From Ctenosaura bakeri (Eukaryota; Chordata; Lepidosauria; Squamata; Iguanidae): a stretch of DNA of 64,000 nt. A program made the translations under genes and the position numbers. Of the stretch, positions 1-64,000 are shown piece by piece (the first letter of the stretch is position 1; each line of letters opens with the position of its first letter). The stretch lies in assembly GCA_948474755.1 (NCBI GenBank), contig CAOLHI010001155.1, positions 363,712 to 427,711 on the forward strand, read 5' to 3'. Under the pieces are notes generated by a model. The model was not told the DNA's origin and did not search any database. It saw nothing but the letters and a program-made list of their open reading frames with translations.

Positions 1-59
1 CATTATGTCATGCATCGTCTTCCAATATTGCTTTGCTTTACTGCAGTTCCACCACACAG

Positions 60-82
60 ACACACACACACACACACACACA
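60..82. repeat. (CA)n microsatellite
   Basis: Uninterrupted CA dinucleotide run of about 11 units, read directly. Confidence 0.95.
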
Positions 83-3000
83 TATAAAAGGTCCCCTTGT
101 CATGATTGCATTTCCAACAGTTGGTAATAGAATCTTTGAAAGTAGGTGGAGAAGCTGAGGAATAGTACTGCTTTATAAAAGAAAATGGGCTTTTCTCCAC
201 TGCCAATTCCCCCCCCTTTTTTTTTTTTACAGGTTTACATGAGCCCAAAGAAAGGCAGTCTCATTATTACTGATATTACCAACACTCTATAGCCTGGTGA
301 TTGTCGTACTTACTCAGTCAGCATCTGTAGATTTGACAGTTTCAGGAACAATATCTCATTAGTATATATTGATGCTGGTAGTATATTATAAACCTTGCCA
401 GCAGTAGGTTACCAAGGATCCAAATTTTCTCTGAACTGTATAGTTTTTGTTCAGTCTGCTTTTTGCAGAAGATTATATAATTACTGTACAAAGAACTTGC
501 AGATCATTGTGCCAGTTATGGTTTGTCAATTATATTTATAACCCATAGCTTCTGAGACTAAGAAAATGTTGACTTGTGTAATCTTAATCTGAAATTGAAT
601 GGAAACATTGATTACTCCTTGAATTTTCTTCATCTCTATCACAGCTATTTCAGACGTTTAGGAGAGCTTCAGTTTTTAAGGGGGGAGTTCTATTTTTATT
701 TCTGAAATGTTTTATTTGGAAAAACTGTGTTGTGTTCTGTAGGAACCCTCTTTGGCATAATCTATAGTTATATTTTGTGCCGTTGCTTACCTGAATGGTC
801 CTGTGGTTATCCAAAACATCTCAGAAAATAGGGACAACTATATCCTAATTAGATTGCATTATCCTACCAGGAGAGCTTATACTCTCGAAGCGCAATGGCA
901 CCATCCATCAGCTGTGGTCTTTGCCACAATTCATTTCTTTCAGTGGTATTGAGGCAACAAAATTCACCTGAGATTCAACAACACTCTGGAAATGAAAGAA
1001 GCTATTCAGATGTGCTCCTCACAAAATGAGGTTTGTGGATAAAGCTCTTTACCTTCCATTCCCAACAGCTTTCTGTGACCTAGGGTGAAAGGATATTTTA
1101 GAAACAGTGTGCCAGTCCTGCTTTCAGGGTCAGAACTATAGTATCATCTATTGGCCAACCTGTTCCCTCTGAAGTCTATTCACTTGCCTCAGCTACACTG
1201 GTGATGCTGCCATGCACAGCTCTACCTGCCTAATCCCCCACTATCTGAAGCAAAAACACATCCCCAAAGGCCATTGCAAACGGAGTCCCTCATCCTGGCA
1301 CTGAAGGTTGGAGAAAGAATAGATTATCGCTTAATGCTGTAAGTTGAGTGTTAGACTGCAGTAAGAGAGTTTTTACAACATACTTTACAACCATTTAATA
1401 TAGTCCACTGTTACTACTCCTATTGAAAGTTGGAGGGGGGCAATAATATGAAGGAGGGCTTACAACACAGCCCTACAGTATGAACCAGTATTCATATATC
1501 AGGTTCAGTGTTCATATATCAGGTTAGACTGAGACTACCTGGTTGGGATTTCTATCCAGAAGTCCTCTGTACATGCCAGGAATTGAGGCATGTAGTAGCT
1601 TATTTCAACAAGCTGTGGGACCAGGTTTTTGTATTCCAGTTCCCTTTCAGACTCCATCCATTTTTACAAAGTGGGACACCTTAAAGGCCTAGAACTAAAA
1701 ATTCTTCCATCCCTCTAGAGGTCCTGTTAGGTGCACTGTTGAGGTACCAGCTTCATGGATTGCAAAGTTCTTGGAGATGGATTGCTGAAGCTGGGCTTGG
1801 GGACACCAACGCTGGCTAGGGTTAAGGATTATACATTTCAAGTTCTTTTGGGCTTGTGGGGGGGGGCTCTATTTCCACGGTGATGTTCTGGGCCAGAGGA
1901 CTCCATTGGTTTTGTATCCCCAGGTCATAAGATGAAAGTACTTAACAGATTGACCACAGCAGACTTCCAAAAGCTCTAATGCATAAGTACTCTCCAAATT
2001 ATACCCTGGAGAATAAGATATCCTGTGAAGCTTCCCATCTTATCTTATTAAGGACAACTGCATAGTTCTCAGCAGTATAACACTGCCAGAGCCTGCTGCC
2101 ATGAGCGGTAGCACAACCTCTGGATTTATTCTACAGTGTGAGAACAATGGGGAGTGTAGAACTGCAGTGCTGTGCTTTACATATGGAAAGCATCTGTGTT
2201 TTGGCATAGTATCTCCCCATAAATAAATGACTGCTGTTTTCATAGTCACTTTAAAGTGTGTAATACAGGTCCAATGTATCAATTTGAGTTTGTAGAAATG
2301 TTGATTATCACCAGATTCCAGACCCAGGCTATTCAGAAATGCCAAAATAATTGTTTCAGCCAGACAGATATTAAAGCTTTGTACTGTGCAGGAGCAAAAT
2401 TTAATGTAAGAGAAACTGAGAGAGGGTATATGGCTGTTAAAACTTTTCCAAAACTAAAAGGAAGCAAAACAAACCCTTACTGTCTTGTTGTGGACCTGTT
2501 AGCTGCAGTCCTCTTGAGAGCTTCTCAGATTGAAACCAGAAGTGCAACCTGGAAATTAATATCAATTACTGAAAACAAAATGCCACATCAGTAATGTTAA
2601 GAGTCTGTTTTAAAACCCACAAACCCAAGGCAATTCAGAGCTACTGTAGGACTAAAAATATGAGCCTGACATACAACAGTTACCACAAACTGCTTTGCAA
2701 CTAAGAGCCAACATGTAACAAAGAAGCTGCAGTTTGGTGGAAATCAGTGATACTGCAGTGACAATACTCTACCGTGTGGGCTTGACTCCAGCAAGACTTC
2801 ATAATTTTAGCTCAAAAGAGAAGAGTTCATAGAAGGTGAATATGTAGAAATTCATACAGGATTCAAGGCTGCCATATGTTACAAAACGTGTGTAACTATT
2901 GTAGAATATCCTAGGATCCATTGTGGATTTGCTATTTAAGTCTATTCTTACATCATGCGGCAGCTCATCTGTGTTTCAGTGCACACACTACTTGTGAACT

Positions 3001-4055
3001 GTGAAAGTTTCTTTCCCCAATCCAGCTATGCAGGGAGTTTTTCTTTTAAAAAAGGACTAGACTAGAAACTGCTTGCTACACCCTCCCAAATCTGGTGTTG
3101 GGTGGATAGGTGAGCCACATGTGTATGTGCCTCCAAACACAGATCTTGAACAGACTGGCTGAAATAATTCCTAGCACTACAGGCTTGAATAATTGTCTAG
3201 ATTGAATAAATTAGTAGAATCACAAAAGGAAACCACTCTAGGAAATAGGTTTACACTCCATAATCACTGAAATACTCTAGTGAATGTGTCAGTCTGTACT
3301 AAATAAATATATTTGTTTATAGACATGTGCTATATTAACTTCCCCTCTTGCCCCAAACTCTGCCAAACAAAATCCAACTAGAAAGTAGGATGTTCACACC
3401 CGAGCAGGAGTTTCTTAGATAAATATTTTTTCTATGTTGAGCCCAAAGCCACTTCTACAAATTTCAGACTTTGATTGAAATAGTATATTTCTTTTGCTTT
3501 TTATTTCTTCCCATCTCCTCCACTGGCAACTACTGACGCATTACCTTAAGTCCTCTTACCTCCCACTGCTTTGGTGAACAAGAGCCTTGGTAGAAAAAGA
3601 ACACATCAGGCAGTAATGAGCACTGAACAGTAATGTGACTGGTCGCACCCAAAGCCTCTGCCAGCGTAAGACTGTAGAGCCTGAGAGAAAACTCCCTGTT
3701 TGCATAACTTCCTCTGCCTACAGAGGGAATCCTTATTTTCCCAATAAGCATAATCAAATGAGGAAATATTTCTGTTGTAAAGCAAGCATACCTTTCGCAG
3801 AACCCATATCTGTCTGGAAAGTATACGTGTTTGCTTTAATTATATGTATTTGTGTCATGACAATATTAAAAAGAGAAAAACAGTGCCCATGTAGCCAGCC
3901 ACTGCGGCATCTAATGGAAAATACCTATTTTTCTCCAAACCTTTTCACTTGCTTGCATGAAAATTCCACTCCTTTAGCCCAGTAGCTGCCTATTTCAACA
4001 TCCATTTCAGGAATCCTGGTATCTAGCCATAAGAAACAATGGGGGGAAAGGGCCT
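83..4055. other. Anonymous DNA, no gene recognised
   Basis: Only short open frames (about 110 codons or fewer) with no recognisable domain and no convincing exon structure. A C8/T11 homopolymer lies near 210-231. Composition is ordinary AT-rich vertebrate intergenic or intronic DNA. Confidence 0.6.
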
Positions 4056-4059
4056 AATG

Positions 4060-4235
4060 CAAATAATAATTATTCGACACGTTATATTTTGAAAGCATTA
4101 CACAAACATTCACCTTGTAATACATTGAATCACTCTTGGGAAGAAATAGTATCCCTGTTTTAAAGACAGGGAAACTGAAATGTCATAAAGAGCAAGTGGT
4201 CTTTTGGAGGCCACACAGCAAGTAATATTAAGTTC
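4060..4235 (-). repeat. MIR-like SINE fragment
   Basis: The plus strand carries a spaced pattern of 'acagggaaactga' followed by 'ggccacacagcaag', which is the reverse complement of the conserved part of MIR (CORE-SINE) elements found across amniotes. It is old and diverged. Boundaries are approximate. Confidence 0.6.
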
Positions 4236-5125
4236 TTACATCTTCTGGCTCTTGCAGCCTGCCCCTTCCCATTCAGCTGAATTTTCTGAACCACAGTCCC
4301 TCTTCCAAGCAAATTGCCTTAAAATACTCTACAGAGTTTGTGAGAAATAACAATATCTAGGACACAGACTCATTTGTCTGGCCCTGGCTAGAGCAGCAAC
4401 TCCAAATAAATGTTTGTGAACTAAATAAAAATTTGAAATTCTCTTTGCAACCCTATTTAGACAAGGGTCTAATCAGGCCACTACAATCTTCTGTAATACT
4501 CAGTGGGAGGTCTTGATTTTAGTAGGGTGCATGTCTGAATTTTTATGTTCTGCCTTGATTCTTAAACAATGTTGGACCTTACAGTCACATTCTTTCTCTG
4601 TATGTCTCCCTTAAGGATTCCAACTTAACTTTATTTCCAGAAGTTTTCTTACTCAGAAAAATAAGTCTATTAAAGTTCGTGGTGGTGATGGGAAGAACTT
4701 AGCATAACTATGTTTGTTTTTCAGAAGCTACTGCCAAGTATTGTTTTATAGTTTCTTTTTTTAAGCTTCTCTTGCCACTGTTTACAGTAGCCTCTGAGAA
4801 ATTTAAAATGATTCTTTACCAGTTTCATTCCCTCCCAATTTCCTTCTTTTTCTTTTTGGCAAACATTCATGCACTATCTCTGCACCTCTAGTTTTTACTG
4901 GAGCAGATGCCATTATCTTTTGTCTTGTTTTCTTTCTTCATGATGATATCAGAGAAGTCTTAGGAAGTGTCAACATAATTTGTTAAAGGCATTTGCTAAA
5001 ATGCAGACAACATGAATTGAAGAACTTGGAAACAAAACTATACTAGGTGATCCTCTTGACCAGAGAACTTCCCATGGTTCAAGTTCAATAGAGCTTCTAA
5101 TAAGAATGTCATTAATTGTGGGAAC
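4236..5125. other. Anonymous DNA, nothing seen
   Basis: AT-rich sequence with no open frame of note and no repeat I can name. Confidence 0.5.
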
Positions 5126-6352
5126 AGCCCTGGTCACCTTGGGGAATGATCTGTATCATCCATGATCTCTCAGCAGGATTTGATACCATTGATTGTGGTA
5201 TCCTACTTAGGCTGTTTGGCTTATATACGACTTGGGGCATTGCTCTGCTGGGGTTCCATTCTTTTGGCTGAACATTCTCAGAAGGTGGTGCTACAGGACT
5301 GTTGGCTTTTTGTCAGCCTTTTGGCCATTAGCCTGTAGGGTTCCAGAGGGCCCAGTGTGCCCCCCTGTGTACCAACATTGAAGCCACTGGAGGAGGACTT
5401 CTGAAGTTTTGGGGTTGGGTGTCATCATTATGCTGATGATACTCTTATTTATCTTTTACAATTGATGCCAAGGAGGCTGAGGAAGTCCTGAATTGTCATC
5501 TGGATGCAGATGAATACATGAAGACTTAATTCAGATGAAAGAGAAGTACTGTTGATTGGTAGGAAAACCAGCCTAGGTTGGGATCACAATATGTTCTGGA
5601 TGGTATTGCACTCCCTCTGAAAGATCAGATAATCCTAGCTTTGGAGTGGTCTTGGATCCAGCAAGGTGGCTTCAGTGGCCAGGAGTGCCTTTGCCCAGGT
5701 TTGGCTCAAGTGCCTGCTGCACTTTTGCCTGGGGAAGGCAGATCTCACCACAGTAGTTAATGCCTTAGTTACCTCTTCGTTAGGCTACTGTCATGTATTC
5801 TACATGGGGCTGTATTTGGAAAGGATTTGGAAGCTGCAGCTAGTGGAAAATACAGCAAGCAGAGTGATATCAAGTGTACATTTTAAAGACCACATAACAA
5901 TAGTCTTACAAGAAATGCACTCAGCTTTCAATTCAGGATAAACAATGATGAGAGAAGCTTTTTAAAAAGTTCAATTCACTGTACTGGTTTTGAACTAAAA
6001 AGCCCTGACTGATTTGGCGCTAAGATATCTAAAATACAACCTCCTCCCATATGAGTCTGAAGACCTCACTTTGTTCCATGTCCCAACACCTTACAAGATG
6101 AGGTTGGTATGCAAATATAACAGCATTTTCTCTGCATCAGTGACCTGATTGTGCAGCTCCCTGCCAAAGGAAGTTAGGCTGGTTCCATCTGTTTTGAGCT
6201 TCTAGTTGGCAGCTGAAATAGTGATGTTCTACATGGTCTTTGATGTTTGAAACTCTTCTACTTTATTCATTTATTTTAAAATCATGCTGTTCTTAGACAG
6301 GAGGATGGATTCAATGGCCCTTGTGGTCTTTTCCAGCTCTATGATTCTGTGA
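5126..6352 (+). pseudogene. CR1/L2-clade LINE reverse transcriptase relic with 3' end
   Basis: Remnant of the second ORF of a non-LTR retrotransposon, which would encode reverse transcriptase. Translating in shifting frames gives an RT motif A (DLSAGFDTID, near 5,173-5,205) and the catalytic YADDT box at 5,429-5,443, followed by EAEEVLN and VLLIG-type segments that come after the active site in L2/CR1-clade enzymes. A further piece at about 5,666-5,930 (ALVTSSLGYCHVFY...) matches the C-terminal part of the same ORF. Frameshifts and stops separate all blocks, so it is dead. The end at 6,300-6,352 (ggcccttgtggtctt, then tctatgattctgtga) resembles a CR1-type 3' terminus. The 5' part is missing, as is usual for truncated LINE copies. 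Clade assignment between L2 and CR1 is by eye. Confidence 0.75.
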
Positions 6353-6398
6353 CCTCTGTTAATAATATAAATATGTTTATATTATAATAGGTTATAAT

Positions 6399-7087
6399 CA
6401 GTGATGTAGACTTGAGTCGATTGACTTGGACTCAAATCATTTCAGTGACTTGACTTGGACTTGACTCAGCAATACATGACATACTGATTTGACTCAACTC
6501 ATGACTTGTATATTTTTAGTGACTGACTTGCTGCTCTTGGTTCAGTAACATAACTCATTCATCCAGAAACTTTTGTGACTTCAAACAATACTTCCATCTC
6601 TTTTTTGCCTACTGGTCAAATGACGATCTAACTCAAACCCAAAGTGTGAGCACATTTCTTAGAGGCAACAGCAAACAAGTTGGGCAATGGGCTTGAGGCA
6701 GGATTGAGATCTGCTCAGCAGGCTGTCCCCACTGCATATCGGAGGAGCTTTCTAAAAGGCAGAAGGCAAGTCTTGCCCCCAGAGCATTTCTCAGAGGGGA
6801 ATTTCTCAGAGAGAAATAGCAAATGTGTTAGGCAACAGGCTCGAGGAAGAAAGACCCTTCCTTCTAAAGCTTTTGAAGCTTCAGTAATAGGGAATAAGAT
6901 AGGATCCTATTCCCCACATCAGAAGCTGCAGACCCTTGTAAGCCCATTGACATTCCACGACCACCTCCACACTTGATTTGAGACTTGGCTTGGAAGTATC
7001 TTGCAAGGACCTGAGAACTGACTTAAGACTTGGAGGTACAGACTTGAGACTTAATTTGAGATTTCAAGTAAAAGACTTAAAAGACTG
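6399..7087. mobile_element. Non-autonomous hAT-like DNA transposon
   Basis: The 689-bp unit begins CAGTGATGTAGACTTGAG and ends ...TTAAAAGACTG, so both termini start CAGT when read inward, as is common in hAT elements. It is flanked by the perfect 8-bp direct repeat GTTATAAT (6,391-6,398 and 7,088-7,095), the target-duplication size of hAT transposases. Both ends are rich in degenerate GACTTG units that pair imperfectly as terminal inverted repeats. The internal open frame (6,680-6,976) resembles no transposase. It would have needed a transposase in trans. Confidence 0.75.
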
Positions 7088-7199
7088 GTTATAATATGTA
7101 TGTATTTATGTTTTATATATAAATCATCTGTACCCTATGTTATATATCAATCATCTGTAGTCATTCTTTCTGTCTTCTTAATATTCAGCTATAACTTTG

Positions 7200-8090
7200 C
7201 TGTTCCACTGTCATCCTTAACTGTCATCAGTAATTGTTCCAAGTCTTAGGCTATTCAATACACTTTCTGCATATGATACTGTGTCATCTGCATATCTTAA
7301 ATTGTTGGTGTTCCTCCCCCAGCTTTCATGCCTGCTTCCTCTGAGGCTAATCCTTCTTTCCCTATTGCATATAAAATAAAGAAGCAGGGTGATAAAGTGC
7401 AGACTTGTCTGACCCCTCTGCCAATGGAAAACCATTCTGCTTCTCTGAACAGTGGCCTCCTGTCCATAATCATGCATCAGGTCAAATCAGATGTTGTGAC
7501 ATACACATTACTTTTAGAGTGAGCCATAATTTTTCATGATTAATGCAATCGAAGGCTTTGCAGTAATCCATAAAGCACAATCTGATTTTTTTCTGAAATT
7601 CTTTGGTGTGTTCTCTTATACAATATATATTTGCAATATGATCCCTAGCACTTCTTCCTTTTCTGGACCTACCCGGAATTTCCCACTCTTTCTATGATAT
7701 AAGCCATTCTTGTGAGCATCACTTTGCGTGCATGAGAGAACCATGCAATAATCCAATGGTTACTACAGTCTCTTGTCTCCTCTTTCTTATATGAAATGTT
7801 TCCAGTCTGTGGGCCATTGTTTTGCTTTCTATATTTGCAGGCAGAGTTTTGTTATGATTTGAATAGATTCTGTTTCTCAGCCTGAAACAGCTCTATTTGT
7901 ATGCCATCTGTTTCTGCTGATTTATTTCTCCCAAGTACTTTCAGACCCTTTTCCACTTTGCTTTCTGAATTTGTGGGTTATCTTCAGCAATACTTCCTTG
8001 AAGGAATCTGTTGTCATTTCCTGTTTCCTGTTTCCTCAATGTACAGCTGTCAGGTCAACTTTGCTCTCCCTGTCATGCAAGATGATGTCT
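7200..8090 (-). pseudogene. RTE/BovB-type LINE reverse transcriptase relic
   Basis: Read on the minus strand this is a decayed RT. Near 8,000-7,780 there is a segment with QWPTDWK; near 7,580-7,540 a motif A-like segment reading DYCKAFDCINHEKLW; near 7,470-7,440 GQEATVQ; and at 7,296-7,282 the catalytic YADDT within NNLRYADDT. This order and spacing is that of RTE-clade elements such as BovB, which are widespread in squamates. Stops and frameshifts interrupt every block, and the RNA-binding 3' end is not recognised. It abuts the hAT-like element on its downstream side. Confidence 0.75.
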
Positions 8091-9480
8091 AGTAATACCA
8101 TGTTTTGATGTTAGCTACCATATAATGCCCTATAATTCATATACTTCATATTATGGTACTTGAGGCTTGATGTCATATAATACTTGTAATGCTTTGCTTT
8201 GGTGCTTCTTTGGGAGACTGTACTGTGAGATGATGAGAATGATTGGGGAAACCAGTGTACTGGGAAGAAGATGTGTAATATCTCCACTGGACTGAGAATC
8301 CACATGCAGGCTGACAGTCGAGTTTCCAAAATCAAATTACTGATGAGAGCCATGAGAACAGGTGAAGTGTAAATTAACTTGAGAAAGTGTGTTCTGCTTA
8401 GCTGCCAAATAGAATCATTGTGCAGGCTAAATTTGAAATGTATTGTTATATAGTGCTGTAAAGCCTCTGTTCCTTCAGTTCTGGCAACTTTTGCAATATG
8501 TACTGTTTCTTTTGATTACTGAGTAAAGGCTTCTGAAAAAACTCTGAGCTCTCTTCTTTGAACCGGGGACTAGTCAGTACATGATATTAGCTCAGCTTCT
8601 TCTTCTCGTAAATACAAAGTCTTTTCACTTATTTTTATATGAATCCAGTGCCAGATTTTCTTGTGGTTTTCTTCTATATTAAGTATATGTTTAAAATCTG
8701 CAATATCCTTGAACAATCTGTTAATCATATATTTATTTAACTTCAAATACTTGCTTGTTGTAAGGAACTAGAGAAACAGTTCCTTACAGATATTTCCCTT
8801 TTTTGTCAATAATTCTCTTTCAGTTCCAAAGTCATATTAATTAAGTTCTTGTTTTTCTTGTTTTCTGCAAGCGGTATACATTTAACTGTGCAGGAAAAAG
8901 GAACAGAAAAGAAAGAAAAGGAAAAAGAAAGGGAAAAAATGGAAAAGAAAGTTTGATTTTATCCCTTTCCACTTTTAAACCGTACTCACATTCAAGGCCG
9001 TATGAGGAATGTCTGTTGTAGAAGTAAGGTTGCAGTCTGATGTTAGAAAAGTTTCTTTTTCTGAAGTTTTTAAATAAAATGATGATTTAATGAAAAAGAT
9101 GGAGTGACGGAGTTTGTAGGGTTTTTCAGCTGACAGAAAAACATGTGGCAAGCAGGCTGGTAGATTTTGCTCTTCCTCTTTTGTTTGCAACCAGTCACCT
9201 CTCTGGGAAGAACTGGTACACAAAAGAGGAGTAGAAAGCATTTTCAGTGCATCCCTCACAGATCCTTTGCCCAGGGGGTGATGGAGAGAGCAGAAGGTGA
9301 GCTGTGTTTGGGAGGGCGTGATTGATTGACTGTTTTTAAAGGCTTACATGGGTGTGTTTGTTTCTGACCATGTGCTCTCCCTGGGGTGGAGCTAGCATAT
9401 TATAACTGTTGCCAGCAGCGTGTACCTTGTGGCACATGAAGTTATATAATTATAAAAGTTGAACAGGAGCGCTGTTAACA
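8091..9480. other. Anonymous DNA with a purine-rich tract
   Basis: No gene recognised. A GAAA/GGAAA-rich purine tract spans about 8,890-8,953. The stretch just before 9,480 may already belong to the 5' flank or leader of the CR1 copy that follows. Confidence 0.45.
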
Positions 9481-9499
9481 GGCAAAGCCAAACAGCATT

Positions 9500-9975
9500 G
9501 ACAGGGAAGTTTTGAGGAGGAGTGGAATGTGAGGGGGCTGCTGCCATCACCTGCAATAGCTGTGGTATGTTTGTGTTCTTGCTAGAGGAGGTGAGTGGCT
9601 ATACCTGCAGCAAGTGCAAGTCGGTGGCACTCTTGGAGGAGAAGGTCTAGCAACTTGAGTTCCATGTGTCTACTTTTCAATGCATATTACGAGGGATTTT
9701 GAGGCTCTGGGGAGGAAGCTGAAGGAACTTGATGCACAGGTTGTCACTTCATTTATCCTCCCAGTTAAAGGACCAAGAAGGGAGAGAACAATAGTGGAGG
9801 TGAACAACTGGCTCTGCAGATGGTGCCACCAGGAATGATTTGGTTTCTTGGATCGTGGTCTGTAATTTCATGAACATGATCTACTGGCAAGTGATGGGTT
9901 GCACTTCACAGCAGTTGGCAGGAATGTTTTTGGTAAGAGGCTCACAAACCTGATCAGGAGGTCTTTAAACTGAGT
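9500..9975 (+). pseudogene. CR1-type LINE ORF1 relic (zinc motif and esterase-like end)
   Basis: The first part (about 9,543-9,650) translates to ITCNSCGMF...GYTCSKCKSVALLEEKV, a CxxC...CxxC zinc motif followed by the start of a coiled-coil-like stretch, then a stop. The last part (9,892-9,972) translates to DGLHFTAVGRN...KRLTNLIRRSLN and then TGA. This resembles the end of the esterase-like ORF1 domain of CR1 elements, where D and H sit in the last catalytic block. The middle is out of frame. In intact elements ORF1 is a nucleic-acid-binding protein of the retrotransposition RNP. The endonuclease/RT part of the same strand and family follows at 11.3 kb, so the two are probably one CR1 copy split by a later insertion. 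Confidence 0.65.
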
Positions 9976-10074
9976 TATGTGGGGGAGGGTGACATCAATT
10001 GGATGAAATTCTAGACTATCCGCAAAAGAGAAATGATGAGGGAATACAATTTCTGCAAGAGACACACTGTGACT

Positions 10075-11310
10075 TGGAAATTAAACCCATACAAGAAGGA
10101 ATAATTCCTCAACAGAAAATGCAATGAGTTAATAGTTCTGATTTTGGAAGTTTGAAGAATGCGAGAAATATCACAACACCAGCAACATCTTTTAAGTTAG
10201 GAGATCCAAATATGGAATGGCAGCTCTTATTATTTAAGGAGTTTTCCAACAACTGGCTTCTGAATCCACAGGGAATAATTTTTGGAAAGAGGAGGATTAT
10301 AATTTAATGATTTTTTTTAATATACAGACACTTTAATAAAAATGCTCTCTTTCACTGGGGTAGTGTTATCATTTGTATTTCTGTTTATAAAGATGAGAAA
10401 CATCATTGTTTGGTTTTTATGCTAAAAGCTTTGCTAAAAGTAGTTAAAATCATTTAGCTCTGGGAATAAAAGCAGGAAGAACAAGTGGGAAAATACATTT
10501 TGCTAAATAAAATAGTTTTATGATACAAGTTTCAAGAAAATGGTTTAAGTTTAAGATGGAGATGATTTCTGACTGTAATGGAATTATAATTATAAAGAAA
10601 TAAGAATGGAAATATGTTTATAATGGAAAAAATTTTAAGGGTTTATCTCCTATGACAATGATTTATGGTTATAAACTTATAGAAGAAAGAGTTATCAAGG
10701 GTTAGAAGATTTTTGAAATGATTTCATTTTTTTTCTTTTCTTTAGTGCTTTCCTTTGTAAAATGTGCTTCAAATTTTTTCAGTTTTACCATTGTAAGAAG
10801 AGTAATTGGATATGAGCTGGTGCTTTAGTTGTTGCTTATAAAAGCTATTTAAAATGGAATAAGATTGGTTTATTAGTGACTAATACAATTGGAGTTATTA
10901 AAGAGTTAAAGTATTTTTAAAAATAATTAAATTAGAATTATTATTAACTATTTGCTGGGAATTAGTTATTAACAACTTTTGTACATTTAGGTCTATGAAG
11001 AAAATATGAATAAGCAACAGTTTTAATTTTTTAATTTTCTTATTTTATGGTTTAATATTTAGTGGTTACTGTTAAATTATTATTTGCTACTGATAGCAGG
11101 GGTGGGATCCATCTTTAGTTATGTGTAATTAGTTATGTGTAAGTAGTTTAGTTGTCTGTGTGTGTATAGTGTATAGTACTTATAGTACATTATTGTAATG
11201 GTTTTTTATTGTTTGTTTTGTCTGATTGATTTGTTTGTATAGGTTTTTTTGTATTTTTGTTTTCTCCTTATCAATAAAAAAATAAAATATAATAATTTAA
11301 AAAAAAACAG
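10075..11310 (+). repeat. AT-rich insert ending in an A-rich LINE-like tail
   Basis: About 1.2 kb of very AT-rich DNA without coding potential lies between the CR1 ORF1 and endonuclease pieces. It ends in a polyadenylation-like and A-rich tail (caataaaaaaataaaat, then A9) at about 11,271-11,308, after which CR1 coding resumes. The best reading is a 5'-truncated LINE 3' untranslated region, possibly L1-like, inserted into CR1. I could not find a convincing target-site duplication and the left boundary is a guess. Confidence 0.4.
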
Positions 11311-11314
11311 AAGG

Positions 11315-13115
11315 TGGAAGAGGCAATAAGGGGATCAGCTATTTTGGACCTGATTCTAACCAAGAGTGATGACCTAGTTAATGGATTGGAAGCAGTGGGA
11401 TCCTTAGGTGGGAGTGACCGTGTTCTTCTGGAGTTTGTTATACAGTGGAAAGGAGAAGCCAAGCACAGTCAGACTCACATTCTAGACTAGGTGCCATCCC
11501 ATATTCATGCATACTGAAAGAGAAAGGAGGAGTTTATGATGGATAAGAGTTTCTTAAAAGTGAGATATTGAAGGTACAGTTTCAAACAATTCCACTGAGG
11601 AGGAAAAATGGGAGGTGTCTAAAGAAAGCAGGATGGTGTCTAAAGAGCTTTCAACTGAACTAAGATTTAAAAGAGCCATTTACAAGAAATGGAAAAAGGG
11701 GGAAATCACCAAGCAGGAATTCAGACAAATAGCCAGCACATGTAGGGAAAAAGTCAGAAAAGCTAAAGCACAGAAAGGCTTGCTGGGAAGGCTAAAAACA
11801 AAAAAAGGAAGGGGGCTTTTTTGGTTATATCTGTGGTAAAAGAAAAAAACAAGGAGATGGTAGGGCCGCTGCGAGAAGAAGATGGAGAAGTAACAGAGGA
11901 CAGAGAAAAGGCAGAACTAGTCAACATCTTCTTTGCCTCAGTCTTCTTTGAAGAGAAAAATGTGTTCAACTCAGAGAAAATGGCACAGATGATGTAATAG
12001 GGAAAATGCAGCACAGCATAGGTAAGAGGTACTATAAGAATACCTAACTACTCCAAAAGGATTTCAAGTCAACAGAACCAGATGAACTACATTCAAGCAT
12101 ATTAAAAGAACTGGCGAAAGTAATTTCAGAACCTCTGGCAATAATGCTTGAGAGTTCATGGAGATCAGGAGAAGTCCAGCAGACTGGAAGAAGGCAAATC
12201 ATAGAATCCTTGTGTTTAGACCTCATCTGGAATACTGTGTCCAGTTCTGGGCACCTCATTTCAAGAAGGATATTGACAAACTGGAATGTGTCCAGAGGAG
12301 GGTGACCAAAAGAGTGTGGAAGCCATGCCCTGTGGGAAGTGGGTAGGAAGCTGGGTATGAGGTCTGACCAAAGCAGAATAGAGTGGTACCATTACCTTCC
12401 TTGATCTAGACATCATACTCCTATTGTTGCAACCAAGAACCGTGTTTGCTTTCTTGGCTGCCGCATCACACTGCTGGCTCATGTTCAGCTTGTGGTCTAC
12501 CAAGACTCCTAGATCCCTTTCACATGTACTGTTATCCAGCCAGATGTCTCCCATCTATATCGATGCATTTCATTTTTTCTGCCCAAGTGTAGGACCTTAC
12601 ATTTCTCTCTGTTGAAATTCATTTTTGAAATTCAAACGTTGTCCCCATCTTCAAAAGTGGGGGAGAGGACCCAAAGAATTACTGCCCAGTCAGCCTGACA
12701 TCGATACCAGGAAAGATACTAGAGCAGATCATTAAAAGCAGTCTGTAAGCACCTAGAAAGAAATGACGTGATCACAAAAAGTCAACATGGGTTTCTTAAA
12801 AGCAAGTCATGCCAGACTAATCTGCGCTCTTTTATAGAGGAAGAGAGCTACAAGCTTGGTGGATGAAGGGAACGCTGTAGATGTAGTGTATTTCAGTAAG
12901 GCCTTTGACAACGTAGTAGTAAATGTGGTTTAGACAAAGCTACTGTTAGGTGGCAAAACACAAAACCAAACACCAACCAAAAAGTGCTCACCACTGGCTC
13001 CTCTAATTCCTGGAAAGAAATGAGTAGTAGGGTGTGACAGGATTCTGTCATGGGCCCAGTACTATTCAACATCTTTATCAATTACTTTGATGATGGTATA
13101 GCGGGCACCTTTAAA
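11315..13115 (+). pseudogene. CR1 LINE ORF2 relic (endonuclease and RT), interrupted
   Basis: Remnant of the endonuclease/RT polyprotein of a CR1 retrotransposon. About 11,330-11,430 encodes the end of the endonuclease (SAILDLILT..., then LGGSDRVLLEF). About 11,600-11,830 is the lysine-rich linker (KRAIYKKWKKG...KVRKAKAQ). About 12,060-12,200 starts the RT (LHSSILKELAKVISEPLA...). The RT resumes at about 12,640 with VPIFKSGGEDPKNYCPVSL, followed by a degraded motif A (12,890-12,905) and QDSVMGPVLFNIFINYFDDG near 13,035-13,095. Several frameshifts and stops make it non-functional. The interruption at about 12,205-12,630 is described separately. The C-terminal RT and 3' end are absent; the copy ends near the old LTR that starts at 13,187. 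Confidence 0.8.
12205..12625. mobile_element. Inverted pair of CR1 3'-half fragments inserted in CR1
   Basis: Plus-strand bases about 12,207-12,345 translate to [15 protein letters not shown]...LECVQRR, a C-terminal RT segment that does not belong at this position of the surrounding CR1. Bases about 12,625-12,346 read on the minus strand give the segment that normally precedes it (EKCKVL..., DLGVLVDHKLNMSQQCDAAA..., ending at SALVRPH). Both halves stop at the same codons (the shared string is agacctcat), so this is one CR1 3' piece inverted about an internal point. It interrupts the host CR1 between its DWKKAN-like and VPIFK segments. Confidence 0.6.
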
Positions 13116-13186
13116 AGGGAAATGCCAAATATCTTAAGCCATCTTTAATAAAGCAGTGAGAAAAGCTTGATTACTCAAATCACTGG

Positions 13187-15068
13187 TGTTACCCCAAAAC
13201 GTGGGTGACTCAGAGGTCCACCTGCAATGCCACATGACAATGGGGAATTAATTAGCTCAGTTAGGTAGTCTGTTGGGGGAGTAATCTAACAAGATCTTGT
13301 TACCCTGATTTCTGGGGGTCCCGTGAGGGACACCTAAGTGTGCTCCAAATTACAAGGTTGGAAATTAGTCAAAAGAGCACAAGCTAGCAATACAAGAGGC
13401 AGGGCAATGGAGCGAGATCTTTTACCCAATGTCTACGGGGTCAGGCTGAGTCAAGGAGCAAACAGAAGTAAAATAATAATAGTTGTCTTTATTAAAATAC
13501 AGCCAAACAAGTGTATGCAACACACTCACACAGAGAACTATAGAAATAAAGGTTGGAGTTGGATAGAGGGATTTTTAGAGGAGGTTTGGTATGGGAAATA
13601 CTACACCTGTCCCAAAGCCCGGATAGTGTGAAGAAGAATTTCGTGGAAATGGAGTTTCTCAGCATGTGGAGCTGAGGAGAAGGCTCGCCAAACGAAGCGG
13701 CAACAAGGCGGGATGGAGCGATCCGACGAAGCGCTCAAAGTCAGGGGTTCTTATAGGGGAAAATGTGGCTGTAGGCTAGTCCGTAGTTGGGGACAACAAT
13801 GAGTTTTGGGCTGGAGACAAAGCCTCCGAAAGGTCAGTATTTTACATGATTGAGTTAGGACCGAATTGTCAATAGAATAGCCAGTATGCAAACGTGGAAT
13901 GCTTGACAGATGAGTATTTGGCTAGTCAAGCTGCCTGCTCGGGGCAGGGAGTTCTTTGTAAGTAGCATGCCTACATAATGTGGTACTTGCCTTGAGGTCC
14001 CCTGAAGCGGCAGGTCGGCTGTTTCTGGCCTGTCTGTATTTGTGTGGAATATTACAGCGCTTAGCGGCCGTGCCTGTATGCGAGCTTGTCCGGGTGCCTC
14101 GCAAGCACGTGGAGGACAGAGGGGTATAGTAAGCCAAATTATTGATATCAAAATGATATCTAATATCCCACAAATCCGGGCTAGAAACTACAATGACAAT
14201 CTTCCACCAATGTTTATGGCATCCTCACAGGAAAGAACCAGCCAGAGATTCCAAAATAAAGTAAAATGTGTCTTACTGAAAAAGGTTCAGTCACACACAC
14301 AAAGATCCAAGCACTCACACACTCACACAAGAGCCATCTAAATGATAAAGGGAAGAAAGTTGTTGATAGCAGAGTTTTAGGGAATAGGCAATAATTACTG
14401 ATCCGGACAGCAGTGAAGAAAGCAGCAATGTGTCTTGAACTTCAGCCTAAGGACAATAATTTTTTGGAAATCAGAATGACAGCATGACATTCAGCAAGCA
14501 AGATACTGCATCTGACTGCTGAAAACAAAGGGTTTTTATAGCCAAAATCTGCCTGAAGGTTAAGAATGTGCATGGCTTTCTGGCCGAGCAAACAGTGGAG
14601 GTTACAACACAGACACTGGAGTCTGGACAGAGTTAATGGTCTTAGTATTTGGTGACAAAGAATTAATGGCTGTCATAATAGCTCTGTAATAATGGACAGG
14701 TAAAGGAATAATGAACAGAAACATCCAGCTGCAAGGAAGAAGGGCTGAAACAATCAATGTTTTGGTGAGTGATTCCCATCACTATTGTGTGGTAGCAGAG
14801 ACGTTACAGCTTCAGCTTAAGCCTATTATCTCTGGAGTTACCTGGTTATCCTTACAATGACCTTGGCTATGCCTAGAAGTGATCTCTGATTTACTTTGCA
14901 GCACATGTATTCAGTCAGTATTTTTCTTCTGCTCAGCTTGCCCTTACAGTCATATCAGGGCTCATTTTATGACAATGCCAATTAATGTATTTTGCCCATT
15001 AAATCATATTTTGCCACCTGAACGATATCAGATCTGGGGGGGGGCTGTGGGCTGGAAACACTGATGTA
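13187..15068 (-). mobile_element. Old LTR of the same superfamily, split by a younger solo LTR
   Basis: The sequence outside the solo LTR at 13,298-14,198 has the same layout as that LTR. It starts TGTTACCCC with a gaggtccacc-like block, then has a tract at 14,262-14,335 matching the region after the poly(A) signal in position (AAAATGTGTCTTACTG, CACTCACACAAGAG). A minus-strand TATA-like ggctataaaaaccc lies near 14,530-14,545. The distance from the poly(A)-equivalent position to TATA is about 268 bp, against about 265 bp in the nested LTR. The right end is fuzzy (gggctggaaacactgatgta near 15,050-15,068). No target duplication was identified. Confidence 0.55.
13298..14198 (-). mobile_element. 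Solo LTR (copy 1) of the ten-copy retroviral family
   Basis: The 901-bp LTR begins (plus strand) TGTTACCCTGATTTCTGGGG and ends ...AGAAACTACAATGACA, with perfect 4-bp flanks ATCT at 13,294-13,297 and 14,199-14,202. On the minus strand it has a TATA-like box (ctataag, 13,750-13,756), a poly(A) signal near 13,490, and two GATATC hexamers near the U3 start (about 14,144-14,160). There is no internal viral sequence, so it is a recombination remnant. It is very similar to the copy at 31,989-32,885. Confidence 0.9.
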
Positions 15069-16880
15069 GCTTTTCACATGTGATAACATTGTTATTCAAT
15101 GTTACTGTCACTCCCAATCCCAAAACACTGGAGGATAGGTAGCATAGTGTTGGAAACAACACTTCTGGAAAAATTCATATATTAGGAAAAGTGGTGGGCG
15201 TTGGATGTGTATTTGTTTTTAAGTCTATATAAATAGAAGACTTTCTGCATGGCATGTAAAATGATTGTGAGAGAAATTTTAAATACCGCAGTAATTTATT
15301 CTACTTAAGTAGAAGTGAATCTTTTACGAAGTGAGATGACATCAGCCTCTAAAGGACAAGAAGATTAAAATACTAGCTTTGACCTCATTTATTTATGTGT
15401 TAGATGATTAACAAAATACGATGTCATATTTTTGCACATATCCTGAAATAGAATCACTAACCACTTGCTAACCACACAGAGCTTTTAATAAAAAAGTGGT
15501 TGCTTAATGCTTCCCCACCAGAAATGTTACGATTAGGTTTGCTATTAGATTGCAACCAGAATAGTCTACAAAACAGGAAGAAAGCCTTGCTTTGCTCTCT
15601 ACCTCTTTTTCTTGTTTAAGTTGATGTGATAATTCATTACAGATTTTCTTTCTTTGACAGAGTGCTTACCGCAGAAATGGAATGACGTTTCTTGCTTGCT
15701 AATATGGATGTGGCTACACCAACAGGAAAGACAGTGTTATATTAAGGTGATTTTTTCCCTCCTTTTCCCTCCATTGAGGGGGGAAAACATTTTTAGAAAG
15801 CCTCCAGTATTTGCATATGGACTTGTGAGTAGGCTGGTTTGTTGTGACTATCAGCCAGGTCTCTTTCCAGCATCTTCAGTTGTTACTTTTGTTTTTTACA
15901 TGGAATATATAGCAAATTAATGGCAGGCAGTTGGAGATGATGTGTAGGTGGATGAGAACGCAGTTGTCCTTTTTTTTTTTTTTTACGTTTCAAGTTGATT
16001 TTCTTATACAGTTTATCAACCTATCTAAACTTTAATGTCCTTTTTTTACATTTTAATTCATCCCCATATAACAAGACAATAGAAGCCGTGATTCTAAATT
16101 CTTTTAAATGGTTTTAATTCATCTGATTTTAAATGGGAAATGATTTAATATAATTGTACTCATTTAAAATTACTATTATTTTTTATTTTATATTGATTTA
16201 AATTTAAATTCATTGATTTTGTATTACACCCTGATAGCTTAAAATATAGAGCAGGTATAAATATTTTAATAAATAAATAAAATGGTGTTATTTATTTTCT
16301 CTAAATGAAAGGGCAAATTACTTTGCTTGCTTTTCTTGATTGGCAAGATAATTGTAGTTCGGGTGTTCATTGGTACATTCTTGTTAAATTAGAATGATAG
16401 ATTCTTTTGTTACTCAGTATAATGTGAAAAGTGATGTACACTTGAATTGCTGCGACTCAGGAAACTTCTGACATAAAGTTTCAGACTTGATGTGTTCTAA
16501 TTCAACAACTGACATCTTTTATCCCTATCTTTCATCTGCAATGTGGTCTCCTTTATTGGATTTCTGTAAGGCAGGGATTTGTGCAGTAGTGTACTATGAG
16601 AAATTAATTAGGTAAATAAACCAAGCAAGCCCAGAGTAATCATCCAGAGTGGGTAAAGGTAAGTAATCCTCATGTATAACCAATTTCTGTACAGAGTGCA
16701 GCAGCTTTACTCACTCTGACAGATAGTGGTTTGTTTTCCCAGTTCAGGATCTGTGCAAGGCATCTTCAACCAGTGTCAGCTGCAGCAAGGACCCTGTAGC
16801 ACTCACCTTGAGAACTCCTAATTTGAAGTACAGCTGCAGATGACAACTCTTTGAGCACAGTTTTCCAACCAAGTATGGAT
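15069..16880. other. Anonymous AT-rich DNA
   Basis: No gene recognised. A T15 run lies near 15,970-15,984 and 16,000-16,300 is very AT-rich. A splice-like AG...GT pair around 15,660-15,747 was examined and not accepted as an exon. Confidence 0.45.
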
Positions 16881-16884
16881 CCCG

Positions 16885-18700
16885 TTGATGGTGTTTCCAT
16901 CTATTGCATATTCAGATTACTAATCAAAATATCATGGGGGACCTTATCAAGTGCTTTACTGAAATCCAGATAAATAACATCCACAGTGTTCCCACTGTCA
17001 ACTAAACAAGTTACCTGTTCAAAAAAATATATAAGGTTAATTTGGCAGGATGTGATCTCGACAAACCCATGCTGGTTCCTACTAATCACTGCATTGTCAT
17101 CAAGATACTTGCAGACAGACTCTTGTATAAAATCATTCTAATATTTTTCCTAGTATTGAGGTCAGGCTGCCTAGCCTCTACTTTCCTGGATCTTCTTTTT
17201 TGCCTTTTTTAATGAGAGGAACTTTGTTTACTTGTGTCCAGTCCTCTGGTACCTCACTTATTCTGTAGGATTTCTCAGAAATGATGACAAGTAGTTCTGC
17301 AAGGATGTCAGCAAGTTGCTTCAAAACTCTAGGAAGCAATTCATCTGATCCTGAAGATCTGAACTCATTAAGTGGTTCCTGACTGAACTCCCTTTAAATC
17401 TTGATTTGCAAGCTGGATTCTTTGCCTCTGCTGATGCATGAAAGCACACATTCCTTTTTCTGGGGAAAAACAAGCAATATAAGTATGAGCACTTATGTCT
17501 CTTCATTGTGAACTATTAGCGTTTTACAGTCTTTGCTGAGCAGTAGTCCCACCATTTCCTTGTCATTCCTTTGCTTTGAACATATATTAAAAACAACTTT
17601 TCATTGCTTCTTGCTTGCCAGGCTGGTCTCAACTCATTTGGAGGTTTACCTTTCTTTTACACTATACCTGAAATGTTGGGCTACACACTTGTATTTGGTA
17701 ATTTGTCCTTCGTTTTATTTTTCATACATGCTCTTTTTTTTCTTTTCAGTTCCTCCTTAAATTTAATATGTAGCCACATCGTTGTTGCTTTTTTTCAGAT
17801 GTTTCCCATTGTAGTTTTTCCATGGAATTGTTTGTGATTGTCCTTTCAGTAGTTCTTTCTTCATGAAATCCCACCTAATTTGGGTGTTATTTTCCTTTAG
17901 CATCTGTAGCCATGGGATTGTGCCTAGTATTTCCCTGGGCTTGATCAAGTCAGCTTTCCTGAAATCCAGTGTCTGTGTGTGACTATATTCTTCTTTGCCC
18001 TGTCCGGCAGTCATGAAGTGTAGCATTATGTGGTCACCCTCGCCTAAGATATCAACCACTTTGATTCCAGTGATTAAATCCTATTGGTTAGGATCAAGTC
18101 CAGCACTACTGATCCCTTTATTCCTTTCTCCACCTTTTGAAAGAAAATTATCTGCAAGGTATATCAGGATTTGTTGCAAAGCCTGTGCTGTGCTTAGAAG
18201 AGCTAGTCTCCTAGTAGATATCAGGATAACTGAAGTCCCCCATAACTGCCAGTTCTTCATTCTTGGAAATTTCTAAGATTTGTTCCTGAAAAGCATCTTC
18301 CACCACCTTGTGTTGGTTTGATGGCCTGTAGTAAACTCCCACCACAGTGTTGTCTTTATTTGTCTCTCCTTTTATTTTTACCCAAATACTCTCCACTTGA
18401 TTGGATATCTGTACAAATCAATTTGTCTTTGACATATAATACCACTCTCCTTCTTTCCCTTCCTCATCTATTCTTTTTGAACAGACTATGTCCTTCAGCT
18501 ATTACACTCCAATTGTGGGAGTCATCCCACCAAGCCTCTGTCGTACCTGTGAAGTCGTATTTACCTTCTTGCACTAGGACTTCAAAATCATAGTTTGTTT
18601 CCCAAACTAGTGCACTGGTCTGTAGACATCTAAAATGTTGTTTGCTCTCAAGTTTTGCTGTGGCTCCCATTCTCTCCCTCAGCTCCTCCTTTAGAATTCA
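16885..18700 (-). pseudogene. CR1 LINE endonuclease and RT relic
   Basis: Read on the minus strand, the order is as expected for CR1 ORF2. At 18,670-18,464 is the N-terminal endonuclease (TGTTEAWWDDSHNW). At 18,396-18,211 is the middle of the endonuclease (ESIWVKIKG...VVGVYYRPSNQ...AVMGDFSYPDI). At about 18,059-17,763 is the endonuclease-to-RT linker. At 17,089-16,901 is the RT segment NQHGF...VDVIYLDFSKALDKVPHDIL, which contains motif A. Later RT motifs are missing beyond 16,900. Stops and shifts separate the blocks. An LTR sits in the 5' part with a 4-bp target duplication, and the CR1 continues on its far side. Confidence 0.8.
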
Positions 18701-18703
18701 CAT

Positions 18704-19627
18704 TGTTATCCTGATTTCTGGGGGTCCCGGGAGGGACACCTAAGTGCGCTCCAAATATTAATAAGTTGGGGGAATTAGCAAGGAGCACAAGCTAGCAATA
18801 CGAGAGGCAGGGTAATGTAGTGAGATCTTTAACCCTATGTTTACAGGGTCGGGCCGCGACAAGAACTAGGCAAGTTGTTCAATTAAAAGATTTTATTAAA
18901 CTCTCCTTGATAAAGCAAACAACGACACACGCACTCACGCACTCATCCAAGAACTATAGAAGCAGAAAGTGAGGGAAATTGATAGGGGTTTTCAGCGGGT
19001 TTTCTGGGGTGATACTCCACCTGATCCTGCAGTCTGGGATAGGAGAAATAGAGTTCGATTCTGGGGATCGTAGTAGCTCAGCACATGGAGGCTGAGGGGA
19101 GGCTTGCTGAACAGAGCAGCAGCAGTTCGGGATGCAAGACGCGAGCATTCTGACAAGGAGCTCAAACTTGAGGTTTTTATAGAGGCTAGCCCTCTCCCGA
19201 GGAGAACAATAAGGTTTTGAGTGGAGACAAAGCCTCCGAAAGGTCAAAATCAGAATTGATGAGATTTAGCCAGCATTGCCAATTGTTAGAACAGTATGCA
19301 GATGAGGAGCGCTTAGTGTTTGTATAGAGCAAGCAGTTTGGGGCTGAGAGCCCTTGCATTAGCTTAATGGTCGGCTGTGTCTGGAGGGCACTACTGGCTG
19401 TGTGGCAAATGGTTGTTTACTGGCCTAGACCTAGATCAAGGAGAGTTTAATAAAATAGACCTGGCCTAGTGCATAATTAAGACTATGCGGCCATGCCTGC
19501 CTAAACTGGCTTTTTGTGACCCTTTCAGACATGTGGAGTTCATTTTATGGAGTGGCACGTGGAAATATTAACCATAACCAATATGAAATTGTAGACCTCG
19601 GGCTTGGGCCAGATAACCACAGTAACA
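18704..19627 (-). mobile_element. Solo LTR (copy 2) of the ten-copy family, diverged
   Basis: The 924-bp LTR begins TGTTATCCTGATTTCTGGGG and ends ...GATAACCACAGTAACA. Flanks are ACAT at 18,700-18,703 and 19,628-19,631. A TATA-like ctataaaa (minus) lies at about 19,175-19,182 and a poly(A) signal (minus AATAAA) near 18,893. The U3 end is more diverged than in the other copies and the paired GATATC is not visible. It is inserted in the minus-strand CR1. Confidence 0.85.
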
Positions 19628-19830
19628 ACATTCTTATGTTTAGAACTGCTTTTGGACAGACGCTTAAGCTATGGTCCCCAACACACACACACACACACAC
19701 ACACGTAGGGTTTAGTTTAAAGCCCTCTTGATCAGATGTGCCATGTTTTTCTCAAAGACGTTATTCATAGTCTTTGTGAGGTGTAACCCATCTGTAGCCG
19801 CTAGTCCTTCCGGTAACAAGTAAAGATGGT
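19628..19830 (-). pseudogene. CR1 relic, 5' continuation beyond the solo LTR
   Basis: On the minus strand, about 19,815-19,725 reads as a decayed copy of the end of CR1 ORF1 (DGLHF-like region changed to a GLHLTKTMNN-type segment, then HLIKRALN). It is interrupted by an (AC)12 microsatellite at 19,681-19,704. It is collinear with the endonuclease block on the other side of the LTR. Confidence 0.5.
19681..19704. repeat. (AC)n microsatellite
   Basis: Twelve uninterrupted AC units. Confidence 0.95.
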
Positions 19831-20204
19831 GGACTAACTCTAAGAAGTGAAGACAATCGGATCAGTTCTTTCTTTGTTCTGTCTAGGAATCCTGTTCTCT
19901 AATATGTTGAAGTCACAAGATAAAGCTGCAGTTCACTGACCTTCTCTTCCAGCTTACAAGTGTAGATATTGAGGTTATCTATCAAGAAGATGAACATTGC
20001 ATGCACATTGCTACAGTGCCACAAGGCATGCCCCACTGGCCCTCAGAGACTGAGCTCCAAAACCTAAGGCAGCAGTTATATAGAGCTAGTGATTGCTAGC
20101 TCCTCCTCAAGCAAGTCAATTACTCAGCAGAAGCCCCACCTCCTTAGACCATGTGTTCAGGGCACATGGCCACCACACAAGCCTTAAACACAAACACAGT
20201 CTAA

Positions 20205-20406
20205 GGGCCTCTCTACACTACACTGTTATTGTACTATTATTCCACTTTCAACATCCTGTGGTATTCCGGGGTTTGTAGTTCACTGAAGCCAAAGAGCTCT
20301 CTGGCTGAGAATTCTAAATGCCCCTCCTTAAACTACAAACCCCAGGATTCCATAGTGTGTTGAAAGTGGAATAATAGCACTATAACAGTGCAGTATGAAA
20401 AGGCCC
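20205..20406. mobile_element. Palindromic MITE, copy 1 (PIF/Harbinger-like)
   Basis: The 202-bp fold-back element has terminal inverted arms of about 80 bp (GGGCCTCTCTACAC... against the reverse complement of ...AAAAGGCCC, sharing CTATTATTCCACTTTCAACA). It is flanked by TAA at 20,202-20,204 and 20,407-20,409. A 3-bp TWA duplication is typical of PIF/Harbinger elements, so that class is inferred. Related copies lie at 41.8, 43.4, 44.6 and 60.6 kb. Confidence 0.75.
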
Positions 20407-20409
20407 TAA

Positions 20410-23400
20410 GAGTCAAGGGTGACCCCAAAACATAGCTTACCTTCTGCTCTTTCCTCAGACACCTCCTCCTCTGAGTGTTTTCAGAGTGAGAGGCGTTTGC
20501 AGCAGGGCCCCGGTCTCTGACTGTTGCACCAGGGTCGGTCACTCATGGGAGGAGGCGGGAATGTCAGTCAGCTGCTTCCTGATCAACAGGGAAAAAGAGC
20601 CCTGTCAGCCCCAGCACTGGCTGTCCAGTAATTGCGGATTTTGCATGGTCAGGGCAGGAAACAATACTTAGCTACGTAGCTAAGATGGCTCCATAGCTAA
20701 TGAGGTGATACAGATCACAGTCAATGTTTTTTTGTTCCCACAAGTCTTTGGTCTTTGCTCTTTATGTTCAAACACTGGGCTTCTGAACTGGGACATAATG
20801 CTGTGCCCAGGATTATGTAGCATGCTTTCCCAGTTAAATTTAAGGCTCTTCAGAGTAAAATCTTAGCTGCAAAAGGGTTGTATAAGTTATACCTTTGCTC
20901 ATTCACCACTTTTTTTCTTTCAGCATTTTGTTGAATCAGCTGCTGAGTTCTGTGATTCCCTCCTGCTACCACTGACTACTCCACAGAAGAAGGAAGACGC
21001 TTTCTTCACACATGACATTTATTTCTTGTGTTTCTCATTGCCTTTTTTGTTGTTGTTTGGTTTGTCCTTTCTTTTCTTACTAATTTCAAGAAGACGAGTT
21101 TCAAATATTCCCTTCAGTTGTAACTGCCATCACTATTCCAAAACAAATCTCTTTCTCCCCCGCCAAACTTTGCACAGGAGCTGAGTCTGTTAATTTTGTT
21201 TTAGGATTTTCTTTGTTCATAACAATTATAGTAGGAATATTGCACCAAGGGTGTGGTGAGAACTGAAAGGACTTGAGCTGTCATTTTGGACTGAACTCAC
21301 TGGCAGGTGATGCTGCAGTGGAGATAGTCAGAATGGCCAAGGGTTTGACAGTGTACATTAATAGTGAATAGTTGTATAGATCCAGTCCTTCAGTGGGCAA
21401 GTGTTAAAGCAGAGAATATGACTCTTTTCCTGTTGAAGTTTCCCAGTTCCCATTTTCAATATTATGCTGGCCACAGCAGCATAAGTGTACTATAAAAACA
21501 TTTTTGCATGTCATTTTTCTGGAACTAATCTGCATGTTAAAGAACTAAAAATAATGTGTACAATAAAGAACGAAAAAATTCTGATCTTCTCTCTGTGCTT
21601 GCTGAAATGTATGATTAAACCATCCTTTATCATGATTTCTTATTTTTCTTGGCATCCATAATGATGGAAAATTATATGCTTGCTGTAAACATCCAGACTT
21701 TTTAAAAAGGACACCAGCATTTATTGTATTTGGTTTCGATCTGCAGACATATAGGCAAAAGAAAACATTCAGGGTCAAGAATACTGGAATAAAAATTCCT
21801 TCTTTAGCTGTATCTTTCCCAGATTTTACATTTGTTTAAAAATGCTTCAGCAGAAAAAGCACTGGCATTTCTTTCTTACTGCTGTACATACAACCCTAGA
21901 GAATGAAAAATCAACATATATTTCTCTTAGAAATATGACAGATCATGTTTTTGTTGGTCTGCTGTATATTTGTCTGTCTTGAACAGTCTGACAGGCAATT
22001 ATTTATAAAATCTAGGTTGTTCAATAAACCCGTATAATAACGTTTCTCTTTTGCAAGAACCTAAATTATAAGGAAAACAAGCTACATTTTGACTCATTCT
22101 TTTGGACTAGTCTGACTGAATGTACTGTTCTTTGTAGTTTTCAGTTTTACTATACCATCTCATGCATTTATTATTAAATTATTTATTTACTTTATGCATA
22201 CATATAAAAATGACTGTCACAATGAAGAATATACAGTCAAAAATTTTAACTTTACATTAAAATACAGTTACCAGACTAAAAGCAGGAATAAATAAGATCA
22301 GAAGGACCTAATAATTACCAAGGGTTTAACAATTAAACAACAGAAATGAAATGTATGTTTTAAGAAAATTTTCATCAAGGGCATTTATAGAGAGGAAGAT
22401 AACTTAACGAGGGAGCTTCATACATTGGGTGCCACCACACAAGAAGTAATCTCACTATGAATAATTTGCCTCATGAAGCAGTGGCACATACAACAAAGGT
22501 GCTCCTAGAGGATCAACAAATTCAAGCATAAGGAGGCAGCCATTTATGTAGAACTGTGAATTGCCTCAAAAACATAAGATCAAAAACCTAATCCCGAACT
22601 CTGCTCTGACTATGGTCAATCAGATAGATGGCTGTGGGAAGGAACTCCACAAGCAGGATGTGAGTACAATAGTATCCTGCCACACATGTTCCTTTAAAAC
22701 GGGTATTTGGAGTTGTCAGATGCTGGACTAAATAAGGTGTCCCAAGTGGTTTTCAAGAACTGCTACACATGGCATACTGTAGTAGTCAGACAGGGCAGAG
22801 TGCAATGACACTTCCTTTATCCTTGTTGCAAAATCCAAGATGAGTGGTGCCCAGGAAATCCTGCCCTCGGCCAGCCACTGATAAACCATGGAGATGCACC
22901 ACTGTTTTTCATCGTGTTGGGGGGATGGTGAGAGAGGAGACACTGAATACCGCCTTCTGCAATGACCATAAAACAGAAATTGCAGAATATGTCACCCACA
23001 GAATTCCGGCCCTAATACATCAGAGCTTTAGACAGCTGAAAGAATTTGAACAGCCTATATAGGACCTATGTATGACTTTCTAAGTGTGACTTATTTCCAT
23101 ACAGCACACAAGGGCCTCTATCATCTTTCATCTCAGATACTCCTCCTACATACCCCTCAGAATTCTCTCAGGCTTGCAAGCAGTTTCTTTAGAACAGAGT
23201 ACCTTGGATCAGAGCAGCACTGCTGTGGAAAGAATCCTTTTCTGGCATTCTTTGGATTTAGATGGGACCACGTTTGCATTAAAACTCTGCCATCAGCTAT
23301 GTGCTGTTCTCATAAAAATTTTATAGCTTCCTGTCTAGCTCATGTGGAATGTTTCATAGTACATAAACACTTCCACAGATAATTTAAAGATAAATAGATA

Positions 23401-24465
23401 GTGACATTTGTCACAGGTCTAGTAGCAACTTGAAGACTATTCTATTACAGTTCATTAAGTGAATCTTCATTTTTGAAACTAGAGACCAGCTTAGGCTTTT
23501 AAAAACCCCAACCATACATCTGTACAGAACAGCAGTGCAGTTAAGGGAACTTGGTGGCATGCATTAAACTGCTGGCTTTTTCAGAGGGCAATAAGCCAAC
23601 ATTGTGCAAGAAGGCCATCCCTGGAGGAACAAAATGTACATTTTGGTGGCTTAAGCAAGGCCAGATGGCTATTAAAACCAGTAAAAGGATAAATATTCTA
23701 ATGCCACTTTTTATAGTTGCTTAAGATAATAACACTTCAAAAAACATATATTGTGAAAAGCAGATATTTGAACTTTCTTAAATCATAGAACTGTTGGCAA
23801 CCCTTTAAAGGCAGGAGACTACATAGTCTTACAACTTGTTTCTAGGAGTGGTATTAATACAAGAGATCAGTTCTCCATCAGTGGAACAACAGTCCAGTGA
23901 TTATTCTTTGTTACTGACAGAATTCTATGAAGACTATGACTGGAAACACTGAAAGAAGAAGAATTAGAAATTACACTCTTTTAAAAAATAATCTGCAAGG
24001 CATAAATATAAGCATGGGGAAAATATCTCAGGAGTTCCCTAAATACAAAGTCTGGGCAAATAATTTTCCTAACTCTAAGGGGGTGAGTTGGATCCAGCCC
24101 CCACCCCCACAAATTCACACAACAACTCAGGGGAGGAACCATTGCAATACTGGGGAATCAATGTAATAAAGGCACTATGTTTTGAATTTAAAAAAAAATA
24201 CAAGGAAAAGTTATTTTTCAAAGGGGTAGGTATATTTATTCCAGTTTAACAATCAAACATCTTATGGTGCCTTTAAGCCTCATAGCTTTAGCATACTTTT
24301 TGTAGATTGCAATTTGCTTTTAAGATTAAACATTTAACATTTCATGCTAATAAGACAGACAATATGGTTATAATGACAGAATACTGAAAAGAAGTGTTTT
24401 AGATTTCCTAATGATAAAATCCTGGTGTAAAAAAAAAAAAACCCAATAATAAACCCACTTTAGCT
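20410..24465. other. Anonymous DNA
   Basis: No gene recognised; open frames are under about 105 codons. AT-rich text at about 22,150-22,360 (tttatttactttatgcata, then repeated A-rich segments) resembles a LINE 3' untranslated region but is not assignable. Confidence 0.45.
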
Positions 24466-24469
24466 AAAG

Positions 24470-24565
24470 TTTATGTATGTATATATCTATGTATGTATAT
24501 ATATATATATACACATACATATACATACGCACATGCATGCACATATACACACATTCATACATACT
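24470..24565. repeat. Compound TATG/TA/CATA microsatellite
   Basis: Imperfect tatgtatgtatatat and catacatatacatac units, read directly. Confidence 0.85.
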
Positions 24566-24809
24566 ATGTTTTATGAAATTAAAAGACCATCTATTTGTCT
24601 GTCTATAATTCACCATCTGTTGCTTACACGTTGAAGGCTGAGGAAAAAACACACACTGAGGGTCTGTAAACAGATATGACAGGCATAGAACCACATTTTG
24701 AAACAGAAGATGCGTGCACATACAAGGTGGCAAGAGTCTAGCGCACAATATAAACGTAGCTATGTATTAATTGCAGATAGAGGTGAGTCATTTTCTGAAA
24801 TCTGCAACA

Positions 24810-24920
24810 CTTGGGATCCACAAAAGAGCAATACGTATATTGGCCAATCAAAATGCAGAAAATACTTTATGCAAGCTTTCAAACTTCCACTGGCTTCTTC
24901 ATCAGGCAAAACATGTTTTT
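24810..24920 (-). repeat. Fragment of a dispersed vertebrate repeat, class unassigned
   Basis: The minus strand reads gcctgatgaagaagccagt, then tttgaaagcttgca and ttggccaata. I recognise this phrase order (CTGATGAAG, AAAGCTTGC, TTGGCCAATAAA) from a dispersed amniote repeat but cannot assign the class. A related plus-strand piece is at about 46,805-46,920. Confidence 0.4.
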
Positions 24921-25059
24921 AAAAATATTATGTTAGCATCACATGCCTCCATTTTGTATCAGGTGTTGTTTCTGTTGAAGCTCATTGTTCTGGAGGCATC
25001 TCAATGCAGACAAAAGATGCTCTCCTTCTTGGCCACATGGGAATCATGGCAATAAAAGG

Positions 25060-27160
25060 CAGGTAATAAGATTTCAACTCCATAAGCTATAGTCTGAAAT
25101 CCAGGCTGCCCCTGTCCTGTATGAAGCTAACTGCCCCTTTCTTAGGCAGAGAACTTTGAATTTCTTAAGAGGTACTCATCTGTAAAAACTTTTAGATGCT
25201 GAATAGGTAAAACTTGCCGATAGTAGTTTGGGATGTTATTCATAAGAAACAATCTATTGATCATCCCAGTCATCCACTGCATCCAGAGAACTTATTGATA
25301 TTCTCTGCTGGAGGGATAGAATATGTTACATTGTGCATTACTAACACATTAATGTCACCATTTGTTCTCCTTTTTAAATTAAGTTATAAATGTCTCCCTC
25401 CCTCAATTAAATGGGGAGCTGTAGCTGCACCCCCATAACATGGTCTTTTCTTGAAAAGTTATTCTTTCTTTTGATCCCTCAGAAGTCCGACAGTCTTCCT
25501 GACAGCGCTGACTGTGTTCTTTGAGGCAGTGCTAGATAACCCAAAAGCTGTATAGCTACAACACGCTCCTGGTCATTGGAGTTTCTGGAAGTGCTTCTGG
25601 CCGTGTGGCCTGTGTGGTGATACTTTCAAACAGTTTGAGGACCAACCAAATGGACAACGTCAAAAAAATGCTTTGCAGATGCCCCACAATGTGTAATGGG
25701 GAAATCTCCATTCTGTTTGGGGAAGGGGAGCATGACCGGCCTCATTCTGTGACTTAGGGGCATGATGACATTTGGCAGTTGTTGCCACCAAACACAACAC
25801 AACAAAACAAAAATAATATTACAAGTTGTTACATGATAACATCTTGCCTCCTGCTCTGAGATCTTGAAGACTCCCACACACAGTTCTCGTATGTATTTTC
25901 CCCATTGCTGGCAATTTTCTGCATTTATGTTGTAATGAAATATGTCTTTGTATTCAGTTGGTGCTGATTCTGGCAGGGAATTTTCCTAGCCCTTCCCTAC
26001 AGCTATCCCAACAACTATACCACAATTTCTTAGAGAAGAATTGTGTAGATAATTCTGGAAATATATTTCTCCAAAGAATCAGGAGTGCCTAAAGGAAAAG
26101 ATTGTGCTTTATAGCTCAGTTACTCCAAGCTATGAAACTATCACCCTGGTTTAGCAAAATACCATGTTGTTTGGTAAAACAACCCTGATATGCCACACAA
26201 ACATTATTTTTAACTGATCGAAGTTTGTTGGAGACAGAGAATACATACATATACACATGTTATTTGAAGCCAGTCAAGAAGTATTAGAGTTGCTGCCCTA
26301 TAATTGTGTTTTGGGACTTTTTTTTTAAAAGGGATTTATAAGGCATTTAAAAGGCATTTTAAAAACCATCTAATGCAATTATTTGAAAAACAAAGATATC
26401 AAACAGTTTGAAGTAATTTCCTGGTGTGTGCTGTGAATGCAACTGTATTTTTATGATGGTCATGTATTGGGGAGGAGGGATTGTCAAGAACTGCATACTG
26501 AATAAATACCTCACTGCTTCCTGAAATTATAGTTAAAACTTACTTGGATTTTATGATATATGGATTGTACACTTGGCTGCCATTTGCTTCCTTCAGACTC
26601 CCAAAGGCAAGTCTATTGTGCCCTCTGGGGGTTCTCCACTGCTTCAACTAAAAACTTGATTTCATTATTACCTTTGGCTTATCATAAAATATCACTGACT
26701 TTTTTTAAAACTACTGCCGGATGAACAAAGAAATTTATAGCCTTCCTTACATCAGAAAGGCTAGCTTTTCCTGACATTTTATTACTTTGATTATTTGAAA
26801 CATTTCAATCCCAGACAATAAATATTGCGTGATTATTGTTTTGATATGAATAGGCAGGCTATTCCTGTCTCTCCTCCTTTTCCTGCCTCACACCCAAATT
26901 TATGGGCACTTGAGATTTGGCTATTAAACGGCCCCTGAAGGACCAAATATGGCTCCCAGAATTTGCTTACAGATTAAGGATAAAGTTGCCTAAAGATAGG
27001 AAAAATCTAGAATTTAAGTTTGGAGCTTATTATTTATTTCTAATGACAAAGCCCTATTCAGGCATTTCAACTGTGCACTTTGGAAAATTTTAAGGATTAA
27101 TAAAAGTAAAAATTAATAAATATTAAGGAGTAATAAAAACTAAAATGTATTAGATCTTAA
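25060..27160. other. Anonymous DNA
   Basis: Open frames are under 85 codons with no recognised domain and no repeat I can name. Confidence 0.45.
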
Positions 27161-27167
27161 TTTTATT

Positions 27168-27235
27168 AAATTAGGGTCACCATAAGTTGGAAATAACTTA
27201 AAGGCACACAACAACAACAACAACAACAACAACAG
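27168..27235 (+). repeat. 3' end of tRNA-derived SINE with (ACA)n tail
   Basis: The text agggtcaccataagttgga followed by aacttaaaggcacacaaca and a (ACA)8-type tail is the 3' end of the squamate ACA-type SINE, seen more fully at 44,985 and 47,340. The 5' tRNA-like part is missing. Confidence 0.75.
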
Positions 27236-27289
27236 ATGGTGATCGCATGACTCATGTATAGTTGATAGGAGAACCTCCTCTACCTGTGA

Positions 27290-27490
27290 AACTTGTATGT
27301 AATTACTGTGTTTGCTGCTGTATAAGTCTCACTTCCCCCCCAAAAAAATACAGTTTGAAAATGGGATGTGTCTTATACATGGGTGTGTCTTATATGCTGG
27401 CAAATAGTATTTACCAGTGTATAAATGGGGTGTGTCTTATACACTGGTGCGTCTTATGCCTGAGTGCATCTTACATGCCAGTAAATGCAG
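27290..27490. repeat. GTGTCTTATAC-rich DNA-transposon-like repeat
   Basis: Five imperfect copies of a GTGTCTTATAC-type unit (gtgtcttatacatgg, gtgtcttatatgctgg, gtgtcttatacactgg, gcgtcttatgcctg, gcatcttacatgcc) follow a C7A7 tract. This resembles the ends of hAT-type elements known in vertebrates; the class is inference. It abuts the truncated chromovirus. Confidence 0.4.
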
Positions 27491-27509
27491 TAATGCTATG
27501 TAAAATGCG

Positions 27510-28628
27510 AAAAATAAATGCAATGCAACAAACAATACTGATTTATAGCCATAAATACAAGGAACAGGTAGCATTGATCAGGCAAATGCTACAGAAACTG
27601 TTGGATAACAATCTGTATGTCAAACTGTCAAAATGTGAATTTCATACTAACAAACTAGATTATTTGGGGTACAACATCTCTAATCATACCATTGAAATGG
27701 ACTCTGCTGAGATCCAAGGGGAATTGGGCTGGGAACCCCCTCAAACCTGCAGACAGTTGCAGAGCTTTCTAGGTTTTGCTAATTTTACAGAAAGTTCATT
27801 CTGAATTTCATGCAAGTGGCACTGCCCTTGACTCACATGTTAAAGACCAAGAAAAAGGGGGCAGCCAAAAATAAGCCAATTAAGCCTCTCTCAAGTACCA
27901 AAATTAAGTGGACCTCAGAGTGTCAACATGCTTTTGATGAGTTTAAAAGGCTTTTCAGTTCTGAGCCCATTTTAAAACACCTTGACCCCATGGCAGGTGT
28001 TCGTTGTATAAGTGGATGCCAGTGTTGCAGCAATGGGGGCCATCCTCCTGCAGGAAGATGAGGAGGTTAAGTTAAGACCATGTGGCTACTTGTAAAAAAA
28101 AAAAAGATAAATCAGAACTGAATTGGCCAGTTTGGGGAAAAAAGGTGGTGGCCATCAAGCGCACCTTAGAAACATGGTGGCATTTGTTAGAGGAAGCTAG
28201 CTGCTCTTTTGAAATATAGACAGATCATCACAACTTGGTAGCCCTTACAGAACCCCCACAAATGGAGTCCAAAACAAGAGCAGTAGGCCATTTTTTTCTA
28301 TAAATTCAACTTTACTATTAAATACCTTCCCAGAAAAAAAATCCTATTGGACATATTGTCATACCTACCCCAGAATGATGTCAGAGACTAGAGGTGATCA
28401 ACATGATGTTGACTCCACAACAATTGGGACTGGTGGTAGTGACTCACAGCTAAATGAAGGGGAAGCACAGTCCCTGAGTGGTCCCTGAAACCTTGTTAGA
28501 AAACTTAAAAGAGACTATTAAATGGGATGCTTGGGCCAAAAACCATGAGTCAGAGCTCATCAATCATGGAAGTGTATGGTGCAAAGAAGAAAAGATTTAT
28601 GTGCCTGAGGTCCTGCAGACTAAACTCT
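27510..28628 (+). pseudogene. Ty3/gypsy chromovirus pol relic: RT end and RNase H
   Basis: Decayed pol of an LTR retrotransposon. It starts just after the RT catalytic box (ILIYSHKYKEQ) and continues through the thumb (LYVKLSKCEFH...LDYLGYNIS, then QSFLGFANF at about 27,765-27,785). The connection follows at 27,900-27,990 (KWTSECQHAFDEFKRLFSSEPILKHLD in pieces). The RNase H region lies at 28,070-28,380 (RPCGYL, then TDHHNLVALTEPP in a shifted frame). The segment 28,478-28,628 leads into the integrase. Gag, protease and the polymerase core are missing. In a live element this protein makes and integrates cDNA within virus-like particles. Multiple frameshifts are present. A solo LTR interrupts it at 28,629. 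Confidence 0.8.
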
Positions 28629-29522
28629 TGTTATTGCGGTTCAGGCTTACCTGGAGATAGCATATGATATCATTTTGATATCAAACCATTCCGCTTTCCT
28701 CTGCCACCCCCGCTCCTCATGTTTGTGAGGCCTCCGGACAAGCACATAAACAGGCGCGGCCGATAATTGCTGGACATTCCATTCTCCACCCAAGCAGGCC
28801 AGACAGAGGCGATTCATCTCTTCAGGGATCTCTCCAGCAAACACCTCGTTGCTTATGCGCGATACTAACAAAGGCTCCCAGCCCCGAGCAGGTAACCTCA
28901 CAAAGCTGTACTAAGCACTCCGCATTTGCATACTGGCTACACTATTGTTAATTCGACCCTGATTCAATCATGCTAAACTCTGATCTTTCCAAAGCTTTGT
29001 CCCACTCTTAAATTGCATTGATCTCACCGAGTAAGGTATGGCCTGCAGTCACAATTCACCCTATAAAACCCCCCAATTCCGAGACCTTCCTCAGACTGCT
29101 TGGATCGCTCTGGACTTCCATCCTGCCTTGCTGCCGCTTTGTTTGGCGAGCCGTCCCCTCAGTCCCACGTACTGAGACTCCATACCAATGAACTCAATCT
29201 TCAAACCTCTCTAGGACTACGAGACAGGTGTCGTATCACCCATCTCCCCCTAAAAATCCCTGTTTCCGATTCTTTAGTTAGCTGTGTGACTGTGGTGTCT
29301 TTGATATTTGTCTGTATTTAATAAAACGTCATTTTTATTACTTTAAACCGTCTGACTGCTTGACTGACCTGACCCCGTAGACGCTGGGTTGCTAGATCCT
29401 GCTAAGTTACCCTGCCTCTCGCTAGCTTTAGTGAGTGCTCTAGCTAATTTTCCCCAAGGCTGTGTTGTTGTTGTTTGGTTATTTGGGCACCCCTCCCAGG
29501 ACCCCCAGAGAACAGGGTAACA
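28629..29522 (+). mobile_element. Solo LTR (copy 3) in the chromovirus
   Basis: The 894-bp LTR runs from TGTTATTGCGG to ...GAGAACAGGGTAACA, with CTCT at 28,625-28,628 and 29,523-29,526. Two GATATC hexamers lie near 28,665-28,685, a TATA box TATAAAA at 29,062-29,068 and AATAAA at 29,320-29,325. Removing it joins the integrase zinc-finger coding of the host element. Confidence 0.92.
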
Positions 29523-29714
29523 CTCTTACAGCACTGTCATGGTGTGAAATCAGCTGGGCACTTTAGATTTGTTAAAACCTTGCACCTAGTCAGAAGGGAA
29601 GCTTAAAGAAGATGTGGAGAGCTACATAAAAGCATGCTCATTTTGTGCACAAAACAGCACGTGGGGGCAAACCACGAGGACTACTTCCACCATTGTCACC
29701 CATCCCCATACTTG
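29523..29714 (+). pseudogene. Chromovirus integrase zinc-finger relic
   Basis: This 192-bp island between two solo LTRs encodes, in broken frames, an HHCC-type integrase N-terminal domain: HCHGVKSAGHF, then KTLHLVRR, then DVESYIKACSFCAQNS. It continues the chromovirus pol from the left of copy 3 and leads into the integrase core to the right of copy 4. Confidence 0.7.
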
Positions 29715-30563
29715 TGTTACTGAGAAAATTGGGGGGTCCCGTGAGGGGCGCCCAGCCTTGCCAATTGAAAATACCAAATGTGGGGAAATTAGAACTCAGA
29801 GCACTGTTTTAGCTAGCGAGAGGCAGGGTAACGTAGCAAGATCTTTCACCCTATGTCTACGGCTTCAGGTCAGAGAGTAAGCCAACAGGGTTTAAATAAA
29901 CAATAGAAACTTTATTAAACATAAATAGCAAAATAAACAACACACACGCTAACTAATTTAAAGAGTGAGGAAATAGACACAGAGGGAGAACGGGTGACAC
30001 GACACCTGGTCGCGTTGTCCTGAAGAAACTGGAGCAGAAGAGAGGGGCTCAGCGTGGTTGCTGAGGGGAACTCTTGAACAAACCGGCAGCAGGACAGGAT
30101 GGATGTTCAAGGGGAACCAATGAGGTCTCAAAGTGAGGACCTTATACAGGGTGAAACACGCCTGTCGGCTATGGCAAACGAGATAGGAACAAAAGAAGTT
30201 TTGGCGCTAGACAAAGGATTTGGTGAAGTCATCGTTATCATGATGGGTTTTGCATTGCAAGACAATGGAGTGGCCGGCAAGTTGATGGCCCTCTGAAAAG
30301 GTATGCTTTGGCGGGAAGCCGCGCTGCTATTGTAGAGTGTGGGTATGGAAGTTCCCTAAAGCTACGTGAGGCTTGGGAATTGCTGGCTTGAATGGAGAAT
30401 GGAATGTAAGCTATTAATCAGCCGTAGCCAGTACGTGCCTGTACGGAAAACAACCCGAACACGTGCAGCGGGGCGACAGAGAGGGGTCTAGCAAAGGCCG
30501 AATTAAATGATATCAAAGCAATATCTGGGGGCCCTCATCTGTGGTATCATAGCTGGCATAACA
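29715..30563 (-). mobile_element. Solo LTR (copy 4) in the chromovirus, opposite strand
   Basis: The 849-bp LTR begins (plus) TGTTACTGAGAAAATTGGGG and ends ...TAGCTGGCATAACA, flanked by CTTG at 29,711-29,714 and 30,564-30,567. On the minus strand it has a TATA-like box near 30,141-30,147, a poly(A) signal near 29,915, and a GATATC/CAATATC pair near the U3 end. Confidence 0.9.
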
Positions 30564-31615
30564 CTTGGGCTCACATTAGTATGCAATTTACCACTGATCT
30601 CTAAGAGAGTAACCAGAAAACTGTCATATGGGTAGTCACAGACTTGTTTTCCAAACAAATCCATTTTGCGCCTTGCAAAGCCCTTCCCATGGTAACACAG
30701 CTGGAAAAATTGTGCTTGTAACATATGTACCAGGTACATGGGGTGCCCAATAAGATTGCCATAGAGCAGAGTACCCAGTTCATTCACAATTTTGGAAAGC
30801 TTTTCTAAGACTGTTGAGGGTAGATCAAGCGCTCATACCCAGAGACCAAAGAACAGACAAGAAAGGGTGAACCAAGTGTTAGAACAGTTCCTGTGTTATT
30901 ATATTAACTACCAACAAAATCATCAGGAAAATTTGATACTCTTTGCAGAAATGGCATACAGCAATGTAGTACACCAAGCATGGGACATGCCCCATTTGAA
31001 ATTGTGCATGGACAAATGCAGAAACACTTGCCACCCCTTGAGGTAATTCAAACCGACCTAAAACCACTGGCTGATTGGGCCAGCAAGGTTAAAGCAGTGT
31101 GGCCAGCCATTATATCTGCACTGAATTATGCCAAAGCCACATGCAAAAAACAGATGGATCACAAATGGGATAAGAACTGGGACATCAAACCTAGAGATAA
31201 AGTGTACTTATCTATCAAATTCCTATCATGCCCTCATTCTTCAAAAAAGTTAGGGCTCAAATAAAAAGTCAAGAGTCAAGAAATTGGTTAGTGCTATGAC
31301 TGCTGGTTTGGAACTTCCCAAGTCTTACAGGCAAATCCATCTGTGTTTGATTTCAGCTTTCCCAAACCTGAACTGAAGACCAATATGTGGCAACCAGTTC
31401 CAGGAGACGTTCCTGCCCCCCTAATGGTGGGATAAAATCAATACTTCAAGATATTAGAAATCTTGGATTTCAGAAAGCACAGAGAGCATCTTCAATACTT
31501 AGTAAACTGGAAAAATCTGCCAAACAGTGAATGAGAATGGGTGGATGCCAGCCGTGTCAGGGCTCCCAGTCTGATTGAGAAGTTTCATATTACATATCCT
31601 CACAAGCCAGGCTAA
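30564..31615 (+). pseudogene. Chromovirus integrase core and chromodomain relic
   Basis: This continues the chromovirus pol. About 30,630-30,680 encodes VVTDLFSKQIHFAPCKALP, a catalytic-core segment holding the first acidic residue. About 30,850-30,890 contains QERVNQVLEQF, the third acidic motif; the second is not intact. About 30,940-31,020 (AEMAYSN...HQAWDMPHLKL) is the region after the active site. At 31,440-31,612 lies a chromodomain-like tail (YFKILEILDF..., YLVNWKNLPNSE, stop, EWVDASRV..., FHITYPHKPG) ending in TAA. The chromodomain places the element among chromoviruses, where that domain guides integration to particular chromatin. Frameshifts and stops are present throughout. Confidence 0.8.
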
Positions 31616-33043
31616 AAGGGAAGAGATTGCTTTAGGGGGCCAGAATGGCAGATTGCCAAGCTTCCCTGTCTTGGAAAATAGTACCCTGTTGAATGTGTAT
31701 TACTTACTAACTGTTAACATGTATGTAATCACTGCAAAAAGCGGCTCCTATGTATCCAAGCTTAAGCACTGTTCTCTTGATTCATGCTAGGGAAGAGCAG
31801 GAACAGAAGGAGAAAACAAAAGTTAAGACTGGTGGTTCTGGGATGTTATGAGAGCAGAGTAGTGTGGAGATACAGCTAGAGAAAATATGCAGGAGGATCA
31901 CCTTGGTTAAGGAGGTGTGGGTTTGTGGGAGGCACCAGCCTGGGAAGAAAAAAGAGAGGGGGAATAGACACATGAAGGGATTTATAGCTGTTACCCTGAT
32001 TTCTGGGGGTCCCGTGAGGGACACCTAAGTGCGCTTCAAATTACAAAGTTGGGAATTAGTCAAAAGAGCACAAGCTAGCAATACAAGAGGCAGGGCAACG
32101 GAGAGAGATCTTTTACCCAATGTCTACGGGGTCAGGCCAAGTCAACGAGCAAACAGAAGTAAAATAATAATAGTTGTCTTTATTAAAATACAGCCAAACA
32201 AGTGTATGCAACACACTCACACAGAGAACTATAGAAATAAAGGTTGGAGTTGGATAGAGGGGTTTTTAGAGGAGGTTTTGATATGGGAAATACTACACTT
32301 GTCCTGAAGCCCGGATAGTGTGAAGAAGAAGTTCGTGGAAATGGAGTTTCCCAGCACGTGGAGCTGAGGGGAAGGCTCGCCAAAGAAGCAACAGCAAGGC
32401 AGGATGGAAGCCAGGAGCAATCTGAGGAAGCGCTCAAAGTCAGGGGTTCTTATAGGGGAAAATGTGGCCATAGGCTAGTCCATTCTTGGGGACAACAATG
32501 AGTTTTGGGCTGGAGACAAAGCCTCTGAAAGGTCAGTATTTTACATGATTGAGTTAAGACCAAATTGTCAATAGAGTAGCCAGTGTGCAAACACGGAGTG
32601 CTTGACAGTTGAGTATTCGGTTAGTCAAGCTGCCTGCTCGGCATACATAATATGGTACTTGCATACATAATATGGTACTTGCCTTGAGGTCTCCTGAAAT
32701 GGCGGGTCGGCTATTTCTGGCCTGCCTATATTTGGAATATTACAGCAATTAGCGGCTGTGCCTCTATGTGAGCTTGTCCGGGGGGCTCACAAGCACGTGG
32801 GGGACAGAGGGGTATAGTAGGCCAAATTCTTGATATCAAATGATATCTAATATCCCACAAGTCCGGGCTAGAAACTGCAGTAAAATAGCTTTGACCAATA
32901 AATGCTGTATGCACACAAATCTGTACTGATAGCCTTTGAAAGATGTATGCTGTATGTACCCCTGAATGTCAGCAACTTCTGTGGTGTGCTGTGTTGCTCT
33001 TGCTTATCCATGAAAATAAAGGAATGTACAACCTGGTAACACT
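31616..33043 (+). mobile_element. Probable chromovirus 3' noncoding end or LTR, split by a solo LTR
   Basis: After the pol stop come AAAAGGGAAGAGA (31,614-31,626) and GGGGGCCAGAATGGC, candidates for a polypurine tract. Non-coding DNA then runs to 31,988 and resumes at 32,886, reaching a possible LTR end cctggtaaca at 33,034-33,043. No 5' LTR was found for comparison, so the limits are guesses. Confidence 0.35.
31989..32885 (-). mobile_element. Solo LTR (copy 5), mutated terminus
   Basis: The 897-bp LTR starts (plus) TGTTACCCTGATTTCTGGGG, nearly identical to copy 1, and ends ...AGAAACTGCAGTAAAA where relatives have CAGTAACA. Flanks TAGC at 31,985-31,988 and 32,886-32,889 fix the boundary despite the terminal change. 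A TATA-like box (minus) lies at about 32,449-32,455. Confidence 0.9.
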
Positions 33044-33560
33044 TCCCTGTTCTCCAAGAATTTTCAAAGATGGTTAACAGTGGCTTTGAGACTACATCTG
33101 CAATTTCTGTTTATATCCTTGGATGTAGTTTGTCAAGCTCTGGAGACTTGAATTCACTTAGCTGGGTATTCCTGTACTGCCTTTTACCTGTTCTGGACTG
33201 CAGTGCCCTTACTGTATCAGTTCTTCTGTCCTCCTTTTGAGAGAAGGCAGACATGGTCTACTCTACAATATACAAGACTTCCTGACCTAGACCACTCTGA
33301 CACCACACTTTGTGGAAAATGCGTGGGGAAAACCAGCGTCTATCAGTGCCGAGTGTGAAACATTCACACAAGGCTCACACTCAAGGCCTGCCCAGCCTGA
33401 CACCTCTTTGTGATCAGAACTGAACAGCCAGGAAGATCTCTGAATCAAGTCAGGGCCAGGACAAACAGATCTGCCTCAGTTCTCCCTCTCTGAGAATGCA
33501 GTCCCTTCCTCACTCTTGTCCCCCCTTGACTTCTTCCTTTCAGGGTTATCTCCCTCTTTA
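33044..33560. other. Host flank of the gamma-type provirus
   Basis: No gene recognised. The left target sequence of the provirus, ...ccctcttta then CTGC, ends this block. Confidence 0.6.
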
Positions 33561-33564
33561 CTGC

Positions 33565-33913
33565 TGAAGCAGATAACAGAGATCAGACCCTTCGGCAAGT
33601 CTCGGCTGGAATTGCTTCCAAAAGTCCAAGCCTCCCTTTAATTGAGTTCACAGCCTTTTATACATTTTTAGTACAGTGTTATCTCCTGTTCAGGAGAAAG
33701 AACAGAAGTGCTACAAAGATCATCAGTTTCGTTTTCTTACTACAATAAGCTTTTCTGTAATGTTGCAAGTCTGATGTATCAAAGCTAAGGCAGCAATAGC
33801 GAGCCAACAACATTCCATTCCCACAAGGTATTAGCTGCATACAGAGAGAAATAACTACAAGCTGCAAAGAGAATTAACTGTTTACAGAGAGAATTGACTG
33901 TTTATCCCTTACA
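33565..33913 (-). repeat. 3' LTR of the gamma-type provirus
   Basis: 349 bp, starting TGTAAGGGATAAACAG and ending ...TCTGCTTCA on the minus strand. Compared with the 5' LTR it lacks a 28-bp segment after the CCGAAGGG-side block; that segment holds the AATAAA signal. It also lacks gcaattgc and a CA pair in U3. Confidence 0.93.
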
Positions 33914-33925
33914 TTCCCCCCTTTT
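33914..33925 (-). promoter_or_regulatory. Polypurine tract
   Basis: The minus strand reads AAAAGGGGGGAA directly before the 3' LTR, the expected site for plus-strand DNA priming. Confidence 0.9.
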
Positions 33926-33969
33926 GTGCTAAATTCTATAATTAGCAATTTTAGCATAACTATGCATAA

Positions 33970-35317
33970 TTACTTTGACCTTGCCATTAAAGCGTATACA
34001 GCAGCCTTTCCATCCATTGCTCTATTCATTACAGATTGTAAATACTTTAACAAGCAAGGTACTACCATGCAAACCAGGATGCCCATTATTAATGCACAGA
34101 ACAATCCTACGAACAGTGTCCTCAACCATGCTAAATTAGGTAGCCAGGAAGTTAACCACGCCCACATGTCAGATGTCTGTGAGTATGATTTTCTAATGGC
34201 TGAAACTACAGAATGTATACGTTCCTCATTGTTTTCTACTATTCCAGTCTTATTGACATAATGACAGCATGTGGTATTTAGCCAGATACACAAACCCCCT
34301 TCGTGGTTGAGGAGATAATCTAAAGCTATTTTATGCTGGGTTACAACAGAGGCCAATGAATCTACCTCTTGTTGTAAAGCACTTAAGCCCCTTTGCTGTC
34401 GAATTTGCTAACATTTCTAACTGAGCTGACAGGTGGAGTGTCTGCCTTACATTCAGAGCCATCCCTGCCATGGGAAACATTATAGCTCCAAACCTTTCAC
34501 CTTCAGTCAGGTACGTGTCGGTAGGATCATATCCACGGCTTTCATCATAAGCTATTTTCACTCTGGCCCAGCCAAACTGTCTATCCCATGCCTCCATTGG
34601 CTGGTGGATAGGATGGAAGGTGATGCCTGCAGTGGCCAAACTTCCAATGGTACAGGTACCATTCCATACCGGGGGAAGTACTCTCCCTGCCCATTCTCCA
34701 CAAAACCAATACATCCCAGAGGGAAAACCATAAATCCACTGTCCATTATGCAGGCTGGCTTCTTCTTGGAGTTTAATTAAAGGGGAGTGGCCCCTACGGT
34801 TCCCATACAGCTCAATAAAGGTGTCTCTGCAGCTGAAAGGGAAACTGATAATGGGATACCTTCCCGGGCAGGTCTGTGAAGATTCAGGGATTTCAAAAGT
34901 TACATTACAATTGGGATAGTCTCCCAAAGAAATTCTTGGCAAGGGGATCCACTTCCTTCGTCCTCCTTGAAAAACTGCATAAAATCCCTCGTGGGAGGGG
35001 TTCCATTGGCGCACACACAATGAAGCTGGCAGTGGATTCCCTCGTCTACTTAAGATGAACTGACTGGGATCCTTGGGAAGTAATTTCTGTGAAGATCCAT
35101 ACACACTAATACTATTCCACCCAGATAGATTCAATGTATCCATCGGCATTACAGGCCACCCTTGTGTATGTGAGCTGGGCCCATAAGAACATACCCAACA
35201 GTTATTGACACCCAAAGTACTCAAGATCTGATTGACCAGCTGATGGAATTGATTCATCTCCCAGCCTCCCTGGCTCGGTATCACTCCTATCAGCAATAAC
35301 AATCCCCTTATCCACAT
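33970..35317 (-). pseudogene. env: Gamma-type retroviral envelope gene, one frame break
   Basis: Envelope glycoprotein gene of the provirus; in live relatives the product mediates receptor binding and membrane fusion. The start chosen is the ATG at 35,317, which opens a signal-peptide-like stretch (MWIRGLLLLIGVIPS). A CWVC motif follows at about residue 40. The surface part ends near a hydrophobic fusion-peptide-like stretch (FGAIMFPMAGMAL) preceded by only weakly basic residues. A frame break near 34,385 separates it from the transmembrane part (34,356-33,970). That part has a heptad region, the CX6CC motif (CIWLNTTCC), an N-glycosylation site and a hydrophobic anchor (LFVGLFCALIMGILVCMVV) with a short tail. 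Total coding length is about 445 codons, short for the family. Apart from the frame break the frame is open, and it is the best preserved gene of this provirus. It overlaps no other gene. Confidence 0.9.
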
Positions 35318-35649
35318 ATCGTCCAAATCCACAGAACCACTGTCTGAAGTGATACAGCAGATAGCCCAGACTTCTGGCTCCCCCTAAGCCTACTCCAACC
35401 CACAGTATTGTCTCCCACATTCAGGATCCGACCGTATGTGGAGCAGTGCGTCCTTGGTAGCAACTGCGGTAGGGTCTAGTCCCAGTCTTCTTTTCCTCTC
35501 CAGATGGGGATCTGGCCATGCGATGGGTGTTCAGCTTCCAATATGTGAACGCAGCAGGGCCTAGTCCCAGCCTTCCTTACTGCTTTCTGGTAATTCTCAG
35601 CTTCAAAGGCTGCCCTGTGATTGGGGCAGCAGTCTAATCAATATTGGCC

Positions 35650-36839
35650 CTTTTTATTCTAGTGTAATGCACCCAAGGTTTCAATCCTGCTACTTTTACT
35701 GCGGTGGGTGTGGTTAAGATAATCTGGTAGGACCCCCTCCACCCCAGACCGAGTGGCTCCCCTTTCCAATCTTTCACCCACACCTCATCTCCTGGTTGGA
35801 AGGGGTGTGCCTGTGTCTATAAGAAGGGGAGTTACTGCTCTAACGTGTACTCCCTCATTTTACTCAAAGCTTTTCCTAATGCACTAACCTCTTCCTGTGG
35901 AGTTATGTCTCCCAACTCTTTTGTGTCACCCCTTAGTCCACTCAAAATGGTAGGGGGTCGCCCATACATCAGCTCAAAAGGGGACAACTCTGTATTTTGG
36001 TGTGGTGTGCACCGTATCCTGAAGAGGGCTATGGGGAGGACCTCTGACCACCTTAATTTTGTTTCCTGGCATAATTTGGATAATTGTTTCTTTAGGGTCT
36101 GATTCATCCTCTCCACCTTTCCTAAGCTTTGGGGCCTGTAAGCACAGTATAATTTCCAGGTGATTCCTAAGGTAGTAGTCAGATCCCTGATGATCTTGTG
36201 CACAAAGGCAGGTCCATTATCCGAGCCTATATGGTGTGGCATCCCATGTCAGGGCATGATGTCTCGTAGCAAAGCCCGTACAACCTCCCTTGTTTTCTCA
36301 GTGCAGGTGGAATAAGCTTCCACCCATCCAGTATAAGTACAAACAAAGACTAGGAGATAGCGATAGGCTCCTGCTCAGGGTAATTCGGTGAAAACTACCA
36401 CTAATGATACAAAGGGGCTACTTCCCTGATGCTGCCACCCTTCCATCCTTCTAGGTCCCTGCCGGGGATTAGTCTTGGCACACAACTGACACCTGGAGTA
36501 GGCTAAGGCAGCAAATCAATGTATCCCATCGAGATACACTTCCTTTTCCAACAACTGGGCTAGAGCCATTTTCCCTAGATGCATAGATTCATGAGCCTTC
36601 TGGACCACTGGCCATCCCAAGTGCCTTGGCAAATAAACCCTTCCGTCTGGCAGCCTCCACCATCCATCATTTCCCTTGGTTGCTTTGAGGTCCTGCCTGG
36701 CTAGTTCATCCTCTTCCTTAGAGTAAGTTGGGCTCATTACTTTCAAAGACACCTGGAACAGCGGGGCCATGAGAGGGTTCCCTGTTTGTTTCCCTTGTAT
36801 GCTTTCCTCAGCTGCCGCTTTAGCTGCCTGGTTCGCCAT
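35650..36839 (-). pseudogene. pol: Retroviral integrase relic (end of pol)
   Basis: This inserts viral DNA into the host genome in live relatives. At 36,839-36,516 are the end of RNase H/spacer and the integrase zinc domain start (DGWWRLPDGRVYLP..., then H-x-H spacing in HESMH). Between 36,515 and 36,243 the frame changes; a core segment reads YLLVFVCTYTGWVEAYS, and the position before FTE where the first catalytic aspartate is expected appears as valine. A TGA lies just upstream of 36,242. At 36,242-35,832 the core is open: SDNGPAF holds the second aspartate, GKVERMNQTLK the glutamate. Downstream to about 35,650, in another frame, comes the C-terminal domain (VKDWKGEPLGLGWRGSY, then KPWVHYTRIKR). 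The length and order are normal, but it is broken by at least one stop and two shifts. Confidence 0.85.
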
Positions 36840-37610
36840 TCAATTTCCCTTTGCCACTGGGTCACTTCCCCTTTGCTGCCCTTGGCGGTGAATTACAGCC
36901 ACTCTTTTTGGGATCCAGACCACACGTAGTAGCTTTTCTATTTCTTTCCCATATTTTATGTTCTGTCCTGCCGAATTAATCAAACCTTTCTCCTTGTACA
37001 AAGCTTCATGGGCATGCGAGGTAATAAAAGCATATTTTGAATCCGTATATATGTTCACAGTGAGTCCCTCTGCCAATTCAAGGGCTCGAATAAGGGCAAT
37101 GAGTTCTGCCCTCTGGGCTGACGTTCCAGATGGCAGTGGTCGAGCTTCCACTACCTTCTCCTCCATTACCACTGCATATCCAGCCATCCTCCGTCCTTCC
37201 CGCACAAAGCTACTTCCATCTGTCTAATAGGTGACATCTGGATGTAGCCATGGAATGTCCCGAAGGTCCGGACGGCTGGAATACACCTCATCCATGGTTT
37301 GTATACAGTCATGCTGGAGGCCCTCAGTCTCCATGGGAAGCAGTGTAACTGGCTTTAGGGTAGTGGTGGTTTCAAGTCGAATCCGGGATTCCACACAGCA
37401 TCCCTTGGTATTTCAACATTCGGCTATTGGTGAACCAATAGTTTCCTTTATATTCCATCAAGGTGGTAACTGCATAAGGTACTCTAACAGTCAACCTCTG
37501 GCCCAGAGTTAACTTGTCAGCTTTCTTGGCTAGTAGTGCTGTGGCTGCAATGGGCTCCCCGGGGTCAGCAACAAGGGGGCCCGATCTGTCCTAATCCCAC
37601 TGCTCCAGTT
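36840..37610 (-). pseudogene. pol: RT connection domain and RNase H relic (pol)
   Basis: RNase H removes the RNA strand during reverse transcription. At about 37,590-37,400 the minus strand encodes a connection segment (DPGEPIAATALLAKKADKL, later VRVPYAVTTLMEYKGNYW and SRMLKYQGML), then a frame break. At 37,205-36,840 an open frame gives RNase H with SAQRAELIALIRALELAEG and IYTDSKYAF, which carry the E and D metal-binding positions, and IHRQGQQRGSDPVAKGN at the end. The first aspartate region (tgtaatagac, near 37,225) has a stop. Gag's nucleocapsid stop lies only about 50-100 bp upstream of the connection segment. The protease and the fingers/palm of RT are therefore deleted, about 1.5 kb by comparison with usual gamma-type pol. 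Confidence 0.88.
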
Positions 37611-37656
37611 CCGCCATCCCTATGGTCTCATAGGGTTCCTCTCTTTGTCTCTCATA

Positions 37657-39551
37657 TCACCCATCTGTCACTTGTCCTCTTCCTCCTCTTCCACCTCTTC
37701 CCTGGCTGCTTTGTGGCTCGACTGGTCCTTGACCGGGTCGATTCGGACATTCATTCTTCCAATGACCTTCTTGTTTACAGATCACACACTGATTCCTTCC
37801 CAGTCGGGACCTCTGCCCCCCTCCTCTCCTCCTGCCTCTTCCTCCCCCTCGCATGGGGTCTCCCTTCTGAGTATTTAATGCGTCGGCCAGCAATTCCATC
37901 TTCTTATGCATTCGCCTATCTTTCTCTCTTTTTTCTTCTTGATCTCTGTTCACATACAGCTTCTGGGCAATTTCCAGCAGCTGACTCAAATTCATGCCTG
38001 CAAATCCTTCTTGTTTCTGAAGCTTCTTCCGAATATCAGGGTAACTTTGAGTCACAAAGGCCAAATTCACTGTCTGTTGATTGCCTGGATCATCTGGATT
38101 CACAGGAGTATACTACCTTTCCAAGTATGCCCCCGGAGATTCGGTGGGCCCCTGAAATATCTCTGATACTTTAGACATGTTGACTGGCTTCTTCATTCCT
38201 TCTCTCATAGCTTCCACTAAGAGGGATTGAAAATCAGTAAGCAAATTCATCTGGTCGGGAATATTCAGGTCCCATCCTGGATCAGCTAAGGGAACCCTTC
38301 CTCTCATCCATTGCTCAGGGTTCGCCTCTCCAGGAGGCGCCCTGTTCCTAGCTATCCATTCTGCATGTTGGATTATCTTTCTCTGCTCCTCGGTGGTGAA
38401 CAGAGTCAGTAGCAATTGCTGCTAGTCCTGCCAATTAGGGACATATGATGCCATAATATTGGAGCAGAGTTCTATTATTTCTTGTGGTTTGTCTGTATAA
38501 GTTGTGTAATATGTCTTCCAATTAAGGAGGTCAGACTTGGTGAACTCGCCTGTAACTCCCTGTCTGCTGGGCATCCGCTACCAACTGGCTGATCTGTCTA
38601 AGCGGAGCCACCACCTCTTCTTCATTGCTTCTATGTATCCCCTTCTTCCTCATCCTCATCACTTCCCTTATTCTGGATCTGGAGAGGGGGCTTCTCCTGT
38701 AGCTTCTCAGGCCTTTTTGCTTTCACCTTAGGCCCATCTCTAAGGTTGAACACATCTGTAGGGCTTAGGGAATGCTGTGTCTCTCTTTCCCTTGCTGGTA
38801 ATTTAGGATAGATGCCTTGTGGAGTTCCCAGTTCTTGGGAAGTCTGTATATCCATTATTGTGGAAGGAGAAGGAGGTATCAATAGACCTTGAGGATCCAC
38901 AGATAACAGATTGTAGAAGGGATTTGTTGCACTTCCCGATGGTACCTTCGCCCCTGGGGTCATTGGTGCGGGCTGACTCACAAGAGGTGGTGCCGATGCC
39001 TCCGTAACTTGTACAGGTGGAGGTCCAGTTGCCTGTGCTACCATTGGTACTACTGGGATTCCCACTGCCTGTGCTATTTGATCCTCAGCTGCCTGTGCCA
39101 CCTGGGCTGCCTGTGCAGTCTGGTTGAGAGCCTCTTCAACATATGGTGGGGGCGCACTTGATTCCTCCAGTTCCTCAGGTGGACTATTTAAAATTATGGG
39201 GCCCCTTCCAAATTTCTTTTGAGTCTTATCCTTCATTACTAACATGACTTTACTACACTGCTCCTTGCACCTCTCAAGCCAAGGAGGGGATTCAGTCACT
39301 ATAGTGTCCCAGGAATCTATGTAAGGATACTGGTCTGGGTGCCCAGGGATCCCTACCACCACCGCATACACAGCCTTAATCTTATCTGGGTCCAAACTTT
39401 CCTCAGGCAGCCAACCCACTTTAAATGATGGTCACTCTATCTCACATAGGTTCCGCATCATCTTTGGGCAACTGTAGTCGCCTCCAAACCCTTTCTTAAA
39501 AATTTTCAACATACATTGAAGCAGGGTTTGTCGGCTAATTCCCCCACCCAT
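37657..39551 (-). pseudogene. gag: Gamma-type gag relic (matrix, p12-like, capsid, nucleocapsid)
   Basis: Structural polyprotein that assembles virions. The start is the ATG at 39,551: MGGGIS gives a glycine at position 2 for myristoylation, as in matrix. A TGA at 39,434-39,432 interrupts matrix, after which the same frame runs 39,419-38,631 through a proline-rich p12-like region with the late-domain motif PPPY and an acidic end. The capsid N-terminus (about 38,630-38,420) is in broken frames. The frame 38,415-38,113 holds capsid C-terminal sequence with the major homology region (QGPTESPGAYLER). A TAG follows, then 38,103-37,657 in the same frame. That segment has a charged coiled-coil-like stretch, an Arg/Gly-rich region and one CCHC knuckle (CVICKQEGHWKNEC), ending in TGA. 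One knuckle and PPPY fit the gamma group. Confidence 0.92.
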
Positions 39552-40079
39552 TTTCCACCCCAAAACAACAACACACCGTAGGTTAAGGGTTGTGAACTGT
39601 GGGTAAGGGGTCCCAACAGCTCGACACAACAGGGAATAGACAAACACTTATACGCATCGACCCAGGCACCCAGATGATCACGGCATGCGGTGGGAACTGC
39701 GATGCCACTCATACACCACTCATGCATTCATTCATCCCAACAACACAGCCCTCCCTCCTTTACCTGTCCTTTTAAGGGATCCTGTGGTTTCAGTGCCCCC
39801 CCCTTTTGGAGCTACTATACTTGGGCAGGTCCAGGGGGTGATCAAGCCCCTCTTTTCCCTAGTGTTCATACTCTGTGGGAAGGCTCTTACCTCTTAGGCC
39901 ATGTCTTTCATGTTTCCAAACCATCCTGGGTTCCTGAGCTGGCAAACCAGTCCCCTGGTTCAGCACCCCCCCCCCGAGAAGGACCGTCCAACTAAACATC
40001 GGGGGCGCCCAAGGTCCCCAATCGGCGGGGCAGGGATACCCGGGGACGGCGGCTGTTTAAGAGGGCAAAAAGGCCCCTG
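39552..40079 (-). other. 5' leader of the gamma-type provirus
   Basis: Non-coding leader between primer site and gag; it would hold the packaging signal. Short open frames here are not recognisable proteins. The C9 run at 39,966-39,974 is notable. Confidence 0.7.
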
Positions 40080-40097
40080 ATCCCGGATGAGCCCCCA
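40080..40097 (-). promoter_or_regulatory. Primer-binding site, tRNA-Pro type
   Basis: The minus strand reads TGGGGGCTCATCCGGGAT two bases after the 5' LTR. This is the gammaretroviral proline-tRNA site with one apparent mismatch. Confidence 0.88.
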
Positions 40098-40099
40098 GA

Positions 40100-40486
40100 T
40101 GAAGCAGATAACAGAGATCAGACCCTTCGGTTTGGAAAGGAGTTATTTTATTAGCCGACAAGTCTCGGCTGGAATTGCTTCCAAAAGTCCGAGCTTCCCT
40201 TCAATTGAGTTCACAGCCATTTATACATTTTTAGTACAGTGTTATCTCCTGTTCAGGAGAAAGAACAGAAGTGCTACAAAGATCATCAGTTTCATTTTCT
40301 TACTACAATAAGCTTTTCTCTAATGTTGCAAGTCTGATGTATCAAAGCTAAGGCAGGAGTAGCGAGCCAACAACATTCCATTCCCACAAGGTGCAATTGC
40401 ATTAGCTGCATACACAGAGAGAAATAACTACAAGCTGCAGAGAGAATTAACTGTTTACAGAGAGAATTGACTGTTTATCCCTTACA
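40100..40486 (-). repeat. 5' LTR of the gamma-type provirus
   Basis: 387 bp, TGTAAGGG...GCTTCA on the minus strand. It includes a GGCTAATAAAATAACTCC stretch with the AATAAA signal (about 40,143-40,160). A TATA-like tgtataaatgg (minus) lies near 40,222-40,232. Confidence 0.93.
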
Positions 40487-40490
40487 CTGC

Positions 40491-41494
40491 CTTCCCTAAT
40501 CTGCCCTTCTCCCTGATGTAAGTATCAGCAGTGACTTATATTTTCCAAGACTGTGGTACTGTTGGCACTAAGGTCAAGACGATATTATTGGTAGCGTGTA
40601 TATTCCAGGATTCAAAATAAGACTCTGTGACACTGTTTTAGGGAATGCAGAACTTCAAACATTTATTGTAACACTGTTGCTTTAAATGTGTCTTGTATCT
40701 AAGTGTTTATAAACAGCACACCATTCTTTTCTCTCTCTCTTTCAATTCATTCACTATTTCTCGTATACCCAATTTTTCAGTTCTCTCTCCCACACAGCTA
40801 TTCAAATCTCCAACCTCCCTCAACCACACCACAAGTCACACTCCTCTCTTCAATCACTCCCCAGACAGTTAAAAACTGTTATTTTCTGATTTCCACCAGC
40901 CCCTCCCCTGGGCTATCCAAGGTTCCATTTCACCAGCCAATCAGCTTAAACTCTCTCAGTTGCCAAGGAGGTTCTGTTGTCAGGACCCTCTTCCCATCAG
41001 ATTTGTCCCACCACCTAAAATGTCTCACAACATACAATTTCTGCCATTGGATAGAGGCAAAAAGAACCCAAATTCCATTTTCTAGTAGTGAACTGGAAAA
41101 TCTACTTCCTCTTGACATTTCTGTAAGGAGAAAGTGGATCACTTTTCCTCACAGGTAGGGATGAAGATGACACAAGACATGGCATTAATTTCACCTTTAA
41201 ATTTTGTGATTAGGCTACTCTGTCCCACATTGTTACATTTAATACCTACAGCTATCAGTCTAAGAAAGGCACTAGTGGGTGACTTTTGTGTTTTTTCCCC
41301 CATTCCTTATGATAAAAAATCTAGCTAGGTGGAAAGTTTAAAGCTCACCACCACCCCCCAAGTGTGATGGTCCTAGTGATCAGGATCATGCATGCTTATT
41401 TCAGTCTAAACAATAAACCAATGATTACTGTGTACTGAATGCAGTGTGCAGCTCAGAACTTAAGTGTACATATGTGCACAGTTGTATGAGACAC
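40491..41494. other. Host flank, pyrimidine-rich
   Basis: No gene recognised. The 151-codon open frame at 40,703-41,158 is low-complexity Ser/Pro/Leu from a pyrimidine-rich strand and not a believable protein. The layout with a minus AATAAA near 40,663 hints at another decayed LTR but is not resolved. Confidence 0.4.
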
Positions 41495-41540
41495 TCTTCC
41501 CTTCCCCTTCCCCTTCCCCTCCCCCCTTCCCTTCCCTTTT
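41495..41540. repeat. (CCCTT)n-like pyrimidine microsatellite
   Basis: Imperfect cttcccc units, read directly. Confidence 0.9.
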
Positions 41541-41760
41541 TATGCTGTCTGTTTGCTCTGGTCCTCTACCTTTATGATCATAATGCACAGACTCAGTGAC
41601 TCCTCTCCATGACTTGAGCAGCCAAAGGAACATAAATAGAATTCAAAGGAGACCACGTCGGATGTCTACAGTGTTAGTCCTAAACCGTTTTTTCTGGGTG
41701 TAAGGACCATTGAACATGATAGCATGGCTTCTCCTTACACTGAACATTGGGGAAACCTAA

Positions 41761-41961
41761 GGCCTTTCAGCCCTACACTGTTCTAGTGCTATTATTCCAC
41801 TTTCAACATCCTGTGGAATTCTGCAGTTTGTCATTTCCTGAAGCCAAAGAGCTTTTTGGCTGACAATTCTAAAGGCCCCTCCCTAAACTGCAAACCCCAG
41901 GATTCCATAAGATGTTGGAAGTGGAATAATAGCACTATAACAGTGTAGTACAGAAAGGCCC
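41761..41961. mobile_element. Palindromic MITE, copy 2
   Basis: About 201-bp fold-back element with the same arms as copy 1 (CTATTATTCCACTTTCAACA on one side, GGAAGTGGAATAATAGCAC on the other). Flanks are TAA at 41,758-41,760 and TTA at 41,962-41,964, so the TWA duplication is now imperfect. Confidence 0.7.
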
Positions 41962-42241
41962 TTAGTCTCTAATACTAGATATGAACTACATGTCACCAAA
42001 GCAAAAGTAATGATAAAAAAACACACCATGACAGCTCACGTAAACCATCGAAATTCCCATGAGATATCTTTTTAAACATTTAAGAGATGAACTTTAGTGC
42101 ACAATTTTAAGAAATTATTTCCCAGCATTTATTGTGAGACAAAGAAGAATCTCACTTGCTTAATACACAATTAAATCTAAATTCCAAGTTATGGAAACTG
42201 TCAAAAACAATAGCATAGTCTCCAAAACTTGCCTCTCTACC

Positions 42242-43105
42242 TGTTATCACGGTTATGATATGTCAGGTGAGAGCACTAGATATCCTTTTGATATCAAATA
42301 ATTTGGCCTTTGCTTGACCTTTTTCTGCCACCCTACTCCACGTGTTTGCAGAGGTCCCACAGACAAGCATGTACGGGTGCAGCCGTTAATGGTTCTACAT
42401 TCCAAGACCCCATTCAGGCAAGCAACTTAAGCCTCTCCGTTGCTTTAGGGAAAAACCTCCCTGCAAACTGGCTCTGCTCGGCTCATATCTACACAAAGCC
42501 AAGAGCCAAACCATTTCTTTATGTTGGGCCATCAACGTACTGGCCACGCTGTTGTCGTTAAGTGCTAAGCTAATCATGCAAAACTTGACCTTTTCCGAAT
42601 CCTTCGTCCAGCTCCAAATTTCCTTTGTTCTCACCGAGCATAGCAGAGCCTGTAGGCACACTCCACCCTATATAAGGTCTCCACTTTTGGGACATCTTCG
42701 GACTACCTTGGACTTCCATCCCGCCTTGCTGCCGGTTGTCTAAGGAAACTCCCCTCAGCAAGTTCCATTGAACTTTCTCTCCCGGAACCCTGTCTTTCTC
42801 TCCAGGGTTATGAGACCAGGTGTCATATTACCCTTCCCGAAAAGCTCTCCGTTTCTATTTCTCAGTTAGTTAGTGTATGTCTTGTCTTTCGTGTTCCTTG
42901 CCTTTAATAAAATATTGTTTGTCACTTTAAAACCTTGTCTAGCTGCTTTCTGACCTGACGCTGTATACATTGGGCTAAAGATCCTTGCTAAAGTTACCCT
43001 GCCTCTCGTTTAGCTGAGAGAGTGCTCAAGTTAAATTCCCCCAACTCATGATTTTATTTGGTTATTTGGGTGCCCCTCCCGGGACCCCCAACATACAGGG
43101 TAACA
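42242..43105 (+). mobile_element. Solo LTR (copy 6) of the ten-copy family
   Basis: The 864-bp LTR runs from TGTTATCACGGTTATG to ...ACATACAGGGTAACA, flanked by TACC at 42,238-42,241 and 43,106-43,109. It has GATATC twice near 42,279-42,297, TATATAAG at 42,669-42,676 and AATAAA at 42,906-42,911. Confidence 0.92.
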
Positions 43106-43360
43106 TACCCACAATCCAACTCAAAAGGAAGTTCCATTCAGTTCAGTGGGACTTACTCCTGTGAAAACTTTGTATACCGAAATATTCCCAAATATCACTA
43201 AAATGCATTGATTTCTTTTCATCACATTTAATTTCTAGAGTATTGTACATAATTTTTCCCACCCACTCACTCTCATTTTTATTCTGACTGCAATTCATAA
43301 GCAAGAGGCTATGATGTAACAACACAAGAATTATAAGGAGCTGGGTGTGACTTCAAGTCC

Positions 43361-43545
43361 TTTTACATGACACAATTATAACACTTTCATTCCACTGTAT
43401 CTGTTGTGGCTCCATCCTACGGAATCCTTATATGTGCAGTTTTATGAGCTTTGACTCCCCTACCAGAGAACTCCCACCCAAACTACAAATTCAAGGTTTC
43501 CATAGGATGTCAGTTAAAGTGGTGTGATAATGGGGCTTCCCATTA
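43361..43545. mobile_element. Degenerate palindromic MITE, copy 4
   Basis: Arms remain partly pairable (tataacactttcattccact against agttaaagtggtgtgata) with the internal aactacaaattcaagg phrase. The terminal GGGCC is lost. Confidence 0.5.
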
Positions 43546-43559
43546 TCTAGACTTAGCTA

Positions 43560-44615
43560 AAGGGGGACACTTCCCTCTTCAGGTAAACCAAGGGTTAATG
43601 AGGTGTTAGGATTAGATTACATTTTAGTGTGGGTCAGCATCATAGGTCATGTGGGTCAGCATCAAAGGTCACAGGGTGAGAACTGACCAATCAAAAGGTA
43701 ACAGGTGTGCATCTTCAGGATGCTTTGAGATACTTCCAAGGAGAAGTTATAAAACTTCTTGCGAGGCCATGTGGCTGAGAGAGAACAAAGAGACAACAAA
43801 GGAACTGCCAGTAGCAGGCTGTAGGCCTTGCCTCCTGGCTTCTTCCCTTTAGAAAATCTAAGCCTAGGAACATCTGTGAGTACTAGAAATAGTTATCTAG
43901 TCGCGTTAGGGACTTTTCTGTTATTTTGGAGCTGGTTGATCTAAAGAATGTATCTGTGCTTTTATGTCTGTTCTTTTGTAACTACTTGTAACTAAGCGTG
44001 CCTGGGAGGGGGAAGCCTTCCCATGTGTGTTATTTGCCTTGTTCATTTGCATGAACTTTCTGTACTCAATACTTTCTGTAAAAACCCTGTTTCTCTCCTT
44101 CCCATGCCAACGCTACATAGAACTTCCTCATCCAGAAGGGGGGGAGATCCTTAAGCTTAGGAATTGCATGTACTGGATAGCATCCCACTGTGCTGTCCAA
44201 GGGTCCAGAATTCAGTGGGTGGTGGCAGCAAAGATTAATTAACAGCTAAAATTAATAACAGGCTGGAATATACATCATAACAGGCTGGAATATTCATCTC
44301 CAGTATCACATGGTGGCATCCCCGCCTCACAAGTGGAATCAAAGGTTAGTGTGAAAGGGCTCCAATCTATAATGCTCATGGCACAGAGGGGGCAGTTGTG
44401 GACACGGAGTTTATGTAGTGACCAGGGATCCAAACGAAATCTGTAATTCAGAGCAGGTCTGACAAAATCATTTTGATTTTAGAAAATGAATTACATTTAT
44501 TTTTAATCACTGTGTTCATAGGCAGGCACACACAGGGCTTATTGATTTGGGCTTGTTTCTTTCTTTCTTTTCCCCAAGCATTGCCAGATTAAGTACATAA
44601 GTACTGCTTAAAATA
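43560..44615. other. Anonymous DNA with a TATA-like box
   Basis: No coding sequence recognised. Duplicated gtgggtcagcatca units lie near 43,628-43,668 and a ttataaaac box near 43,747-43,755. This could be an unrelated solo LTR, but no target duplication was found. Confidence 0.35.
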
Positions 44616-44619
44616 GTAG

Positions 44620-44843
44620 GGGCTTTCTGCATTACACAACTATTGCACTCTGATTCCACTTTGATTGCCATGGTTCTGTTCTATGGACTTATGGGATTTG
44701 TAGTTTAGTGAGGGATACATAGCAGTCTCAGCCAGAGAGCTCCAGTACCTCCTAAGACTACAAACCCCAGGATTCCATAAGAGGCAGCCATGATAGTTAA
44801 AGTGGAATTATAGTGCAATAATTGTGTAGTGCAGAAAGGCTCG
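44620..44843. mobile_element. Palindromic MITE, copy 3
   Basis: About 224-bp fold-back element (gggctttctgcattacacaa against the complement of ttgtgtagtgcagaaaggct). Flanking TAG triplets lie at 44,617-44,619 and 44,844-44,846. It has diverged from copies 1 and 2 but keeps the internal ctacaaaccccaggattcca phrase. Confidence 0.65.
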
Positions 44844-44984
44844 TAGTCTTAGGTATTCTTCCCCATAAACAACTTTTGCACTCTTGTTGCCTGGCCCTGT
44901 CTTTTTGACCACAGATTGACACTGCTTGGCCACATGTGCCCTGGTTTTCCTCTGCAAAATTCTGGAAGTTATGCAACAAATCCA

Positions 44985-45183
44985 GTGTGATCCAGTGGCT
45001 TGAGAACTGGACAAGGACTCTGGGAGACCATGGTCCGAATTCCTCCTGCTTGGCCACTGGGCAAGTCTTGCTCTCTAGGCCTCAGAGGAAGTTAGTAAAT
45101 AGCAAATCTCCTCTGAATAAATCTTGTCCAAAAAAACTTATGTCACAAAGTCAGAGTTGATCTGAAGGCATATAACAATAAAT
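44985..45183 (+). repeat. tRNA-derived SINE (squamate ACA type)
   Basis: Order of parts: a tRNA-like head with A-box-like tggcttgagaactgg and B-box-like ggtccgaattcc (about 45,032-45,043); a body with gggcaagtcttgctctctag and cctctgaataaatcttg; a degenerate 3' end agttgatctgaaggcatataacaat. RNA polymerase III promoter boxes are diverged. Confidence 0.75.
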
Positions 45184-45189
45184 GCAGCA

Positions 45190-46260
45190 GAGATTTATTA
45201 AGGACTAACAAATTCATTAAATGTTTATTGTTGTGGCAGTGAACAAAAAACACAAGATTGGGATGGGATTGACCTTCAAGTTGGCTTTGATGTATGATGA
45301 GCCTACAAGAAACCTCCAAGCACTCCGGTTACTAACAGCCTTGCTCAGGTCTTGCAAGCTCAGGGCCTTCTTTGGTTATAAGAATGTAAAACTGCATGCA
45401 CACACACACCATTCCCAAGCAGGCTCAAGTCAAACAATTTTATTATTCTCCTCATGTTGCTGAGAAAACCAGGATTTTCTTTTTCATCCAGATGAAAAAT
45501 GCCTGAGGAAACAGTCTGAATACCTGGCAGGAGAAACTGGCAAAGACAGCTAAAAAACTTTTACTGCTTGCACTGCTTACACAGACAGTTCACTGCTGGG
45601 CACCAAATGGAGAAGGATAAGAGACTTTAAAACAGATGAGCATTAATGTTTCAGAAGGAAGTGGGGGTTACATTTCATTTCCCTTTCACCTTACTAATTA
45701 CATTCTTTCACCAAACTGGGAATGAGGCTCTTCATCTAATGCACTAAATGAGCAGAGAATTAATAACCTATTCAGTTATCTCTCCACTGTGAGAATGTAT
45801 TCAAAAACTGTGCTGTTTCTGAAGAAGTTCTCACAGTGGGGAGAAAGTCTCTCTCACAAAAGACTCACTGTTTTCCTGTCTCCCACCAACATGGCCATGT
45901 GACTGGTATAAGGAACGGCAGGCAAGGATTGTCCAGTTATATTTTGATAGCCAGATATACATCAGTGATGTGATGTGATGTGATTTTCTGGGACCTCTGG
46001 AGGGTCTCCAGGAGGTCTCATAGGGTGCCTGTATAGTTATGTGCTGGCTATCACCATATAGTTGTATGACCCTTGGCTACCTCTCATCCTCCCAACACAA
46101 GCAGACAGCAGTGATGTGAGGAGGAGTGATGGTGGCTGAGGATCACCCAACGACATCCTGATAACTGAGTGATCCTTGGCTGTCTGCCCTCTGCTCCAAA
46201 ACAGCCATGTAGTAGCCAGGGCAGCATGGGGTACAACTGAGAATGCATCTGGCTACCAGA
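45190..46260. other. Anonymous DNA
   Basis: No gene recognised. A short (GTGAT)n run lies near 45,965-45,985. Confidence 0.45.
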
Positions 46261-46265
46261 ATATA

Positions 46266-46493
46266 CGGTTGGCCCTCCATAGCCACAGATTCTGTGTCCA
46301 TGGATTCAACCAACCATGGCTTGAAATTATCTCCAATAAATAAATAAATTCAAAAAGCGAACTTTGATCTTGCCATTTTATATAAGGGACACTATTTTAT
46401 TACACCGTTTCCACATAATGGGACCTGAACATCCACACATTTTCCAGATAAAGCTCTAGAACCAAACCCTAGAACCAAAGCAAGGGCCCACTG
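46266..46493. mobile_element. Tigger/pogo-like MITE
   Basis: The 228-bp unit starts CGGTTGGCCCTCCATAG and ends ...AGCAAGGGCCCACTG. The inverted termini pair (GTTGGCCCT against CAGTGGGCCCT), with TA on both sides (46,264-46,265 and 46,494-46,495). The attcaaccaaccatgg phrase after the left end is typical of Tigger/pogo elements. No transposase is encoded. Confidence 0.75.
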
Positions 46494-46799
46494 TAACTTG
46501 ATGATTTTCACCTGCCACCTTCTCTTCCCAACATGGCCATGTACCAGAGCTTAACCTTGGCTGTATCCTGCCCACTCAGTAGCAATGTTGAGAGGAGCAG
46601 GAAAAGAGTGAATCAGGGAGAGAGTTTCCTAATTTGCCCCAGTTCTGCATCTTGGCTTCTTGTTGGGAATGGTAGGGGGACACTTTACAGGTTCTCCATG
46701 TTGGGGTTTCCTGACCCCCAAAGATAACCCTTTTTTATTTTCTCTCCCATCTCCAGCGGAGTGTTCAGGAATTCTGCTGCTCCCCGTACTCATCTACGT

Positions 46800-46920
46800 G
46801 TATAGCCATTGCACAGTTTCATGCATCTGATGAAATTGTTTGTAGGCTGCAAAAGTTTATGCCAAATAAAACTTCTTAGTCTAACAAAACTTGTTAAATC
46901 TACTAGACACTTTTTGGTTG
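46800..46920 (+). repeat. Fragment of the same dispersed repeat as at 24.8 kb
   Basis: The order catctgatgaaattg, ctgcaaaagtttatgcc, aaataaaacttcttagtct matches a common amniote dispersed repeat. The class is unassigned. Confidence 0.4.
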
Positions 46921-47335
46921 GTTTCAATAGACTAAAGCAACCATCCCTTTAAAACTTTGGAAGGTATTCCTTTTTGTAAAAAACCAAAAAAAAAAAACCA
47001 AAAACAAAGCAAATACTAGACCAATGTGGAAGACATATCCCTCACCAACTGCTATCCTCTCAAATTTAACTGCTCTTCTATTCCTGTTCTAATCCTCACC
47101 TGCAAGGTTGCTGTTTTGTCTCCCTGCCACAATTTACATTGCAGCAGAAAATGGTATTCTTAACAAATATATAAAGCTACTATGAACATTTAAAAGGGAG
47201 TACTAATTTAACTTAGTGGGCTGGTGACTCTTAACCTTTTCTTTAAAGAGACCCCCCTGTAAATATAAGTTGTTGCCGGGGGCCCCCAAGACTTAACTCA
47301 AGATTTAAATATTCAAATATTTATGTATTTGTTTG
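46921..47335. other. Anonymous DNA
   Basis: No gene or nameable repeat; includes an A12-like run near 46,986-46,998. Confidence 0.45.
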
Positions 47336-47339
47336 TTTA

Positions 47340-47533
47340 TTAAAGACTTCTACAACTAGGATTCAAATCCCTACTCAGACACTGAGTAACCTTAGGCAAG
47401 TCAGATTCTCTCAACCTCAGAGAAAGGCAAAGGCAAACCCCCTCTGAACAAATCTTGCCCCAAATCTTTGCGATAGGTTCACCTTAGGGTTGGCACAACT
47501 TGGAAGTGACTTGAAGGCACAGAACAACAACAT
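47340..47533 (+). repeat. tRNA-derived SINE (squamate ACA type), 5' truncated
   Basis: The B-box-like gattcaaatccc (about 47,358) is followed by ctctgaacaaatcttgccc and ttggaagtgacttgaaggc, with an acaacaaca tail at 47,523-47,533. Confidence 0.8.
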
Positions 47534-47574
47534 GCCGCTTACAGGGGGAAGCTCTTTCTACCCTTCATGTCCCT

Positions 47575-47742
47575 CTCCTTTGAAAACTGATTTATGACAA
47601 GGTGACTATCATGGAGGTTTTCTTGGCTAGATTCATTGTGTTTGTCTTTCTTTGAGGATGAGAGTATGGGATTTGCTTGAGGTCACCCAATGGGTTTCCA
47701 CAGCCAAGTGGGGATTCAAACCCTGATCTCCAGAGTCATAGT
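47575..47742 (-). repeat. tRNA-derived SINE, opposite orientation
   Basis: The reverse complement gives actctggagatcagggtttg with a B-box-like gggtttgaatcc at about 47,711-47,722, then the cccattgggtgacc body of the same SINE family. It lies tail-to-tail with the SINE at 47,340-47,533. Confidence 0.75.
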
Positions 47743-47872
47743 TTGGGCATGTGCACATGCCTGCCAGCTTGTCTTTTTCATCAGGGACACAGCAGCAGGG
47801 GATGTGGATTGCTGAGGGACATGGTGGGAGGTGTGTGCAAATGAAGAAGCAGTTTCATCAGCCATACAACCC

Positions 47873-47918
47873 CTGCTGCTGCTGCTGCTGCATCGCTGCT
47901 GCTGCTGCTGCTGCTGCT
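47873..47918. repeat. (CTG)n trinucleotide repeat
   Basis: Six CTG units, a short interruption, then about seven more. Confidence 0.95.
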
Positions 47919-48016
47919 ATTGGTGGCCAGCAGTAGGGCTTTGCAGACCCCTTGTGAGGGCTCTGAGACCCTCAGGGGTCCATGAACCCCAAGTTAAGAA
48001 ACACTGTAGTAGGCCA

Positions 48017-48893
48017 TGTTACTGCGGTCCAGGCTTACCTGAAGATAGCATTTGATATCGTTTTGATATCAAACCATTCGGCTTTCCCCTGCCACCCCAC
48101 TCCACGTGTTTGCGAGGCCTCTGGACTAGCATGTAAACAGGCTCGGCCGATAATTGCTGGACATTCCATTCTCCACCCAGGCAGGCCAGACAGAGCCGGC
48201 TCGTCGCTTCAGGGACCTCTCTGGCAAACACCTCCTTGCTTATGCACGATACTAACAGAGGCTCCCCTGCCCCGAGCAGGCAGCCTCATAAAGCTGTACT
48301 AAGCGCTCACATTTGCATACTGGCTACACTATTGTTAATTTGACCCTAAGCCAATCATGCTAAACTCTGACCTTTCCAAGGCTTTGTCCCGCTCCTAAAT
48401 CACATTGTTCTCACCGAGTAAGGTATGGCCTGCAGTCACAATTCACCCTATAAAACCCCCCAATTCCGAGACCCTCCTCGGATCGCTCCCAAGTTCCAGA
48501 CCGCTTTGCTGCCGCTTTGTTCGGCAAGCTCCCCTCAGCCAACCGCGCTGAGCTTCTTCCCTGCACCCCAACGTCGCTCTCAAACTACAGGACAACAAGA
48601 CAGCTGTTGTATCACCCACTTCCCTCTAAAAATCCCCATTTCCAATTCTCCAGTTAGCTGTGTGACTGTGGTGTCTTTAATATTTGTCTGTATTTAATAA
48701 AACATCAATTTTGCTACTTTAAAACCGTCTGGCTGCTTGACTGACCTGACCTCGTAGACGCTGGGTTGCAAGATCCTGCTAAGTTACCCTGCCTCTCGCT
48801 AGCTTTAGTGAGTGCTCCAGCTAATTTTCCCCAAAGTGTTGTTGTTTGGTTATTTGGGCACCCCTCCCGGGACCCCCAGAGATCAGGGTAACA
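48017..48893 (+). mobile_element. Solo LTR (copy 7) of the ten-copy family
   Basis: The 877-bp LTR runs from TGTTACTGCGGTCCAGG to ...AGAGATCAGGGTAACA, with GCCA at 48,013-48,016 and 48,894-48,897. It has GATATC twice near 48,054-48,070, TATAAAA at 48,449-48,455 and AATAAA at 48,696-48,701. It is close to copy 3 in sequence. Confidence 0.92.
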
Positions 48894-49179
48894 GCCATGT
48901 ATATGAGTAAATATTTCAAATGTCCAGACCATATTCCCAGGACAAATAAATGCAGAGTTAGTCCTTCTTAAGGTCCTTTTCTTTATCACAGTTGGAATGC
49001 ATTTCCTGAACATCTGAAGATCTATATCAAAAATCTACCTCAATAAGCTTCTGTCCAATCCCATTGCCTCTTTCCAGCTCCTCCTTGCCTTAAAGAAGCA
49101 GCTTATGAGTGGCCACTTCAGGCAGTAGAGCACCTGTGGTAAGGACTTCTGCTACTGTCTCACCTCTGTCTCCTCACTG

Positions 49180-49735
49180 AGCTCCTAATGTGTCCTGTCT
49201 CATTCTGCTGCCGTGCCTGTCTCACTTGCTGATTGCACTCTGCAACCGCAGTTCCCTTTACATTTCTTGTGTCTCCTTGTGCCACCACACCTTTGCTTCC
49301 TTGTACCTCCTCACTTCATACCTTTCTCCTTGCATCCTGTCACTTTACTTCTTCCCTTCCTGTCTTTGCTTCTTGTACTCTGCTGCTGTACCTCTCATCC
49401 TCCCTTCCCTGAGCTTACAGATTTTCTGTGCCTCTCTCACTTATTTCTTACAGTCAACCACCTGCACATCTAACTTTTCTTTCCCTCTTTCTTCCCTTAT
49501 CACACACTTTTGCAATGCCTCCTTTCCTTGTTTCTTGTACTCTGCCTTCTCCATTTTCTTTCTCACTGCACCTTGCTTTCCTTGTATATTGCACCTCCTT
49601 TCTCCATTCTGCCCACTTATCTCACCTTACCCTTGTACCATGCACCTGCTACAGCACCACCTGCCTTCTCTTCCTTCTTCCTTCCTCATTTTGTGTTGCT
49701 ACCTGCCTTCTACTGCAGAAAAGTGTCTGTTTTGG
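49180..49735. repeat. Pyrimidine-rich low-complexity tract
   Basis: About 550 bp with strongly biased C/T content on the plus strand and loosely repeated phrases such as tgtacctc, ttccttg and cacttg. All three plus frames stay open for 85-190 codons, which is what strand bias produces. It is not a gene. Confidence 0.7.
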
Positions 49736-49797
49736 ATAGGCATGCAGGCATGTGGAAGATAATAGTGCTTCAGTAGCAGCAAGCTGAAGAAGAACAG

Positions 49798-50088
49798 CTT
49801 GTAACTGTGGTTCTTCAAGTAGTCATCTGTGAACTCACACAAATGGGTCATCTGTGTCTAGCAGTGCAACATTCCAAACCTTCTAGAGCTTAGCAACAAG
49901 CATTTTGGGGAGAACTCTGTCCCCCATCTCCAGGGGCTATAAAGCCACCTTCCCACCTAAACTGTTAGTTCTGTAGCTGCCTAAGGCAGCAGCCAGAGGA
50001 CCAACAGGTCAAGCAAGACACAAAGAGGGGAAGATGAACAAGATCGTGTGAGTTCACAGATGACTACTAGAAGAACCACAATTACAAG
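49798..50088. repeat. 43-bp inverted repeat flanking a TATA-like region
   Basis: 49,798-49,840 (cttgtaactgtggttcttca...) is the reverse complement of 50,046-50,088 (...agaagaaccacaattacaag) with two mismatches. Between the arms lies ggggctataaagccacc (about 49,931-49,947). The phrase ctgtggttcttcaagtag resembles the terminal region of a dispersed sauropsid retroelement; I suspect a DIRS- or gypsy-like repeat. Confidence 0.6.
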
Positions 50089-51245
50089 TAGAGAGGCCAG
50101 AATTGGGACTTGGTCCTGCATCTGCTGGGAAATGCAGTCTTGTACATCTTCCTGTTGGCATTCCACCTGGAGATTCAAAGAGTATGCCATTTGAAGCATC
50201 TGGTGTGCAACTGCCTGAACATAATCTGTGGGAGAGATTGAGTCACAGTCTGCCACTTGATTCCAAGGGAATGCATCAGTGACATCGATAGCCAACTCCA
50301 AAGATGAAGTAGAGGAGACTGAAAGTGATGGCTGATGATATGGTCAGTGGACCAGAGAAACTGGTGTATCCTCCTGATGATGCTTCTGAACTGGGTGTGT
50401 TGATGTTGGAAGTGCAGTTTTGGATGCAGGTGGGTGACCCTCAGTGTCAGCTCAACAAGCCTCGGTGTTGACTCGATGAGCCTTGGTGATGACTTGACAG
50501 GTGCTAATGAACAATGTGTCCAGGGCTTTGATGTCACGGTTGAGGTGATCAGCTCCTTGACTCGATTCTTGAGATGATGAGGGTGGGGAGGGAACAGGTT
50601 CATGCCTTTGGAGAGATCCAGACTATTGGGAAGTGTCACAATGCTCCTGCAGTGATGGATGCTGAAGCTAGGAGAGGTCAGGAGGTGGTATTGCCATCCA
50701 AACAGGCAAAGACTCCACAATCTCCCCATCCAAGGCCACAAGTGTCTTAGCAAGGCATGGAGAGGCAACAAGACCTTGTAGAAATGGCAAAGGATCATGC
50801 TGTACTACCAAGGATGTACTACTCTCCTGAAGAGAGGTGTGAATGGTTGAATGCTCTGAGGAATCTCTGACCAGTAGATGTTGCTGCTCCTGCAGTGACT
50901 CACTTGTGTTTCTTTACTGAAGGGAGGCAAGCTGCCTTCCCAGTCATGCTAGGGGTCTGCCTTCACTCTTTATAAAGCGGATGTTCAGTCTCATGAGGTG
51001 TAAGACACTGTTGGACTTGATGCTCAGATAGTGAAGAGCATTGAATATGGGTCGAGGTCAAGGAGTGAGCTGTTCCATATCCTGAAGTAGAATGAGATTG
51101 TTGAGATTCCCTTGAAGCTAGCAGTGAAGAAGAGACTCCTGATCTTGGCACAGAGGTCTCTGAGGGCCTCAACCTTGCAGGAGGATGACGCAAAGTCTGC
51201 AACACTGTAACTGAGGTGGTGTAGAGAGGCCTGTTCTGGGCGGCC
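50089..51245 (-). pseudogene. Possible retroelement gag-like relic (DIRS-like?)
   Basis: The minus strand between about 50,300 and 50,150 gives SPTDYVQAVAHQMLQMAYSLNLQVE. Its spacing resembles a capsid/gag-like segment I associate with sauropsid DIRS-type elements, but the match is weak. Upstream minus-strand text (50,175-50,798) is open for 207 codons but Ser/His/Leu-rich and unrecognised, with stops in the frame of the gag-like piece. Position next to the inverted repeat supports one decayed element ending at the provirus boundary. Treat the family name as a guess. Confidence 0.3.
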
Positions 51246-51251
51246 ATGCCA

Positions 51252-52137
51252 TGTTACTGTAGTTTCTAGCCCGGACTTGTGGGATATTAGATATCACTTA
51301 GATATCAATAATTTGGCCTTCTTTACCCATTCCTCTCCACGTGCTGCAAGGTCCCCTGAACAAGCTCCCAGACAGGCACAGCCACTAATTGCTGAATTAT
51401 TCCAAACAATACAGGCTGGCCAGAAATAGCCGTCCTGCCACTTCAGGAGACCTCAAGGCAAGTACCACATTATGTACGCACACTACTTACAAAGAACTCC
51501 CTGCCCCAAGCAGGCAGCTGTTGAGCACTCTGCATTTGCATACTGTCTACTCCTTTGTCAATTCGGACTTAACTCAATCATGATTAATTCTGACCTTTCG
51601 GAGGCTTTGTCTCCAGCACGAAACTCATTGTTTTCCCCAAGTACGGACTAGCCTATGGCGACATTTCCCCCTATATAAACCCCTGGCTTTGAGAGCTTCT
51701 TCGGATCGCTCCCGACTTCCATCCCACTTTGTTGCTGCTTTGCTTGTTGAGTCTTCCCCTCAGTACCACGTACTGAGACTCCATACCTCCCAACTTCTGC
51801 TGCAGACTACCCGGGCTTCAGGACAGGTGTAGTATTACCCAAACCAACAACTCCTCTTAAAAATCCCTCTATCCCACTCCAACCTTTATTTCTTTAGTTC
51901 TTTGTGTGAGTGTGTTGCATACACTGTTTGATTGTATTTTAATAAAAACCACAATTATTATTTCACTTCTGTTTGCTCCTTGACTTGGGCTGACCCCATA
52001 CACACTGGGTAAAAGATCTCGCTCCATTGGCCCGCCTCTTGTATTGCTAGCTTGTGCTCTTGGCTAATTTCCCCAACTTACATAATTGAGAGCACATTTA
52101 GGTGTCCCTCCTGGGACCCCCCAGAAACAGGGTAACA
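51252..52137 (+). repeat. 5' LTR of the unclassified provirus
   Basis: 886 bp, TGTTACTGTAGTTTCTAG...AGAAACAGGGTAACA. It has GATATC at 51,290-51,295 and 51,301-51,306, TATATAA at 51,673-51,679 and AATAAA at 51,941-51,946. Confidence 0.93.
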
Positions 52138-53159
52138 GAGCGGTGGGGCAACGTGGGCAACCCCTGTACCCCTAATTTGAGTAGGAGTCGCAAACCTTCT
52201 CAAATCAGGCTGGTATAGACTTAGGGAAGGGCCAGTCAAGTCGTTAGAGCTTCTGTTAGGCAGGAACACATGTGTGTGTGTGGAATCTGTGTGCTTGAAC
52301 TCCAGGAACAATTCTATCTGGGCTGGAAATCTCCTCCCCTTTCCTGCTTGGTTTGTGTATGTCAGCCGCCCTGGCGTGGTCACTGCTGGCCCTTGGGCAG
52401 TGAATCATTGTCCGATAGCAAGGGGTGTGCACAAGCTGTCCTGGGAATCACATCCCTAACTTGGGGCCTATCGTGGGCTGGGATCCAAGCGCTAGGGCAT
52501 TAGGAACAGTCCACACACATCCAACACGGTAGTGGCAAGGCAATAGCACTTAGGGAAGAAATCCCCCCCCCGAGTAGAATACAGGTGCATCCCGTTCCTT
52601 AGTGTGAAGCTTGGGTGCATCCCATTTGGTGTAGTTTTGAAAGCGCGGGTGCATCCCTGCTGTTTAAATTTCGGGTGCGTCCCGATCGCTAGCGAACTAG
52701 GTGCGGGTGGTGATTCCTGACCTAACATAGGGTTTCATAGGGTTTAGCCTAAGGTGTTGGAAGATTCCCCTCACCCAAAAAACTGTTAGGGACAGTTCAG
52801 TCTTGGTTCCTTGCCCCTTTTTCCCTGCTGCTTGGCCAGGTGGCACTGTAAGTTCCAGTGGGTTCATTTCCTCCCTTCAGTGGCAGGCAGATTACTCCTG
52901 AAGGTTTCCCCTGGAGTCTAGGTGACTCTCCCTGTCCCTGAACCGTTTCCTCATCCCTTTGTCCCTAAGCTGTTGAGGTGGAAGGCCGGGCTTAGGTGTA
53001 CTAAAGTGACCCTTGTCAGGCAGGCTGGAGTTAGGTTCCATTCCCTCTTCCCTCGCGTAGTTCTGTAGTGTTCATGTCCCTAGAATCCCCCAGGGGTCTT
53101 GGTGATCTTACCCTTCCCTCCAGATCCTGATCCTTTTGCATTATAGTTAATAGTTGAGA
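52138..53159 (+). other. Long leader with four GGTGCATCCC repeats
   Basis: About 1 kb between LTR and gag without a coding frame. GGTGCATCCC occurs at 52,584, 52,614 and 52,648, and GGTGCGTCCC at 52,674, spaced 30, 34 and 26 bp. It could be part of the packaging or dimerisation region; this is inference. Confidence 0.65.
52144..52161 (+). promoter_or_regulatory. Candidate primer-binding site, possibly tRNA-Lys1,2 type
   Basis: TGGGGCAACGTGGGCAAC starts six bases after the LTR. It shares TGG and CAACGTGGG with the lysine-1,2 primer site if a 2-base gap is allowed. The assignment is tentative. Confidence 0.4.
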
Positions 53160-54987
53160 ATGGCTGAGTGTAGTAAGGTTCCCGTGAAAGACCTCATGCT
53201 AGAAAAGGAGGTCAAGGGCAAGCTTGGAAAGTGGGTCCTCGGTAAGAGGAAATGTCCCGGGAAGGAGTCTAGCTTCCAGATGGCAGACCCCTTTGCCACA
53301 CTAAGGGAGGCGTACATTCAGGCGCGCCAGTCAAAGAACCCTTTCGGCCCGTCAAAGGATGCTTTGGCTGCCTGGGGACTTTGGCTGACCACCAGAGATG
53401 CCTCAAAAGCCCTGGTTGAGACCAGAGATAGGCTAGGTGACCTGGAAAAGGAGAATGCCTGGCTTCATGCTGAGATGGAGGCCCTGCCCCCGGACAATGT
53501 AACGTTTGCGTCTGTCGCGCAGGCCACTTCACAGAAACTGAGTGCTGCAACCTTACAGGGTCAGACATGGGAGGAGAAGGCTCATGCCTTAGAGGCTGAG
53601 CTTGCTCATGCCCAGTCTGCAGCCAAGTTTATGGTGGGCCAAGTGAAGGAGCAGCATGAGGCTATCAGTCATGAGGCCTGCTATAAACAAATTCAGGCGC
53701 TGGAGAGTCACCCTCAAGGCATTGATCTTTGTGGTGTGCCCTGAACTTCTCCCCTCATTCGCACACGAGGAGCCGCTGCCCGAGGACGCTTTGGCCACCC
53801 TTCCCCACAACCTGGACTGGAGTGACCACAGGGTCCCAGTCCATCCTGTAGAGACCTGCTCAATGACGAAGAGAATTGCCCTTTCCGAAGAGGGAGGCAC
53901 AGACAGGGCTGAGGTTTACGAGACCCAGGAGACTGAGGCTAGGGTCCCCTGGAGAGCCACCGAGGCCAAGGCCATAGCCGATCAGCTTGGCCCCCTAAAT
54001 AAACAGACAAGGATTATGTGGTTGAACGCAGTGATACATTCCCACCCCACTGCCAACAGCCAAGATTTGACCCAGCTGGCCAGGCTTTGCATGTCACCTT
54101 CAGAACTCCCCACACTTGAATCAGCCATGGAAGCTTGAGGCTTAGTGAGACTAGAGGCCCACAGCTGGATGAGGGAGGTGATTGGGATTTTACGGCCCGG
54201 GCAGAGCGCGAGCATTCTGTATGTCATGGAGCAACAGGGTCCTCGAGAGAACCCTGAAGCTTATGTGGCATGGAAGCAGCTTCTGGCCGTGTTAGCTGAG
54301 AAGGTCCCCTTAGCTCCAGGAGGGTACAACTTCAATCATGTAGAATTCAAGACTCTCCTTTACGGGGGTCTGAATCATGAAACGAAGATGGCCCTGGGAC
54401 TAGTGGACCCTGCTATGACAAATTGGGAGGAATTTGGGAACAACCTCCGGTGGGTCGCAGACCTGCTGCATGAGACTGGTTCTCTAAAACCTTCTCCCAA
54501 ACAGCACAGATGTGATGCCGGGAATTGGGAGCCCATTCAGGAGGTGACATACTCCAACTATGGACCCCATTCCCAGCACAGAAAAACAGCCCCGAATTCC
54601 GTTCCTAAGAGGAATTGGAATTCGCGTCCTCCCCCTAGACAGGACAACAGGCAGTGGCAGGCTAGGGATTCCCGTAGTCAGCCCGGCAAGGCAGGGAATT
54701 CCTCTCAGCCACCCTCTGCCCCAAAACAGACCTCGGATTCGAACTCTCCCAGGGAGACGTCTGGTGGGTACAACCCTACAGCCCAGACGTACTCCTCTGA
54801 CAGAGTGAGAATCTGGGGCATGCTCAGGAAGTTCGGACTGGACATGAGCTAGTTCAAGAAACGGCCAACTTCCGAACTGATAGAAGCTCTGGAGAAGCAG
54901 CTTCAGGCGGGAGGTAAACAGCTGGTCAGTGCTGTGACCAATGGCCCTCCTCCGGCTGGATACTATCCTAGCCTGGATCTGCATCAA
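53160..54987 (+). pseudogene. gag: gag relic of the unclassified provirus
   Basis: Structural polyprotein. The ATG at 53,160 (MAECSKVPV) opens a frame to 53,744. It has basic stretches in the first 35 residues, AxxW-type helices and a coiled-coil-like segment around residues 80-110 (LGDLEKENAWLHAEMEAL). Coding then moves to another frame (within 53,656-54,138), meets a TGA at 54,136, and continues in the same frame at 54,145-54,852. This capsid part contains a major-homology-region-like motif (QGPRENPEAYVAW, 54,235-54,273), fitting QG-x2-E-x4-aromatic. The end is rich in Arg, Pro, Asn, Gln and Ser (NSRPPPRQDNRQW) with no Cys-His knuckle. After a TAG at 54,850-54,852 the same frame stays open for 45 more codons (FKKRPTSELIEALEKQ). 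No cysteine-based nucleocapsid is visible anywhere downstream. Confidence 0.75.
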
Positions 54988-55420
54988 TAGGGATGCCCCC
55001 GGTCCAGGAAGCTTCCCCGTAATGTTGTGGCTAAATTGAAGACAGACAAATGAGGAAGGTTCTGGGTGAAGGTAGGCGTTGGGACTGAGAGGGACAAGAC
55101 TCCTGCCACCCCTCCTGCAGACTCCAGAGCAGCGCTAAAAGTGCTGATCTCTAACCTGAGAAGACAGGGTGAGCCCACCCCAGACGTTATCCGGTTGGCT
55201 GGGTATGGCGTGGGGGACCCAATCCAACCACTTCAGAAAACCCAAGCGCCCCAGGCACACCAGAGCCAGGCAGATTGCACCTCCCCCTGACTTAGCCCCG
55301 AGTGCGAATCCAACCACCTCGGAGACCATAGTGCTTTCAGACCACTGAGAAGGATCGCACCAGGCTAAGGTTCAGGAGGGAGCCCCCACCAAATTTGACA
55401 AAATACAGGACATTGCCAGC
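54988..55420 (+). other. Unassigned gag-pol junction
   Basis: Broken frames such as RAALKVLISNLRRQGEP and RLAGYGVGDPIQPLQ are visible. No protease active-site triad (D-[ST]-G) was found. This may be decayed protease or spacer. Confidence 0.35.
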
Positions 55421-55950
55421 ATGGGTGAGAGCCAGGAAAGGGAGAACACAGAGCAAGGGGAAGCCAGCCCCAAGCTTCCAAAGCTCCCCATTGTCCCTGC
55501 TCTGAGCCCCCTGTTAGAAAATGGAAGTTTCTCCTGGAATTTCCTTGAATCCTTGGCAGAGAGAGTCCACCCTCTCCATGCCTTATTTCAAGGGAATTTC
55601 CTGTGGGACTACGGATTCGAGCAGCGAGAGGCTCCTGCCCAGCCAGAGCACCAGCTAGCACAGACACTCACACTGGCACATCCTGACTTGACACCACATA
55701 CTCCCCTTAACTGCAGTCCATCAGTCCCAAATACTACACAGAGGTGGATGTGGCTACTGCCTTCCCCTCCACAGAGCTATACTGGTGCCAGCTCACATTC
55801 ATATTCAGTGGCATCCAATATCTTTTTACTCTAGTGATCTTAAGAGGGGCCAGGACAGTTCCATGGCTCTGTCTCGATCACCATCCTGCCAAGAGAAAAG
55901 ACATTACTCCAGGAGGCATTCAGGTCAGAGACCAGTTTCCACTTTAATTT
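55421..55950 (+). pseudogene. pol: pol relic, RT pieces in unexpected order
   Basis: Around 55,510-55,730 the frame gives an RT thumb/connection-like segment (LAERVHPLHALFQGNFLWDYGFEQREA, read in pieces, then LTLAHPDL). Immediately after, at about 55,743-55,850 in another frame, is EVDVATAFPSTELYW...FIFSGIQYLFT, which resembles RT palm motif A (D-x-x-x-A-F) and the region leading to motif B. In a normal RT the palm comes before the connection, so the pieces are out of order or come from different events. No YxDD box, RNase H or integrase was recognised. Gag-to-env spacing leaves under 1.5 kb for pol, so most of it is deleted. Confidence 0.5.
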
Positions 55951-56458
55951 GGGCAAGAGGATCTCAAGCAATGAGTGGGCACTGCCGCTCTTGCAAGTAA
56001 TTTCGGAGACCCACAATCAAACACATTCGAAGGACTGGAAGGGAAAGCCCCCAGACTAGACGACCCCGTCCTTTGTGCAGCAGCCAAAGAGCAAGGCGAC
56101 TGCCTTACTTCCCTTCATGGGCTGGCAGCCACTTTGAAGAGACACACGCAAGCAAAGTTTCCCCTTTTTGTGTATATAGTTTGTTTTAGTGATAGTTGTA
56201 GTTGTAGATTGTGAGCCTCTTCTGCTTTTGCAACCAAAGCAATATAATTTGCCGCTCAGGTGATTCAGACCAGCCTCATGGGATTAGTACACCCAGAGAT
56301 CTTGAGCCTGCTAAGAGAGCACTACCCGGAATCTTTGGAACACCCTGCCACTTTGGCACAGAAATGACATGCCACTTGGGAGAGCTTAACTCTCAAGGTG
56401 GAAGTCGTACACGAGAGGATTCTGGATCCGGTAATTTTACATCCATTATCCCATCTAG
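55951..56458 (+). other. Unassigned, between pol relic and env frame
   Basis: A 79-codon open frame (55,975-56,214) reads GTAALASNFGDPQSN... with no known domain. It may be end of pol or start of env out of frame. Confidence 0.35.
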
Positions 56459-57208
56459 GACTTCCTCAATGCCACCTTGCTACCCCGACAAATGTACCAT
56501 TGGTCCAACAGTACACACTCATTTGATTTATCTGGTTGTTTATTCCACCACCATTGGATACAGTGCTTTCGCAACATTGACAGTTTTAGTTATGGTAACA
56601 TCTCTGATTACATTGTGGTACCAGTCAATTATACAGTCATGGCCCACATTAACAGTGAGGGCTTTTGTTTAAGAACCCCATGTTCAAATGTGATTGTACT
56701 GCCTAGTGGTGCGACTGTAAGACTCAACCGCACCGCCGGCAACCCTTGCTTTTTTCCCCAGCACATCCAGGATTGTTTTGGTAACGACTTCTATCTTCGG
56801 TGGGAGATACGAGATTATATTTTGGAAAATGGAGGTGTGCCCACAGAGTCCGAACTAGTTGGATTCCATCTAGAAGACGAGATCCCCTTGTCTTTATGGC
56901 TAAGGAATCTCACCCACGTAGCACAGAAAGTTATGGAGGTTTCGCACACCCTCCACCAGATTGCCTTGACAGTTAATCATTCAGCCAAGGTAATCGTTGA
57001 ATCATCAGAAGAATTGGAAACCTCTTCACAACAATCCTGGTGGGACACCTTCACTTGGTCGTCCACGGGGCAAGCGATCGCCCACTTTGCCTTGCACCCT
57101 TTAATTATTTTAGTCGTGTTCCAGGTCATACTTGCCATATGCTTAATTGGCCCTGCACTGTGGGTCAAGAAACAAATTTTCCAGCTGCAAGCTGGCTGGT
57201 TTTATTGA
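56459..57208 (+). pseudogene. env: Envelope-like gene, C-terminal part open
   Basis: The frame opens after a TAG at 56,456 and runs about 249 codons to the stop at 57,206-57,208; no ATG start is evident, so the N-terminal part lies in another frame or is lost. It has seven N-glycosylation sequons (NAT, NST, NIS, NYT, NRT, NLT, NHS) and a few cysteines (CLRTPCSNV, NPCFFP, QDCFG). A helical stretch with hydrophobic heptads follows (VAQKVMEVSHTLHQIALTV), then WW, then one C-terminal membrane anchor (PLIILVVFQVILAICLIG) and a short tail with KK. This is the layout of a retroviral transmembrane subunit. The CX6CC motif of gamma-type envelopes is absent and no furin-type site is visible. Assignment as env rests on position, sequons and anchor. 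Confidence 0.65.
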
Positions 57209-57453
57209 GAGCTCTGAGGCTCATAATGTGTAAATACTTCATTGTTAGTGTGTAGTGTTTTGATTTTGATGTCCCAATTGGTTTGAAAAGCCTATCCGAA
57301 GGCGACCAATCTTTAGGTCTGCCTCAGAGTCCACCTTTTCTGATGTAAGGAAGTTGCTTACTCGGAGTCTGCATCGAGCCATCTGGACCGTACTTGCAGC
57401 CAACCCCAAGCCCTCAGGCTACATCATCAGGCTTGGAGCAAGGCTCTGGTCCT
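57209..57453 (+). other. 3' untranslated region after env
   Basis: Non-coding between the env stop and the G-rich tract. Confidence 0.6.
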
Positions 57454-57467
57454 GAGCGAGGGGGGGG
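57454..57467 (+). promoter_or_regulatory. Polypurine-like tract before the internal LTR
   Basis: GAGCGAGGGGGGGG directly abuts TGTTACTTCAG of the LTR at 57,468, as a plus-strand primer would. Confidence 0.6.
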
Positions 57468-58380
57468 TGTTACTTCAGCCGAGGCCTATCCGGTGATAGC
57501 GCTAGATATCCGTTTTTATATCAAAACCATTCGGCCTTCTTCTGCCACCCCACTCCACGTGTTTGCGAGGCCTCCGGACAAGCATGTTAACAGGCGTGGC
57601 CGGTAATTGTTGGACATTCCATTCTCCACCTAGGCAGGCAGAACAACGCCACTCCGTTGCTTCAGGGGTCTCCCTGCAAAAACCTTTTTGCTTAAGCGCG
57701 ACACTAACAAAGGTGCCCAGCTCTGAGCCAACAGTCTTACAAAGCCAAGCTAAGCATCTTGCATTTGCATACTGGCTACACTATTGTTGATTCTGCGCTA
57801 AGCCGATCATGTTAAACTTGACCTTTTCCAAAGCTTTATCGGGCTCCAAACTCGCATTATTCTCACCGAGTAAGGCATGGCCTGCAGTCACAATTCACCC
57901 TATATAAACCCCCTGATTCCGAGAGCACCTCAGATCACTCTAACTGCCAGCCCCCCCCCCAACTGCTTGGATCGCTCCCGAGTTCCAGACCGCCTTACTG
58001 CAACTTTGTCTGGCAAGCTCCCCTCAGCCACCACACTGAGTTTCTTCCCTACCATCTTCAGCTTCTTCAGGACTATGAGAAAAAGTGTCGTATCACCCAT
58101 TTCCCCCGAAAATCCTTATTTCTAATTCTTCCATTAGCTGTGTGGTTGTGGTGTCTTTACTTTTTGTTTGTCTTTTAATAAAAACATCATTTTTTTGCTA
58201 TTTTAAAACCTGTCTGACTGCTTGACTGACCTGACCCCGTAGACGCTGGGTTGCAAGATCCTGCTAAGTTACCCTGCCTCTCGCTAGCTTTAGTGAGTGC
58301 TCCAGCTAATTTCCCCAGCTTTGTGTTTGTGTTTCGTTATTTGGGCATCCCTCCCGGGACCCCCAGAGAACAGGGTAACA
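57468..58380 (+). mobile_element. Internal third LTR of the ten-copy family
   Basis: 913 bp, TGTTACTTCAGCCGAGG...AGAGAACAGGGTAACA; it resembles copies 3 and 7 more than the outer LTRs. GGGG lies on both sides (57,464-57,467 and 58,381-58,384), but the left one is part of a G-tract. It has GATATC at 57,505-57,510, TATATAA at 57,901-57,907 and AATAAA near 58,177. It is either a solo LTR nested in the provirus or the true 3' LTR of the gag-env unit. Confidence 0.85.
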
Positions 58381-58384
58381 GGGG

Positions 58385-59505
58385 GACCTCAGCGAAACAA
58401 CTGCTGTATAGGACCTCATCCTGTTCGGGGATGAGTTTGACTTTTTGTCTGCTAACTGGAGGCCAACCTTGTTCTGGAACTACTTTGGATATCTGAATCC
58501 GACCTCATTCTGGGATGAGTCTGGCTAACCGTGCCTAAGGACTGATGGATGGATGCTGGCTCCGAATCAGCAACCTTATTACCTGAATAGGCTCGTGGTG
58601 GACCCTGAATCAGCAGCTTCACTGCTGTCTTAGCCTTCCTATAGCCAATACAGCTCTATTCTTGGGAGCTATTTAAACCCTCACTCCCTCGAAGATTTTT
58701 CAGTCACAGCGAAACCAAATTTCAGGACCTTCCATCAGTCTCTGAGCCAGTAATTTGCATTTACTTTATACATTGGCTACTAACCTTGTTAGTTTTCTGC
58801 AAAATAGCTACAGGTCGACAGCTCCGGAGAACCAGGATGACCCCCGTTCCTGACCATCACCCCGGGTATTGTGGGGAGGGTGAAGAAGAAATATCGCCAC
58901 TCCAACCGGGAGCTAGTCCAAAGGAGATACCCGATCCCTCTGCTGCAGCTGTAGGACCATGGTGGGGTGGTGGTGATCCAGGACCCTCTGACAGACAAAA
59001 AGACTGTTTTTGCCAAAAGACTCTGATTTAAAAGACTTTTGCTTTTGCAAAATGGACCATTCCTCCGGCAAAGACCTGCAAGATGCAAGCCGTGGATAGT
59101 TGGCTTTCACTTGTTAGCTAGTATGCAAGATTGGATACAATGTAATCACTACTTTGCTTTGCTCACTTCTGCAGTGCCTCATTGGAAGGCATGCTTTTGC
59201 TTCCAAGTTCAATTGTTTTTTGCATTCTGCCATTTACCGTAGTTGCTCATTTACTGACAGTTCTCTACTGATGGGACAGTTTGCTATTGATCATTGCTTA
59301 ATTGACATTTGTGTGAATGTGTTTAGGTTTAGGTTTTAGATAGGAATGTTTTTGTAAGATAGAAACCCTTCATGTTTCCCAAAAAAATCCCTTTGCCTAT
59401 GGAGTAATACTATCTCTGAGCCTGTGGACCCCTATTTGGCACTAAAAATTCCTTTGAAATGTTTAATTGGAAAATGTTCAATATTGTCCCAAATCGCCCA
59501 TTTTC
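58385..59505 (+). other. Unexplained 1.1-kb block inside the provirus
   Basis: It lies between the internal LTR and the terminal LTR. Features: duplicated phrases gacctcatcctgttcggg (about 58,411) and gacctcattctgggatgag (about 58,501), and an 81-codon open frame (58,786-59,031) rich in Pro, Gly and Glu with no known domain. It could be 3' viral sequence, captured host DNA, or the tail of another provirus. Confidence 0.4.
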
Positions 59506-59515
59506 AGGGGGGGGG
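59506..59515 (+). promoter_or_regulatory. Polypurine-like tract before the 3' LTR
   Basis: AGGGGGGGGG, followed by T and then the LTR start. Confidence 0.6.
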
Positions 59516-59516
59516 T

Positions 59517-60413
59517 TGTTACTGTAGTTTCTAGCCCAGACTTGTGGGATATTAGATATCACTTAGATATCAATAATTTGGCCTTTTTAACCTATTCCTC
59601 TCCACGTGCTGCAAGGTCCCCCAGACAAGCTCGCAGACAGGCACGGCCACTAATTGCTGTAATATTCCAAACAATACAGGCTGGCCAGAAATAGCTGTCC
59701 TGCCGCTTCAGGAGACCTCAAAGGCAAGTACTCTATTATGTATGCACACTACTTACAAATTAGAAGAATCCTCATCTGTCGAGCACTCTGTGTTTGCATA
59801 CTGTCTACTCCTTTGTCAATTCGGACTTAACTCAAATGATGATAAATTCTGACCTTTTGGAGGCTTTGTCTCCAGCCTGAAACTCATTGTTGTCCCCAAG
59901 TACAGACTAGCCTTCGGCCACATTTCCCCCTATATAAACCCCTGACTTCTCCAGAGCTGTCAACCTGTAGCTTCTTTGGATCGCTCCCGACTTCCATCCC
60001 GCCTTGCTGCCGCTTTGCTTGGCGAGCCTTCCCCTCAGTCCCACGTACTGAGACTCCATACCTCCCAACTTCTGCTGCAGACTACCCGGGCTTCAGGACA
60101 GGTGTAGTATTACCCAAACCAACAACTCCTCTTAAAAATCCCTCTATCCCACTCCAACCTTTATTTCTTTAGTTCTTTGTGTGAGTGTGTTGCATACACT
60201 GTTTGATTGTATTTTAATAAAAACCACAATTATTATTTCACTTCTGTTTGCTCCTTGACTTGGGCTGATCCCATAGATGCTGGGTAAAAGATCTTGCTCC
60301 GTTGCCCTGCCTCTTGTATTGCTAGCTTGTGCTCTTGGCTAATTTCCCCAACTTACATAATTGAGAGCACATTTAGGTGTCCCTCCCAGGACCCCCCAGA
60401 AAACAGGATAACA
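59517..60413 (+). repeat. 3' LTR of the unclassified provirus
   Basis: 897 bp, TGTTACTGTAGTTTCTAG...AAACAGGATAACA, with TATATAA at 59,931-59,937 and AATAAA near 60,215. It is followed by GCCA at 60,414-60,417. Confidence 0.93.
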
Positions 60414-60569
60414 GCCAGAAGCTCCAGAAGTGGCCATTCTTGTTGGGAATCTTACCACAGCACTTATAAAATACTGTGGAGGCCATACAATGAAGAACAG
60501 AGAGAGCAGAATCAAAATCCAATATCCAGTCCAAAGAAGCTGATAAGCTGATCAAAGAACAAGAGAAAG

Positions 60570-60665
60570 CGCTGGGTCCATTTCCGCACTACACTCTTAT
60601 AGTGCAATTATTCCACTTTCGACATCCTATGGAACCTTGGGGTTTACCATTTAGGGAGGGACCGG
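60570..60665. mobile_element. Half of a palindromic MITE, copy 5
   Basis: It has only the left arm (ccgcactacactcttatagt, attattccactttcgacatc, ttggggtttaccattta). The right arm is missing. Confidence 0.5.
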
Positions 60666-60669
60666 CCAG

Positions 60670-61600
60670 AAATGAGCTGTGAAAAACCCTAAGTCAAAGG
60701 GAAAATCTGAGATCAAAACTGAGGTCCATGAGGAAAGCTCTAAAGAAAGGCTCTTGTGATGCTGCTGCCATGGCAGATAAAAACAAACTAATGGTTTAAA
60801 TGGGAATGTGGTTTAATAGCACTTGTGGATGAGGGCGGCATTTTCTCTAAAACACTTGTCTCTAATCTCTAGAAGATTCCAATGTTGCAATGTGCAGGTG
60901 GTGAAACATTTGTGTGAGTCCCAGAGACCATGAAGAAGAACAAGAGAAGAGGGAGACAAAGCAAGGTGGGAGCAAATGATAGCAGAGGCGGTGGTTGGGT
61001 GATAGTAGTTGGGTTGGCAGTGGTGAGATAGGATGGAGAGAAGGTAGTGATAATGGGAGTGGCTCCTTTCCTCCCACATCAGCAGCGAAAGAAACTAGCT
61101 TCTCCTACTAAATTGGAAAGTATTTTTCCCCTCTAGAGGTCCAGCCCAGGACAACGCTCTTCTTACAAGAAGACATTAGTCACCTCAATGGTCCAGGTGT
61201 TGTCCATTCCCTAGTGACTAAATCTTGTCAGATGCAAGCAATATGGGAGTGATTTAATAGCCCTAATAGTAATTTCAACAATCTGAAGTTGTTGAAAAAC
61301 TTGGCTGGGTGCAATGCATTGCAACAGTGCAATGGGGGTTGAAGAAGCAAGATTGGAACATGAACTTAGGAGTACCAGAAATTCCCCCCCCCTTTTTTTT
61401 TCTATTTGTGCTTAAGCATCTTCACTCATGTTTTGTTGCATTTAGCTCTGGTGAGTATCAGAGCCTTATGAGGTCAGTTCAAAGAGAGAAGACTCTCAGA
61501 CACGATTACATCAATTGCCTGAATCATCTTTGTATTCCATGTGCCAACCAGGCCCTCAGTGAGAGAGCTATCCTTAACAGCTAGCTCAGTTTTCTTATTT
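60670..61600. other. Anonymous DNA
   Basis: No gene recognised; includes a C7T9 tract near 61,384-61,400. Confidence 0.45.
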
Positions 61601-61609
61601 GTTTCTTTG

Positions 61610-61800
61610 TTTAATTTGTTTTATTTTTATGCTGCCTTTCTCCTAAGACCCAAGGAAGCTTCCAACAGGTAAAAAAATATTAAAAGCATATAAACAATTA
61701 AAATATTAAAAACCATATAGAATTTTATAACAATAGATTTTTAAAAACAGCTAAAAATAAAGTAAAAAAAGGTTTCCAGATCACCCATTGAACGCTTGCT
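61610..61800. repeat. LINE 3'-end-like sequence
   Basis: ttttatttttatgctgcctttctcc followed by acccaaggaagcttccaaca (quoted in parts) and A-rich repeats is a phrase I associate with 3' ends of squamate L2-type LINEs. The strand and family are unsure. Confidence 0.4.
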
Positions 61801-61989
61801 TAGAAAGAAATATCTTTACCTGTCTACTAAAGAAAAACAGGAAGGGGGCCAGCCTAGCCTCCCATTGAAGAATGTTCTACAGAGTGTGAGCAGCCACTGA
61901 GAAGCTCTCTCTCATGTCCTTACCAGGTGAGCCTGGGATGGTGGCAGGACAGAGAGAAAGCCTTCCCCTGCAGATCTTAGGGCTCTAGT

Positions 61990-62420
61990 TAGTTCATAGT
62001 ACATCATTCAGGTAAACCAGAACCCCCTTGTTCATGCAGCACATCATTTATGATACTTATAAACACCTTAGGGCCCCCACTTAATCCAAAGAGCATTATG
62101 AGGAATTCAAAAGCCCCCATTGAATGAGGTTTTCCACTTATCCTCCTCCCATATGTGCACTCACTAGTAAGCATTCTGTGATCCAGCTCGCTGAAAATCT
62201 TTGCTGTGGCTGAGCCAGCAGGTCCTTCATCAGCAGGGTGGGGTATTGGTTGGAGATACTGATCACATTCAGCCCCCTAAAACCAGTCATCAGTCTCAGA
62301 GACCAATCTTTTTTCTCACAAAAAAAATTTGAAGTCCCCATGGAGGATTGGGCTGGCCGGGTAAAACTGCATTGCAAATTTTTGTCATCCTTAACACTTT
62401 ATCTTCTTAGGCAACATGGA
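61990..62420 (-). pseudogene. Second chromovirus RT relic
   Basis: The minus strand about 62,370-62,235 encodes SSMGTSNFFCEKKDWSLRL, then FRGLNVISISNQYPTLLMKDLL, an RT fingers/palm start typical of Ty3/gypsy. Further on (62,140-61,990), in shifted frames, come DKWKTSFNGGF and KVFISIINDVLHE. The catalytic DD box is not reached intact. Several stops are present. It is one part of a copy whose upstream end is at 63,168-63,400. Confidence 0.7.
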
Positions 62421-62780
62421 GTACAGCTTGCTTTTGTGTAGTTTCTCCTGCCTCCAGCTTGATCACACTGTTACCAGGACATACAGATCCCACTCCGTGA
62501 TATGGTGTAATTGGCAAATATTTAATTGGCATGAAATATAAATTATACATTGATATGGCTGCAAAACTATGTTCATGAAAGTAATACTGGCTGAACACAT
62601 GCAATGCAAAAGTAGGTCAGATGGGACCTCACGGTATGACCAAATCATAGTCAAGGAAGCTCTGGTCATATTGGACTTGCAAATGTCCCTCAACTGCTTG
62701 ACCTTTGGAAAGAATAGCACCAGAAACTGCTTCTGATTGGTCTTCAACTTGATCCCTCTTCTCACTGAATTTCCCCTTTA
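62421..62780 (-). other. Unassigned link within the second chromovirus
   Basis: Minus-strand open frames (to about 100 codons) are present but no segment could be matched with confidence. Confidence 0.3.
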
Positions 62781-63165
62781 TTTCTGTGCCTTCCTGGCCA
62801 TTAAGGAGCTATTATAATTCCCATCAGTCCTTTGTCACCCAGTGCTATAGCCATTAGTTCATTCTGGACCCCATTGTGTATTCTGCCTGGGAGCCATTAA
62901 CTGTTTCCCACTCAGTGTGGAAAAAGAGTATTTAAACCCTGGCTCTGAGCCAGATAACTTGTAGTGTTCTGGACATAGGCCGTCACTCTGCTGCTCCAGT
63001 TCCCATTCTTGTACTATCCTCGGACACTTAATCTGAAGCTTATGTGATTGTGAGACTGTTTGGATTTTGTGCGTATGTGATTGTTAATTCCACCAGTAAA
63101 ACAAATATACTTTGAGTCTGCAACTGGTGTCTCTGCTTTAGTAGTGATATACACAGGTGTAAAGG
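62780..63165 (+). mobile_element. LTR-like insertion with TATA box
   Basis: It separates two collinear pieces of the minus-strand chromovirus. The plus strand has gagtatttaaaccctgg (about 62,928-62,944) as a TATA-like box and a later ccagtaaaacaaatatac stretch. Ends and target duplication were not resolved. Confidence 0.35.
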
Positions 63166-63167
63166 TC

Positions 63168-63400
63168 TTACAAAAGGCCTCCCCTTTGAACTAATATTCC
63201 CCACTGTTCCATGGAAGCACTGGCATTGTGGGTGGACCTCTGACTCACCCATGTTTTGGGATAACCACAGCTAACCACACAGTCAGTACTTCTATGCAGA
63301 GGTAGGACATCACAGTCTTTTTCAGATACCACCTCCCACAAGTGCACATATTCTACAGGCAATTCCTCCACCATGCCATCTGTTATACCTCCAGTGTGTT
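63168..63400 (-). pseudogene. Second chromovirus relic, upstream RT segment
   Basis: The minus strand gives ELPVEYVHLWEVVSEKDCD followed by LPLHRSTDCVV, the segment that precedes the RT fingers in Ty3/gypsy pol. It is collinear with the piece at 62,370, and the LTR-like block lies between them. Confidence 0.7.
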
Positions 63401-63599
63401 CAGTTACTTGGCCCGCTTAGCTGGTTAAGCATTTCCCCACTGCCAGTGGGAGTTACATTTGTGTTCTCAACATCCCCCTTTGGGAAAGCACGCTATTCCA
63501 TTGCTCCTTTTGATGTAGGGGTCTTGGAATTTAGGCCAGTCCAAGTACTACTGAATAGTTAGAAATAGGAGCCAACACAAATTGGATAGTCTCTGTCGG

Positions 63600-63960
63600 G
63601 GTTTCCCTCCATTATATGTGTGGGGAGGTATACTGGATGGGTTATGCAGTACTAAAATGCTTGTAATTCATGTAGTTGGCCTGATTGTTAGCAGCTGTTA
63701 ATTGTAATAGCATACTTTCGCTTACCGTTACCCAAAAACCTTGAGTTCACATGCGATAGTCTCATAGCAACTGCTTTGAGCTGAAGATACAAGATCAACC
63801 TTAATAACTTCTGTGGGAAGACGGGAATTGTTATAACTTACTGTCTGTGAGAACTTAACCAGTCTGAATCTCTGAAGTCAATTGTACTTTGCTCTGATTC
63901 CTTAATAAATCTTGTTTTCCGCATGTTTATTTTGTGTGTTTGAATCAGATCCTGACAGAG
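63600..63960 (+). mobile_element. Possible LTR at the window edge
   Basis: It has a poly(A) signal AATAAA (63,904-63,909) followed by a TGTTTATTTTGTGTGTTTG stretch and an end-like gatcctgacag near 63,948-63,958. No partner LTR is in the window, so this is tentative. Confidence 0.3.
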
Positions 63961-64000
63961 AGATCCAGACTCACAAAATGCATCAAGTAGGTGAGGAGGG

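What the first reader, a model, noticed from the sequence alone, without database searches (positions are those of the whole stretch)
13298..60413. One LTR family inserted ten times in 47 kb, with 4-bp target duplications still visible
Ten related LTRs (849-924 bp) lie on both strands. Seven are solo LTRs with perfect 4-bp flanks (ATCT, ACAT, CTCT, CTTG, TAGC, TACC, GCCA) and two bound a provirus flanked by GCCA; a third LTR inside it has an ambiguous GGGG flank. Such density and intact duplications point to a recently expanded retroviral lineage and frequent LTR-LTR recombination.
Basis: seen in the sequence. Interest (0 to 1): 0.8.

Follow-up and report, generated by a model that had tools for sequence, protein, structure and literature searches.

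The report
Old, crowded retroviral LTR graveyard
Ten long terminal repeats of an old, very abundant retrovirus-derived lineage crowd into 47 kb of an animal genome; their insertion scars are real, but the copies look ancient rather than recent, and the one provirus among them belongs to a form that seems to have lost most of its polymerase gene before it spread.

Summary
In detail: ten LTRs (849-924 bp) lie at the stated places, seven solo LTRs have exact 4-bp flanks, and 51252-60413 is a provirus flanked by GCCA. The unclear tenth LTR (57468, GGGG) is best read as a nested insertion: in 18 of 29 related loci the site is empty, though one (L056) carries another LTR at the same G run. "One family" is loose: four subfamilies. 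"Recently expanded" is not supported: the provirus's LTRs differ by K2P 0.071-0.081, and 27 fetched A copies are never closer than 0.068 to each other. Intact duplications are usual at that age (20 of 25 A, 18 of 20 B copies). A 24-base LTR end has 4,969 exact hits, an 18-base internal end 52, so solo LTRs dominate; the window is about 30-fold enriched. New here: the provirus lacks most of pol, and 5 of 6 relatives examined share that structure, while other relatives show RT, RNase H or integrase: a non-autonomous ERV subfamily, presumably moved in trans. Known kind, new member.

The parts
13298..14198 (-). solo LTR, subfamily A, TSD ATCT
18704..19627 (-). solo LTR, subfamily D (clear similarity to A only over about 150 bp at one end), TSD ACAT
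28629..29522 (+). solo LTR, subfamily B, TSD CTCT, inside a Gypsy-like element
29715..30563 (-). solo LTR, subfamily C, TSD CTTG, inside the same Gypsy-like element
31989..32885 (-). solo LTR, subfamily A, TSD TAGC
42242..43105 (+). solo LTR, subfamily C, TSD TACC
48017..48893 (+). solo LTR, subfamily B, TSD GCCA
51252..52137 (+). 5' LTR of the provirus, subfamily A; TATATAA near 51673, AATAAA near 51941
52144..52158 (+). primer-binding-site-like stretch; shared in form by four other copies; tRNA not identified
53154..54849 (+). gag remnant, broken into pieces; no zinc knuckle match, no Pfam match above a curated cut-off
55421..55693 (+). pol remnant: distant match (29% over 91 aa, E 5e-9) to the RT-RNase H linking part of relative L066
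55862..56032 (+). pol remnant: distant match (30% over 57 aa, E 8e-6) to the integrase 3' part of relative L065; most of pol is missing
56214..57205 (+). env remnant without its 5' part
57468..58380 (+). LTR, subfamily B, nested in the provirus within a G run; the site is empty in 18 of 29 related loci and holds a C-type LTR in one (L056)
58381..59506 (+). 3' internal region between env and the 3' LTR
59507..59515 (+). polypurine tract (G run) before the 3' LTR
59517..60413 (+). 3' LTR of the provirus, subfamily A; outer flank GCCA

Best explanation
This is an old, dense patch of independent insertions of a very abundant endogenous retrovirus lineage (of the order of ten thousand LTRs in this 1.9-Gb genome, estimated). 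Each element was integrated with a 4-bp target duplication (shown); most then lost their bodies by LTR-LTR recombination within one element (inferred from solo LTRs inside one duplication). The surviving provirus belongs to a non-autonomous subfamily that had lost most of pol and the start of env before it spread (shared structure shown in five relatives), so it must have been copied and integrated by proteins of autonomous relatives (inferred). A later B element inserted into the provirus and became a solo LTR in turn (supported by empty sites).
For: Exact 4-bp flanks at eight of eight testable insertions in the window, 20 of 25 informative A copies and 18 of 20 B copies elsewhere, the other seven with one mismatch. 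26 of 27 fetched A copies without adjoining body match. 18 of 29 related loci with the 57468 site empty. Star-like tree, nearest K2P at least 0.068 among the 27 fetched A copies. 4,969 LTR-end and 52 internal-end hits, controls 0. Same gag-to-env joint of about 1.36 kb in 5 of 6 relatives fetched for it (the sixth, L064, does not match the element there), and no Pfam RT, RNase H or integrase in the stop-free pieces submitted from the window and four relatives; other relatives show RT (L066, L067), RNase H (L066) and integrase (L065, L066).
Against: Trans-mobilisation is inferred only. The relatives were found by a 3' region like the window's, so they are no random sample, and at least 5 of the 29 (L032, L036, L046, L047, L055) have the longer env, so the two forms are mixed. 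L056 has a C-type LTR at the very same G run: two LTRs of different subfamilies at one site is more than even insertion would suggest, and I have no test of why. The genome search scores 40 of about 9,000 candidates and missed the window's own 3' LTR, so a rare young copy could have been missed. Duplications are a little more intact (1.8% change, 0.7-3.6%) than LTR branches suggest. Internal copy number rests on one 18-base pattern.
Confidence: 0.85

Rival explanations
1. A recently expanded retroviral lineage.
For: High copy number and intact 4-bp duplications.
Against: K2P 0.071-0.081 between the provirus's own LTRs; no match above 91% among 78 other scored places; star-like tree with terminal branches 0.034-0.075. 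With the crocodilian rate used in PMC4299795 (3.9e-10 per site per year, passage read) this is 91-104 My, with a mammal-like 2.2e-9 (recalled) still 16-18 My.
Confidence: 0.04
2. The cluster arose by local duplication of LTR-bearing segments, or by an assembly fault, and not by separate insertions.
For: Ten LTRs in 47 kb is far above the genome average.
Against: Separate insertion sites, each with its own flanks and duplication, both strands, four subfamilies; the self-comparison shows no other long repeats than the LTRs, the ~330-bp repeats of a second ERV, palindromic repeats of up to about 210 bp and a 43-bp inverted pair (E up to 1e-10).
Confidence: 0.03
3. The pol deletion is private to the window's provirus, which otherwise belongs to an autonomous family.
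For: Old proviruses often carry private deletions (general knowledge); relatives with pol domains exist.
Against: Five of six relatives fetched upstream of env show the same gag-mid-env order without full pol; the middle piece is 80-86% identical.
Confidence: 0.05
4. Compatible with the main reading: insertion preference or poor clearance (gene-poor or rarely recombining chromatin), not chance, makes the cluster.
For: Other contigs are dense too: 16 of the first 100 listed LTR-end places lie on one contig (C21), and four 3'-region matches on one 0.59-Mb contig (C3111). The LTRs sit amid a Gypsy-like element and a second ERV.
Against: No map of chromatin, genes or recombination here; the window was picked because of its density.
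Confidence: 0.5

Closest known systems
ERV1 (class I) endogenous retroviruses
   Same: 4-bp duplications are given as typical of ERV1 (PMC4299795, section 8 with Table 1, read); the RT piece of relative L066 is closest in the PDB to chains that I recall as gammaretroviral (4hkq and others, 8e-29).
   Different: No zinc knuckle, Gag_p30 or TLV_coat match in the pieces tested, whereas the second ERV in this window shows all three; integrase closest to foamy virus, then Ty3.
ERV4 of crocodilians and turtles (PMC4299795, abstract and section 8 read)
   Same: No zinc finger found in gag, env present.
   Different: ERV4 typically makes 5-bp duplications; here 4 bp.
Lokiretroviruses (PMC9040795, passages read)
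   Same: A relative has two RNase H-like domains (RT_RNaseH and RNase_H) and an env without recognised match; the paper gives reptiles among the hosts.
   Different: Similarity of env to Mononegavirales fusion proteins could not be shown here; no pol tree was made; two RNase H-like domains are also usual in canonical retroviruses.
Internally deleted, trans-mobilised LTR elements (MaLR with ERVL as helper, recalled)
   Same: Very many solo LTRs and proviruses lacking pol, with pol-bearing relatives in the same genome.
   Different: Here gag and env remnants are kept; the helper is not proven.

Membership tests
Endogenous retrovirus (LTR provirus) | two direct LTRs with TG..CA ends bounding an internal region, inside a target duplication | tested here: met
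   51252-60413, GCCA on both sides
Endogenous retrovirus (LTR provirus) | polypurine tract before the 3' LTR | tested here: met
   G run in the window and in most of the 19 relatives printed; L045 shows a GT run and L055 only four G
Endogenous retrovirus (LTR provirus) | tRNA primer binding site after the 5' LTR | tested here: inconclusive
   a shared stretch in five copies; resembles the tRNA-Lys1,2 complement with a gap (recalled), not exact
Endogenous retrovirus (LTR provirus) | pol with RT, RNase H and integrase | tested here: not met
   not found in pieces of the window's provirus or four close relatives; found in L066 (all three), L067 (RT) and L065 (integrase)
Solo LTR by recombination | single LTR, no adjoining body, one target duplication | tested here: met
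   seven in the window; 26 of 27 fetched A copies without adjoining body match, 20 of 25 informative ones with exact duplication
ERV1 | 4-bp target duplication | tested here: met
ERV1 | zinc finger in gag | tested here: not met
   no zf-CCHC match in gag pieces of the window and of L059 and L062; broken frames limit this
ERV4 | 5-bp target duplication | tested here: not met
   no 5-bp fit in the seven solo LTRs, in the 15 A copies for which it was printed or in 20 B copies
Lokiretrovirus | env related to Mononegavirales fusion glycoproteins | tested here: inconclusive
   no PDB match of two env profiles up to E 10; models too poor, mean pLDDT 43 and 30
Lokiretrovirus | position in an RT tree outside canonical retroviruses | not tested
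   no tree with reference sequences was built
Recently active family | near-identical copies or LTR pairs | tested here: not met
   the genome search is not exhaustive

The most novel reading that the evidence does not exclude
An unusual retroviral lineage (no gag zinc knuckle found, env of no recognised family, integrase nearest foamy virus and Ty3, 4-bp duplications), possibly loki-like or undescribed, gave rise to a pol-less gag-env form that was copied in trans and, with its relatives, left about ten thousand LTRs in this genome; LTRs of two subfamilies entered the same G run of its proviruses, so that run may be a preferred entry site.
Probability: 0.25. Interest if true: 0.5.

Novelty: new member of a known kind. 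Interest (0 to 1): 0.3.

Why it matters
It corrects a tempting inference: intact target duplications and many copies do not mean recent activity, because 4+4 bases usually survive several percent of divergence. It also shows, within one genome, a pol-less retrovirus form beside relatives that keep pol domains, a good case for asking how non-autonomous retroviruses are helped in trans and why LTRs pile up in some regions.

Tried and rejected
Recent expansion: rejected. GGGG copy as the 3' LTR of a second provirus because a G run precedes it: rejected, since 18 of 29 related loci run straight through that site. Foamy virus or ERV4 membership: no Gag or env family match above cut-off (only weak coiled-coil type matches, best Rab11-FIP3 at E 0.0055-0.007) and the duplication length departs from ERV4's. 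Searches of 5.8 billion predicted proteins with one gag and one env piece found nothing at E 0.01. PDB: the gag piece only a neuroglobin at 1.3, the env piece a designed coiled coil at 0.005 and a ribosomal protein at 1.2, two env profiles nothing. Two AlphaFold models of env pieces were of no use, so no fold search was run. Rfam (gathering scores) and tRNA scans of the window: nothing. The planned searches for empty copies of the Gypsy-like element that holds LTRs 28629 and 29715, and for D copies, did not complete.

Papers: PMC4299795 abstract, sections 6 and 8 and passages; PMC9040795, PMC6001957, PMC4054807 and PMC12440569 passages only; all others seen as search listings.
Full report
What is there. 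The strand with a TATA motif near 51673 and AATAAA near 51941 was taken as sense; on it 28629, 42242, 48017, 51252, 57468 and 59517 point forward and 13298, 18704, 29715 and 31989 backward. Seven LTRs have their own exact 4-bp duplication and none of them fits 5 or 6 bp; the outer sides of 51252-60413 both read GCCA. Eight exact matches of four bases have a chance of 5e-20.

One family or several. Pairwise K2P distances among the ten give A (13298, 31989, 51252, 59517; 0.08-0.22), B (28629, 48017, 57468; 0.15-0.25), C (42242, 29715; 0.55) and D (18704; 0.59 or more to the other nine). Ten pairs were tested, nine between subfamilies and one within C; all score above their 60 shuffles (47-319 against at most 32), so they are one lineage in a broad sense. 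In a tree of the ten LTRs with 27 A copies from the genome, B plus C is set apart from A with support 100, and the 27 copies form a star; two window pairs stand apart within A, 13298/31989 and 51252/59517. D falls inside A there, but with support 9 and a very long branch.

The unclear copy. LTR 57468 stands in a G run. Of 29 other loci fetched with the 3' internal region (of 39 others scored), 18 have the sequence left and right of that LTR directly adjoining, overlapping by 3-5 bases at the G run. Nine others show no LTR there but lack one side or match only further in; L050 has 305 bases of other sequence between; and L056 carries an LTR 81-83% identical to the C-type LTR 42242 at the same G run, with five G on either side. 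So the LTR is best read as a nested insertion later than the provirus, but the same run was entered twice by different subfamilies, which I cannot explain. Another relative, L063, has a nested LTR in its middle piece with an exact ACGG duplication.

Hosts of two other LTRs. 28629 and 29715 cut a Gypsy-like element whose remains are RT (27262-27801), RNase H-like (27783-28058), integrase zinc domain (29590-29712) and chromodomain (31436-31531), in order on one strand; each Pfam match is below its curated cut-off (E 0.0025 to 6e-5).

Age. The provirus's LTRs differ by K2P 0.081 (ten-sequence alignment) or 0.071 (37-sequence alignment). Among the 27 fetched A copies the nearest neighbour is never closer than 0.068 and terminal branches are 0.034-0.075. 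The best other genome matches are 89% for A and 91% for B, 40 scored (the query itself included) of 9,015 and 9,753 first-look candidates. That search is not complete: it missed the window's own 3' LTR. With the crocodilian rate of PMC4299795 (passage) the provirus would be 91-104 My old; with 2.2e-9 (recalled) 16-18 My. Passages of PMC4054807 report very slow substitution in turtles; that the repeats here look sauropsid is my recollection and rests on no call.

Intact duplications. Of 27 fetched A copies, L024 is a 5' LTR and L019's start is unclear; of the other 25, 20 are exact and five have one mismatch (mismatches counted by eye). Of 20 B copies 18 are exact and two have one mismatch. With the window's eight, 46 of 53 are exact, which fits 1.8% change per copy (0.7-3.6%), somewhat less than the LTR branches suggest. 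Perfect flanks are therefore expected and say little about youth.

Abundance and solo LTRs. A 24-base LTR-end pattern has 4,969 exact hits, its reversed control none. It is exact in 5 of the 10 window LTRs and 11 of 27 A copies, so of the order of 10,000 LTRs are likely. An 18-base internal end has 52 hits, control none, and is exact in 10 of 29 fetched bodies, so about 150 A-type bodies; the first look of the longer 3' region gave 500 candidates, which may be a cap. That makes roughly 30 A LTRs per body, with the A share taken as 39 of the first 100 listed hits, counted by eye on a two-letter difference. Of 27 fetched A copies, 26 show no match to the window's body pieces beside them; one place not fetched (C3111:344781) adjoins a 3'-region match, so it is a proviral LTR.

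Density. Expected exact-pattern hits per 64 kb: 0.17; here five; about 0.03 such windows expected in the genome if insertions were even. The window was chosen for this density. Other contigs are dense too: C21 holds 16 of the first 100 hits and C3111 four of the 3'-region matches. So clustering is not peculiar to this window.

The provirus. Between gag remains and env remains lie only about 1.36 kb (54850-56207). Six relatives of the 29 were fetched upstream of env: five show the same order and the same middle piece at 80-86% identity, one of them (L063) with a further LTR nested in it and only part of gag, and the sixth stretch (L064) does not match the element. The stop-free pieces submitted from the window and from four relatives give no RT, RNase H or integrase by Pfam. 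At least five of the 29 (L032, L036, L046, L047, L055) have a longer env. Upstream of three of these, L066 shows RT, RNase H and integrase domains, L067 RT, and L065 integrase; not every piece was submitted, and their frames are broken too. The middle piece keeps two distant bits of pol, a linker part and an integrase 3' part (28-43% over 42-105 aa). The pol-less form is thus older than these copies: a non-autonomous subfamily. That relatives supplied the enzymes in trans is inference.

Class. The RT piece of L066 is nearest to chains I recall as gammaretroviral (8e-29), then Ty3 (7e-20) and a foamy-type Pr125Pol (3e-18); one chain without a virus name, 4ol8, which I recall as Ty3, scores 1e-20. 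The integrase piece of L065 is nearest PFV integrase (2e-23), then Ty3 (2e-20). Gag pieces show no zinc knuckle; env has no Pfam match and no PDB match better than a designed coiled coil. The 4-bp duplication fits ERV1 and not ERV4. I leave the class open. I found no paper in the library that describes this family by the searches made, which compare words only; it may well be in Repbase or Dfam.

Verdict. Observation confirmed, recency not supported, recombination supported, kind known.

Noticed in passing
window 33593-40486, minus strand: A second, unrelated ERV: ~331-bp LTR-like direct repeats 94% alike, an AAAAGGGGGGAA tract before the 3' LTR, and Gag_MA, Gag_p30, zf-CCHC, RNase_H, rve (below cut-off) and TLV_coat matches; the space between zinc knuckle and RNase H is too short for a full RT.
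   Followed up: partly
L056 about 338-1311; window 57468-58380: Two LTRs of different subfamilies (C and B) sit at the same internal G run of two proviruses; a preferred site or another mechanism is open.
   Followed up: partly
window 52144-52158; L059, L061, L062, L024: The primer-site stretch is shared by five copies yet fits no tRNA I know exactly; the primer is open.
   Followed up: partly
window 20200-20411, 41757-41965, 60574-60660: Palindromic repeats of up to about 210 bp (the last only 87 bp), 75-86% alike, perhaps a short DNA-transposon-like element.
   Followed up: no
window 27262-31640, plus strand: Chromodomain Gypsy-like element with two of the LTRs inserted in its pol.
   Followed up: partly
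G000 contig C3111 (109081, 343719, 431492, 454548): Four proviral 3'-region matches on one 0.59-Mb contig; bodies seem clustered.
   Followed up: no
window 5639-5938 plus, 12264-12554 minus: Reading frames that look like CR1 LINE pieces of sauropsid type (recalled; no Pfam match).
   Followed up: no
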